From Alphaproteobacteria bacterium (GTDB lineage: Bacteria > Pseudomonadota > Alphaproteobacteria > Reyranellales > Reyranellaceae): a stretch of 39,486 bases of DNA. The notes under the pieces are model-generated. The model made no database searches, was not told where the DNA came from, and was given only the letters and a program-made list of their open reading frames with translations. Location of the stretch: the NCBI GenBank assembly GCA_026126245.1, contig JAHCJT010000005.1, forward strand, positions 1 to 39,486. The letters are read 5' to 3'. Below are positions 1 through 39,486 of this stretch, piece after piece. A program made the translations under genes and the position numbers. How positions within the stretch are numbered: position 1 is the first letter of the stretch; the number at the start of each line of letters is the position of its first letter.

Positions 1-233
1 AGATGCCGCAGCGCGCGCCGATCGCTATCGAGCGCACCGAAACCAACGACAACCGCTCCTATCACATCAATTCCGACAAGATCGCGCGCGTACTGGGCTT
101 CCGTCCCAAGCGCACCGTCGAGGACGCGGTGCGCGATCTCTGCCGTGCCTTCGCTGCCGGCAAGTTGCCCGGCAGCATGGACGATCCCGGCTACATCAAC
201 GTGCGCACCATCAAGCAACGGAACGCCGCGTGA
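1..233 (+). CDS. NAD-dependent epimerase/dehydratase (SDR), C-terminal part
   Basis: Only the last 77 or so residues lie in the window; the gene starts upstream of position 1 in the frame that contains the ATG at position 3. The visible tail (a Ser-Asp-Lys-Ile segment, then Leu-Gly-Phe-Arg-Pro and a Val-Glu-Asp-Ala-Val helix) is the usual C-terminal substrate-domain ending of extended SDR sugar-nucleotide epimerases/dehydratases, where the 'LGFRP...VEDAV' stretch follows the last strand. No catalytic motif is visible, so substrate cannot be inferred. Its stop overlaps the GTG start of the next SDR gene by 4 bp, so the two are translationally coupled members of one sugar-nucleotide operon. Confidence concerns the family only. 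Confidence 0.75.
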   Translation, partial: MPQRAPIAIERTETNDNRSYHINSDKIARVLGFRPKRTVEDAVRDLCRAFAAGKLPGSMDDPGYINVRTIKQRNAA

Positions 234-1243
234 GCACGGGCAAACCGCTGGCCGTCGTCACCGGCGGCGCCGGTTTCATCGGCAGCCATGCCGTTGACCT
301 TCTGGTCGACCGTGGCTTTCGCGTGCACGTGATCGACAATCTCTACGGCGGCCGCGAACGCAACCTCGAGCGCCATGCCGGCAATGCCGACGTTGTGGTC
401 GAGATCCGCGATATCCGCGGCGTGCAGCCCGACGATGCGTTGTTCGGCGGTGCGCGCTATGTGCTGCATTTCGCCGGCATCGGCGACATCGTGCCCTCGA
501 TCGAGGCACCGGCCGACTACATGGACGTCAACGTCCAGGGCACGGTGCGCGTGCTCGAGGCGGCGCGCCACGCCGGCGTCGCCAAATTCGTCTACGCCGC
601 CTCATCCTCGTGCTACGGCCTCGCCGCCGTGCCGACGCGCGAGGATCATCCGATCGACCCCAAATACCCCTACGCGCTGTCGAAATGGATGGGCGAACAG
701 GCCGGCTTTCACTGGCACCGGGTCTATGGCTTGCCGTTCAACGCCATCCGCATTTTCAACGCCTACGGCACGCGATCGCGCACCTCGGGCGCGTACGGCG
801 CCGTATTCGGCGTGTTCCTCAGGCAGAAGCTCGCCGGCAAGCCGTTCACCGTGGTGGGCGACGGCACGCAGACGCGCGATTTCCTCTACGTGACCGACGT
901 CGCCAGCGCCTTTGTGGCGGCGGCCGAATCCGGGATTGCCGGGCGGTTCTGGAACCTCGGCGCCGGCAAACCGCAGTCGGTGAACCGGCTGGTCGAGCTG
1001 CTGGGTGGCGACACCGTCCACATCCCCAAGCGGCCGGGCGAGCCGGACTGCACGTGGGCCGACATCTCGCGCATTTCGGCGGAGCTTGGCTGGTCGCCCA
1101 AAGTCAGCTTCGAGGACGGCGTCGCGCGCATCCTCGCCGACATCGACTACTGGCGCGATGCACCGCTGTGGGATCCGGCGTCCATCGAGGGCGCCACGAA
1201 GGCATGGCACCGCTACATGGCGAAGGAAGCGAGCCGGCCATGA
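230..1243 (+). CDS. NAD-dependent sugar-nucleotide epimerase, GalE-like extended SDR
   Basis: A 337-residue extended SDR, full length for the family. The N-terminal NAD motif GGAGFIG is at residues 12-18, the catalytic Ser stretch (SSS) at 125-127 and the Tyr-x-x-x-Lys pair is Y148/K152. Later motifs (NAYG, then GDGTQTRDFLYVTD near residue 220) are typical of UDP-hexose 4-epimerases and close relatives. It probably acts in the cytoplasm on a nucleotide-activated sugar; the exact substrate cannot be read from sequence. The start is GTG at 230, overlapping the preceding stop by 4 bp. Its own stop overlaps the next ATG in an ATGA arrangement, so it is co-translated with the kinase/nucleotidyltransferase that could supply its substrate. 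Confidence 0.9.
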   Translation: MSTGKPLAVVTGGAGFIGSHAVDLLVDRGFRVHVIDNLYGGRERNLERHAGNADVVVEIRDIRGVQPDDALFGGARYVLHFAGIGDIVPSIEAPADYMDVNVQGTVRVLEAARHAGVAKFVYAASSSCYGLAAVPTREDHPIDPKYPYALSKWMGEQAGFHWHRVYGLPFNAIRIFNAYGTRSRTSGAYGAVFGVFLRQKLAGKPFTVVGDGTQTRDFLYVTDVASAFVAAAESGIAGRFWNLGAGKPQSVNRLVELLGGDTVHIPKRPGEPDCTWADISRISAELGWSPKVSFEDGVARILADIDYWRDAPLWDPASIEGATKAWHRYMAKEASRP

Positions 1244-2793
1244 AGACGATGCTGCAGGGCGCGTTTAACCGAAAGATCCACACCGCCAGCGAGCTGGCGA
1301 CGCTGCTGGGCGGCTTTCCGCGCAAGAAGCGCGTCGTGATGTGCCACGGCACGTTCGACATCGTGCATCCCGGCCATATCCGCCACCTGCTCTACGCGCG
1401 CGACAAGGGCGACGTGCTGGTGGTCAGCCTGACCTGCGACGAGCACATCCTGAAGGCCAACTATCGCCCGCACGTGCCGGAGGACCTGCGCGCCATGAAC
1501 CTGGCGGCGCTGGAGATGGTCGACCACGTCATCATCGACCGCAACGCGACGCCGATCGAGAACATCCGCCTGATCCAGCCCGACTTTTTCGTGAAGGGCT
1601 ACGAGTACGGCGCCGGCCCTCTGCCGCCCAGGACGCAGGAGGAAAAGGACGCCGTCGAGAGCTACGGCGGCGAGATCATCTTCACGCCGGGCGACGTGGT
1701 GTTCTCCTCCTCGGCGATCATCGAGAGCCGGCTGCCCAACCTCGCGGTCGAGAAGCTGGCGCTGCTGATGCGCGCCGAAAACGTCACCTTCGCCGACCTG
1801 CGCCGGACACTCAGCGACGTGGCCGGCACCAAGGTGCACGTGGTGGGCGACACGATCGTCGACACGCTCACGCACACCGAGCTGATCGGCGCCAACGCCA
1901 AGACGCCGACCTTCTCGGTGCGCTACGCCGGCAAGACCGACTTTGTCGGCGGCGCGGGCATCGTGGCCAAGCACCTGCGCGCGGCCGGCGCCAATGTCGC
2001 CTTCACCACGGTGCTGGGCGACGATTCGCTGAAGGACTTCGTGCTCGACGACCTGAAGAAGGCCGGCATCGCGGTCAGCGCCGTCATCGATCGCACGCGG
2101 CCGACCACCAACAAGAATGCCTTCGTCGCCGACGGCTATCGCCTGCTGAAGGTCGACAACGTGGACAACCGGTCGATCTCCGACCGCGTGCTGTCGCGCA
2201 TGGTCGAGTCGATCCAGCGTACGACGGTCGACGCGGCGGTGTTCAGCGATTTCCGCCACGGCATCTTCAACCGCGGCACCATCCCGACGCTGATCGAGGC
2301 CATCCCGAACGGCGTCTTTCGCGTCGCCGACAGCCAGGTCGCCAGCCGCTGGGGCAACATCCTCGACTTCAGGGATTTTGACCTTATCACGCCCAACGAG
2401 AGGGAGGCACGCTTCGCGCTCGCCGACCAGGACTCGGTGGTGCGACCGCTGGGCTCGCGACTTTACAGCGATGCCCGCTGCAAAGTGCTGATGCTCAAGA
2501 TGGGCGCGCGGGGTCTGATGACCTTCCGCGGCCACGTCGAACTGCCCAGCACGCGGGCGGAGTTTTTCGTGCTCGACAGCTTCGTCGACGCCGTGGTCGA
2601 TGCCGTCGGTACGGGCGACGCGCTGCTCGCCTACGCCACGCTGGCGCTGCAGGAGACCGGCAATTCGGTGATTGCCTCGATTCTCGGCGCCGTCGCCGCC
2701 GCCGTGGAGTGCGAATTCGACGGCAACGTACCGGTGACGCCCGAAGCGATGCTGGCCAAGCTCGGCGCGCTCGAAAGCCGCGCGGAGCTTTGA
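1240..2793 (+). CDS. bifunctional cytidylyltransferase-like / PfkB sugar kinase, HldE-like with reversed domain order
   Basis: A 517-residue two-domain enzyme. Residues about 28-165 form a cytidylyltransferase-type domain with HGTFDIVHPGH at 36-46, the nucleotide-binding HxGH signature being HPGH 43-46. Residues about 195-515 form a PfkB/ribokinase-like sugar kinase with an early GD-x-I-x-D segment, a GGAG substrate loop, and the C-terminal GTGD anion hole and catalytic Asp at 457-460. The combination matches HldE (heptose-7-phosphate kinase plus heptose-1-phosphate adenylyltransferase), but HldE has the kinase first. The open frame extends upstream to 610; the start is set at ATG 1240 because it forms an ATGA overlap with the preceding gene and everything upstream is shadow of that gene. 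Likely role: phosphorylating and nucleotidyl-activating a sugar phosphate, perhaps a heptose. The nucleotide used is unknown. Confidence 0.9.
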   Translation: MKTMLQGAFNRKIHTASELATLLGGFPRKKRVVMCHGTFDIVHPGHIRHLLYARDKGDVLVVSLTCDEHILKANYRPHVPEDLRAMNLAALEMVDHVIIDRNATPIENIRLIQPDFFVKGYEYGAGPLPPRTQEEKDAVESYGGEIIFTPGDVVFSSSAIIESRLPNLAVEKLALLMRAENVTFADLRRTLSDVAGTKVHVVGDTIVDTLTHTELIGANAKTPTFSVRYAGKTDFVGGAGIVAKHLRAAGANVAFTTVLGDDSLKDFVLDDLKKAGIAVSAVIDRTRPTTNKNAFVADGYRLLKVDNVDNRSISDRVLSRMVESIQRTTVDAAVFSDFRHGIFNRGTIPTLIEAIPNGVFRVADSQVASRWGNILDFRDFDLITPNEREARFALADQDSVVRPLGSRLYSDARCKVLMLKMGARGLMTFRGHVELPSTRAEFFVLDSFVDAVVDAVGTGDALLAYATLALQETGNSVIASILGAVAAAVECEFDGNVPVTPEAMLAKLGALESRAEL

Positions 2794-2800
2794 GGCGGCC

Positions 2801-3700
2801 ATGCGCGTCGTCATCGTCGGCATGGGCGTGCAGGGCGCCAAGCGACTCGCGGTGGCGGGCAGCGACGTGGTCGCCACGGTCGATCCGGTGCGCCCGGCCG
2901 ACTACCGCGATCTCGCCGATGTTTCGGGGCAGGCCTATGACGCGGCGCTGCTGTGCATCCCCGACGACCCCAAGCTCGCCCTGATGACGGATCTGGTGCA
3001 GCGCGGCAAGCACGTGCTGGTGGAGAAGCCGGTGCTGGGCGACGACACGGCGATCCGGCGCGTGATCGACGCGGCGGCGGCAACCGGCGCGGTCTGCTAC
3101 ACCGCCTACAACCACCGCTTCGAGCCGCATTTCGTGCGCATGAAGGCGCTGCTCGACAGCGGCGCGCTGGGCCGCATCTACACGGTGCGCCTGTTCTACG
3201 GCAACGGCACGGCGCGCCTGGTGCGCGAGTCGGCGTGGCGCGACAGCGGCAGCGGCGTGCTGGCCGATCTCGGCTCGCACGTGCTCGACACCATCCATTT
3301 TTGGCTGGGCGCTCCTGACGCACCGTTCCGGCTGACGATGAGCAACCGGTTCGAGAACCGCAGCCCCGACCACGTCGTGCTGACAAGTGCCGGCACCGTC
3401 GCCATGCAGCTCGAGATGACGATGCTCAGCTGGCGCAACCACTTCACCTGCGACATCCTTGCCGAGCACGGCAGCGCCCACATCGAGAGCCTGTGCAAAT
3501 GGGGGCCTTCGACCTTCCGTCATCGGCGACGCGTGTTGCCGGCCGGCAGGCCGCCCGAGGAGACCGAGACGCTGGTGCAGGACGATCCGACCTGGGCCGC
3601 CGAGTACGACCACTTCAAGCATTTGTGCAAGACCGGCGGGCCGGGCAACCTGGCGAATGATCTGTGGATCAACGCGACCTTGAGGACACTGGAGGCCTGA
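2801..3700 (+). CDS. Gfo/Idh/MocA-family oxidoreductase
   Basis: A 299-residue NAD(P)-dependent oxidoreductase. A Rossmann GxGxxG motif lies at residues 7-12, the family EKP motif at 75-77 within HVLVEKP, followed by YNHRF near 105 and DLGSHVLD around 157, the conserved Asp/His-containing helix of the family. At about 300 residues it is on the short side for Gfo/Idh/MocA enzymes (usually 330-390). Family members oxidise or reduce free or nucleotide-linked sugars, often producing keto-sugars. The gene begins 7 bp after the kinase/nucleotidyltransferase stop with a GAGG ribosome-binding sequence, so it belongs to the same operon. The substrate is probably the sugar made by that operon, which is inference from context. 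Confidence 0.88.
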   Translation: MRVVIVGMGVQGAKRLAVAGSDVVATVDPVRPADYRDLADVSGQAYDAALLCIPDDPKLALMTDLVQRGKHVLVEKPVLGDDTAIRRVIDAAAATGAVCYTAYNHRFEPHFVRMKALLDSGALGRIYTVRLFYGNGTARLVRESAWRDSGSGVLADLGSHVLDTIHFWLGAPDAPFRLTMSNRFENRSPDHVVLTSAGTVAMQLEMTMLSWRNHFTCDILAEHGSAHIESLCKWGPSTFRHRRRVLPAGRPPEETETLVQDDPTWAAEYDHFKHLCKTGGPGNLANDLWINATLRTLEA

Positions 3701-4402
3701 TTGCGCGACCAGACGCCCAAGACCAAAGAGGCCCAGTACGACCTCCTGTTCAAGGTCAAGAAGAAGCACGGCGTCGCGCGCTTCGGCCTGATGGCCAACG
3801 AGTCCTGGAGCCAGGATCCCAAGCGCACCCTGTTCATGCTGGCGCGCTACAAGTTCGTCGCAAAGCTGCTGGCCGGCCGTCAGAACGTGCTGGAGGTCGG
3901 CTGCGCCGACGCCTTCGGCACCCGCCTCGTCCAGCAATCCGTGGCCAAGATGACGGCGGTCGATTTCGACCCGGTCTTCATTGCCGACGTCGAGGAGCGA
4001 GCCGATCCGCACTGGCCGATGACCGCCTTCGTGCACGACATGCTCGACGGTCCCGTGCCGGGCGGGTTCGATGCCGCCTACGCACTGGACGTGCTGGAGC
4101 ACATCAGGCCCGACGACGAAGCGACGTTCCTCAAAAACCTCTGCGTGTCCCTGACGCCGACCGGCATCGCCATCCTGGGCATGCCATCGCTCGAGTCGCA
4201 GGCCCATGCCTCGCCGCAGAGCAAGGCCGGCCACGTCAACTGCAAGACCGGCGATGAGTTCAAGCGGGTGATGGAGCAGTACTTCCACACTGTCTTCGTC
4301 TTTTCGATGAACGACGAGGTCGTGCACACCGGCTACTACCCGATGGCGCACTACCTGCTCGCCGTCTGCTCGCACCTCAAGGCGGGCGCCGGCGCTCCAT
4401 AA
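3701..4402 (+). CDS. class I SAM-dependent methyltransferase
   Basis: A 233-residue Rossmann-fold methyltransferase. The SAM-binding motif I (LEVGCADAFGT) is at residues 64-74, an acidic motif II (AVDFD) is at 86-90, and a post-motif 'AYALDVLEHI' stretch follows near 130. The start is taken as TTG at 3701, which abuts the preceding TGA with no spacer; the next in-frame ATG (Met31) would leave the motifs intact but drop a charged N-terminal helix, so the start is uncertain. Last gene of the rightward sugar operon, suggesting methylation of a sugar or glycan, for example an O-methyl cap. Its 3' end overlaps the convergent gene on the other strand by 26 bp. Confidence 0.85.
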   Translation: MRDQTPKTKEAQYDLLFKVKKKHGVARFGLMANESWSQDPKRTLFMLARYKFVAKLLAGRQNVLEVGCADAFGTRLVQQSVAKMTAVDFDPVFIADVEERADPHWPMTAFVHDMLDGPVPGGFDAAYALDVLEHIRPDDEATFLKNLCVSLTPTGIAILGMPSLESQAHASPQSKAGHVNCKTGDEFKRVMEQYFHTVFVFSMNDEVVHTGYYPMAHYLLAVCSHLKAGAGAP

Positions 4403-5456
4403 CATTCCGGGCAAGCCTGCCGACCGTGCGGCGCAGCGTCCGGCGCACGCCGCTCATCCACGTGTCGGCACCGGGTGGCGTCTGGATGGCCGAGGCCAGC
4501 CAGGCGGTCGCCGCCTCCACCCGTCGCCATTCGTCGTCGAGATCGCCGGTATGCAGCTTGACGGCCTTCGAGAAGAAATGGCGATGCAGCGCATTGGCCA
4601 TTCCGCCATGAGCTGTGTGCCGCAAGGTCTCGATGTCGAACGGCTCGTGGCGGGACTCCGAATACCAGGCGTTCGCCGGCGTGAGCGAACACAGGAAAAT
4701 GTCGTCGGAATCGGTCTCGACGTGGATCTCCGCCCAGTTGCCCAGAGCGCGGCCGAGCAGGGCGCCGTCAATCGACTGTTCCTTCAGCGCCTCGACGCTC
4801 TCGATCCGCGAAAAGTCGATCATCAGCGGATGAAGGTGGAGGCACCGCATGAGGATACCCTTGCCGCCGAGGTCCCAGCAGCACACCGCCGGAAACGTCG
4901 AGAAATCCCGCGAAGTCACGAAGTAGCGGCGCATCTGCGGATGCAAGTGCTCCAGCGCCAGCGCGACCATCTCCCGGCAGCCGATCGGCGCGTCGATGCG
5001 ATGTGCCAGCGCCGGCAGCGCGGCTTCCTGAAGCAGTCGAATACCGGTCGACATGACCGCGATCTTTCCCTGATCGGCGTGCTCGGCGAGCCTACGCAGG
5101 CTGCCGTCGGCGAACAGCATGTCGGGCGCGGCGATGATGGCATGCGCGCCCTCGCGCTTACACGCGAGAGCGCCAAGGTAGTGGCCCTCGCTCATCGCCA
5201 GGTAGACATTCGACGCGCTGTCCGGATCGAAGTGGACGAACTCGATCGGCACAGTTTCGGCCAGACGGCGCACGGAGATAGCCTGGCGGATGGTGTCTTC
5301 CTCGGCGGCGCGGGTGAAGAACACCACCTTGCAGTCGCCGCGCGCCGCCAGCGCCGGCAGGTTGCCGTCGTAGAGCAACGTGGGGATGGCCAACCGGACC
5401 ATGACGTCGATGTAGCGATCCCCCCAGACCGCCATGAAGACGTGGAACCTGGCCAT
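4377..5456 (-). CDS. unrecognised transferase-like protein in glycan operon
   Basis: A 359-residue protein that I cannot place in a named family. No signal peptide or membrane span is visible. The N-terminus (FHVFMAVWGDRYIDVM, then alternating hydrophobic strands such as CKVVFF and HAIIAAPDMLFADGS near 125-140) resembles the nucleotide-sugar binding half of GT-A glycosyltransferases, with acidic clusters (APDM, DSDD near 268) that could be metal ligands. The C-terminal 40 residues are Arg-rich and basic. It is the last of seven tightly packed leftward genes, 9 bp after the E1 beta gene, so it probably acts on the product of that operon. Glycosyltransferase is a guess from fold pattern and context only. 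Its 3' end overlaps the convergent methyltransferase gene by 26 bp. Confidence 0.78.
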   Translation of the reverse strand: MARFHVFMAVWGDRYIDVMVRLAIPTLLYDGNLPALAARGDCKVVFFTRAAEEDTIRQAISVRRLAETVPIEFVHFDPDSASNVYLAMSEGHYLGALACKREGAHAIIAAPDMLFADGSLRRLAEHADQGKIAVMSTGIRLLQEAALPALAHRIDAPIGCREMVALALEHLHPQMRRYFVTSRDFSTFPAVCCWDLGGKGILMRCLHLHPLMIDFSRIESVEALKEQSIDGALLGRALGNWAEIHVETDSDDIFLCSLTPANAWYSESRHEPFDIETLRHTAHGGMANALHRHFFSKAVKLHTGDLDDEWRRVEAATAWLASAIQTPPGADTWMSGVRRTLRRTVGRLARNVMERRRPP

Positions 5457-5465
5457 CGGCGTCCG

Positions 5466-6524
5466 TCAGTACGGCCCCTTGAACGAGGGATCCGGCACAT
5501 CCTTCCAGCGGCGCGGATCGCTGTCGTCGGGCGGCAGTTCGCGGTCCGAGCCCAACGTCGTGAGCGCCGCCACGGCGATGTCGCGCGCCAGCGGATAGTA
5601 GAGATCGGCCAACGCCGGCGTGGTCGGCGTCGGAATGTGCGGCAGACCGACCCGTCGCGGTGGTGCCCTGAGCGCGCCGAAGGCATGCTGCGCCACCAGC
5701 GCCAGCGCCTCGGCGCCGACCCCGTAGCTCTCCTGGCCGGTATCGGAAACGACGAAGTGGCCCGTGCGCCCGACTGACTCGGTCAGGGTCGCCACATCGA
5801 GCGGCGCCACGGCACGCAAGTCGATCACCTCCGCCTCGATGCCGATCCGGCTCAGCATGTCGGCCGCCTTCAGGCTCTCCAGGCACATGTAGGACGTTGC
5901 GGCCAGCGTCACGTCGCGGCCGCGACGCACGATCGTCGCCTGATCGAGCGGCACCTCGTAGGGCGCCTCGGGCACCGGGCCGGCGATGTTGTAGAGCCAG
6001 CGATGCTCCATGACGATCACCGGCGCATCGTCGCGCACGGCCGCGATCAGCATGCCCTTGGCGTCGTGTGGCGTGGTCGGCATGACGACCTTCAGGCCGG
6101 GCACGTGGGCAAACCAGGCCTGCAGCGACTGCGAGTGTTGCGGCCCCTGCCCCCAGCCGCGGCCGATGATCATGCGCACGGTCAGGGGTGCCTTCAGCTT
6201 GCCGCCGTACATGTAGTGCCACTTGGCCGCCTGGTTCACCAGCGGCTCCATGGATAGGACGGCGAAATCGACACGCATGTGCACGACGATCGGACGCCTG
6301 CCCATCAGGGCCGTACCCAGCGCAACGCCGGTCATCGCGTTCTCCGACGACGGCGTGTCGAAGACACGGTGCTTGCCGAATTCTTCCTGCAGGCCCTTGG
6401 TCGTGCCGAAGACGCCGGTCGGCCCGGGAACGCCCAGGCCAATCACCAAGGTGCTCGGGTCGGTGGCGAGGAGCTGGGCCTGCGCCTCGCGTAGCGCTTC
6501 GAAATAGCGAAGCTGACGCGTCAT
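5466..6524 (-). CDS. thiamine-diphosphate-dependent E1 beta subunit (transketolase-like)
   Basis: A 352-residue beta subunit of the 2-oxoacid dehydrogenase E1 / transketolase-like type. The family's thiamine-contacting Glu is E61 in DTPSSENAMTG (55-65), preceded by TGVFG and the 'GLQEEFG' helix; the conserved GPQHSQS His segment and the 'PGLKVVMPTTP' strand of the pyrimidine domain follow, and the C-terminal domain has the DLRAVAPLD motif. The start is ATG at 6524, which overlaps the alpha-subunit stop in an ATGA arrangement; longer versions of the frame are shadows of the alpha gene. With the alpha subunit it should form an alpha2beta2 enzyme that decarboxylates a 2-oxoacid or transfers a short-chain unit. 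No E2 (lipoyl) or E3 gene is nearby, so a carboligase or decarboxylase role in sugar modification is plausible. Confidence 0.9.
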   Translation of the reverse strand: MTRQLRYFEALREAQAQLLATDPSTLVIGLGVPGPTGVFGTTKGLQEEFGKHRVFDTPSSENAMTGVALGTALMGRRPIVVHMRVDFAVLSMEPLVNQAAKWHYMYGGKLKAPLTVRMIIGRGWGQGPQHSQSLQAWFAHVPGLKVVMPTTPHDAKGMLIAAVRDDAPVIVMEHRWLYNIAGPVPEAPYEVPLDQATIVRRGRDVTLAATSYMCLESLKAADMLSRIGIEAEVIDLRAVAPLDVATLTESVGRTGHFVVSDTGQESYGVGAEALALVAQHAFGALRAPPRRVGLPHIPTPTTPALADLYYPLARDIAVAALTTLGSDRELPPDDSDPRRWKDVPDPSFKGPY

Positions 6525-7501
6525 CGGCGATCCGCCGGGTCGGGATAGACGAAGCGCGCCAGCGCCTCGGGCGCCGGAAACGGACTGGACTTGGCGAACG
6601 CAACCGCCGCGTCGAGCTCGCCGGCGATCGTCTTTGCCATCGCCGTCTCGGCAGGCGCGCTCAGCATGCCGGTTGCCGTCAGCCGCTGGCGATAGGTGTT
6701 CACGGGATCGCGCGCCTGCCACGCCGCGAATTCCTCGGCGCTGCGATAGTTCAGCTCGAGATCGCCGTTCGGACCGCAATGCTCGCGCCAGCGATAGGTC
6801 GCGAACTCGATCAGGGTCGGACCGTCGCCCTTGCGCGCCCGCGCCACCGCCTCGGCGGCGAGGTCGTAGACGACATCGACGTCGTTGCCATCTCCGTAGA
6901 CGCCTTGCAGCCCATGCGCCGGCGCAAGCGCATGGATGGGTCGGTCCGGCTGGCGGACGTCGAGCGCGGAATGAACGGAGTAGAGGTTGTTCTCGCACAC
7001 GAACACGACGGGCAGCTTGTGCGTGCCGGCGAAGTTCAGTGCCTCGTGGAACGCGCCCTCTTCCGTGGCACCGTCGCCGAAATAGACGACGACCACGCGG
7101 TCCAGGCCATCGAGCTGCGCCGCCCAGGCCGCGCCCACGCCGACCGAGATCGTGCTGGCCAGAATCGGTGCCGAGCCCATGAAACCGCACTCGAGGTCGA
7201 TGAGGTGCTGGCTGCCACCCTTGCCCCCGGCACAGCCGGTTGCGCGGCCGTAGAGCTCAGCCAGCATGGCTCTCAGGTCGCCGCCCTTGGCCAGGTAGTG
7301 GCCGTGGCTCCGGTGACCGCTGAAGACGAGATCGTCGCGGCGCAGATGGGCCGACACGCCGACCGGCGGCGCTTCCTGGCCGATGCACAGGTGGGTCGGG
7401 CAGCGCATTTGCTGCTCGGCATAGAGATCGCCGATGCGCTCCTCCACCAGCCGGATGCGCAGCATCTGACGGTAGAGATCGAGGCGGCTGTTGTCCGGCA
7501 T
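6521..7501 (-). CDS. thiamine-diphosphate-dependent E1 alpha subunit
   Basis: A 326-residue alpha subunit of the pyruvate/acetoin dehydrogenase E1 family. The family GKGGSxH motif is at 93-99 (GKGGSQH), and the thiamine-diphosphate/Mg motif runs from GDG (142-144) to NN (171-172) with the expected spacing. The loop that in PDH E1 alpha reads YR(Y/F)xGHSxSD here reads YRWREHCGPNGD around H241, so the regulatory/phosphorylation loop is diverged while the His is kept. Start ATG 7501 overlaps the previous gene's stop by 1 bp (TGATG); the frame could extend upstream but only through the neighbouring gene. Paired with the beta gene by a 4-bp overlap. The substrate is unknown; the sugar-operon setting suggests that it does not serve central metabolism. 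Confidence 0.9.
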   Translation of the reverse strand: MPDNSRLDLYRQMLRIRLVEERIGDLYAEQQMRCPTHLCIGQEAPPVGVSAHLRRDDLVFSGHRSHGHYLAKGGDLRAMLAELYGRATGCAGGKGGSQHLIDLECGFMGSAPILASTISVGVGAAWAAQLDGLDRVVVVYFGDGATEEGAFHEALNFAGTHKLPVVFVCENNLYSVHSALDVRQPDRPIHALAPAHGLQGVYGDGNDVDVVYDLAAEAVARARKGDGPTLIEFATYRWREHCGPNGDLELNYRSAEEFAAWQARDPVNTYRQRLTATGMLSAPAETAMAKTIAGELDAAVAFAKSSPFPAPEALARFVYPDPADRR

Positions 7502-8493
7502 CAGGCCCGCATCACGTAGTCGGTCGGCCAGTCCTTGAGCTGGTCGAAATACCTGCGGCCCCAGGCGACCATCTCGTCCAGGCCCTCGTCCCAACCGATC
7601 CGCGGCTGCCAACCGATATCGTTCCGGATGCGCGAACTGTCCAGCCAGTAGCGGCTGTCTTGGCCGAGGCGGTCCTCGGTGACCTCGCACAACTGCTCGA
7701 ACGGCACGCCGAGCGCCCTGGCGGTGCGCTCGACAACCTCGCGGATCGAGGTCGGATCCTTGGGCCCGGCATTGTAGATCGTGCCCAGGGGCGCTTTCTC
7801 GGCGATGAGCTGGATCGCGCGGCCCAGATCGCGGGCATGGATGTAGGACTTCTCGGCCTTGCCGCCGCCGTGCAGTGGCAGCTTCTCGCCCTTGAGGCCC
7901 ATGACGACCGCCTTCGGGATCACCCGGTGCAGCAGCTGGCCCGGACAGTAGGCGTTCGACGGCCGGATGATGTTCATCGGGAATTTCAGGAAGCGATGGA
8001 CCGACACGAGATACATGTCGAACGCCACTTTCGACGCGGCATATGGCGAGGACGGCTTGATCGGCGTGTCCTCGTGCGACGGCGCATCCACGGAACCGTA
8101 CATCTCCGACGTGCCGATATGGATGAAGCGCTCAAGGTAGTCGCGCTTCATAAGTTCCTCGCAAAGGCGCGCCAGCGCCATGCTGTTGGTCTCGAAAAAG
8201 CGCCAGGAGTTCTTCCAGCTCACCGCGCCTTCGCCCTGCGCGGCAAAGTTGACGATGATCTCCGGCTTCTCCGTGTCGAGCAGCTCGAGCAGCAGGTCGA
8301 GTTCATACGTGACATGGCGGGCGTGATAGTCGAAGCCTTTGCGCCGCTCGATGCCCAGCGAGAAGGCACCGGGACGCAGCGGATTGCGGCCGACGCCGAT
8401 CACCTTCGTGGGATCGGCATTGTCGAGCAGCCAGAAGGCGGTGTGGATGCCGAACGAGCCGCCCCCGCCCAGGATGACCCACTTCTTGCTCAA
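7501..8493 (-). CDS. NAD-dependent epimerase/dehydratase, GDP-mannose 4,6-dehydratase-like SDR
   Basis: A 330-residue extended SDR. The nucleotide-binding stretch is LGGGGSFG (8-15), the catalytic triad region reads TSEMYG (128-133) and YAASK gives Y151/K155. The TSEMYG form, with Ser-Glu after the Thr, resembles the GDP-mannose and dTDP-glucose 4,6-dehydratase group, so a 4-keto-6-deoxy product is likely but unproven. The start is chosen at TTG 8493 because AGGAGG sits 8 bp upstream on this strand and the Rossmann strand then begins at residue 5. An upstream TTG at 8523 would add 10 residues with no ribosome-binding site. It lies in the middle of the leftward operon, coupled to the E1 alpha gene by a 1-bp overlap. 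Confidence 0.88.
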   Translation of the reverse strand: MSKKWVILGGGGSFGIHTAFWLLDNADPTKVIGVGRNPLRPGAFSLGIERRKGFDYHARHVTYELDLLLELLDTEKPEIIVNFAAQGEGAVSWKNSWRFFETNSMALARLCEELMKRDYLERFIHIGTSEMYGSVDAPSHEDTPIKPSSPYAASKVAFDMYLVSVHRFLKFPMNIIRPSNAYCPGQLLHRVIPKAVVMGLKGEKLPLHGGGKAEKSYIHARDLGRAIQLIAEKAPLGTIYNAGPKDPTSIREVVERTARALGVPFEQLCEVTEDRLGQDSRYWLDSSRIRNDIGWQPRIGWDEGLDEMVAWGRRYFDQLKDWPTDYVMRA

Positions 8494-8526
8494 GCCTGCA
8501 TCCTCCTGCTCCGTCTCGACCAATTT

Positions 8527-9186
8527 CTAGGCCGCGATGATCGTCCATGTCCAATCGCCGCGAAATCCCGCCTCGGCAAAGACCGCCTCCCAGCCCTCGG
8601 GATAGTCGTGGAATCGTGCCGTCAGCACCCAATCCACAAAGACAGCCCGTTCCTGCGGCGTGCGGTAGCTGTCCACGCGGATATAGCTGCGCCCGCGTCC
8701 GACGCGCTCGAATTCGCGCAACGCGCGCACGACCCCGGCGCGCTCAAGGTTGTGGATGACATCCAGCCCAATCACGAGATCGAAGCTGGCATCGGCGAAG
8801 GGCAACGCATCACACGAGCCGCACACCAGCCGGCCGCGGGCCTCCGGTTCGGCATGGCTCAGTGCGTAGTGCGAGATATCGAGGCCCCAGACATCGAGGC
8901 CCCGGCAGGCGCCCAGCAGGTCCTTGACGAGAAAGCCCTTGGCACAGCCGACGTCGAGCACCCGCTGCCCGGGGGTCAGCCCGTAGTGGGCCACGATATC
9001 GTGGGCCACCGGCACCCACCGGCCGTCGTAGCGATAGCCGCCATAGCCGTAGTCGCGCGAACCATCGAAGTAGTCGAAGCTGAACTGCATCGCGCGCGCG
9101 ATCAGCTCGGGCGACTTCGCAGTCGCCCGTGCGGCGATGTTGCGGCGGCTCTTCGGCAGGCGGCCCAGCAGGTCGAGGTATGCCAT
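8527..9186 (-). CDS. class I SAM-dependent methyltransferase
   Basis: A 219-residue methyltransferase. Motif I (VLDVGCAKGF) lies near residues 76-85, the acidic second motif in VWGLDIS near 99-105, and a DALPFADASFDLVIG stretch follows, as in small-molecule class I enzymes (Methyltransf_11/25 group). No signal peptide is present. An odd glycine/tyrosine-rich segment (YGYGGYRYDG, about 46-55) precedes the Rossmann core and may form part of the substrate pocket. The gene starts 3 bp after the stop of the upstream SDR gene and lies just before the dehydratase-like SDR gene, so a sugar or sugar-nucleotide is the likely acceptor. It is not closely similar to the other methyltransferase in this locus, so two distinct methylations are possible. 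Confidence 0.87.
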   Translation of the reverse strand: MAYLDLLGRLPKSRRNIAARATAKSPELIARAMQFSFDYFDGSRDYGYGGYRYDGRWVPVAHDIVAHYGLTPGQRVLDVGCAKGFLVKDLLGACRGLDVWGLDISHYALSHAEPEARGRLVCGSCDALPFADASFDLVIGLDVIHNLERAGVVRALREFERVGRGRSYIRVDSYRTPQERAVFVDWVLTARFHDYPEGWEAVFAEAGFRGDWTWTIIAA

Positions 9187-9189
9187 GGC

Positions 9190-10083
9190 CTAGCGCTCGG
9201 CGATCTCACGGTGGACGCGCGCGATGCCATCCGGCAGCTGCGTCATCTTCAGGTCCGGAAATGCCAAGCCGATTGCCGAGATGTCGAACGGGCGATAGCC
9301 ACCGTGCGGCATCGGCCCGCTCCGCTTGGTACCGATGACCTTCACCTTGTTGCCGTACAGCTCCGCAATCTGCTCGGCGATCGCGCGGAACGAATGCACC
9401 GCGCCCGACGCGACGTTCAGGGCTCCGACGGAACGTTGCTCGACGATGCGGGCGATGATCTCCGCGACGTCGTCGATGAAGACGTGATCGCGCCGCTCTT
9501 CGCCCTCGCCGAACAGGATGATGTCCTTGCTCGCCGCGGCAAGGCGCCGGTATTGATTGGGCCCGTAGCCGCCATGCGGATCTGCTGCGCCATAGATCAT
9601 GGTCGGCCGCACAAAGGTGAGGCCGGCCGTCGGCACCACGTCGCGCAGCATCAGTTCGCGGGTCAGCTGCATGATGCCATAGAGGTTGTCCGGACCTTTG
9701 AGCGAGCTCTCTGTCAGCGGCACGCTGCTGTCGGCATAGACCGCGTCCGAGCTGACGTAGACCACGTGGTCGACCGGTCGCGCGCGCAGGGCATTGGTGA
9801 TCCGCGCCATCATCGCCAGATTGTGCACGACCATGTCCGGAGTCCGGCACGGGACCTTCACTGCCGAGATGATGACAGTGTCCTTGGGCCGGAGCTGGCC
9901 GACGAGTCGGTCGGTCGCGGTATCGGCGCCAAGGTCGATCTGCGCGCGGGCGAGGCCCACGACGTCGCCACCCCTCGCGGCAATGCGGTTCGCCACAGCA
10001 TGGCCGACAAAGCCGGCAGCGCCAACGACCACGGTGCGCGGCGGCAACAGACCCGGCGAACGCGTATGCGTAAGAATGGTCAC
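9190..10083 (-). CDS. NAD-dependent epimerase-like SDR with Tyr-x-x-x-Gln in place of Tyr-x-x-x-Lys
   Basis: A 297-residue SDR. The NAD motif GAAGFVG is at residues 21-27, the strand ending YVSSD at 109-113, and the expected catalytic Tyr is Y135 in NLYGIMQLTRE. The position four residues on, normally the catalytic Lys, is Gln139; the codon on the minus strand is CAG, so this is not a reading error. Downstream motifs (VRPTMIYG, then RRDHVFIDDVAE) are standard for the family, so the fold and cofactor site look intact. Loss of the Lys suggests altered chemistry, a non-catalytic role, or a different proton relay. The stop overlaps nothing downstream (3-bp gap), and the start overlaps the dehydrogenase-like gene upstream by 4 bp. 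Confidence 0.88.
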   Translation of the reverse strand: MTILTHTRSPGLLPPRTVVVGAAGFVGHAVANRIAARGGDVVGLARAQIDLGADTATDRLVGQLRPKDTVIISAVKVPCRTPDMVVHNLAMMARITNALRARPVDHVVYVSSDAVYADSSVPLTESSLKGPDNLYGIMQLTRELMLRDVVPTAGLTFVRPTMIYGAADPHGGYGPNQYRRLAAASKDIILFGEGEERRDHVFIDDVAEIIARIVEQRSVGALNVASGAVHSFRAIAEQIAELYGNKVKVIGTKRSGPMPHGGYRPFDISAIGLAFPDLKMTQLPDGIARVHREIAER

Positions 10084-11351
10084 ACCTGTGTGGGTAGCAG
10101 GGGTGGTCGGCCGATCGAATAGAGAGCAAGGCCGGCGGCCGCAGCCTTCTGCGTATCGAGCAGGCGATAGGGATCGATCACCACGCGGCCGCGCATCCGG
10201 GCCGCGAGCGCCGCCGGATCAATCTGCCGATAGGCCGGCCACGGGGTCATCAGCAGGACGGCATCCGCCGCATCGGCCACGCCCTCGGCCATGGCGACAC
10301 CGACCGTCTGCGGCACGACGGAGGCCGGCACGACCGGGTCGTGAACCTTGAGCTCGATGCCGGGCAGTCGACCGATCAGGGCGACGGACGCGCTGTTCTT
10401 TGTCGAGTGCGTGTCCTGCTTGTAGGCCAGCCCCATGATGCCCAGCCGCGGGCGTTCGACCACGTCGAGGACGGTCCGCTTCAGCGTGCGGTACGCCCAG
10501 TCCCGCATATACCGGCTGTTCTCGACATAGGCTTCGATGACGCCGGTGGCGCTGCCTTCCCGGGCTCCGAGTCCGATCACGGTGGCGAGGTCGCGCTCCA
10601 GATTGCCACCGGCGATGCCCAGACCCGGCGTCAGATAGGCGGACGGCCCGATGCGGGCGTCAAGTCGCAGCGCCGGCGCGATCTCCGACCAGTCGGCCGA
10701 GATCCGTTCGCAGAGTTCGGCCAGCGTGTTTGTCGTCGAGACGCTGGCGACCAGGAAGCAGTTGATGGCGACCTTGGCGAGTTCGGCACTCTCGTATCGC
10801 ATCGGCAAGATGGGGCAGCCGAAACTCTCCAGAAAGGCGCGGTAGGTCGTCGGCAGGGGCAGCGATGGATCCGCGCAGCCGACGATAAAGCGCTCCGGCG
10901 CGGTGGCACGCTCCAGCGCACGCCCGAAGATCAGCGTCTCGACCTGATAGTAGAGTCGCGCCGGATCGAAGCGGATGCTGCGGGTAAAGCCCGGCGGGAC
11001 CTGACTCAGCATCACCAGTGAGGTCTGTGGCCGGAGCGTCGGCATGACCCGCGCCAACACCTGGTGGATGGGCGTCAGATCAGCGCGTCCCGTGTCGTCC
11101 GTCGGCACATCCGGCGCGATATAGACGACATCGCAACCGGCAAGCGCATCCACGTCCGACGTGAAGGTCAGCCTTGAGCGATGCTCGGCGAAGGCCCCGT
11201 CAAGGCCAGGTTCCACCACCGGCAGGACGCCTCGCCCGATGCGCTGCACCAACGCGGCGTCATCCGACCAGCCCACGATCGCGTGCCCCTGGATCGCTGC
11301 GCCAACCGCAGAGCAAATGCCGAGATGGGTGAGGCCGATGAATCCGATCAT
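10080..11351 (-). CDS. UDP-glucose/GDP-mannose dehydrogenase-family protein lacking the catalytic Cys
   Basis: A 423-residue protein with the three-domain layout of nucleotide-sugar dehydrogenases: an N-terminal NAD strand (MIGFIGLTHLG, 1-11), a central helix with the conserved SAELAK...N pattern (188-208), and a C-terminal substrate domain starting at GLAYKQDT. The active-site motif, usually PGxGFGGxCxxKD, reads PGLGIAGGNLERD at 242-254, so the nucleophilic Cys is Asn250 and the Lys is Arg253. Without the thiol the normal two-step oxidation to a uronic acid cannot proceed by the standard mechanism; it might stop at the aldehyde, do other redox chemistry, or be structural. The start is ATG 11351, where homology begins; a longer frame to 11420 runs through the divergent promoter region. 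First gene of the leftward operon. Confidence 0.88.
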   Translation of the reverse strand: MIGFIGLTHLGICSAVGAAIQGHAIVGWSDDAALVQRIGRGVLPVVEPGLDGAFAEHRSRLTFTSDVDALAGCDVVYIAPDVPTDDTGRADLTPIHQVLARVMPTLRPQTSLVMLSQVPPGFTRSIRFDPARLYYQVETLIFGRALERATAPERFIVGCADPSLPLPTTYRAFLESFGCPILPMRYESAELAKVAINCFLVASVSTTNTLAELCERISADWSEIAPALRLDARIGPSAYLTPGLGIAGGNLERDLATVIGLGAREGSATGVIEAYVENSRYMRDWAYRTLKRTVLDVVERPRLGIMGLAYKQDTHSTKNSASVALIGRLPGIELKVHDPVVPASVVPQTVGVAMAEGVADAADAVLLMTPWPAYRQIDPAALAARMRGRVVIDPYRLLDTQKAAAAGLALYSIGRPPLLPTQV

Positions 11352-11393
11352 GAACGAAGCCAGATGCGGGCGAGGGCTTCTCAATCGAGCGGC

Positions 11394-11432
11394 TGACGTG
11401 ATAGCTACCGCTGGTCGCACTCTATCGCGTCA
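11394..11432. promoter_or_regulatory. inverted repeat between divergent glycan genes
   Basis: Two 11-bp arms, TGACGTGATAG at 11394-11404 and CTATCGCGTCA at 11422-11432, are inverted with a single mismatch and a 17-bp spacer. They lie in the 113-bp gap between the divergent starts at 11351 and 11465. The placement suits an operator shared by both promoters, or a hairpin in the leader of either transcript. No matching regulator gene is present in the window, so function is inferred from symmetry and position only. Confidence 0.4.
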
Positions 11433-11464
11433 CTTCGTCGGAAGCCAGCGGACAGGAGCGGAAT

Positions 11465-12607
11465 GTGCTTTCGCGGATCGTCTACCCTGTACTGGCACGT
11501 TTGCTCTGGCTACTTCGCGTCCGCTTTCTCTGCCTCACCAGCCCCAATCGGATCGGCCACCTGGCAATCGAACCCGACTGTCACGCCAAGGATCGCCTGC
11601 TGGCGGGCAGATGGGAACTGACCGTCCTGCTGCTGCGGCCTGCCGACGTGGCAAATCCCCGCTTGCTCGAGCATTGGCGCAAGTATTTCATCGTTGTCTC
11701 CAGGCCGACTCCTTTCCGTCTGCTGACTCCGTTCCTGTCGTTTGATTTTCTGAGGCTGTATCCCCTTCGCTGTGTCGTCGCCATCGACGATACCGCAACG
11801 GCATACGATACCTACCGGCGCTGGGGCGAGCGGCCGCCGCTGTTGGCCTTGACTGCGACCGAACGCGCTGCCGGGCGCGCGACCCTGGAGAAGATGGGCG
11901 TGCCGGCCGGCGCTTGGTTCGTCTGCATCCACTCGCGCGAGGGCGGCTACTCGCCCGCGGACGAGCATCTGCACTCCTACCGGAACAGCTCCATCGACGA
12001 CTATATCCCTGCGATGCACGCGATCGTCGCCGCCGGCGGCTGGTGCATCCGCATGGGTGACTCGACGATGCGTCCGTTGCGGCCAGTCCCCGGCGTCATC
12101 GACTACGCGTTGTCGCCGTACAAGGATGCGGCGATGGACGTCTACCTGTGTGCGGAATGCCGCTTCGTGCTCGGCAACTCTTCAGGCCTCTATATGCTGG
12201 CCGCGGTTTTCGGAAAGCCGAGCGCCCTGGCCAACCAGGCGCCGCTGTCAGCGGTCTATGGCGTGGGCATCCGCGACATCGCGATCCCAAAGCGCCTGCG
12301 GCGCGATGGCCAGCTGCTGCCACTGGGGCCTCTCTTGCGCTCACCCATAGCCAACTACCGTTTCACCGAGCTCTACGAGAAAGACCGCCTCGAACCGGTC
12401 AACAACACGCCGGCGGAAATCCTTGCCATGACCGAGGAGATGCTCGAGAGAGTTTCGGGCAGCCCGACCTACACTGCCGACGACGAGGCACGACAGGAAA
12501 AGTTTCGCGCCCTCTTTGCCAGGGGGCACTACAGCTTCGGCGCCGCCTCGCGCATCGGCCGGGACTTTCTGCGGAATTTGGCAGAGTCCGATTTCAGACC
12601 AGCTTGA
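11465..12607 (+). CDS. TIGR04372-type glycosyltransferase
   Basis: A 380-residue protein whose pattern matches my recollection of the TIGR04372 family of putative glycosyltransferases: HSREGGY at 156-162, YRNSSIDDY at 172-180, GGWCIRMGD at 191-199, and a later NSSG (about 239) in the nucleotide-binding half. The N-terminal 25 residues are hydrophobic with Arg interspersed, possibly a membrane-associating helix. The start is GTG at 11465 with AGGAG 6 bp upstream; an ATG two bases earlier is out of frame. It is transcribed divergently from the leftward operon and probably adds a sugar to a surface glycan. Donor and acceptor are unknown. Its last 14 bp overlap the convergent transaldolase gene. 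Confidence 0.85.
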   Translation: MLSRIVYPVLARLLWLLRVRFLCLTSPNRIGHLAIEPDCHAKDRLLAGRWELTVLLLRPADVANPRLLEHWRKYFIVVSRPTPFRLLTPFLSFDFLRLYPLRCVVAIDDTATAYDTYRRWGERPPLLALTATERAAGRATLEKMGVPAGAWFVCIHSREGGYSPADEHLHSYRNSSIDDYIPAMHAIVAAGGWCIRMGDSTMRPLRPVPGVIDYALSPYKDAAMDVYLCAECRFVLGNSSGLYMLAAVFGKPSALANQAPLSAVYGVGIRDIAIPKRLRRDGQLLPLGPLLRSPIANYRFTELYEKDRLEPVNNTPAEILAMTEEMLERVSGSPTYTADDEARQEKFRALFARGHYSFGAASRIGRDFLRNLAESDFRPA

Positions 12608-13307
12608 AGCCGGCCGCTTTGGCGTCGTTGTGGAACATCTTGACGGTCTCCAGCGAGAACTCGTCGAGATCCTTCCCAATGGTCGGCAGCTTGGCGAGGA
12701 TATCGGGGGTGATGGTGATGATGTCGCAACCGCTCTCGTCCGCCTGCAGGACGTTGAGCACCTCGCGCGGACTGGCCCAGAGGAGCTCCACTTTCGGTCG
12801 GCCGGCCAGCGCTGCCTTCGCCTGACGCATCACGGGGATCGGATCCACGCCCGTATCGGCAATCCGGCCGGCGAAGACCGACACGATCGCGCGGCTGTTC
12901 GGGCTGACGGCGTCGGCAACGGCCATGACCTGTGCGAGCGTCATGACCGCCGTGATGTTGAGCGCAAAGCCTTCTGCCGACAGTTTGCGGATCAGGGGGA
13001 CGGTCGATTCCGCCCTGGTGTTGCTGATCGGGATCTTGACGAATGTGTCACCGCCCCAGCTGGCGATGGCCCGCGCTTCAGCTTCCATGGCGTCAAAGTC
13101 GTCGGAGAAGACCTCGAAGGAAATCGGCAGGTCGGGGATCGCCGCGATGGCCGCCTTGGCGAACGCCGCATAGTCGGTGACGCCCGAACTGCGCATGAGC
13201 GTCGGATTGGTCGTGAAGCCCTTGACCGTGCCGGCCCGGCGCGCGGCCTTCATCGCCTCGATGTCGGCGCCATCCATGAACAGCTTGATCTTGAGCGGTT
13301 TGATCAT
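12594..13307 (-). CDS. transaldolase (short TalC/FSA-type)
   Basis: A 237-residue class I aldolase barrel. TTNPT is at 32-36 and the Schiff-base Lys is K91 in FVKIPISN. In fructose-6-phosphate aldolase two active-site positions are Gln59 and Tyr131, while transaldolases have Glu and Phe there. This protein has E65 (ISFEV) and F145 (VSVFAGR), so transaldolase activity is favoured: transfer of dihydroxyacetone from fructose 6-phosphate to erythrose 4-phosphate, giving sedoheptulose 7-phosphate. The start is ATG 13307, overlapping the isomerase stop in ATGA; a GTG 15 bp further out is less likely. Coupling to a GmhA-like isomerase suggests that it feeds heptose synthesis rather than only the pentose phosphate pathway. 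Confidence 0.9.
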   Translation of the reverse strand: MIKPLKIKLFMDGADIEAMKAARRAGTVKGFTTNPTLMRSSGVTDYAAFAKAAIAAIPDLPISFEVFSDDFDAMEAEARAIASWGGDTFVKIPISNTRAESTVPLIRKLSAEGFALNITAVMTLAQVMAVADAVSPNSRAIVSVFAGRIADTGVDPIPVMRQAKAALAGRPKVELLWASPREVLNVLQADESGCDIITITPDILAKLPTIGKDLDEFSLETVKMFHNDAKAAGFKLV

Positions 13308-13909
13308 TCGATCGATTCCCACTTCATCTCATTGGCCTTCAAGGCGGGGTGAGTCACGATCAGGTGCCAGACGACGGCATGAAACGCTTCGGTATGCGGC
13401 GTAATGGTGGCCGGATTGACGACCGGGACGACGACGCACGCGTCGGCGACCTGCGCCGTGTAGCCGCCGTCACGCCCCACGACGCCAATGATCTTTGCGC
13501 CCACGTCCCTCGCCAGCTTGAGTGCATGGACGAGATTCGGGCTGACGTTCTTTTCCAGGTTGCCGCCGCCAACCGAGAACACAAAGACCGCATCCTTGGA
13601 GTTCAGCCGGCTGCCCTTCAGCCAATCCGCGAAGGCGACGTCCCATCCGTCGTCGTTGATTCGGGCGGTGAGCTCCGAGACGTTGTCAGTTGGCGTATAG
13701 GCTTCGACGTTGGCGATCTTGCGAAAGTCATTGACCGCGTGCGAGCAATTGGCCGCGCTGCCGCCGACCCCCAGAAAGAACAGGCGACCGCGGTCAGCAC
13801 GCACGCCGGCAATCACCCGCACGACATCATCGATCACGGCGCCGTCCAATCGCTCGATGATTTCGACAGCTTCGCGCAAATAGAGGGTCGTGTAGCTGGT
13901 CGCGTTCAC
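13304..13909 (-). CDS. SIS-domain sugar-phosphate isomerase, GmhA-like
   Basis: A 201-residue SIS-domain protein, the usual size of sedoheptulose-7-phosphate isomerase (GmhA, about 190-200). The phosphate-binding motif GVGGSAANCSH is at 47-57, followed by DNVSELTARINDDGWD (75-90), which parallels the GmhA segment ending in an Asn-Asp-x-Gly motif. A second SIS strand (VFSVGGGN, then GAKIIGVVGRDGG) is also present. The start is GTG 13909 with AAGGTGG just upstream; the frame continues to 14008 but the extra residues have no family match. It overlaps the transaldolase gene by 4 bp. Likely reaction: sedoheptulose 7-phosphate to an aldoheptose 7-phosphate, although other ketose-aldose phosphate pairs are possible. 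Confidence 0.88.
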   Translation of the reverse strand: MNATSYTTLYLREAVEIIERLDGAVIDDVVRVIAGVRADRGRLFFLGVGGSAANCSHAVNDFRKIANVEAYTPTDNVSELTARINDDGWDVAFADWLKGSRLNSKDAVFVFSVGGGNLEKNVSPNLVHALKLARDVGAKIIGVVGRDGGYTAQVADACVVVPVVNPATITPHTEAFHAVVWHLIVTHPALKANEMKWESIE

Positions 13910-14696
13910 GCATCCACCTTCGTCGGAAAACAGGATACAACCCAAACCTGCAGAAATGCAGCTGTGGGCCTGAATGTTGAAGGGAAGTCGCAGCAGATTC
14001 AATCGCAAGGCGTCCGCTTGCCGCTGCGGTTCCAGCCGCGCCCCGGAGAAGCGATCGACAAGGACAGCATTTCCGCACCTGAGCGATCTTGGAACCGTGG
14101 CATTTCCTGTTCACCGTGGCGATGCCCGCCGCGCCATCACACTGGGTGAGGATGGCACCGGCACAAGGTAGGGCGCGCGTCGGCACCGGACGTGCTGCGG
14201 TCGCTGGCAGCACTGCACAGTGGCCCGCGCCGGAAGCCAGGCTGTCGTGCCCCGACCGGGCTTACCGGCATTGCGGTGGCCAGCGCATGCGGCGGCGACG
14301 CCTGCGTTGGGTTGTTGTTACTCCGGTGCAGCGAGGCGGATCGGCCGGACGGGCATGAGTGCGATCGACTTGAGGCTCAGGCTTCAGGATCGGCACCTAG
14401 GACACGTCGGACGAAAGAGCCGGCACGCGAGTCGTCCCTGCGCCGGGCAAAAGGCGGTCCGCCGATCGGACCCGAACACTGCCGCGGTCGCGCCGTCATC
14501 TTGGCGTCAGAAATCGACTGGCCCGGTCGCGGGGACATGAGTGCCCCGACGGCTGCGCGATCGGAATCAACATCTGCCAAACGCGCAGTCCTCCCCCGCG
14601 CAAGTACGCACCGCCGAAGCTTCGCGGCGATGCTAGCTTTTCAACCGTCGACGTGTCGGACGGACACTGACGGAATCAGAACATGGAGGAGACTCA
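13910..14696. other. 787-bp intergenic region, no gene supported
   Basis: This stretch separates the divergent starts at 13909 and 14697. Several frames are open across it, as expected at this GC content, but none has a recognisable domain, a good ribosome-binding site or a leader peptide. It holds a perfect 6-bp inverted repeat, GGTCCG-CCGAT-CGGACC, at 14456-14472, which could be an operator or hairpin. The TRAP receptor gene at its right end has a clear GGAGGAGA ribosome-binding site. I see no tRNA. Confidence 0.5.
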
Positions 14697-15800
14697 ATGC
14701 GCCTTTCACGTTTGCGGTTGACGCGCCGCAAGCTTGCTCCTGCCGCGGCAGTCGCGGCTGCTGCGGTGGCAGCGCCGGCCATCGCACAACAATCAGGAGA
14801 GTCGGTGCGATGGCGGCTGGTCTCCAGCTTTCCCAAGAGTCTCGACACGCTGTTCGGTGCGGCACAGACCATTTCGCGAGTCGTCGGCGAATTGACCGAC
14901 GGCAAGTTCGTGGTGCAGCCCTTCGCCGCCGGCGAGATTGTGCCGGCGCTGCAAGTCCTAGACGCCGTATCCAACGCCACGGTCGAATGCGGCCACAGCT
15001 ACACCGGCTACTACATCGGCAAGAACCCCAGCTTCATTTTCGACGGTTCGCTGCCGTTCGGCCTGACGCCGCGCCAGCACAGCGCCTGGCTGTTTCACGG
15101 CGGCGGACGCCAGCTCATGGAAGAAGTTTATGACGCCTTCAACGTCGTGGCGATTCCGGCCGGCAATACCGGCGGCCAGATGTTCGGGTGGTTTCGCAAG
15201 GAGCTGAAGACGCCCGCCGACTTCCAGGGCCTCAAGATGCGCACCGCCGGCTTCGGCGGCAAGGTGATGTCCAAGTTGGGCGTTGTGCCGCAGCAGATCC
15301 CCGGTGGCGACATCTATCCGGCGCTCGAGCGCGGCACGATCGACGCCTGTGAATGGGTCGGCCCCTATGACGACGAGAAGCTCGGCTTCAACAAGGTGGC
15401 CAAATATTACTACACGCCCGGCGTGATGGAGATGGAGGCGACGAACCACCTTTTCATCCACAAGGCCGCGTGGAATGCGCTGTCGCCACGCTTCCAAGCG
15501 GCGCTGCGCTACGCCTGCAACTACGCGATGACCGAGATGCTGGCAACCTATGATGCCAAGAACGCCCAGGCCATCGCCCGGCTGGTCGCCGCCGGCACGC
15601 AGCTTTCCGTGCTGCCGACGGAGGTGGTGCGCGCCCTGCGCGTCGCCCTCGAAGCGGTCCTCGACGAGGAGGCGGCGGCCAGCCCGCAGTTCAAGAAGAT
15701 CCTGGAAAACTGGCGGCAATTCCGTGCCGATCAGCATCGCTGGTTCCTGATCGCCGATACCCGCGCCGAGCTAGCGGCCTACAACTCGGCGCCGCGCTAG
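14697..15800 (+). CDS. TRAP transporter solute-binding protein, DctP/TakP type
   Basis: A 367-residue periplasmic receptor. An N-terminal leader with a twin Arg (LTRRKL), an Ala-rich core and APAIAQ cleavage region ends near residue 31. The mature protein carries the DctP pattern: VSSFPKS strand, TDGKFVVQPFAAGEIVPALQ, the Arg-bearing LKMRTAGFGG that clamps the substrate carboxylate, GGDIYPALERGTIDACEW and TNHLFIHK. The IPGGDIYPALERGTIDA form resembles the TakP/mannitol-chloroaromatic subgroup, which binds 2-oxoacids and related carboxylates; this assignment is from family memory. No DctQ or DctM membrane genes lie in the window, so it is an orphan receptor or partners with a distant permease. 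Start ATG follows GGAGGAGA by 5 bp. Confidence 0.92.
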   Translation: MRLSRLRLTRRKLAPAAAVAAAAVAAPAIAQQSGESVRWRLVSSFPKSLDTLFGAAQTISRVVGELTDGKFVVQPFAAGEIVPALQVLDAVSNATVECGHSYTGYYIGKNPSFIFDGSLPFGLTPRQHSAWLFHGGGRQLMEEVYDAFNVVAIPAGNTGGQMFGWFRKELKTPADFQGLKMRTAGFGGKVMSKLGVVPQQIPGGDIYPALERGTIDACEWVGPYDDEKLGFNKVAKYYYTPGVMEMEATNHLFIHKAAWNALSPRFQAALRYACNYAMTEMLATYDAKNAQAIARLVAAGTQLSVLPTEVVRALRVALEAVLDEEAAASPQFKKILENWRQFRADQHRWFLIADTRAELAAYNSAPR

Positions 15801-15822
15801 GCGACGCCGCAGAACCTGAATG

Positions 15823-15870
15823 CCGGGGCGCGTGCCGCGTCGGGATCATTTCCCGAATGGCGCGCCCCGG
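15823..15870. terminator. nested hairpin between convergent genes
   Basis: A perfect 10-bp inverted repeat, CCGGGGCGCG at 15823-15832 and CGCGCCCCGG at 15861-15870, encloses a second perfect hairpin CGGGA-TCATT-TCCCG at 15841-15855. It lies 22 bp after the TRAP receptor stop and 78 bp from the stop of the convergent small secreted protein gene. No T-tract follows, so it may be a bidirectional terminator or an RNA 3'-end stabiliser. Confidence 0.5.
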
Positions 15871-15948
15871 TTCGCCTGTCCGGGCACCATTGGTGCCGCC
15901 TCGACCGCCATCACGCGCCATGCCGACCCGGCCGTCGCCGTCTATCGC

Positions 15949-16185
15949 CTATTCGGCGTTGATCCGGCACTCGACAATCTTGTTGCGGCTGTTGGTTTCA
16001 CATCGGCAATGGCCGAGCTTCACCTTGCCGTTCTGGGCCTGAGCGCGCGCATCCGCTTTGGCCTTGGCGCAGGCCTCGTCCTTTGTGACGGCGCTACCGG
16101 TGCCCGTCAGCGCCAGCGCCGGCAGCGTGATGCTCACGACGGCCATGGCCAACACGCCGGTCACCACCACAAGTTGGAGTCTCAT
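15949..16185 (-). CDS. small secreted protein with four cysteines
   Basis: A 78-residue protein of unknown family. The N-terminus (MRLQLVVVTGVLAMAVVSITLPALA) is a clear Sec signal peptide with likely cleavage after residue 25 or 26. The mature part is about 52 residues, Lys/Ala-rich, with four Cys (in DEACAK, GHCRCE and VECRI) that could form two disulfides. The start is ATG 16185, preceded by GGGAGA 8 bp upstream; the frame stays open beyond it but the upstream residues have no leader. It lies alone between two receptor genes and converges on the TRAP gene. No function can be assigned. Confidence 0.75.
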   Translation of the reverse strand: MRLQLVVVTGVLAMAVVSITLPALALTGTGSAVTKDEACAKAKADARAQAQNGKVKLGHCRCETNSRNKIVECRINAE

Positions 16186-16346
16186 CGGGCGGTCTCCCTT
16201 CCGGACGGATCGGCGCGTGCCCCCTCCAACGCCGCAACGACCGCGACCTCCACGCCGGCCGCCCCGCGCCCGTTGGTCCCCGCGCCACGCCACCACGTTA
16301 CATCCGCCACCTGCATCGAGACTGACGAAACGGCCCGCCGGCACGC

Positions 16347-17324
16347 CTACTCGGGCTTCAGCAAGCCGGTCTTGGTCAGTTCGACAACGTTCGCTTCCTC
16401 GGCCTTCAGGTAGGCGGCGAAGGCCTCCGAGGTCGACGGCCTGACCTTGGCGCCAAGCTCGCCCAGACGCTGCCGTACGGTGGCGTCGTTCAGCGCCGCA
16501 ACGACCGCGGCATTGAGCGTCGTGACGATCGGTTTGGGCGTCTCCACCCGGGCGAACAGGCCGGCAGTGGTGCCGCCGTCGAATCCGGTCCCGCCCAGAT
16601 CCATCAGTGTCGGCACGTCAGGCAGCTCAGGCAGCCGCTCGAGGCTCAGCGCGACCAGTGGCCGTAGCTTGCCCGACTTGATGTGCGGCAGCGACGTGGT
16701 CAACTGATCGACATAGCAGTCGATCTGGCCGCCCATCAGGTCGACCAGACCCGGCCCGGAGCCCTTGTAGGGGATGATGTTGAAGCTGAGCTTTTCATTG
16801 AGCTGGATCCGCAGGATGCCGATGTGGTTCGTCGTGCCGTTGCCGGCGTGCCCGACGCTCACCGTGCCAGGCTTGGCCCTTGCCTCGGCCGCCACGGCAC
16901 GCCAGTCGGCAAAGCGGCTGCCGGCCCCGGTCACGACTACCATCGGCACGGTGGTCAGGAAGCTCAGCGGCACGAAAGCCGGAATCAGCGACGCCTTCCG
17001 CGCCATCAGCGGCCCGATATACAGCACGCTGAAACTGGCCATGACGACGGTGTAGCCGTCGGCCGGTGCGCTGGCAGCGACCTCGACGCCGACCAGGCCG
17101 CCGGCGCCGGGGCGATTGTCGATCACCACGCTCTGCCCGAGGTGACGCGACATCGGCTCGCCGACCAATCTTGCCGTCACGTCGTAGTTGCCGCCGGCGG
17201 CAAACGGCACGATCCAGCGCACTGGCTTGGACGGAAACGCCTGGGCTGTCGCGGGCACGCTGCGAGCCGACATCGCCAACGCCGCCAGGCCTGCACCAAG
17301 AAATCCACGCCGCTCGAAATCCAT
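16347..17324 (-). CDS. Bug-family tripartite tricarboxylate transporter receptor
   Basis: A 325-residue periplasmic receptor of the Bug/TctC family. The leader contains a twin-arginine motif (ERRGFLGAG, near residues 4-12) and ends at ATAQ near 28. The mature start FPSKPVRWIVPFAAGG and the segments VIDNRPGAGG, APADGYT and VPYKGSGPG-like IIPYKGSGPG are family signatures that line the carboxylate pocket. Start chosen at ATG 17324, 8 bp after GGAAGGG; an ATG two codons earlier is too close to that site. No TctA/TctB membrane genes are in the window, which is common for this expanded family. The ligand is unknown, probably a carboxylate or similar small molecule. Confidence 0.92.
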   Translation of the reverse strand: MDFERRGFLGAGLAALAMSARSVPATAQAFPSKPVRWIVPFAAGGNYDVTARLVGEPMSRHLGQSVVIDNRPGAGGLVGVEVAASAPADGYTVVMASFSVLYIGPLMARKASLIPAFVPLSFLTTVPMVVVTGAGSRFADWRAVAAEARAKPGTVSVGHAGNGTTNHIGILRIQLNEKLSFNIIPYKGSGPGLVDLMGGQIDCYVDQLTTSLPHIKSGKLRPLVALSLERLPELPDVPTLMDLGGTGFDGGTTAGLFARVETPKPIVTTLNAAVVAALNDATVRQRLGELGAKVRPSTSEAFAAYLKAEEANVVELTKTGLLKPE

Positions 17325-17435
17325 GATCATTTCCCTTCCTGCCTGAACCCCGGCCATTGCGCCCGTCCAGGCACAGGGTGCCCCGGGAGTCGGTGCGCCA
17401 GACCATCGGCACGACAAATCACAACACTCGTTTTC

Positions 17436-17448
17436 GTAACGAAGTTAC
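17436..17448. promoter_or_regulatory. GTAAC-N3-GTTAC inverted repeat upstream of Bug gene
   Basis: A perfect 5-bp inverted repeat with a 3-bp spacer lies in a locally AT-richer patch, 112 bp upstream of the Bug receptor start. Size and position fit an operator for a dimeric regulator. No regulator gene is adjacent, so support is limited to symmetry and location. Confidence 0.3.
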
Positions 17449-17624
17449 TTGGCGCAAACGCGCGCCGCGATGTCCGGGATCGGACACCGGCCGCCGTTCC
17501 CGCCCGGTCAGGGATGCGATTTCAGGCCATTGACCGGCGCAGCCGCCGCAGACCAACGCGCGGCGCGCGGCCGGTGTCGCGCTGACGACCCATGCCGGCG
17601 CACGGCATCGCTAGCCAAGAAGAA

Positions 17625-17649
17625 GCCCGCCTCGGCGAGCCGGGCGGGC
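17625..17649. other. strong GC hairpin, possible terminator or small-RNA end
   Basis: GCCCGCC (17625-17631) pairs with GGCGGGC (17643-17649); CGG/CCG extends the stem past a single bulged T, closing on a CGAG tetraloop. It is preceded by AAGAA, as in many GC-rich intrinsic terminators, but no annotated gene ends nearby on either strand. It could mark the end of an unrecognised small RNA. Confidence 0.35.
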
Positions 17650-17879
17650 CAGTTACGTCAACTGAGGGGAACACGCTACCTATGATGGAGTACCGTCTCG
17701 CCGGCAACGGCGAATTTGTATCGCGTGTTTCGCGATGGCCGCCTCGGTCATCCATCGACCGGCTGTGCACCCCGGCCTGCTTCGACCGACTTACCGGCGC
17801 GCGCAGCTTGCACGCTACGCACCGATCGCGGCGCCGCCAGCACGGGGCCGCGTGGTCGCCACGCACTGCGTCCGCGCTG

Positions 17880-17891
17880 TGAAGCGCTTCA
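17880..17891. promoter_or_regulatory. 12-bp palindrome upstream of small secreted peptide gene
   Basis: TGAAGCGCTTCA is a perfect palindrome with a central GCGC, the form of many LacI-family operators. It lies 84 bp upstream of the ATG at 17975. No LacI-family gene is in the window, so this is only a candidate site. Confidence 0.3.
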
Positions 17892-17974
17892 TACCTTCGG
17901 CGGCAAGCCACCTGTACACACAAACCCATGAGCACGGCGATAGTCGCCGATGCGCAGCCAAACGGGAGAGTGTC

Positions 17975-18112
17975 ATGAAGAAGGTTTTCCTTGCCCTGGT
18001 TGTCGCCGCCGGTCTGGGCACTGTCGGCATCTCGATCGCCACCGCGTTCTCGCCGGCCTCCGCGGCCTGCCACAACCAGCGCACCAGCCGCTTCTACAAC
18101 GGCGTGTGCTAG
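17975..18112 (+). CDS. 45-residue secreted peptide with Cys-bounded tail
   Basis: A very short gene supported by its layout: GGGAGA 8 bp before ATG 17975, a textbook signal peptide (MKKVFLALVVAAGLG core, ending SPASA near residue 30), and a strong hairpin 30 bp after the stop. The predicted mature peptide is only about 15 residues, with a Cys at its second position and another as its last residue, and a basic/aromatic middle (NQRTSRFYNG). A disulfide would close it into a ring. I know no family for it. Alternatives are a leader-like regulatory ORF or a degenerate remnant of a longer secreted protein. Confidence 0.6.
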   Translation: MKKVFLALVVAAGLGTVGISIATAFSPASAACHNQRTSRFYNGVC

Positions 18113-18141
18113 GCCATCGGCCGACGCACGATCTCTGAACC

Positions 18142-18172
18142 GGGGAGCGGCCCCTACCAGGGGCCGCTCCCC
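18142..18172. terminator. perfect 13-bp hairpin between convergent genes
   Basis: GGGGAGCGGCCCC at 18142-18154 and its exact complement at 18160-18172 enclose a TACCA loop. It sits between the stop of the 45-codon gene and the stop of the leftward secreted-protein gene, 30 bp from each. Very stable and symmetrical, so it could end transcription from both sides, although no T-tract follows. Confidence 0.7.
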
Positions 18173-18202
18173 AACAACCCGCCGGAAGCGCGTTGCGGCT
18201 GC

Positions 18203-19261
18203 CTAGCGGGGCGTGTTGACGAAGCAGCGGTAGTAGGTGGCGCGCTGTCGCCGTGCGGCGGCACAGGCATCGACCCGACGCAGATCGGCCAGGCTGGCGT
18301 AGTGCATATAGGGATGGATGGCGTAGCGCGAGCCGGACGGGTAACGCCCAAGCCGGTCGATCTTGCCCTTGGCGCCGGGATCGGCGTCGACAATCGCGTC
18401 AAGCAAGGTGTCGCCCTTGATGAAATTTTCGGGCAACTGGTCGAACGGGCCATCAAAATACGTATTGAGCTCGCCATTGCGCGCGAAGACACCAATCAGG
18501 ATTTTGCGGTCCAGCATGTGATCGCGATAGAACGCGAAGCTCGTGCGGCGACCAACCAGGATCCGGCTGGCGCCCTTCATGGCATCGAACTTCTCGATCG
18601 GCGTCTCAGTCTCGTCGAGCAGGTAGAGGAACGCCTTGGCCGTCCGGTTGTAGGCCAGGAAGAACCGCATGGCCGCCTCGTCGTAGATCGGCCCGATGAT
18701 GGTCTCGTCGGCGCCGGTCAAGCCAGACGGCGGCTTCACGCTGGACATGTCGTTCAGCTCGAACACGACGCTGCGATCGCGGTAGGTGACGCGATAGACC
18801 AGTTCCTGCAGGCGCTCGACCTGGAAGCCGTCAGCCGCACCCAGCACCTCATAGTAGGTGGGACCGTCCTGCTTCCACTCCGCCAGTTCTTCGGTGTAGG
18901 CGAAACGAATCTTGCCGTTGTCGCGGTCCAGGGGATCGAGCCGGAAATTCCCCATGTATGTCACGCCGTCGTGGACGAAGCGGAAATAGTAGTAATTCTC
19001 AGTGGGGTAGACTCTTACCCGCTCATTCAGCGCCGCAAAGACGAAGGCAGCGACCTCCGCCGGACGGTCGATGGCGAGCGCATACGTCCGGCCAAGCTCG
19101 GCGATCATGCCCTCGACGGTCTGCAGCCGCGCCGGCGCGGCAGGCTGCGCCGACAGCGGCATACCACTTGCCAGGGCCAAGACGAGGCAGACAAGCATGC
19201 CAGCGGCGACACATCCGGCCGACCGGCAAGCCCTGCCGGCGAGGGTCCTGAGGCACGCCAT
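18203..19261 (-). CDS. secreted protein of unknown function
   Basis: A 352-residue protein. The N-terminus has basic residues then a hydrophobic core (AAGMLVCLVLALASGMPLSAQ) ending near residue 38, a signal peptide. The mature part is a mixed alpha/beta sequence with many aromatic strands (NYYYFRFVHDGVTYMGNFRLD; the motif is near 80-100) and no motif I recognise. Two Cys near the C-terminus (DACAAAR, YYRCFVN) may pair. Start ATG 19261 has GGAGA 7 bp upstream; the frame runs on to 19486, but those residues would precede the signal peptide. It stands alone between a hairpin and a divergent oxidoreductase gene. Function unknown; a periplasmic location is predicted. Confidence 0.8.
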   Translation of the reverse strand: MACLRTLAGRACRSAGCVAAGMLVCLVLALASGMPLSAQPAAPARLQTVEGMIAELGRTYALAIDRPAEVAAFVFAALNERVRVYPTENYYYFRFVHDGVTYMGNFRLDPLDRDNGKIRFAYTEELAEWKQDGPTYYEVLGAADGFQVERLQELVYRVTYRDRSVVFELNDMSSVKPPSGLTGADETIIGPIYDEAAMRFFLAYNRTAKAFLYLLDETETPIEKFDAMKGASRILVGRRTSFAFYRDHMLDRKILIGVFARNGELNTYFDGPFDQLPENFIKGDTLLDAIVDADPGAKGKIDRLGRYPSGSRYAIHPYMHYASLADLRRVDACAAARRQRATYYRCFVNTPR

Positions 19262-19560
19262 CTTGGGTCTCCGTCCCGCCGCACCGTGCATGCCGCCACG
19301 ACGCCGGCGGCCTAAAAAGGAACCGTGCGGCGGCCGGCCAGCGTCGCGGCAACGCGAGCTTAGCATGCGACACATTCGCTCCAAGGCCGTGGATCGCGCG
19401 ACGCCGGACAACCCCGGTGACGGCGACGCATCCTCGGCACGGGCAAACCGTCCATATCGGCGCAAATCGGCCATGCGGCGTGCCAATCCATGCCTAGGCT
19501 GGGCGCCGCGACCGCGCTAGGCTGGCCATCGACACAGCGCACCCGTGCAGGAGAGCCTCC

Positions 19561-20844
19561 GTGAAACGTCTGCAGTTCGGCGCCTTCCTGGCGCCCCATC
19601 ACCCGGTCGGTGAGCATCCGACATTGCTAATGCAGCGCGACCTGAATTTGGTCGCCCACCTCGACCGGCTTGGCTACGACGAATTCTGGTGCGGCGAGCA
19701 TCACTCGTCGGGCTGGGAGACGATCGGTTCGCCGGAAATGTTCCTGGCGGTGGCTGGCGAGCGGACCAAGCGCATCAAGCTGGGGACCGGCGTGGTGTCG
19801 CTGCCGTATCACCATCCGTTCAACGTGGCACAGCGCATCGTGCAACTCGACCACCTGACTGGCGGCCGGGTGTTGTTCGGCACCGGCCCCGGTGCGCTGC
19901 CGTCGGATGCGCGCACCTTCGGCATCGATCAGGTGCTGCTGCGCGACCGCCAGGACGAGGCCTTGGGCGTCATCGTGCGCCTGCTGGACGGCGAGCGATT
20001 CTCCGCCAGGACGGATTGGTTCCAGCTCAACGACGCGCAGCTCCAGATCCTGCCGCTGCAGGAGAAACTGCCGATGGCTGCCGCCTCCTCGATCAGCCCG
20101 TCCGGCATGCAGCTGGCCGGCAAGTACGGCATGGGCGTGCTGTCGATCGCCTCGACCTCGGTCGAAGGCCTGCAGGCGCTGCCGGTCCAGTGGAGCTTCG
20201 CCGAGGAGTCGGCCAAGAAGCACGGCAAGACGGTCGACCGGCGCAATTGGCGGGTCCTGCTGTCCTGGCACCTCGCCGAATCCAAGAAACAGGCCCGTCA
20301 GGAGGCAGTCGACGGGCTGTGGTGGTGGCACAACGAGTACCGGGTGCGGGTGCTCGGGCAGCTCGGCGCCACGCCCGTCGAGGATCGATGGGAGCTGCTC
20401 GACCAGGTCAGCGGCGCGGCCGGCAGCGGCGTCGGTGCATCGGTCATCGGTACACCCGACGAACTGGTCAAGACCATCCGCCACCTGCAGGAAATCACCG
20501 GCGGCTTCGGGGTCGTGCTGGGCTTCGCGCATGATTGGGCAAACTACGAGGCGACGCTCAGGTCGTGGGAGCTGTTCGCGCGCTACGTCATCCCCGAGCT
20601 GAACGGCTATACCACCAACCTCAAGGCTTCGGCCGAGTTCCTGGCGCAGCACAAGCCGGAACTGATGGCAGGTCGCGCCGAGTCGATTCGCGCTACCGTC
20701 AAGGGCAACGAGAAGGCGCAGGCGGCGCTGGCCATCACCATGGCCCAGATGGCGGCCGCGCCGCAGGGCGGCGGCTGGCGGCCGGGTGCGGTGCCGATGC
20801 CCGAGACGGAGAAGGAAAAGGAGAAGGCGGGTTCGGCCGACTAG
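19561..20844 (+). CDS. LLM-class (luciferase-like) flavin-dependent monooxygenase
   Basis: A 427-residue bacterial-luciferase-fold protein. The N-terminus (HHPVGEHPTLLMQRDLNLV, FWCGEHHSSGWE near 41-52) and the strand KLGTGVVSLPYHHPFNVAQRI are typical of the limonene 1,2-monooxygenase-like subgroup of flavin-dependent, reductase-coupled monooxygenases; GGRVLFGTGPGALPSD follows. The last 40 residues, ending in a run of Glu-Lys, are low-complexity and charged. GTG start with AGGAGAG 6 bp upstream. The true substrate cannot be inferred. No flavin reductase is in the window. A hairpin lies after the stop, so it is probably monocistronic, next to a Bug receptor gene that might import a related compound. 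Confidence 0.92.
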   Translation: MKRLQFGAFLAPHHPVGEHPTLLMQRDLNLVAHLDRLGYDEFWCGEHHSSGWETIGSPEMFLAVAGERTKRIKLGTGVVSLPYHHPFNVAQRIVQLDHLTGGRVLFGTGPGALPSDARTFGIDQVLLRDRQDEALGVIVRLLDGERFSARTDWFQLNDAQLQILPLQEKLPMAAASSISPSGMQLAGKYGMGVLSIASTSVEGLQALPVQWSFAEESAKKHGKTVDRRNWRVLLSWHLAESKKQARQEAVDGLWWWHNEYRVRVLGQLGATPVEDRWELLDQVSGAAGSGVGASVIGTPDELVKTIRHLQEITGGFGVVLGFAHDWANYEATLRSWELFARYVIPELNGYTTNLKASAEFLAQHKPELMAGRAESIRATVKGNEKAQAALAITMAQMAAAPQGGGWRPGAVPMPETEKEKEKAGSAD

Positions 20845-20876
20845 GCGTCGGACCGCCGGCCGCGCACAATCGCCTT

Positions 20877-20904
20877 GAGCGGCGAGAGCCGGGGCTCGCC
20901 GCTC
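20877..20904 (+). terminator. hairpin after monooxygenase gene
   Basis: A perfect 10-bp inverted repeat, GAGCGGCGAG (20877-20886) and CTCGCCGCTC (20895-20904), with an 8-nt loop, lies 32 bp after the monooxygenase stop and 48 bp before the next start. No T-tract is present. Likely terminator or attenuator between the two genes. Confidence 0.5.
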
Positions 20905-20952
20905 GGCCGCAGCAACAAACAAGCAACTCCGGCGGAACGGGGGAGGGATGCC

Positions 20953-21924
20953 ATGGGGTTGATCGCGAGATTGGGCCTGGTGCTCGGCGTTGCCGCCGCC
21001 TCATTGGCGGCGCCGGCGGCGGCAGAGGAGTACCCGTCCCGTCCGGTGAAGATCGTCGTGCCTTTCGGGCCGGGCGGACCGGCCGATGTCTATGCCCGCG
21101 TACTGGGTCAGCACCTGTCGGAGGCGTTGAACCAGCAGTTCGTCATCGACAACCGGCCGGGCGCCGGCGCGGTGATCGGCACCGACATCGTCGCCAAGGC
21201 ACCGGCCGACGGATACACGCTGCTGATGATGTCGAACACCCACACCACCAACGAGACGCTGCTGAAGAACAAGCCGTATCAGCTGATGAAGGATCTCGTG
21301 CCGGTCGCGCCCGTCAACTCGTCGGACCTCGTGCTGGTGGTACATCCCTCGGTCGAGGCCAAGACCCTGGCGGCGCTGATCGCCCTGGCCAAGGCGAATC
21401 CCGGCAAGTTGACGTACGCTTCTTCTGGTCCGGGTACGCCGTACCACATGGCTGGCGAACTCTTCAAAGCCATGAGCGGTACCGACATCCTGCATGTCCC
21501 GCATCGCGGCAGCGGCGAGGCGCGCAACAGCGTCATGGGCGGGCATGTCCAGATGATGATCGATGCGGTGACCGCGATGTCGGGCAACGTTTCCGCCGGT
21601 CAGGTGCGGGCGCTAGCGACGACCGGCACCGCGCGCTCGTCCGTCCTGCCCGATGTGCCGACCGTCGCCGAAGCCGGCGTGCCAGGCTACGAGGCAACGA
21701 TCTGGCTCGGCGTCATGGCACCAGCCGGCACGCCGCCCGCCATCGTGGAGAAACTGAACGCCGAAATTGGCAAGATCATCGCACGCCCCGAGATCAGGCA
21801 GGCTTGGGCCAAGCAAGGCGCCGTCCCCATGACCATGGCGCCCGCGGCGTTCGACTCGTTCCTGCGTCGCGACATCGAGAAGTGGGCCAAGGTCATCGCG
21901 ACGGCGGGGATCAAGGCGCAATAG
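20953..21924 (+). CDS. Bug-family tripartite tricarboxylate transporter receptor
   Basis: A 323-residue periplasmic receptor. The leader (hydrophobic LGLVLGVAAASLAAPAAA) is cut near residue 24, and the mature protein starts EEYPSRPVKIVVPFGPGG, a family signature. FVIDNRPGAGAVIG, KAPADGYTLLMM and HVPHRGSGEA are the expected pocket-lining segments, and a C-terminal LRRDIEKWAKVI helix matches the family ending. ATG 20953 follows a GGGGGAGGG ribosome-binding sequence; the frame opens at 20875 but runs through the hairpin above. Lacks membrane partners in the window, as does the other Bug gene 3.6 kb away. Ligand unknown. Confidence 0.93.
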   Translation: MGLIARLGLVLGVAAASLAAPAAAEEYPSRPVKIVVPFGPGGPADVYARVLGQHLSEALNQQFVIDNRPGAGAVIGTDIVAKAPADGYTLLMMSNTHTTNETLLKNKPYQLMKDLVPVAPVNSSDLVLVVHPSVEAKTLAALIALAKANPGKLTYASSGPGTPYHMAGELFKAMSGTDILHVPHRGSGEARNSVMGGHVQMMIDAVTAMSGNVSAGQVRALATTGTARSSVLPDVPTVAEAGVPGYEATIWLGVMAPAGTPPAIVEKLNAEIGKIIARPEIRQAWAKQGAVPMTMAPAAFDSFLRRDIEKWAKVIATAGIKAQ

Positions 21925-22015
21925 GCATGACCGGCGGCGCACCGGCCCGCGAGCAGAAGCCGCGCCTGCCGATAGCCTGCGACCACCTGTCGTGCGGCGT
22001 CGCGAAAGCGTGTGC

Positions 22016-22705
22016 ATGACGGCGGTTCGGATTCTGAGCGGCGGCGCAGCCCAGGGGCTGGTCGAAGCCGTCAGGCCCGCGTTCGAAGCCGAGACCGGGT
22101 GCACGATTGACGGCACGTTCGGCGCCGTGGGCGCCATGCGCGCCCGGCTGATCGCCGGCGATGCCGCTGACGTCGTGATCCTTACACAGGCGTTGATCGC
22201 GGCGCTGGCCAGCGCCGGCCATGTCGTGGGCGCTTCGGCGGTCAATGTCGGCAGCGTGCAAACGGCGGTGGCGGCCCGGCAGGGCGACCCCGCGCCGCCG
22301 ATCGGCGACGCTGCCGCATTGCGCCAAGCCTTGCTGGGCGCCGATGCAATCTACATGCCCGACCCGCAGCAGGCTACCGCCGGCATCCACTTCGCCAAGG
22401 TGATGCGCGATCTGGGTGTCTGGCAGGACGTGGTCGGCAGGCTGCAGACATTTTCCAACGGCGCCACGGCGATGCGCGAACTGGCCGGCTCGCGCTACCG
22501 CCGCCCGCTGGGCTGCACCCAGGCCACCGAAATCATCGCCACGCCGGGCGTTACCGTGATAGCGCCATTGCCGCCGGGCTGCGCGCTGGCGACGGTCTAT
22601 ACTGCCGCCCTTACGCCCTCGGCGGCATCGACCGCCAGCCGGCTGATCGCCCTGCTGACGGACCCCGCCGGCCGCGACACTCGTCGCCAGGCCGGTTTCG
22701 ACTGA
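22016..22705 (+). CDS. ModA-like periplasmic-binding-fold protein without a signal peptide
   Basis: A 229-residue type II solute-binding fold similar to the molybdate receptor family: LSGGAAQGLVEAV at the N-terminus, FGAVGAMRARLIAGDAADVVILT (about 35-60), and a second lobe with ATAGIHFAKVM and GCTQATEII. Ligand Ser residues of ModA are not all evident. No hydrophobic leader precedes residue 1, and the open frame extends only eight more residues upstream, also without one. So it is probably cytoplasmic, which is unusual for this fold. No strong ribosome-binding site is visible. It follows the Bug gene by 91 bp and ends 12 bp from the convergent PEP carboxylase gene. Alternative: a regulator-like ligand sensor. 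Confidence 0.8.
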   Translation: MTAVRILSGGAAQGLVEAVRPAFEAETGCTIDGTFGAVGAMRARLIAGDAADVVILTQALIAALASAGHVVGASAVNVGSVQTAVAARQGDPAPPIGDAAALRQALLGADAIYMPDPQQATAGIHFAKVMRDLGVWQDVVGRLQTFSNGATAMRELAGSRYRRPLGCTQATEIIATPGVTVIAPLPPGCALATVYTAALTPSAASTASRLIALLTDPAGRDTRRQAGFD

Positions 22706-22717
22706 CCGGTCGAGGCG

Positions 22718-25507
22718 CTAGCCGCTGTTGCGCAAACCGGCGGCAATGCCGTTGATGCTCAAGTGGATTGCCTGGACGACGTCGGGATCGATGTCGCCGG
22801 CCCGGTGGCGCCGCAGCAGCTCGATCTGCACGTGGTGCAGCGGATCGATATAGGGAAACCGGTTGCGGATCGAGCGCGCCAGCAGCGGGTTTCGCTCCAG
22901 CAGGCTGCGCTGCCCGGTGATCGCCAGCACCGCCTCGATCGCCAACTCCCATTCGTGGCGTAGCCGGTCGAAGATCGAGCGGCGCAGCCCGGCGTCGGCC
23001 ACCAGCTCGGCGTAGCGCGACGCGATGGCGATATCGCTCTTGGCCAGCACCATGTCCATGTTGGAGAGAATGGTGCGAAAGAACGGCCAGTCGCGATGCA
23101 TGGCCCGCAAGGTCGCCATCCTCTCGTCCTGCCGGCCATCGGTCCAGGCCTTCACGGCGGTGCCGAAGCCATACCAGCCCGGCAGCATCAGCCGGCATTG
23201 TGCCCAGCTGAACACCCACGGGATGGCGCGCAGATCCTCGATCCGCGACCGGCGCGAGCGCGACGCCGGCCGGCTGCCGATATTGAGGTTGGCAATCTCG
23301 CCCAGCACGGTGGAGTCGCGGAAATACCGCTCGAAACCCTCGGTCTCGTAGACCAGGCTGCGATAGGCGGTAAACGCGTGTGCCGACAGCTCTTCCATGA
23401 TGGCGAGATACGCCGCCGGCGGCTCCGGCCGGTCGCCATCCAGCAGCGTCGCCTCCAGCGTGGCGGCGGCAAGGGTTTCGAGATTTCGGCGCCCGACATC
23501 GGCGTTGGAGTACTTGCCGGCGATCACCTCGCCCTGCTCCGTGATCCGGATGGCTCCCTGCATCGCGCCCTTCGGCTGCGCCAGGATCGCCTCGTAGCTC
23601 GGCCCGCCGCCACGGCCGACCGAGCCGCCGCGGCCATGGAATAGGCGCAGCGCCACGCCGTGACGGTGAAAGACGTCGATCAGCGCCAGCTCGGCCTTGT
23701 ACAGCTCCCAGTTCGACGTCAGATAGCCGCCGTCCTTGTTGCTGTCGGAATAGCCCAGCATGACTTCCTGGACGCGGCCCCTGGACTCCAACAACCGACG
23801 ATAGACGGGCAGGTCGAAAAGGGCGTCCATCACCGGCCCGCTGCGCCGCAGATCGGCAATCGTCTCGAACAGCGGCACGATGTCGACGTCCAGATGGGCC
23901 TCGCGGAGCCGCAGCAGGCCCACCTCCTTCAGCAGCAGCGCCACCTCCAGGACGTCGGAGACGCCATCGGCCTTGGAGATCACGTAGTGCGGCACCGCGG
24001 CCCGCCCATAGCGGCGATGGCCGTCCGCTGCGGTGCGCAGGATGGCCAGTTCCGAAGTGGTCTCGTCGGAGTAGACGAGATGCGGCGACACCAGCGGCCG
24101 CGGACTTTCAAGCTCACGGGCCAGCAGCAACACCTTGTCGGCCTCGCTCAATGCCGTGTAGCCGGTCACCACACCGGCTGCCGTCATCAGTTCCGCAACG
24201 GCACGCTCATGAACGTCGGCGTTCTGACGCAGATCCAGCGGCGCCAGGTGCAATCCGAAGACGTCGACCGCGCGGCGCAGCTGCCGCAGTCGGCCACGCG
24301 CCAGTCCGGCCGATCCGTTGGCCACCAGCGAATCGTACAGCGCATCCAGGTCGGCGCGCAGTTCCGTCGCCGCCTTGTAGGCCGGTGCGTCGCCGACCGG
24401 CCGGTGCGGCAGCTCCACGTGGTCGAGCGCCCGGACGGTCGCCGCCAGCCTGGCGTAAATTCCCGCAATGGCGCGGCGATAGGGTTCGTCCTGACGCTCG
24501 GGCGCACGGTCCGGTGATCGCTCGACAAGGGCACGAACTGCATCGGAGATGCCCACCATGCGGCCATCCAACGACAGCTCGCCGCCGAGATTGTGCAGTT
24601 CCTCGAAATAGAAGCCGAGCGCGCGCTGGCTTTGCATGGCCAGCGCCTGGCGCAGCACGTCGGCGGTGACGTACGGGTTGCCGTCCCTGTCGCCGCCGAT
24701 CCAGCTGCCCATGGTCAGAAAGGACGACACGTGGATCGCATGCCATGACGGATCGACGGCGCCGAGCTGGTCCTCCAGATCGGCGTAGAAATGCGGCAAC
24801 TCGCGCAGGAACGTGTGGTCGTAATAGGCGAGACCGTTGGCGACCTCGTCGATGACCCGCAGCCGCGTCCGCCGCAGAATGCTGGTCTGCCACAAGGTCA
24901 GCACCGCGCGGCGCAGTGCCTTGCGATTGGCCGACAGCTCCTCGGGGGTGAACTGGATGCGGTCGCGCTCGTCCAGCAGGCGGGCGATCTCCATCTCGCG
25001 GTCGATCGAGCTCTTGCGCCGTACCTCCGTCGGATGCGCCGTCAGGACCGCGCAGCAGAGCGCGCCGTCGAAGAACGCCTGCAGCGTGTCGCGGTCGATT
25101 CCCGCCTTTCGCGCGCGGTCCAGCGCATACTGTATGGTTCCCGGTCGCGGCGCGGCGTTGGCCAGCGCGTAGGCCCGGCTGCGGCGGATGTGGTGCTGGT
25201 CTTCGGCGATGTTGGCGAGATGCGAAAAGTACCCGAACGCCCGGATGATGCGGATGGCTTGACCGGTTGGCAGGCCACTCAGGATATCCTGCAGATCCTG
25301 GCGCGCAGCCTCGGCGGCGTCGCGATGAAACTGTACGGCCGTGCGGCGAATGCGCTCGACCAGCTCAAAAACCGCATCGCCTTCCTGAGCCCGGATCGTG
25401 TCACCGAGGATGCGGCCCAGCAGCCTGATGTCGTAGCGAAGCGGGATGTCCTTCTCGGGGACATCGGCTGGCTCCTCGGCAACGTTGTGCGGATCGCTGT
25501 AATCCAT
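22718..25507 (-). CDS. ppc: phosphoenolpyruvate carboxylase
   Basis: A 929-residue enzyme, full length, that carboxylates PEP with bicarbonate to oxaloacetate and replenishes the TCA cycle. The catalytic His is in [11 protein letters not shown] near residue 153, the second signature [16 protein letters not shown] lies around 580, and the Gly-rich loop [16 protein letters not shown] follows near 615. The C-terminus ends NSG where the family usually ends NTG, a conservative change. Start ATG 25507 lies downstream of a GGGGAGGG sequence; the frame extends to 25576 without homology. It is a single transcription unit with no obvious partner, converging on the ModA-like gene. Confidence 0.97.
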
Positions 25508-25687
25508 GGCTGAGGGACCCTCCCCAAAGCCGGCCGCACGCCGCACCCACCGCGCGGCTTGCGTACTTCCGCACACAGCTTACCGCCGATCGTCGAACGC
25601 AAACCAGCGTGCCTTTGTGCCGCGTTGCTGCGATTGCTGCCGCTTTTTCAGGCAGGCATCGCCGGTTCAGTCGCATTCGCCGACAAA

Positions 25688-25702
25688 GAGGCTGTAAGCC
25701 TC
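25688..25702 (-). terminator. intrinsic terminator-like hairpin after aminotransferase gene
   Basis: On the minus strand GAGGCT-TAC-AGCCTC forms a perfect 6-bp stem followed directly by TTTGT. It lies 55 bp beyond the aminotransferase stop. The short stem makes it weak, but the following T-rich bases fit a rho-independent terminator. Confidence 0.45.
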
Positions 25703-25757
25703 CTGCACCGCTTCAGGCCCAGACTAGGCCGCGGCCCGAAGCGGTGGGGCCGACGCG

Positions 25758-26999
25758 CTACCGCGCCTTGGCCCGCTCGACGTTGGCGATGCGCGTCGGC
25801 ACGCCGAATTCCTTGCGACAGACTTCGGCGAGCGTCGCGACTCCGCTGCGGATGGTGTCCGGCGACGGATTGGCGAAGCACAGGCGCAGGCGGCACCTGC
25901 TGTATTGCTTGTCGGTCGACCACTCCGGCCCGGGATTGAGCGACACGCCGGCGGCCAGCGCCGCCTGCCCCAGCTTCACGGTGTCGACCTGGTCGGGCAG
26001 CTTGATCCACAGGAAGATGCCGCCATCGGGTTCCGAGAATTCGGCCGACGTGCCGAACTGTTCGGAGAGCGCTTCCATCAGCACGTCGAGCTTGACGCGC
26101 AGCGCCTTGGTCAGCGCCGGCACATGCGTCGCGAAGTGCGATTTGCAGAACTCGGCCAATACCATCTGCTCCAGCGCACCCGAACCGGCGTCCTGCTTGA
26201 TCGCCAGCATGCGCGACAGCAAGTCCCAACCGGCCACGATGTAGCCCACACGCAACGCCGGCGCGATCGACTTGGAGAACGAGCCGATATGGATGACGCC
26301 GTTGCCACCGGCCATGGCATACAGCGCCGGCGGACGTTCACCGCGCCACACCAGATCGGAATAGCACTCGTCTTCGAAGATCGGCACGTCATGCGCTTGC
26401 GCCAGCTTCAGCATCTCGGCACGCCGCGCCGCCCCCATGATGCTGCCGGTCGGATTCTGCACCGTCGGGATGGTGTAGATATACTTGGCGCGCACGCCTC
26501 GGCGCTTGAGATCGTCCAGCGCGGCCGCCAGGGCGTCCATGCGCATGCCTTCGCCATCGAGCGGAATGCCTACGGTCTTGACGCCCTGCCGCGTCAGGCG
26601 GGTGAGGGCGCCGCCGTAGGTTTCCTGCTCGATCAGCACGGTATCGCCGGGCGCCAGCAGGATGCCGTTCACCAGATCGATGCCCTGCAGCGACCCGGAC
26701 GTGATCAGGATCTCATCGGGGCTGCAAGTGATGCCGGCATGGCTCTTCAGCTTGCCGACAAGAAACTCGCGCAGTGGGCGGTAGCCCAGCGGTCCGCTGT
26801 TCAGACCGTAGGTCGCGAGCGTCGCGCCCTCGCGCCGCAGCACATTGGTCGCTGCCGCCACCAGCTCGTCAACCGGCACATGCTCGGCATCGTTGTGGCC
26901 ACCGATGAAATTGTACTTCGGGAAACCCGACCACTTGGCGGCCGCCGGCGGCAGATTGGGCGCCAGCAGCGGCGCGTAGTCGAACGATGCGGACGTCAT
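25758..26999 (-). CDS. PLP-dependent aminotransferase, class I/II (2-aminoadipate transaminase-like)
   Basis: A 413-residue fold-type I aminotransferase. The cofactor Lys is K243 in GSFSKSIAPALRVG, the conserved Asn is N182 in QNPTG, and FEDECYSDL (208-216) carries the pyridine-ring Asp and Tyr; a substrate-carboxylate Arg is in the C-terminal RCRLRLCF segment. The N-terminal layout (YGLNSGPLGYRPLREFL near 64-80) is that of the LysN/2-aminoadipate and MocR-like aminotransferases, which act on aromatic or branched amino acids. Start ATG 26999 follows GAGGAAA. It is downstream of the CinA gene by 126 bp on the same strand. The exact amino acid is uncertain. Confidence 0.92.
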   Translation of the reverse strand: MTSASFDYAPLLAPNLPPAAAKWSGFPKYNFIGGHNDAEHVPVDELVAAATNVLRREGATLATYGLNSGPLGYRPLREFLVGKLKSHAGITCSPDEILITSGSLQGIDLVNGILLAPGDTVLIEQETYGGALTRLTRQGVKTVGIPLDGEGMRMDALAAALDDLKRRGVRAKYIYTIPTVQNPTGSIMGAARRAEMLKLAQAHDVPIFEDECYSDLVWRGERPPALYAMAGGNGVIHIGSFSKSIAPALRVGYIVAGWDLLSRMLAIKQDAGSGALEQMVLAEFCKSHFATHVPALTKALRVKLDVLMEALSEQFGTSAEFSEPDGGIFLWIKLPDQVDTVKLGQAALAAGVSLNPGPEWSTDKQYSRCRLRLCFANPSPDTIRSGVATLAEVCRKEFGVPTRIANVERAKAR

Positions 27000-27125
27000 G
27001 GGTTTCCTCGCTATCCGGCGGCGTGCCGCCACCCCGATATTGTTGTCGCGTCGACCCTAGATTCCCCGCCCGTCGCGCGATGGCAACGCCGCATGGGACA
27101 TGCCAGACGTGCGCCGGCACGGCGC

Positions 27126-28409
27126 TCAACGGCGCTCGAAATCGACCTGCTCGTCGACCGGCAGCCCCAGCAGGTGGCGGCGCAGGCAATCCAGCGCCAT
27201 CTCGCTGGCACCCAGACGAATCCAGTCGCGGCCGCCGAACATGCGCGCCTGGCGCGACATCGGCGCGCCGCCATCGGCGATGCCGATACAGATCGTGCCG
27301 CCCAGCTCGATGCCGTCAGTGCCCTCGTCGACGGCGATCAGCACGGCCAGGGCATGGCTCGATCCGCTCTTCTCGCGCAACGCGGACGCCACGGCCGACG
27401 CACCGGCCGGCGATACGCCGCCGACCTCCGCACCGGGCGCCATGCCGATGCTGGCGCAGAGCTGGCCCAGGTCGCGCGCCACGACGCCGCGCCGAAACAG
27501 CCCGTCCGCGCTGTCGGCCGGCGTCAGCCGCGTGGCGATGGTGCCGCCGGTGAAGGTTTCCGCCAGCGCCAAGGTGCCGCCTTTGCGCCGTAGCGCCGCG
27601 AGTACCACGCTTTCGAGCGTCTGGTCGTCCTCGGCGACGATGAAATTGCCCAGCCGGCGGCGTACTTCGGCCTCGACCGGCTCCAGCTTGCGCGCCAGTT
27701 CAGCGGCGTCGACGCCGCGTGCCGCCAGCTTGGTCTCCAGCTCGGGATAGTGCGCCTGGAAACCAAGTTTGACCCCGCCGCCCGGCGCCAGCGCCTCGAT
27801 GCCGTCCAGCATCTGGTCGGCGCGCGATTCGCCGATGCCGAAGGAATGGAAGCGCTTGACCTTGCTAACACCCGGCACGCCGCCCAGCTTCAGCAGGCGC
27901 GGGATCACCTGCTCGTCGATCATGCGGCGCATCTCGCGCGGCACGCCGGGCGTGAAGAAGAAGCGGGCGTTGTCGATGGTGACGGCGAAGCCGCAGGCCG
28001 TACCGACGGGATTGTCGATGAACTCCGCGTTGGACGGCAGCATCGCCTGCTTGCGATTGTTGGGCGGCATCACCCGATTGCGGCGGCGATAGAATTCCTC
28101 CATGCGCGCCAGCCACGCCTCGTGGAGGACCAGTTCGACGCCGGCGGCCTGCGCTGCCATTTCCTGCGAGAGATCGTCCACCGTCGGCCCCAGCCCGCCA
28201 TTGACGATCACGGCGTCGGCGCGCACCGCCGCCTGCCGGAACGCTTCCAGCAGGCTCTCGCGGTCGTCACCCACGGTGGTGCCCCAGCAGACGTCGAGGC
28301 CGACCTCCACGAGTCGCCGGGCCATGTAGCCGTAGTTGGTGTTGATCGTCTTGCCGGTGAGGATCTCGTCGCCGGTGCACAGAATCTCGATGCGCATGGG
28401 ATACTTCAT
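27126..28409 (-). CDS. cinA: CinA-family protein with altered C-terminal amidase domain
   Basis: A 427-residue two-domain CinA homologue. The N-terminal MoCF-like domain has CTGDEILTG at 11-19 and NGGLGPTVDDLS at 70-81, the ADP-ribose pyrophosphatase-associated part. The C-terminal domain corresponds to the NMN amidohydrolase (PncC), but the motif AESCTGG reads AETFTGG at 283-289 and the following segment that usually holds a Tyr-Ser-Asn and a Lys reads GVVARDLGQL. The conserved Ser and Lys are therefore absent, which suggests loss or change of deamidase activity. ATG 28409 has GGGAGGAA immediately upstream; Met5 is an alternative. Role in NAD by-product recycling is known for the family, not shown here. 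Confidence 0.9.
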   Translation of the reverse strand: MKYPMRIEILCTGDEILTGKTINTNYGYMARRLVEVGLDVCWGTTVGDDRESLLEAFRQAAVRADAVIVNGGLGPTVDDLSQEMAAQAAGVELVLHEAWLARMEEFYRRRNRVMPPNNRKQAMLPSNAEFIDNPVGTACGFAVTIDNARFFFTPGVPREMRRMIDEQVIPRLLKLGGVPGVSKVKRFHSFGIGESRADQMLDGIEALAPGGGVKLGFQAHYPELETKLAARGVDAAELARKLEPVEAEVRRRLGNFIVAEDDQTLESVVLAALRRKGGTLALAETFTGGTIATRLTPADSADGLFRRGVVARDLGQLCASIGMAPGAEVGGVSPAGASAVASALREKSGSSHALAVLIAVDEGTDGIELGGTICIGIADGGAPMSRQARMFGGRDWIRLGASEMALDCLRRHLLGLPVDEQVDFERR

Positions 28410-28413
28410 GGTT

Positions 28414-28561
28414 CCTCCCCACGCGACGCGTGGGGAGGCGCCCCGAAGGGGCGGAGGGGAGCCAGGGTGGTCTTTGTAACGCGGGTTGTGCCTCCGTGGC
28501 AGGTACCACGTCGGCTCCCCCTTCGGCCTTCGGCCGCCTCCCCCAACTTGGTTGGGGGAGG
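28414..28561. repeat. composite palindromic intergenic element
   Basis: Nearly the whole 157-bp gap between the CinA and GST genes is made of inverted repeats. CCTCCCCACGCG (28414-28425) pairs with 28427-28438; CGCCCC-GAA-GGGGCG spans 28439-28453; GGGGAGCC (28456-28463) pairs with GGCTCCCC (28513-28520); CCTCCCCCAAC (28537-28547) pairs with 28551-28561 around TTG. All these stems are perfect. This layout is typical of dispersed REP/MITE-like elements of high-GC bacteria. It may also stop or stabilise transcripts between the two leftward genes. Confidence 0.75.
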
Positions 28562-28566
28562 GACCA

Positions 28567-29292
28567 CTACGCCGCCTTCACCGGCCGGGCGCGCTGGTTG
28601 TAGAGCATCTTGCGGATCCGCTCCTGCTCTTCCGGCGGCAGCTTGGTGACGTCGGACGACAGGTCGCTGCCGACCGCCATGCCCTTCTGCACCGCCGGCC
28701 GGGCGCCGATCTCCTCGAACCAGCGCTTGAAATACTTGAACTCCTCGATGTCTTGGCCCTGGAATTTCCAGTTGATGGTCCAGGGATAGGCGATCATGTC
28801 GGCGATGGTGTACTCGTCGCCAGCAAGGTAGCGGCGGTCGTACAGGCGGTTGTTGAGCACGCCGTAGAGCCGGTTGGCCTCATCGGTGAACCGGTTGATG
28901 GCGTAGGTCTGGTCGCCGGCCCGGTCGCCCAGGCGGCGGAAGTGGCCGCATTCGCCCAGCTTCGGGCCCTGGTTCGCCATCTGCCAGATCACCCACTGCG
29001 TGACCTCGTACTTGCCGCGCAGGTCCTGCGGCCAGAAGCGGCCGGCCTTCTCGGCGATGTACATCATGATGGCGCCGGACTCGAACACGCTGAGCGGCCC
29101 GCCGCCGTCGGCCGGCTTGTGGTCGACCATCACCGGCATGCGATGGTTGGGGTTCATCCGCAGGAATTCGTCGGTGAACTGGTCGCCGCGCGAGATGTTC
29201 ACGGGGATGATCTTGTACTCCATCCCGCATTCCTCGAGCAGGATGGTGACTTTCTTGCCGTTGGGCGTCGGCCAGTAGAAAAGGTCGATCAT
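28567..29292 (-). CDS. glutathione S-transferase, YfcG/YghU-like
   Basis: A 241-residue GST. The N-terminal thioredoxin-like domain starts IDLFYWPTPNGKKVTILLE (2-20) with the TPNG motif (9-12), the glutathione-contacting loop of YfcG-type disulfide-bond reductases. RMPVMVD (about 51-57, with the cis-Pro) and VFESGAIMMYIAE (about 70-82, with the Glu-Ser that binds the gamma-Glu) follow, then an all-helical domain with the N-capping YTIADMIAYPW. The C-terminal 30 residues are a charged extension. ATG 29292 is chosen because the fold begins there, although the frame is open further upstream. It probably acts in redox or detoxification; substrate unknown. Confidence 0.93.
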   Translation of the reverse strand: MIDLFYWPTPNGKKVTILLEECGMEYKIIPVNISRGDQFTDEFLRMNPNHRMPVMVDHKPADGGGPLSVFESGAIMMYIAEKAGRFWPQDLRGKYEVTQWVIWQMANQGPKLGECGHFRRLGDRAGDQTYAINRFTDEANRLYGVLNNRLYDRRYLAGDEYTIADMIAYPWTINWKFQGQDIEEFKYFKRWFEEIGARPAVQKGMAVGSDLSSDVTKLPPEEQERIRKMLYNQRARPVKAA

Positions 29293-29560
29293 TCTGGCGT
29301 TCCTTCGATCGGATGCTGCGCGAAGGCGGCAGCTTATCCCACTGCGCCAGCCCCACAAGGACCGGTTGCCACCACGACGCCGATTCCCCCTGTCGCCGGG
29401 AGGGACTCGTTCGGTTCCGTCGTCCTGGCGCGTCCGGGCGGCGGCGGGCCACGCCGGCGACCGCCGGTTTCCCGCGCCCCGGTGCGCAATCTCGGGATGG
29501 CGCAAGACGTGGCGACGGGTCAAACTCCCGACGTCATGCGGCAGTCAGGGGAGACGTGTG

Positions 29561-30601
29561 ATGCGACAGGTACAGTGTGCAGGCCAGCCGCGCCGGGTGG
29601 GGCGGCGGTACATCGCGGTGGCTCTCGCCTTGCCTCTCGCCGCCCTCGTCGGATCGACAACCCGCGCCGCAGACATCATGCCGGCGGTTGTCTATTCCAT
29701 CGGCGAGAAATTCGACGGCTCGTTTAACGAGGCTGCGTTCCGCGGCGCCGAACGATTCAAGACCGAGACCAAGATCAACTACCGCGACTTTGTGGTCAGC
29801 AACGAGACGCAATTCGAGCAGGCGCACCGCCGCTTCGCGCAGGGCGGCAACGACCCCATCGTGGGCGTCGGCTTCCTGCAGACCTCGGCCGTCACCACGG
29901 TGGCCAAGCAGTTTCCCAAGGTGCGCTTCACCGTGATCGACACCGTGGTCGATCTGCCCAATGTGCGCTCGGTGCTGTTCAAGGAGCACGAGGGGTCGTT
30001 CCTGGTGGGCGTCGCGGCCGCGCTGGTCTCCAAGACCGGCAAGGTCGGTTTCGTCGGCGGCATGGACATCCCGCTGATCCGCAAGTTCGTCTGCGGCTAC
30101 GAGCAGGGCGTGCGCTGGGCCAAGCCGGGCGCGACGGTGATCCAGAACATGACCGGCAACACGCCGGCGGCCTGGACAGACCCGGGCCGCGGCGCGGAGC
30201 TGGCCAAGGGCCAGTTCGAGCGTGGCGTCGACGTGGTCTACGCCGCCGCCGGTACCACCGGGCTGGGTGTCCTGCAGGCCGCCAAGGACGCCGGCAAGCT
30301 CAGCATCGGCGTCGATTCGAACCAGAACCACCTGCATCCCGGTTCGGTACTGACCTCGATGGTCAAGCGCGTCGACCTCGCGGTCTACGACACGTTCACC
30401 GCCGCCAGGGCGGGAACCTGGCAGCCCGGCGTCAACGTGCTGGGCCTGAAGGAAGGCGGTGTCGACTGGGCGCTGGACAAGAACAACGCCACGCTGATCA
30501 CGCCCGAGATCAAGGCCAAGGTCGAGCAGGCCAAGGCCGACATCATCAGCGGCAAGATCAAGGTGCACGACTACATGAGCAACAACGCCTGCCCGCAGTA
30601 G
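29561..30601 (+). CDS. BMP-family ABC transporter receptor (nucleoside-type), copy 1
   Basis: A 346-residue periplasmic receptor of the basic membrane protein/Med family. The leader has Arg-rich N-region then VALALPLAALVGSTTRA, cut before ADIMPAVV near residue 37. Family features include FDGSFNEAAFRG, FKEHEGSFLVGV, KVGFVGGMDIPLI and GVDSNQNHLHPG. These receptors bind nucleosides or related purines in several characterised systems. The start ATG 29561 follows GGGGAGA; the frame opens earlier without a leader. It is the first gene of a transport operon and is closely similar along its whole length to the next gene, a tandem duplicate. The C-terminal SNNACPQ tail carries a Cys not seen elsewhere in the mature chain apart from CGYEQG. 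Confidence 0.92.
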   Translation: MRQVQCAGQPRRVGRRYIAVALALPLAALVGSTTRAADIMPAVVYSIGEKFDGSFNEAAFRGAERFKTETKINYRDFVVSNETQFEQAHRRFAQGGNDPIVGVGFLQTSAVTTVAKQFPKVRFTVIDTVVDLPNVRSVLFKEHEGSFLVGVAAALVSKTGKVGFVGGMDIPLIRKFVCGYEQGVRWAKPGATVIQNMTGNTPAAWTDPGRGAELAKGQFERGVDVVYAAAGTTGLGVLQAAKDAGKLSIGVDSNQNHLHPGSVLTSMVKRVDLAVYDTFTAARAGTWQPGVNVLGLKEGGVDWALDKNNATLITPEIKAKVEQAKADIISGKIKVHDYMSNNACPQ

Positions 30602-30672
30602 GCGCTCGGGTCGCCGACCATCCGGCGCCCGGTCGACCGCAAGCGCGAGCATTTCCGCAGGGGGAGGATACG

Positions 30673-31674
30673 ATGAGAACGCTGGCCACACGGGCGCTCT
30701 GGGCACTTGCCATCGTCTGCCTCGCGGGGGTGGCGCGGGCCGCCGACATCAAGCCGGCCGTGGTCTTCGACATGGGCGGCAAGTTCGACAAGTCGTTCAA
30801 CGAGGGAGTCGCCAACGGCGTCGAGCGGTTCAAGGCGGAAACCAAGCTGCCGGTCGCCGAATTCGAGGTCACCAACGAGACCCAGTTCGAGCAGGCGCAT
30901 CGACGCTTCGCGCAGCGGGGCCAGGATCCGATCCTCGGCGTCGGCTTCACGCAGGCCAATGCCATCGAGAAGATCGCCAAGGAATTCCCCAAGATCCGCT
31001 TCACGATCATCGACGGCGTGGTGAAGCTGCCCAACGTGCAGTCCGTGCTGTTCAAGGAGCACGAGGGATCGTTCCTGGTCGGCGTGCTGGCGGCGCTGGC
31101 GTCCAAGACCGGCAAGGTCGGCTTCGTCGGCGGCATGGACATCCCGCTGATCCGCCGCTTCGCCTGTGGCTATGAGCAGGGCATCAAATACGCCAATCCC
31201 AATGCCGAGCTGCTGCAGAACATGACCGGCACCACGCCGGCGGCATGGAACGATCCGGCGCGTGGCGGCGAACTGGCGAAGGGCCAGTTCGAGCGCGGCG
31301 CCGATGTGATCTATGCCGCCGCCGGCGGTACCGGGATCGGCGTCTACCAGGCGGCCAAGGATCGCGGCAAGCTGGCGATCGGCGTCGATTCCAACCAGAA
31401 CCATCTGCATCCCGGCACCATGCTGACCTCGATGGTCAAGCGCGTCGACATGGTCGCCTACGACACGTTCAAGCTGGCGATGGGCGGCACCTGGGAGCCG
31501 GGCGTGACGGTGCTCGGACTGAAGGACGGCGGCGTCGACTGGGCACTGGACCAGTACAACGCCAAGCTCGTCACGCCGGAGATGAAGGCCAAGGTCGAAC
31601 AAGCCAAGGCCGACATCATCAGTGGCAAGATCAAGGTGCACGACTACATGAGCAGCAACAGCTGCACCTATTGA
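30673..31674 (+). CDS. BMP-family ABC transporter receptor (nucleoside-type), copy 2
   Basis: A 333-residue paralogue of the preceding receptor. The leader (LWALAIVCLAGVARA) is cut before ADIKPAVV near residue 24. The two mature proteins align without notable gaps and share long identical blocks, including NETQFEQAHRRFAQ, VLFKEHEGSFLVGV and the last 20-odd residues before a diverged tail. Differences cluster around residues facing the likely pocket entrance (GVGFTQAN versus GVGFLQTS), so ligand preference may differ. GGGGGAGGA precedes ATG 30673. It lies 71 bp after copy 1 and 64 bp before the ATPase gene, so both receptors probably serve one transporter. Confidence 0.93.
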   Translation: MRTLATRALWALAIVCLAGVARAADIKPAVVFDMGGKFDKSFNEGVANGVERFKAETKLPVAEFEVTNETQFEQAHRRFAQRGQDPILGVGFTQANAIEKIAKEFPKIRFTIIDGVVKLPNVQSVLFKEHEGSFLVGVLAALASKTGKVGFVGGMDIPLIRRFACGYEQGIKYANPNAELLQNMTGTTPAAWNDPARGGELAKGQFERGADVIYAAAGGTGIGVYQAAKDRGKLAIGVDSNQNHLHPGTMLTSMVKRVDMVAYDTFKLAMGGTWEPGVTVLGLKDGGVDWALDQYNAKLVTPEMKAKVEQAKADIISGKIKVHDYMSSNSCTY

Positions 31675-31738
31675 GCATGATGCGTTGCACGGACGCACAG
31701 CGGGTGACCTTGCCCCGCGGGGGGAAGCTAAGAGATTC

Positions 31739-33313
31739 ATGAGCACCCCCGCACCGCCTGCCGTCGAACTGCGCGCGATCGACAAGTCGTTCGGACCGGT
31801 GCATGCCAATCGCAGCGTCTCGCTGTCGATCGCGCGCGGCTCGATCACCGGCATCATTGGCGAGAACGGCGCCGGAAAGTCGACGCTGATGAGCATCTTG
31901 TACGGCCTCTACGAGGCCGACAGCGGCGAGATCCTGATCGACGGCCAGGCCGTGCGCATCCGCAGCCCGCGCGACGCCATCGCCCACGGCATCGGCATGG
32001 TGCACCAGCATTTCATGCTGATCGACACCTTCACCGTGCTGGAGAACATGGTGCTTGGCGCCGAGACCGGCCCGGTGCTGCGGCCGAGCCTGGAGTCGGC
32101 ACGCCGTGAACTGGAGAGGCTGGGCAACGACTACGGCTTGCGCGTCGATCCCGATGCCATGGTCGGCGACCTGCCGGTCAGCGAGCAGCAACGCGTCGAG
32201 ATCCTCAAGGTGCTCTATCGCGGCGCCCGCATCCTGATCCTCGACGAGCCCTCGGCAGTGCTGACGCCGCAGGAGACGGAACAGCTGTTCCGCATCCTGC
32301 AGGCGCTGCGCGACCGCGGCGCGACGGTGGTGCTGATCACCCACAAGCTGCGCGAAATCATGGCCGTCACCGACGCGGTGTTCGTCATGCGCCACGGCGA
32401 GGTGGTGGCCGAACGCCGCACGGCCGACACCAGCAGCGAAGAGCTGGCCGAGTTGATGGTCGGCCGCAAGGTGCGGCTGGAGCTCGACAAGACCCCGCCG
32501 CACGCCGGTGCGCCGGCGCTGGTTGCGCATGGCCTGGGTCTGCGCGACAGCCGCGGCATCGCCGTGCTGGACGGCATCGATCTTACGTTACGTGCCGGCG
32601 AGATCGTCGGCATCGCCGGTGTCTCGGGCAACGGCCAGAGCGAGCTGCTGGAGGTGCTCGCCGGGATCCGCCCGCCCACGGTCGGCCGCCTCACAATCGG
32701 CGCGCGCACGATCGATGCGGCTCATCCCGCCGGCCCCGCCGAAATGCGCGCGCTTGGTGTTGCGCACGTGCCGGAGGACCGCCACCGCTACGGACTGGTG
32801 GCGCCGTTCGAGGCCGCCGAGAGCGCCCTGCTGGGCTATCACGACAAGGCACCGTTCAGCAGCCACGGCCTGATGCATCATCGCGCCATGGTCGACCACT
32901 GCGCCGCGCTGATGGAGCGCTTCGACGTACGCCCGCGCCGGCCGGAGCTGCGGTCGGCGAATTTCTCCGGCGGCAACCAGCAGAAGCTGATCCTGGCCCG
33001 CGAGATCGCGGCACAGCCGCGCATCCTGCTGGTCGGCCAGCCGACGCGCGGCGTTGATATCGGCGCCATCGAGTTCATCCACCGCCAACTGCTGGCGGCA
33101 CGCGACGCCGGGTGCGCCATCCTCGTGGTCTCGGTCGAACTTGATGAAGTGATGGCGCTGTCCGACCGCATCCTCGTGATGTATGGCGGCCGCATCGTCG
33201 GTGAGGTCGCGGGCGAGACCGCCGACGAGCGCACCTTGGGCCTCATGATGGCCAATGTCTGGACGCCGCCAGAGGCACCCGAGCGACAAAGCACGGCGGT
33301 GACCGCTCCATGA
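31739..33313 (+). CDS. ABC transporter ATPase, two nucleotide-binding domains (nucleoside/sugar type)
   Basis: A 524-residue protein with tandem ATPase domains, like RbsA and the ATPases of BMP-linked nucleoside importers. Domain 1 has Walker A GENGAGKST near 42-50, signature LPVSEQQRVEI, Walker B ILILDEPSAVL and the switch HKLRE. Domain 2 has a Walker A-like loop GVSGNGQSE in which Lys is Gln, signature FSGGNQQK, and ILLVGQPTRGVD; this degenerate second site is normal for the family. Start ATG 31739 was chosen because it precedes the first beta strand; the frame runs upstream to 31685. The stop overlaps the permease ATG by 4 bp. It energises uptake for the receptors encoded just before it. 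Confidence 0.94.
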   Translation: MSTPAPPAVELRAIDKSFGPVHANRSVSLSIARGSITGIIGENGAGKSTLMSILYGLYEADSGEILIDGQAVRIRSPRDAIAHGIGMVHQHFMLIDTFTVLENMVLGAETGPVLRPSLESARRELERLGNDYGLRVDPDAMVGDLPVSEQQRVEILKVLYRGARILILDEPSAVLTPQETEQLFRILQALRDRGATVVLITHKLREIMAVTDAVFVMRHGEVVAERRTADTSSEELAELMVGRKVRLELDKTPPHAGAPALVAHGLGLRDSRGIAVLDGIDLTLRAGEIVGIAGVSGNGQSELLEVLAGIRPPTVGRLTIGARTIDAAHPAGPAEMRALGVAHVPEDRHRYGLVAPFEAAESALLGYHDKAPFSSHGLMHHRAMVDHCAALMERFDVRPRRPELRSANFSGGNQQKLILAREIAAQPRILLVGQPTRGVDIGAIEFIHRQLLAARDAGCAILVVSVELDEVMALSDRILVMYGGRIVGEVAGETADERTLGLMMANVWTPPEAPERQSTAVTAP

Positions 33314-34449
33314 GCGGCGGACGCCAGCCGCTGCCGGCCTGGGTCGATATCGGGCTGATCCCGATCGTTAACGTGCTGCTGGCCTTCGTCGTGGTCGGGC
33401 TGATCGTGCTGTCGATCGGGGTCAACCCCTTCACCGCCGTGCGCATCATGATCGGCGGCTCGGTCGGCTATCCCGAGGCGATCGGCTACACGCTCTACTA
33501 CACGACCAACTTCATTTTCACCGGCCTGGCCGTGGCGGTCGCCTTTCATGCCGGCCTGTTCAACATCGGCGGCGAAGGTCAGGCCTATATCGGCGGCCTG
33601 GGCGTCGGCCTGGTGCTGCTGGCGCTGGATGCCGTCCTGCCACCGCTCCTGCTGGTGCCCCTGGCGGTGCTGGCCGCCGCCGCCTTCGGCGCCGCCTGGG
33701 CGGCGGTGCCGGCCTACCTGCAGGCGTGGCGCGGCAGCCACATCGTCATCACCACCATCATGTTCAACTTCATCGCCGCGGCGGTGATGGTCTACCTGAT
33801 GGTGAATGTGCTGATCGCGCCCGGTTCGATGTCGCCCGAGAGCCGCGAGTTCGCCGCGCCAGGTCACCTGCCCTTCGCCCATGAGCTGCTGGCCGGTATC
33901 GGCATCACCATGGGCCAGTCGCCGCTCAACCTGACGATCGTGCTCGCCGCCATCTGCTGCGCGCTGGTCTGGCTTTTTCTGTGGCACACGCCGTGGGGCT
34001 ACGCGCTGCGCACCATGGGCCACAACCCCAACGCCGCGATCTATGCCGGCATCGACATCCGCCGCATGACCCTGCTGGCGATGGGTCTCTCGGGCGCGCT
34101 GGCGGGTTTCGTCGGCGTCAACGAGATCATGGGCGTGCATCATCGCCTGCTGCTGAACTTCACCGCCGGCTACGGCTTCGCCGGCATCGCCGTGGCGCTG
34201 ATGGGCCGCAACCATCCAATCGGCATCGTTCTGGCCAGCCTGCTGTTCGGCATCCTGCAGCAGGGTGGCGCCGAACTGGCGTTCGACATCCCGGCCATCA
34301 CCCGCGAGATGGTCGTGGTGATCCAGGGCCTGATCATCCTGTTCTGCGGCGCGCTGGCCAATGTCACCAAGCCGGCGCTGGAGGCGCTATTCCAGTGGCT
34401 GCACACGCGAAGCGACAACGCCCCGGCAGCCGATGCGGCGGAGGCGTAG
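33310..34449 (+). CDS. ABC transporter permease (BPD_transp_2 family), subunit 1
   Basis: A 379-residue integral membrane protein with about eight to ten hydrophobic segments, the first around residues 13-37. The family motif FNIGGEGQ lies near 80-87 and the coupling-helix region with GxNPxAAxYAGI (MGHNPNAAIYAGID) near 237-250. These are typical of nucleoside/sugar permeases paired with BMP receptors (YufP type). It overlaps the ATPase gene by 4 bp (ATGA). The next permease would usually follow immediately, but here a 158-bp gap filled with a palindromic repeat intervenes. The C-terminal tail after the last helix is polar and Ala-rich. Confidence 0.94.
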   Translation: MSGGRQPLPAWVDIGLIPIVNVLLAFVVVGLIVLSIGVNPFTAVRIMIGGSVGYPEAIGYTLYYTTNFIFTGLAVAVAFHAGLFNIGGEGQAYIGGLGVGLVLLALDAVLPPLLLVPLAVLAAAAFGAAWAAVPAYLQAWRGSHIVITTIMFNFIAAAVMVYLMVNVLIAPGSMSPESREFAAPGHLPFAHELLAGIGITMGQSPLNLTIVLAAICCALVWLFLWHTPWGYALRTMGHNPNAAIYAGIDIRRMTLLAMGLSGALAGFVGVNEIMGVHHRLLLNFTAGYGFAGIAVALMGRNHPIGIVLASLLFGILQQGGAELAFDIPAITREMVVVIQGLIILFCGALANVTKPALEALFQWLHTRSDNAPAADAAEA

Positions 34450-34460
34450 GCGCATGAAGA

Positions 34461-34579
34461 CCAACCACAGAGACACAGAGGCGCAGAGACAAGAGCAGCG
34501 AAAGAAGACGCTGCGCGCCTGCGGCACGCGGAGAGTTCTCCTCTGTGTGACTTCTGCGTCTCTGTGCCTCTGTGGTTGG
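34461..34579. repeat. palindromic interspersed repeat between permease genes
   Basis: Two 27-bp arms, 34461-34487 and 34553-34579, are inverted copies matching at 25 of 27 positions. Each arm begins or ends with CCAACCACAGAG and is itself built from 8-bp units (CACAGAGA, CACAGAGG, CGCAGAGA). The inner 65 bp hold further short complementary segments. This CCACAGAG-type palindrome resembles dispersed intergenic repeats known from several bacterial groups. It fills most of a 158-bp gap in an otherwise tightly packed operon, so it looks inserted, and its hairpin could reduce read-through into the second permease. Confidence 0.8.
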
Positions 34580-34607
34580 ACTTCTCTTCATCAGGACACA
34601 CGCTGAG

Positions 34608-35582
34608 ATGGACGACTGGATCACCTTTCCGGTGCTGATCCTGTCGGCCACCTTGCGGGTCGCCACGCCACTGATCCTGTGCGCCATGGGCGGCCTGTTC
34701 TCCGAACGCAGTGGCCTGATCGACATCGGCCTGGAAGGCAAGATGCTGGCGGCCGCCTTCGCCGCCGCCGCCATGGCATCGGTGACGGGCTCCGCCTGGG
34801 CCGGGTTGGGTGCCGCCATCCTGGTCGCCGAAGTGCTGGCACTGCTGCATGGCTTCGCCTGCATCACGCATCGCGGCAACCAGGTGGTGAGCGGCGTCGC
34901 CATCAACATCCTGGTGTCCGGCCTTACCGTCGTGTTCGGCATGGCCTGGTTCCAGCGTGGCGGCCAGACGCCGGCGCTGCCGCCCGAAGCGCGCTTCATG
35001 CCGATCAACTTGCGCGGCAGCCGCGCGTTCGCCGACGTGCCGCTGCTGGGCCGGCTGTACGGCGACCTGCTGGGCGGGCACAACCTCATCGTCTATCTGG
35101 CGCTGCTGATCGTGCCGCTGACGTGGTGGGTGCTCAACCGGACGCGCTTCGGGCTGCGGCTGCGGGCGGTGGGCGAGGTGCCGCTGGCGGTCGACGCCGC
35201 CGGTATTTCGGTCGCCTGGCTGCGCTATCGCGCCGTGCTGATCTGCGGCCTGTTCACCGGCATCGCCGGCACCTACCTGTCGATCGCGCAGAACGCCGCC
35301 TTCAGCCGCGACATGACGGCGGGCCAGGGCTATATCGCCCTGGCCGCCATGATCTTCGGCAAGTGGCGGCCGGTGCCGGCGCTGGGCGCCTGCCTGATGT
35401 TCGGTTTCCTCGACGCCGTCGCCATCCGCCTGCAGGGCGTGCGGCTGCCCCTGATCGGCGAAGTGCCGGTACAGTTCATCCAGGTGCTGCCCTACGTGTT
35501 GACCGTGATCCTGCTGGCCGGTTTCATCGGCCGTGCCGTGGCCCCCAAGGCGATCGGGGTGCCCTACGAGAAGGAGCACTGA
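34608..35582 (+). CDS. ABC transporter permease (BPD_transp_2 family), subunit 2
   Basis: A 324-residue membrane protein with about eight hydrophobic segments. The family motif appears as GLIDIGLEGKMLAAA near 36-50, and the coupling region LRLRAVGEVPLAVDAAGI near 182-200 parallels that of subunit 1. Together the two form the heterodimeric channel of the importer. The start is taken as ATG 34608, where the membrane domain begins; the frame opens at 34572 within the repeat. The ribosome-binding site is weak, and AGGA lies further upstream than usual, which may reflect the repeat's insertion. Cytidine deaminase follows 2 bp after its stop. Confidence 0.93.
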   Translation: MDDWITFPVLILSATLRVATPLILCAMGGLFSERSGLIDIGLEGKMLAAAFAAAAMASVTGSAWAGLGAAILVAEVLALLHGFACITHRGNQVVSGVAINILVSGLTVVFGMAWFQRGGQTPALPPEARFMPINLRGSRAFADVPLLGRLYGDLLGGHNLIVYLALLIVPLTWWVLNRTRFGLRLRAVGEVPLAVDAAGISVAWLRYRAVLICGLFTGIAGTYLSIAQNAAFSRDMTAGQGYIALAAMIFGKWRPVPALGACLMFGFLDAVAIRLQGVRLPLIGEVPVQFIQVLPYVLTVILLAGFIGRAVAPKAIGVPYEKEH

Positions 35583-35584
35583 GC

Positions 35585-35995
35585 ATGGCCGGCCCATCCG
35601 AGGAGATGCTGGCGCTGGCCCGCCAGGCGATGGCGCGGGCGCACGCGCCCTACTCGCGCTTCGCCGTCGGCGCCGTGCTGCGCGGTGCCAACGGCAAGCT
35701 CTATGCCGGTTGCAATGTCGAAAACGCCGCCTATCCCGAGGGCTGGTGCGCCGAGGCCTCGGCCATTGCCGCCATGGTGGTCGACGGCGAGCGGCGCATC
35801 GTCGAGGCCGTGGTGATGGGCCGCGGGGAGGCGCTGGTCACGCCCTGCGGCGGTTGCCGCCAGCGCCTGCGCGAGTTCGCCGACGACGCACTGCCGATCC
35901 ACGTCTGCGGACCGGCGGGCTTGCGCCGCACCGTCACGCTGGGCGAACTGCTGCCGCTGTCGTTCGGGCCGGCCAATTTGCCTGCCCAGACCTGA
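35585..35995 (+). CDS. cdd: cytidine deaminase
   Basis: A 136-residue enzyme of the homotetrameric class. The zinc site is formed by C55 in CAEAS, with catalytic E57, and by C88 and C91 in PCGGCRQ; the substrate-binding NVEN is at 44-47 and the N-terminal YSRFAVGA segment contacts the ring. It converts cytidine and deoxycytidine to uridine and deoxyuridine. The start is ATG 35585, 2 bp after the permease stop; the longer frame is shadow of the permease. Co-location with the importer strongly suggests that the importer carries nucleosides, since imported cytidine would be deaminated at once. Confidence 0.96.
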   Translation: MAGPSEEMLALARQAMARAHAPYSRFAVGAVLRGANGKLYAGCNVENAAYPEGWCAEASAIAAMVVDGERRIVEAVVMGRGEALVTPCGGCRQRLREFADDALPIHVCGPAGLRRTVTLGELLPLSFGPANLPAQT

Positions 35996-36089
35996 CTCTG
36001 CCGACGGAACGTGCACCCTCAAGTCAACGCCGGCCCGTCGAGGTCCTGACGAATTGGGTGCGACGCGTATCGGTCGGCGCCGTCGGCGT

Positions 36090-37337
36090 CTACCTGTTCG
36101 CGCGTGCCAGCACGGCGTGCATCAGCACATTGACGCCGGGATAGGCGTCTTCGGGCGACATGGTCTCAGCCTCGTTGTGCGAGATGCCCTTGTCGCAGGG
36201 TGCGAAGATCATGGCCGTGGGACAGACGCGGGTCATGTTGTAGGCGTCGTGCCCGGCCTGGCTCAGCATCTCGATGTAGGGAACCTTCAGGTCTTCGGCG
36301 GCGCTGCGGATCAGGCCGATGCACTCCGGATCGAAGGCCTCGTCGCCGAAGCGCCAGGTCTCGGCGATCTCCATGCGCACCCGCGCCCGCGCCGCCGCTT
36401 CGCCGATGGCGTCATCGAACTCGGCCTTCATCTTCTCGACGCCCTCGACCGTGGGGTGCCGGAAGTCGAGCGTGACGAGCGCATATTCCGGCAGGATGCC
36501 GGTCAGGTTGGGCCAGACCTCGATCTGCGCTGCCGTCGAGCGGCCGCCCTCGGGATGGTAGCGCCAGCCCAGCTCGTTGAGCGCCACGATCAGGTAAGCG
36601 GCACCGACCAGGGCATTGCGGCGCACGTCCATGGCGGCGCCGCCGGCGTGGGCGCATTCGCCATGGACCTTGATCCGCATGCCGCGGGTGGCGTAGCCGC
36701 CCACAACGATGCCGACCGGGACCTTCCTGTCATCGAGGATCGGTCCCTGCTCGATATGAAGCTCGAAATAGGCGTCGACGGGCCGGCCGCCGACCGGCGC
36801 CGGGCCGGCATAGCCGATGCGCTCGAGCTCGCCGCCGTAGGTGTTGCCTTGCAGGTCGGTACGGCCCAGCGCCCAGTCGAGCCTGCTGACCCCGGCGAAC
36901 ACACCGGATGCCAGCATCGGGGGATTGAAGCGGGCGCCCTCCTCGTTGGCCCAGTCGACCAGCTCGATGGGACGGCGGGTTTCGATGCCGGCGTCGTTGA
37001 GCGTGCGGATCAGCTCCAGGCCACCCAGCACGCCCAGGACGCCGTCGTAGTTGCCGGCGGCGATCTGGGTGTCGAGATGGCTGCCCACCATCACCGGCGG
37101 CAGATGGTCTTCGCGGCCCTTGCGCCGGGCGAAGATGCTGCCCATGCGGTCGACGGATACCTCCAGCCCGGCCTCCCTGCACCAGCCGACGAAAATATCG
37201 CGCATCTGCTTGTCGGCATCGCCCAGCGCCAGGCGCGACATGCCCGTGGTCCGGCCTCTGCCGATCTCGCCGGAGCGCGCCATGCTGGCCCAGAAACGCT
37301 GCTCGTTGATGCGAAGCTCGTTGGGACGGCGGGTCAT
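36090..37337 (-). CDS. M20-family carbamoylase/ureidopropionase-type amidohydrolase
   Basis: A 415-residue zinc hydrolase of the hydantoinase/carbamoylase branch of M20. Metal ligands are visible: H87 in GSHLDT, D98 in NYDGVLG, E132/E133 in WANEEG, and further His in FELHIEQGP and near the C-terminus in SQAGHDAYNM. Enzymes of this branch cleave N-carbamoyl amino acids, beta-ureidopropionate (last step of reductive pyrimidine breakdown) or allantoate. In a nucleoside locus, N-carbamoyl-beta-alanine is a reasonable guess, but no dihydropyrimidinase or dihydropyrimidine dehydrogenase is nearby. Start ATG 37337 has AGGAGG close upstream; the frame continues to 37424. It is convergent with the deaminase gene. 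Confidence 0.92.
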   Translation of the reverse strand: MTRRPNELRINEQRFWASMARSGEIGRGRTTGMSRLALGDADKQMRDIFVGWCREAGLEVSVDRMGSIFARRKGREDHLPPVMVGSHLDTQIAAGNYDGVLGVLGGLELIRTLNDAGIETRRPIELVDWANEEGARFNPPMLASGVFAGVSRLDWALGRTDLQGNTYGGELERIGYAGPAPVGGRPVDAYFELHIEQGPILDDRKVPVGIVVGGYATRGMRIKVHGECAHAGGAAMDVRRNALVGAAYLIVALNELGWRYHPEGGRSTAAQIEVWPNLTGILPEYALVTLDFRHPTVEGVEKMKAEFDDAIGEAAARARVRMEIAETWRFGDEAFDPECIGLIRSAAEDLKVPYIEMLSQAGHDAYNMTRVCPTAMIFAPCDKGISHNEAETMSPEDAYPGVNVLMHAVLARANR

Positions 37338-37392
37338 AAGGCCTCCTGGGTGCCGGCACCAAGCATAGTCGCATCCAACTTTCATGCCATCG

Positions 37393-37414
37393 CCCAATCC
37401 ACTCGCGGATTGGG
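37393..37414. promoter_or_regulatory. 8-bp inverted repeat upstream of amidohydrolase gene
   Basis: CCCAATCC (37393-37400) and GGATTGGG (37407-37414) form a perfect inverted repeat with a 6-bp spacer, 56 bp upstream of the amidohydrolase start. It could be an operator, or a hairpin ending the leftward transcript from the secreted-protein gene further right. No T-tract follows on either strand. Confidence 0.35.
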
Positions 37415-37578
37415 GTGTCGGCACCGCGGATGTTGCGATGAGTGATCAAATTCAACGCTAGCTTGCATTGATCCGTGCATGTCACCGACGTTGGCCTGAG
37501 TCAGTGTGCCACGTCGGCCGAACGGCCAAGTATCGCCTGCTGTCAATTCAAGCGATGTCGTAGCCCCGGTTGTGACAC

Positions 37579-38463
37579 TCAGGGTGACATCGGTTCGTAA
37601 CCGCGGGCCGCCGCCTGGGCGCTGGCGGGATACCACGTGTTGAATGGCACCCAGACCGGCCCCTTGATGTTAATGGTCACGCGCCGGTCGACGTTCTTCG
37701 CGAGCCACGCCGCGGTTTCGTCGTCCTTGAACAGATAAAGGCGTGTCACGTCTTCCTTGTAGCCCATTTCACCATAATAGAGCTGAAAACAGGTCTTGGG
37801 GATCGTCATAATGTAGCCGTGCAGCTCGGTGCCATTCATATGATAGTGCGTTATGGCCTGAAGCAGGCCGCTGAGCGGACCGGACACCATGCAGGATGCC
37901 TTCCGACGTTCCGCGGTAAGCCAGCGCTGATAGCCGGCACTGTCATAAGTTTCCAAGTGGTTGGTGGCGATGACCACCGTATGGACGGCAGTTCCCTCGC
38001 CGGGCGACGAGAACGCAATCTCCCGGGTCGGCTGGCCGTGTGGCCGCAGTTCGAATCGCGAGTTGCAGATCTCGACCATCGTCTCAATGTCCTTGTCGAT
38101 AAGGAAGTCTACGTAGGCCAACGGCATGTAGATCACGATGTGCGATGTTGCGCAGGTTTGATTGTCCCACTTCACTTCGAGGATGGCGACCGCACCGTCT
38201 TTAGTGGTCAGAAAGCCTGTGACAAACCTGGCGTCGACAATCGGTCGTCGCCTGATTTCATGGGCCATCCGCCAATTCCGGCCTTGCGCCTCAACGAGCA
38301 AGGAATCGCCGTCTGCATTGCGCCGGATCGTCAGCTTCCATCGGGACTCGCCGACCGACAGCTGCGATTTGCCAAGACGATCCCCTTCGGCAACGTCGGT
38401 GTCGCGCGCCTGCGCTGGCGCAACCCACATCAATGCCAACAGAACAATCCTCAGCAGACGCAT
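37579..38463 (-). CDS. secreted protein of unknown function in lower-GC islet
   Basis: A 294-residue protein. A signal peptide (LLRIVLLALMWVAPAQA) is cut near residue 19. The mature chain is a beta-rich sequence with paired Cys candidates (NQTCATSH, VEICNSRF, KASCMVSG, PKTCFQLY) and no domain I recognise. Codon use is less GC-biased than in neighbouring genes, and the surrounding DNA is visibly AT-richer, which suggests acquisition or weak selection. ATG 38463 begins directly with the leader. The gene interrupts an otherwise nucleoside-related series, between the amidohydrolase and phosphorylase genes. Periplasmic or secreted location is predicted; no role can be given. Confidence 0.8.
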   Translation of the reverse strand: MRLLRIVLLALMWVAPAQARDTDVAEGDRLGKSQLSVGESRWKLTIRRNADGDSLLVEAQGRNWRMAHEIRRRPIVDARFVTGFLTTKDGAVAILEVKWDNQTCATSHIVIYMPLAYVDFLIDKDIETMVEICNSRFELRPHGQPTREIAFSSPGEGTAVHTVVIATNHLETYDSAGYQRWLTAERRKASCMVSGPLSGLLQAITHYHMNGTELHGYIMTIPKTCFQLYYGEMGYKEDVTRLYLFKDDETAAWLAKNVDRRVTINIKGPVWVPFNTWYPASAQAAARGYEPMSP

Positions 38464-38828
38464 CGGGGCACCTTGGTATCACCTGCGTCCGACCGGCGTA
38501 GGCGGACTGTTCCGCGCATACTCGCGATGAGCACTGGCTCGGTCCTCAATGGACAGCTGCACAGCGCCGGAACAACGACAGGATTTACGATATCATTGAA
38601 AATCGCCGAACAACAACATCTATAGGTTGCATATTCGGTCTTTTCTCAATCAAGGAATACCCTGATGCGGGCGCTTCCCGCTTGCGACAATGCCGCGATT
38701 GGCCGCTGTGACCATGTGCGACTGGTCCAACCAACGACGAAGCCTCGGCATGGCGCAGTTCTGGTGCCATGGGCGCCGGAATTGGGGCAGACTACACTTG
38801 GAAATGAGCGACGAAAGCCGGCGCCACG
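38464..38828. other. 365-bp AT-richer intergenic region
   Basis: Between the divergent secreted-protein and phosphorylase genes. About 38570-38660 is clearly AT-richer than the rest of the window (runs such as GATATCATTGAAAAT) and probably carries the promoters of both genes. Open frames here have no leader, motif or ribosome-binding site. No tRNA or repeat was recognised. Confidence 0.45.
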
Positions 38829-39486
38829 ATGAACGATCAGGTCCAGCAATGCCTTGCGCTGATCCGCGCGCGGGCGCCCGGTTTCAGCCCACGAACCGGC
38901 GTGGTGCTGGGTTCGGGACTGGGCGGCCTGGCCGACGAGGTGCAGGCGGTCGTCACCCTGCCCTACGGCACGCTGCCGGGTTTTCCGCAGCCAAGCGTCG
39001 GCGGGCATGCCGGCCGGCTGGTGCTGGGCCGCCTCGCCGGCGCAGCCGTCGCCCTCCTGCACGGCCGCGCGCATTACTACGAGACCGGCCGCGCCGACGC
39101 CATGAAGGTGCCGGTGCGTACGCTGGCGGCACTGGGCTGCGAGATGCTGCTGCTGACCAATGCCGCCGGCAGCCTGCGGCGCGAGATGGTACCGGGCAGC
39201 GTCATGCTGGTCGCCGATCACATCAACTTCACAGGTGTGTCGCCGCTGTTCGGTGAAACCGGCGACAGCCGGTTCGTCGACATGGTCGACGCCTACGATC
39301 CAGGCCTGCGCCGCCGCCTGCACGACGTGGCGAAGGCGGCCGGCGTGACGTTGCATGAGGGCGTCTACATCTGGTTCGCCGGCCCCAGCTTCGAAACGCC
39401 GGCCGAGATCCGCGCCGCCGGCCGCCTGGGTGCCGACGCCGTCGGCATGTCGACCGTGCCCGAGGTCGTGGTGGCGCGGCACGCCG
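38829..39486 (+). CDS. punA: purine nucleoside phosphorylase, N-terminal part (cut by window edge)
   Basis: 219 codons are visible and the frame is still open at the end of the window; the family is usually about 265-275 residues. It is the trimeric PNP type: phosphate-loop GSGLGG at 28-33, HGRAHYYETG at 78-87 (normally HGRxHxYEG), NAAGSLR at 111-117, GPSFETPAEIR at 185-195 containing the purine-site Glu, and GMSTVPEVVVARH at 206-218. It splits inosine, guanosine or xanthosine into base and ribose 1-phosphate. ATG 38829 starts the homology; the ATG at 38804 is out of frame. No strong ribosome-binding site is visible. It fits the nucleoside salvage theme of the preceding operon. Confidence 0.93.
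   Translation, partial: MNDQVQQCLALIRARAPGFSPRTGVVLGSGLGGLADEVQAVVTLPYGTLPGFPQPSVGGHAGRLVLGRLAGAAVALLHGRAHYYETGRADAMKVPVRTLAALGCEMLLLTNAAGSLRREMVPGSVMLVADHINFTGVSPLFGETGDSRFVDMVDAYDPGLRRRLHDVAKAAGVTLHEGVYIWFAGPSFETPAEIRAAGRLGADAVGMSTVPEVVVARHA

Follow-up and report, generated by a model that had tools for sequence, protein, structure and literature searches.

A conserved, apparently undescribed gene set, most likely for an unusual surface sugar with eight to ten carbons

Positions 1 to 13,909 of the window (the whole stretch of DNA that we analysed, 39,486 nucleotides from an alphaproteobacterium) hold 14 complete genes and the tail of a 15th (Table 1). These genes form one conserved set, apparently undescribed, which most likely builds an unusual surface sugar with eight to ten carbons. 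Specifically, we give a probability of a little under 60% to a single pathway for a higher-carbon sugar that is activated by a nucleotide and destined for a surface glycan; in this pathway, an NDP-octose would be oxidised, branched with two carbons to reach ten, and methylated. We found no description of a pathway of this type in the literature; as our search covered mainly openly accessible papers, this is weak evidence of absence. An earlier note on this DNA had proposed a sugar of higher carbon number, its methylation, and possibly its extension by a thiamine-dependent carbon transfer, and our results support all three.

Table 1. Genes at positions 1 to 13,909 of the window
Feature	Position	Strand	Evidence
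C-terminal tail of SDR ("SDRz")	3..233	+	cut by contig start; translation almost identical to end of sister-genome (G004) SDRz, which adjoins SDR1
SDR1, epimerase-type SDR	230..1243	+	Pfam Epimerase, E 2e-53; 67-74% identity in L014-L021
NT-kinase fusion (reversed HldE)	1240..2793	+	cytidylyltransferase-like domain, then PfkB kinase; HPGH and AVGTGD motifs intact
Gfo/Idh/MocA oxidoreductase	2801..3700	+	EKP and D.G.H motifs
Class I methyltransferase MT1	3701..4402	+	domain match
Probable GT-A-fold glycosyltransferase	4377..5456	-	predicted fold; no family match in Pfam or NCBIfam
ThDP enzyme, E1 beta-like subunit	5466..6524	-	Transket_pyr and Transketolase_C
ThDP enzyme, E1 alpha-like subunit	6521..7501	-	E1_dh, E 9.8e-67; intact ThDP motif GDG..NN
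SDR2, 4,6-dehydratase-like SDR	7501..8523	-	TSEMYG and YAASK motifs
Class I methyltransferase MT2	8527..9186	-	Pfam; 43% homologue in G451 (ORS278-like) cluster
SDR3, degenerate active site	9190..10083	-	YGIMQ, no Lys
UGD-like dehydrogenase without catalytic Cys	10080..11420	-	Pfam; GGNLERDL; likely start ATG at 11351
TIGR04372-family glycosyltransferase	11465..12607	+	202 bits, cut-off 45
Transaldolase, TIGR02134 family	12594..13307 (from ATG)	-	337.9 bits, cut-off 281.95; VKIP lysine
SIS-domain ketose/aldose phosphate isomerase, not canonical GmhA	13304..13909	-	HAVNDF signature

All of the genes named in the earlier note are present as open frames with matches in Pfam or NCBIfam: the transaldolase and the isomerase (whose reading frames overlap by 4 nt, as the note had said), the NT-kinase, the Gfo/Idh/MocA enzyme, the E1 pair, two methyltransferases, and the TIGR04372 glycosyltransferase. 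Its count of four SDRs also holds, provided that the tail of SDRz is counted. All but two of the 14 complete genes (E1 beta and the isomerase) also appear in a GC3-filtered list of open frames. Two genes were absent from the earlier note: the UGD-like gene and the gene between MT1 and E1 beta, which has no family match. The latter probably encodes a GT-A-fold glycosyltransferase, judging from a structural model: folding from the single sequence gave a poor result (pLDDT 40), and an AF2 model from a 6-sequence alignment was moderate and GT-A-like (pLDDT 62), with SpsA as the best Foldseek match (E = 1.5e-6). This gene is missing from the corresponding place in the sister genome (a gap in the alignment).

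In the sister genome, synteny with this gene set is nearly complete, at 69-93% identity. In another locus (L014), the isomerase, transaldolase, NT-kinase, Gfo, UGD-like, SDR, methyltransferase, and E1 genes lie in a single run. Much of the set was also found in Alphaproteobacteria, Acidobacteriota, Omnitrophota, Bipolaricaulota, and an archaeon, among the best 80 of 573 relatives. The earlier note had allowed that the genes might be four independent blocks, with homologues scattered among relatives. We ran this co-occurrence check, and the blocks are kept together, as in L014, instead of scattered.

We counted genes in the 26 loci of the close clade that have 8 kb or more of sequence on each side; these counts are not independent, because the close loci include many related genomes. 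SDRz, Gfo, and the UGD-like gene were present in every one of them (26/26 each), and SDR1 was present in 25. The transaldolase was found in 21 loci (none was seen within 12 kb in the other 5) and the SIS gene in 15 (none was seen in the other 11), while aminotransferase homologues were found in 14. A ThDP pair was present in 20 loci, as an E1 pair in 5 and as a split transketolase in 15, and there was none within 12 kb in the other 6. As a control, among 29 stretches without an NT-kinase, we found no ThDP pair and no transaldolase. Of 40 close loci, 36 have SDRz next to the NT-kinase. The NT-kinase fusions form their own clade (support 100/100) in a tree of 48 rows chosen from about 120 fusion-bearing loci. 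(Not counted are L021, whose gene is also listed as L224, and the short loci L001, L004-L013, L094-L113, L119-L168, L189-L194, and L241-L248; in the distant set, one locus, L231, has a canonical HldE.) Given the six loci with no ThDP pair and three genomes with no match to E1 alpha (G081, G083, and G085), the addition of two carbons by an E1 pair is optional.

The window consists of a single, entire contig from a draft genome in 496 contigs. As its edge is that of the contig, the cluster breaks off at base 1. In the sister genome, a gene for a HAD phosphatase adjoins SDRz, and the window's contig ends before that point. This cut accounts for the absence of a phosphatase from the window. The earlier note correctly saw no GmhB phosphatase and supposed that this step was elsewhere or bypassed; "elsewhere" agrees with the sister genome, and there is no need for a bypass.

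Which sugar might be made? In the lincosamide octose pathway, LmbL is UGD-like and LmbZ is Gfo-like. The portions of PMC4351081 and PMC12945683 that we drew on describe the functions of LmbR, N, P, K, O, M, L, Z, and S, and the reaction of LmbR is described in part of PMC5854111. By enzyme class or description, the window shares with this pathway a transaldolase, an SIS protein, a kinase, a nucleotidyltransferase, an SDR, a UGD-like protein, and a Gfo/Idh/MocA protein. Judging by domain class, the last three may correspond to M (the epimerase, an SDR), L (the dehydrogenase, UGD-like), and Z (the oxidoreductase, Gfo/Idh/MocA). Also, the transaldolase and SIS genes are side by side. A phosphatase (the class of K) is in the sister genome but not in the cut window, and aminotransferases are in some relatives. 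Unlike the lincosamide pathway, which has a separate kinase (P) and guanylyltransferase (O), the window has a single reversed-HldE fusion, with no GHMP kinase or LmbO-type nucleotidyltransferase (NT) in the cluster. The window also lacks an aminotransferase (S), adds the E1 pair, extra SDRs, and methyltransferases, and has surface-type glycosyltransferases in place of antibiotic genes. Clusters from Lawsonia plasmid 3 and from a plasmid of Rhizobium CB3060 encode SIS proteins (63% and 70% identical to the window's, respectively) and transaldolases (60% and 56%), and they have UGD-like, SDR, Gfo, and phosphatase genes as well. These two clusters have a GHMP kinase and a separate NT instead of the fusion, and the bait matches in these stretches included no ThDP pair. 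Transaldolases of the TIGR02134 family are also found outside such clusters.

Among the UGD-like proteins, the catalytic cysteine of GG.CFP(K/R)D is missing from all 38 cluster proteins in our alignment (36 have asparagine and 2 have histidine) and present in all three ordinary UGDs. On the strength of the missing cysteine, we rejected a role of this gene in making UDP-glucuronate. Searching the sequences in PDB with the UGD-like, Gfo, and E1 alpha proteins returned general family members only.

The earlier note preferred a heptose made and activated by GmhA- and HldE-type enzymes. As an alternative to the octose, the same single pathway might have a heptose backbone: the transaldolase would top up sedoheptulose 7-phosphate, and the product would be an oxidised, C2-branched heptose with nine carbons. 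GDP-heptose pathways employ the same enzyme classes, and the classes of GmhA-HldE-GmhB-HldD for isomerisation, C1 phosphorylation, and activation are all represented in the window. Also, the SIS protein and the NT-kinase are nearer to GmhA and HldE domains than to other named families, and a cluster in another genome (G451, ORS278-like) has both of these genes without a transaldolase. However, the isomerase scores just 49.5 bits against the gmhA model (the cut-off is 209.45), the NT-kinase scores 133.8 bits against HldE (the cut-off is 521) and has its domains in reversed order, and there is no HldD above the cut-off in the window. The GmhA signature is absent from 23 of the 24 close-clade isomerases in the alignment, which have another active-site signature. 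(One of the 15 close loci with an SIS gene, L179, encodes a canonical GmhA-type protein.) Finally, the cysteine-less UGD-like protein, Gfo/Idh/MocA, SDR, transaldolase, and the sister genome's phosphatase are the enzyme classes of the lincosamide C8 set. On these sequence comparisons, the GmhA/HldE reading is weak; a seven-carbon product is possible, and we consider the heptose backbone doubtful.

The E1 pair might also be just an ordinary 2-oxoacid dehydrogenase, placed here by chance. Both subunits are good matches to pyruvate dehydrogenase models, although they score below the cut-offs (294.6 and 284.5 bits for alpha and beta, versus 393.85 and 321). There is no E2 on the window's contig, while three other E1s of the genome have an E2 on theirs; as two further E1s (C482 and C464) also lack one on their contigs, a missing E2 by itself proves little. 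Against this reading, the E1 genes are embedded in the cluster, they overlap SDR2, and they have the same neighbours across phyla. Also, E1 alpha lies in a clade of 13 rows that come only from such clusters (support 100/99), where "cluster" includes E1s on another contig (L119 and L120/L223) and one with no known link to the contig of the fusion (L122). (A score and length filter removed L052 and two E1s of the window's own genome, L006 and L009, from this tree, and five loci were dropped as duplicates; L120 and L223 were both kept though they are one gene.) A chance placement is very improbable.

Instead, by analogy, the pair fits the pyruvate-dependent enzymes that add two-carbon branches to antibiotic sugars (E1-type branching is described in parts of PMC12247030 and PMC4425429). 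The alphaKADH2 enzymes, such as AviB1/AviB2, are recognized by an E1 alpha/beta pair with a ThDP motif and no nearby E2, and the window has this combination in a sugar cluster; the likeness is by description. Whereas the known enzymes take smaller sugars, the acceptor in the window is probably an octose. The split transketolase in 15 of the 20 loci with ThDP pairs may transfer a ketol unit rather than an acetyl unit.

Another alternative is two sugars, with the SIS, transaldolase, NT-kinase, Gfo, and UGD-like proteins making an activated higher-carbon sugar, and SDR2, E1, and MT2 making a C2-branched hexose of the avilamycin type. These two parts are on opposite strands in the window, five loci (L020, L022, L170, L172, and L178) have the first part with no ThDP pair within 12 kb, and the E1 pair and the NT-kinase are on different contigs in G082 and G078. 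But the single run in L014 and the frequency of ThDP pairs in close-clade loci argue against this. So does the gene content, as the cluster has neither a separate NT for a hexose nor a gene for activating glucose 1-phosphate. Two sugars seem improbable to us, even more so than the heptose.

For the single octose pathway, we infer the substrates, products, carbon count, and order of steps as follows. The transaldolase would add a three-carbon unit to ribose 5-phosphate, giving octulose 8-phosphate, which the SIS enzyme would convert to octose 8-phosphate. The PfkB domain of the NT-kinase would phosphorylate C1, the HAD phosphatase past the contig's end would remove the 8-phosphate, and the N-terminal domain of the NT-kinase would then form the NDP-octose. 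SDRz, SDR1, Gfo, and the cysteine-less UGD-like protein would epimerise, oxidise, and dehydrate it. SDR2 (172.4 bits against the dTDP-glucose 4,6-dehydratase model, below the cut-off of 365.1) might supply or shape a ketone. E1 alpha/beta would decarboxylate pyruvate and add the acetyl unit to this ketone; the product would have ten carbons and a tertiary alcohol. SDR3 and the two methyltransferases would finish the sugar, and it would be transferred, presumably to a surface glycan, by the TIGR04372 and GT-A-like proteins.

Bradyrhizose is an inositol-fused sugar with ten carbons, found in bacteria that nodulate plants. The portion of PMC4743980 that we drew on records that in 2016 its genes were still described as unknown, and that they were later assigned to an 11-gene cluster of photosynthetic Bradyrhizobium, which it names without pathway steps. 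An 11-gene run in G451 matches this published locus. Five genes of this run are represented in the window, four by full genes and SDRz by its tail. The NT-kinase is 32% identical to the window's, the SIS protein 29%, the 4,6-dehydratase-like SDR 37% (to SDR2), and the MT2-like methyltransferase 43%; its SDRz is 46% identical to an Azospirillum homologue and 42% to the sister genome's. Its isomerase has an Asp/Gln signature, as in most of the window's clade. Unlike the window, the run has a split transketolase instead of the E1 pair; it lacks the transaldolase, UGD-like, and Gfo genes, and it has an extra NT, a Zn-dehydrogenase, an APH-type kinase, and a 204-amino-acid protein. So, the window does not carry the complete bradyrhizose run.

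The cluster that matches bradyrhizose shares its NT-kinase, SIS, SDR, and ThDP core with a wide family, which suggests a concrete order of steps. Tentatively, and at less than even odds, this module might be a route of general use to C10 surface sugars, in which an activated sugar of eight or seven carbons would be formed first and a two-carbon unit would then be added to a ketone (acetyl by E1, or ketol by split transketolase). Bradyrhizose would be one product, and a methylated relative, not yet seen, would be the window's. The bicycle of bradyrhizose could arise from the two-carbon branch and an internal aldol closure. One branch of the family carries the lincosamide-like octose set. This suggests that the chemistry of octoses, which has been described for an antibiotic, also occurs widely in the surface glycans of bacteria, and perhaps in those of an archaeon. 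The window's genes also point to new ThDP enzymes that accept ketones.

We rejected the idea that a window-like cluster is itself the bradyrhizose cluster, as the cluster with the 32-33% identical NT-kinase is a better match. Of the 265 genomes in the genus to which G289 belongs, 10 have a close NT-kinase (at E 1e-100) and 27 have photosynthetic reaction-centre genes; only two (G289 and G462) have both.

The genes at positions 1 to about 13.9 kb of the window appear to be a single unit. The earlier note described a candidate undescribed pathway for a higher-carbon or modified heptose, or else four blocks that may serve different glycans. The observation is real, and the blocks look like one conserved pathway. 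In locus L014, a single run contains the sugar-phosphate isomerase (SIS), transaldolase (TAL), SDRz, SDR1, the NT-kinase fusion (a reversed HldE), the Gfo oxidoreductase, the UGD-like protein, SDR3, MT2, SDR2, E1 alpha, E1 beta, and two aminotransferases. The sister genome G004, from the same family, is syntenic with the cluster at 69-93% identity; the GT-A-like gene is missing at the corresponding place. An alignment of three NT-kinase fusions served to scan GTDB genomes for relatives; of 573, the best 80 were retained, and their neighbors were surveyed by bait searches. Counting genes within 12 kb of the NT-kinase, at loci flanked by 8 kb or more on each side, the 26 close loci had SDRz (26), Gfo (26), UGD-like (26), SDR1 (25), MT2 (23), TAL (21), SDR3 (16), SIS (15, one of the canonical GmhA type), phosphatase-like (15), and aminotransferase-like (14) genes. 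A ThDP pair was present in 20 of the 26 (5 E1 and 15 split transketolase). The 42 distant loci, one of which is a canonical HldE, had ThDP (24), SIS (20), and SDRz (19) genes, and TAL in none. As controls, 29 stretches that lack the fusion, each up to 20 kb long, were taken from seven carrier genomes; they had no ThDP, TAL, SDRz, or Gfo genes, one SIS, and two UGDs. Because many of the loci are related, these counts are not independent trials.

The window is an entire contig (C442) of a draft genome (4.98 Mb, 496 contigs, 87.7% complete). Open frames, Pfam, and NCBIfam gave 14 complete genes in the cluster besides the SDRz fragment. We sought catalytic motifs in the NT-kinase, transaldolase, E1 alpha, SDR1, SDR2, and Gfo proteins, and all were present. 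In SDR3 and its relatives, the lysine of YxxxK is missing: 26 of 28 aligned rows show (Y/H)-x-x-x-(H/Q), and the remaining two represent a single, different SDR. SDR3 may not act as a redox SDR. From 14.7 to 34.4 kb, a family scan found TRAP and TctC binding proteins, a luciferase-like oxidoreductase, PEP carboxylase, an aminotransferase, CinA, GST, and a BMP-type ABC transporter, with no visible link to the cluster. Membrane subunits for the TRAP and TctC binding proteins were absent among the genes scanned.

Locations of features in the window and in related genomes
Feature	Location	Remark
SDRz, C-terminal 76 residues only	window 3-233	from translation
GT-A-like gene	window 4377-5456	
SDR3	window 9190-10083	
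TRAP DctP and two TctC binding proteins	window 14697-17417, 20875-21924	
HAD phosphatase	G004:C10:133808-134221	frame is 21686-22231 of joined G004 stretch
Split NT-kinase	G316 (L188), about 8.9-9.5 kb	two overlapping matches, 2 TGA
Eight-gene set, Lawsonia plasmid 3	L118 12.7-21.1 kb	
Eight-gene set, Rhizobium CB3060 megaplasmid	L249 4.8-12.7 kb	
11-gene run of G451	G451:C1 5,374,471-5,384,568 (L227 9472-19569)	consecutive genes
TIGR04372-like proteins	L227:666-2576, L230:6209-8683	

The close clade, as seen among the 80 best relatives out of 573, spans Alphaproteobacteria and one genome each from Acidobacteriota, Omnitrophota, Bipolaricaulota, and Thermoplasmata. The Thermoplasmata genome has a reduced set: bait searches around its NT-kinase did not find SDR1, SIS, or the ThDP pair. 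In the family of genome G082, 40 of 391 genomes had an NT-kinase match at E 1e-60; 22 of these are close (60-68% identity, apart from a split gene that gives 50 and 63%). The split NT-kinase of genome G316, whose cluster is otherwise well filled, reflects either a pseudogene or an error of assembly. A tree was built from 48 chosen fusions, and each of the four groups that we labelled was set apart in it by a branch supported at 100/99 or better: the octose-set clade, including the window (17 rows), the Bradyrhizobium 11-gene type (6), a planctomycete type (7), and a broad module type (18). No bait neighbor was found within 12 kb of the planctomycete reversed fusions (L025-L038, L040-L041, L043-L045, L047, L049-L051, L064), and some of those contigs are short.

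The plain GmhA/HldE heptose route that was first proposed is not supported by these proteins. Against the gmhA model (cut-off 209.45) the window's isomerase scores 49.5 bits, and against the HldE model (cut-off 521) its NT-kinase scores 133.8 bits; the isomerase signature also differs. Of 24 close-clade rows, two of which (L021 and L224) represent the same gene, 23 have Asp instead of the Glu in the canonical motif AQH..(A/G)E; the sole exception, the L179 protein, is of the canonical GmhA type. At the second site, 21 of the 24 have Gln and three, including the window and G004, have His. We take these positions to correspond to GmhA Glu65 and His180. The distant module isomerases generally have Asp at the first site and mostly His at the second.

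The UGD-like protein is also altered. All 38 cluster rows have another residue in place of the catalytic Cys (36 Asn, 2 His), Lawsonia has Thr, and three ordinary UGDs aligned with them keep the Cys. Without this Cys, the protein would not be expected to act as an ordinary four-electron dehydrogenase. LmbL's reaction is reported to be ketone-forming or dehydrating, and a similar role would fit the UGD-like protein. On Lawsonia plasmid 3 and a Rhizobium CB3060 megaplasmid, we found eight-gene sets (SIS, phosphatase, TAL, UGD-like, SDR, Gfo, GHMP kinase, and NT) that resemble the lincosamide octose genes and form a bridge between them and the window. Identities to the window are 63% (Lawsonia) and 70% (Rhizobium) for SIS and 60% and 56% for TAL. 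PMC4351081 and PMC12945683 list the lincosamide octose genes as R transaldolase, N isomerase, K phosphatase, P kinase, O guanylyltransferase, M epimerase, L dehydrogenase, Z oxidoreductase, and S aminotransferase, and LmbR forms an octulose from ribose 5-phosphate (PMC5854111).

That no phosphatase is visible holds for the window itself. In G004, a HAD phosphatase (TIGR01656, 118 bits, cut-off 84.15) is encoded immediately upstream of SDRz; the two genes share a strand, and the phosphatase frame runs slightly into the start of SDRz. The corresponding position in the window lies beyond base 1. Elsewhere in the window's genome, contig C56 has a weaker match (70 bits, below the cut-off).

The window's E1 alpha belongs to a 13-row clade (12 distinct genes, support 100/99) whose only rows are labelled as cluster E1s, a label that includes L119, L120/L223, and L122, where the fusion is on another contig or the link is unknown. 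Its members come from Alphaproteobacteria, Microcoleus, a Chlamydiota, and a Methylococcaceae genome. Outside this clade fall three further E1s from the window's genome; two more were filtered from the tree. E2 genes are on three other E1-bearing contigs; no E2 was found on C442 or on two further E1 contigs. SDR2 retains T(S/P)E.YG, the motif of 4,6-dehydratases, and could supply the ketone for the ThDP pair. According to a review, PMC12247030 (see also PMC4425429, PMC4753412), such alphaKADH2 pairs transfer a C2 unit from pyruvate onto ketosugars, and transketolases likewise act as branching enzymes. Our best, still tentative, reading is a C8 backbone that carries a C2 branch; a C7 backbone is possible.

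A related cluster may make bradyrhizose. PMC4743980 (Busset et al.) reports an 11-gene locus required for the bradyrhizose O-antigen of ORS285 (polar effects were not excluded), with synteny in six photosynthetic strains and rfaD, rfaE, and rfaF nearby. Genome G451, which carries reaction-centre genes, has a run of 11 genes: NT-kinase, NTP-transferase, SDRz, SIS, a 4,6-dehydratase-like SDR, split transketolase (2), Zn-dehydrogenase, a 204-aa protein, an APH-type kinase, and a methyltransferase. A 427-aa Wzy_C protein, between HldE, SDR, and heptosyltransferase genes, lies ~28 kb past the run's end and ~35 kb from the dehydratase gene; the corresponding distance in another strain is 40 kb (PMC4743980). 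We take this run to be the published cluster. The window has counterparts of five of the 11 genes: NT-kinase (32%), SIS (29%), dehydratase (37%), methyltransferase (43%), and SDRz, of which the window has just the tail (42% to the G004 copy). The isomerase of this ORS278-like cluster and its relatives have Asp and Gln, as in the window's clade. The window-like cluster is distinct from the ORS278-like one. In the genus of genome G289, 10 of 265 genomes have the window-like cluster, and only 2 of those 10 have reaction-centre genes. The enzyme classes are already known; in the literature searched, we did not find this combination, its breadth, or its tie to bradyrhizose described. TIGR04372-like proteins are also encoded near the 11-gene run.

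Follow-up and report, generated by a model that had tools for sequence, protein, structure and literature searches.

A conserved nucleotide-sugar dehydrogenase subfamily without the catalytic cysteine and its gene cluster for a putative long-chain sugar

The dehydrogenase gene and its neighbours

The window, a 39,486-nt stretch at the start of a contig from a member of the alphaproteobacterial family Reyranellaceae (host genome 88% complete, 496 contigs), encodes on its minus strand a 423-residue nucleotide-sugar dehydrogenase that lacks the catalytic cysteine (10080–11351). The gene was assigned from its Pfam domains (PF03721/PF00984/PF03720), an AlphaFold2 model, and an alignment of 108 members. 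All three UDPG_MGDP_dh domains scored above the Pfam gathering score, and the AlphaFold2 model (pLDDT 93.9) gave UDP-glucose dehydrogenases (UGDHs) as its top PDB matches in Foldseek, with TM values of 0.84–0.90. The three domains and the UGDH fold place the protein in the NDP-sugar dehydrogenase family at the fold level. Its score against the NCBIfam model TIGR03026 ("nucleotide sugar dehydrogenase") was 185.4, which is just below the cut-off of 189.8. The active-site motif, PGLGIAGGNLERD, was read directly at residues 242–254 (10590–10628, minus strand). The codon of Asn250, AAT at 10604–10602 of the minus strand, replaces that of the catalytic Cys, and alignment with canonical enzymes located Asn250 at the Cys260 position and Arg253 at the Lys263 position (S. 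pyogenes numbering). This agrees with the first-pass annotation, which had read both substitutions from the DNA. A separate Cys-type UGDH (L002) is also encoded by the same organism.

The genes around the dehydrogenase were identified by domain matches, and their recurrence was counted in 61 neighbourhoods with adequate flanking sequence. Following the dehydrogenase on the minus strand are SDR1, an RmlD/GDP-fucose-synthase-like member of the NAD-dependent epimerase/reductase family (9190–10083; Pfam; 56/61 neighbourhoods), a SAM methyltransferase, MT (8527–9186; Pfam; 55/61), and SDR2, a dehydratase-like SDR that is 37% identical to gdh of the bradyrhizose cluster (7501–8523; Pfam/NCBIfam; 23/61). 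These are succeeded on the same strand by two thiamine-diphosphate-dependent partners, E1 alpha (6521–7612; Pfam E1_dh; 11/61) and E1 beta (5466–6530; Pfam Transket_pyr and Transketolase_C; 15/61). The plus strand carries, from the contig start, the C-terminal tail of SDR4, which is cut by the contig start and was found by tblastn (3–131; SDR4 in 55/61; the tail is 84% identical to SDR4 of the orthologous cluster in genome G007), the GalE/4,6-dehydratase-like SDR3 (230–1243; Pfam; 55/61), an HldE-like bifunctional enzyme (1234–2793; Pfam/NCBIfam; 60/61), and a Gfo/Idh/MocA-family oxidoreductase (2801–3700; Pfam), which accompanies the dehydrogenase more constantly than any other gene (61/61). 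The HldE-like protein has an N-terminal nucleotidyltransferase and a C-terminal PfkB kinase, a domain order opposite to that of the usual HldE, and it is the sole HldE match in this incomplete genome. On the other side of the dehydrogenase, the minus strand encodes a transaldolase (12594–13322; TIGR02134, 338 bits against a cut-off of 282; 54/61) and a GmhA-like SIS-domain sugar-phosphate isomerase (13304–14008; Pfam SIS_2; 46/61). Three genes are occasional neighbours: a TIGR04372-family glycosyltransferase (11465–12607, plus strand; NCBIfam, 202 bits; 6/61), a second methyltransferase, MT2 (3701–4402, plus strand; Pfam; 5/61), and a gene adjoining E1 beta for a 359-residue protein (4377–5456, minus strand), which had no family match in Pfam or NCBIfam and weak matches in 13/61 neighbourhoods. 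Just past the cluster, substrate-binding proteins of the TRAP and tripartite-tricarboxylate types were noted by eye at 14697–15800 and 16347–17417.

The common gene order across genomes is SIS-HAD-TAL-SDR4-SDR3-HldE-Gfo-dehydrogenase-SDR1-MT. The HAD phosphatase of this order, which resembles heptose-bisphosphate phosphatase (GmhB), was present in 43/61 neighbourhoods. Unlike these clusters, the window has no HAD gene between SIS and transaldolase; a distant GmhB-like gene was found on another contig of the same genome. When the same thresholds were applied to 20 canonical UGDH controls, an uneven sample drawn mostly from the window's own family and including 18 with the PGxGxGGSCFPKD motif, cluster genes were found near none of them (0/20 neighbourhoods).

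Conservation and catalytic residues of the subfamily

Asn250 and Arg253 are invariant in all 108 aligned members, which are 38–75% identical relatives. This set was obtained by taking out duplicates and putting in Bradyrhizobium members; before that, Asn had been found in 109 of 110 loci, and Thr in the single exception. The nearest orthologue, which shares 75% identity and comes from genome G007 of the same family, carries the motif unchanged, and comparison with it gave a dN of 0.18 and a dS of 0.94. The resulting dN/dS of about 0.19 indicates that the dehydrogenase is under purifying selection. The first-pass annotation had argued from conservation against simple decay, and had named Cys retention in all close homologues as the mark of a recent inactivating change. 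The aligned homologues bear out its argument, as Asn and Arg are kept as a subfamily trait and the Cys is not retained. Recent decay, chance, and an assembly or sequencing error are ruled out by the 108/108 conservation together with the dN/dS value.

A class-wide BLAST comparison of 385 alphaproteobacterial genomes detected homologues in 28 further genomes at 36–60% identity, canonical UGDHs being approximately 30% identical in the same comparison. A scan of 84,980 species gave 254 relatives, of which the best 80 were used. Among these best 80 of 254, the carriers include Azospirillum, Bradyrhizobium, Magnetospirillum, Rhodopseudomonas, Nisaea, Thalassobaculum, and Methylocystis, as well as MAGs labelled Betaproteobacteria, Nitrospirae, and Acidobacteria. 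The conservation of Asn is not circular, because the peptide patterns of the species scan omitted the Asn motif. A tree built by quick search, to be read with caution because of long branches, joins the Asn proteins with a support of 100 and keeps the canonical Cys enzymes apart; five proteins with Thr in place of Cys (Thr-type) constitute the clade neighbouring the Asn group. Judged from these sequences, the Cys-free dehydrogenase is a widespread enzyme type and not a broken gene. Spread by plasmids was rejected, since a search of 72,556 plasmids gave no match at E 1e-60. A literature search for Cys-free UGDH homologues found nothing relevant. Four genomes of the Bradyrhizobium genus (G479, G623, G652, and G682; loci L177–L180) carry an intermediate dehydrogenase at 34% identity, which reads GGTLARD in those inspected.

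An analysis of 229 family members described 18 invariant residues and a near-invariant Tyr10 (PMC4794789), and Gly9, Tyr10, Thr83, Thr118, Pro140, Gly257, and Asn287 are all invariant or nearly so across the family (PMC4794789). Each of these is replaced in the window's protein. The first-pass remark that the rest of the fold is well kept hence applies to the fold, but not to these residues; the fold, the three domains, and the first and last Gly of the NAD-site GxGxxG are shared with the UDP-glucose, GDP-mannose, and UDP-ManNAc dehydrogenases. Compared with the family described by TIGR03026, the protein differs by Cys260→Asn, Tyr10→His, Thr118→Gln, Gly9→Thr, Thr83→Val, and Pro140→Val. The first three changes were found in 108/108 members, and the other swaps of the Asn-type are Gly9→Thr/Ser, Thr83→Val/Ile, Pro140→Val, and Gly257 to mostly Ala/Ser. 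The position of Cys260, which is invariant in the four-electron enzymes, is Thr in 5/5 proteins of the neighbouring clade, whereas all 18 canonical controls have Cys there (18/18). The Thr-type proteins share the His and Gln replacements with the Asn clade (5/5), and also its Arg. The family residues Lys204, Asn208, Glu141, Glu201, Asp264, Lys320, and Arg244 have equivalents in all 108 members, as do Asn219 and Gly258.

Lys204, Asn208, Glu141, Asp264, and Lys320 are assigned to the binding of the substrate and to its first oxidation (PMC4794789, PMC3184952), and the replaced residues serve the thioester step, thioester hydrolysis, and the active water (PMC4794789, PMC3184952), of which the latter two are tied to Tyr10 and Thr118 (PMC4794789). 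Such a pattern of kept and lost residues is that expected of a two-electron dehydrogenase. Loss of the Cys alone is no proof of this, because C276A human UGDH was reported to be able to oxidise added aldehyde (PMC3184952). For the same reason, the first-pass statement that the thioester mechanism is impossible holds for the Cys-thioester route, which is unavailable, but does not extend to aldehyde oxidation as such. The C276A report would also suit an enzyme that still transfers four electrons and reaches the acid by a Cys-independent route through the hydrated aldehyde; this is very improbable given that Tyr10, Thr118, and Cys, the residues of the second half-reaction, are replaced in every member. 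Likewise, the lost catalytic Cys could be read as the sign of a non-catalytic or regulatory pseudoenzyme. We find this scarcely credible for a protein under purifying selection in which the base Asp, the Lys, Asn, and Glu, and the diphosphate-binding Lys are invariant, and whose host has a separate Cys-type UGDH. The nearest annotation models carry either the name "nucleotide sugar dehydrogenase" or "UDP-glucose 6-dehydrogenase" and thereby predict uronic acids for many bacteria in which this gene probably makes none.

Comparison with lincomycin octose genes and a proposed pathway

Taken together, transaldolase, SIS isomerase, phosphatase, kinase, and nucleotidyltransferase follow the scheme by which nucleotide-activated C7 or C8 sugars are made. 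For the octose of lincomycin, the enzyme types of lmbM, L, Z, P, O, N, K, and R have been listed, among which LmbL is a "C8 dehydrogenase" clustered with a transaldolase, an SIS-type isomerase, a phosphatase, a kinase, a nucleotidyltransferase, an epimerase, and an oxidoreductase (PMC4351081). GDP-octose is converted into GDP-lincosamide by LmbM, LmbL, CcbZ, and CcbS (PMC12945683). The alphaproteobacterial clusters of the Thr-type dehydrogenase (L081 and L183–L185, of which L183 and L184 are from the Bradyrhizobium genus) contain an SDR, the dehydrogenase, Gfo, a GHMP kinase, a nucleotidyltransferase, SIS, HAD, and transaldolase, located at L183:8331–16015, L184:3945–11590, and L081:4679–11792. 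They match lmbR/N/K/P/O/M/L/Z type for type, by enzyme type and not by alignment, and in L183 and L184 the transaldolase, SIS, phosphatase, kinase, and nucleotidyltransferase accompanying the dehydrogenase are all separate genes. LmbL, whose counterpart in celesticetin biosynthesis is CcbL, is presumably UGDH-like and LmbZ Gfo-like. Most Asn-type clusters hold the same set as transaldolase, SIS, HAD, and a fused kinase/nucleotidyltransferase, that of the window being without HAD; an LmbZ-type Gfo (61/61) and LmbM-type SDRs (55–56/61) are also present, as matched at the family level only. The Asn-type clusters differ from lincomycin in the activation enzymes, which are HldE-like instead of a GHMP kinase/NTP-transferase pair. 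Furthermore, an aminotransferase, LmbS/CcbS, takes part in making the 6-amino sugar of lincomycin, whereas no aminotransferase was seen among the genes shared here. A literature search for an octose in Azospirillum/Magnetospirillum glycans found nothing relevant.

We propose, at a probability of roughly 60%, that this conserved subfamily is an active, two-electron NAD-dependent alcohol dehydrogenase, which would convert the C6 hydroxyl of an NDP-sugar into a 6-ketone. The sugar is most likely longer than six carbons and probably an octose. The transaldolase would make octulose 8-phosphate. After isomerisation to the aldose by the SIS enzyme, NDP-octose would be reached through the HAD phosphatase and the HldE-like kinase/nucleotidyltransferase. 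The Cys-free dehydrogenase would oxidise the secondary C6 hydroxyl of this sugar using the kept Lys193, Asn197, Glu138, and Asp254 (numbering of the window's protein). As a ketone is not oxidisable further, the nucleophilic Cys, the hydrolysis-promoting Tyr, and the water-holding Thr would be without a role; their joint change would be explained by the ketone endpoint, which makes the second half of the UGDH reaction unnecessary. The Gfo/Idh/MocA enzyme probably acts on the same keto intermediate by epimerisation, deoxygenation, or reduction, and SDR1 and the methyltransferase would complete the sugar, which is probably a bacterial surface sugar. We favour C8 over C7 because the transaldolase is a dedicated one and sedoheptulose 7-phosphate is already a housekeeping metabolite, though a C7 sugar derived from the latter could be the product of these genes instead.

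The first-pass annotation had suggested either a nucleotide-sugar 6-aldehyde or other chemistry. The first oxidation is still feasible without Cys, so that the C6 hydroxyl of an NDP-hexose might be converted into a free 6-aldehyde and handed on, for example, to E1 alpha/beta or an aldolase. However, the cluster encodes enzymes for a longer sugar: if it builds an NDP-sugar longer than six carbons, C6 would bear a secondary hydroxyl, so that the product would be a 6-ketone, not a free hexose 6-aldehyde. In addition, the presence of E1 alpha/beta in only 11–15/61 neighbourhoods rules it out as the general partner that takes the aldehyde. The aldehyde thus appears quite improbable, and the genomic context favours the "other chemistry".

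Such chemistry might also be an internal redox reaction, in which C6 is oxidised and the hydride is returned within the site with NAD unconsumed, the released product being a 6,8-dehydrated (8-deoxy-6-keto) sugar or a C6 epimer in place of a simple ketone. It would agree with the retention of the first-step residues and the loss of those for hydrolysis, and His9 and Gln117, which are invariant and new, could be its acid/base residues. The LmbM/LmbL/CcbZ/CcbS conversion is also said, in a 2020 lincosamide study, to include 6-epimerisation and 6,8-dehydration. We know of no UGDH-fold enzyme that performs internal redox, however, and the separate Gfo and SDR enzymes of the cluster could do the return step, for which we hold this mechanism rather unlikely. 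If the preferred reading, a two-electron 6-ketone-forming dehydrogenase, is true, ketone-forming members could be told from their sequence by the simple pattern of lost Cys/Tyr/Thr and kept Lys/Asn/Asp. The cluster would then indicate that Azospirillum, Bradyrhizobium, Magnetospirillum, Nisaea, Methylocystis, and other bacteria make a long-chain sugar yet to be characterised.

Relation to the bradyrhizose cluster

Bradyrhizose is a C10 sugar for which a cluster of 11 genes including gdh was described in photosynthetic Bradyrhizobium, and the individual gene roles in its pathway were unknown as of that 2016 paper (PMC4743980). The two gdh primers printed for this cluster gave exact matches that located it; from a methyltransferase to an HldE-like gene, it holds eleven genes by our count. 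It contains distant homologues of the window's HldE-like gene (with the same swapped domain order), SDR4 (43%), SIS (29%), SDR2 (gdh, 37%), and MT (42%), and also a split thiamine enzyme as in the window's E1 alpha/beta. It is distinguished by the lack of UGDH, Gfo, and transaldolase, with a zinc alcohol dehydrogenase instead; no UGDH homologue was found in the 20-kb bradyrhizose region. Of 243 sampled Bradyrhizobium-genus genomes, 8 had the gdh primer site and 11 had an Asn- or Thr-type dehydrogenase, and none had both. The gene content and the separate genomes rule out that the window's cluster is the bradyrhizose cluster, and a distant relation remains; the two pathways are related but different. 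Since several bradyrhizose genes have counterparts in the window's cluster, the latter is a genetic handle on the bradyrhizose pathway.

A two-carbon branch is derived from pyruvate by AviB1/AviB2 in avilamycin and Pau11/Pau12 in paulomycin (PMC4753412). These two-protein C2-adding complexes are a possible model for E1 alpha/beta, likened by function and not by sequence, although only some of the Asn-type clusters encode E1 alpha/beta. By this analogy, E1 alpha/beta is possibly a two-carbon adder, and in the window's version of the pathway SDR2 and E1 alpha/beta may together add a two-carbon branch. As a tentative extension, which may or may not hold as a whole, we suggest that an unrecognised and widespread proteobacterial pathway supplies NDP-octose for surface glycans, with a branched or C10 form made in some species by the thiamine enzyme. 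In this pathway, a UGDH-fold enzyme with Cys→Asn, Tyr→His, and Thr→Gln would be the C6 ketone-former, and the pathway as a whole might share ancestry with that of bradyrhizose. The bradyrhizose gdh cluster itself, at L181:3897–13995 and also at L182, comprises an HldE-like gene of swapped domain order, an NTP transferase, an SDR, SIS, gdh, a split transketolase, a zinc ADH, a kinase, and a methyltransferase. This set is a candidate parts list for bradyrhizose, paralleling the cluster of the window.
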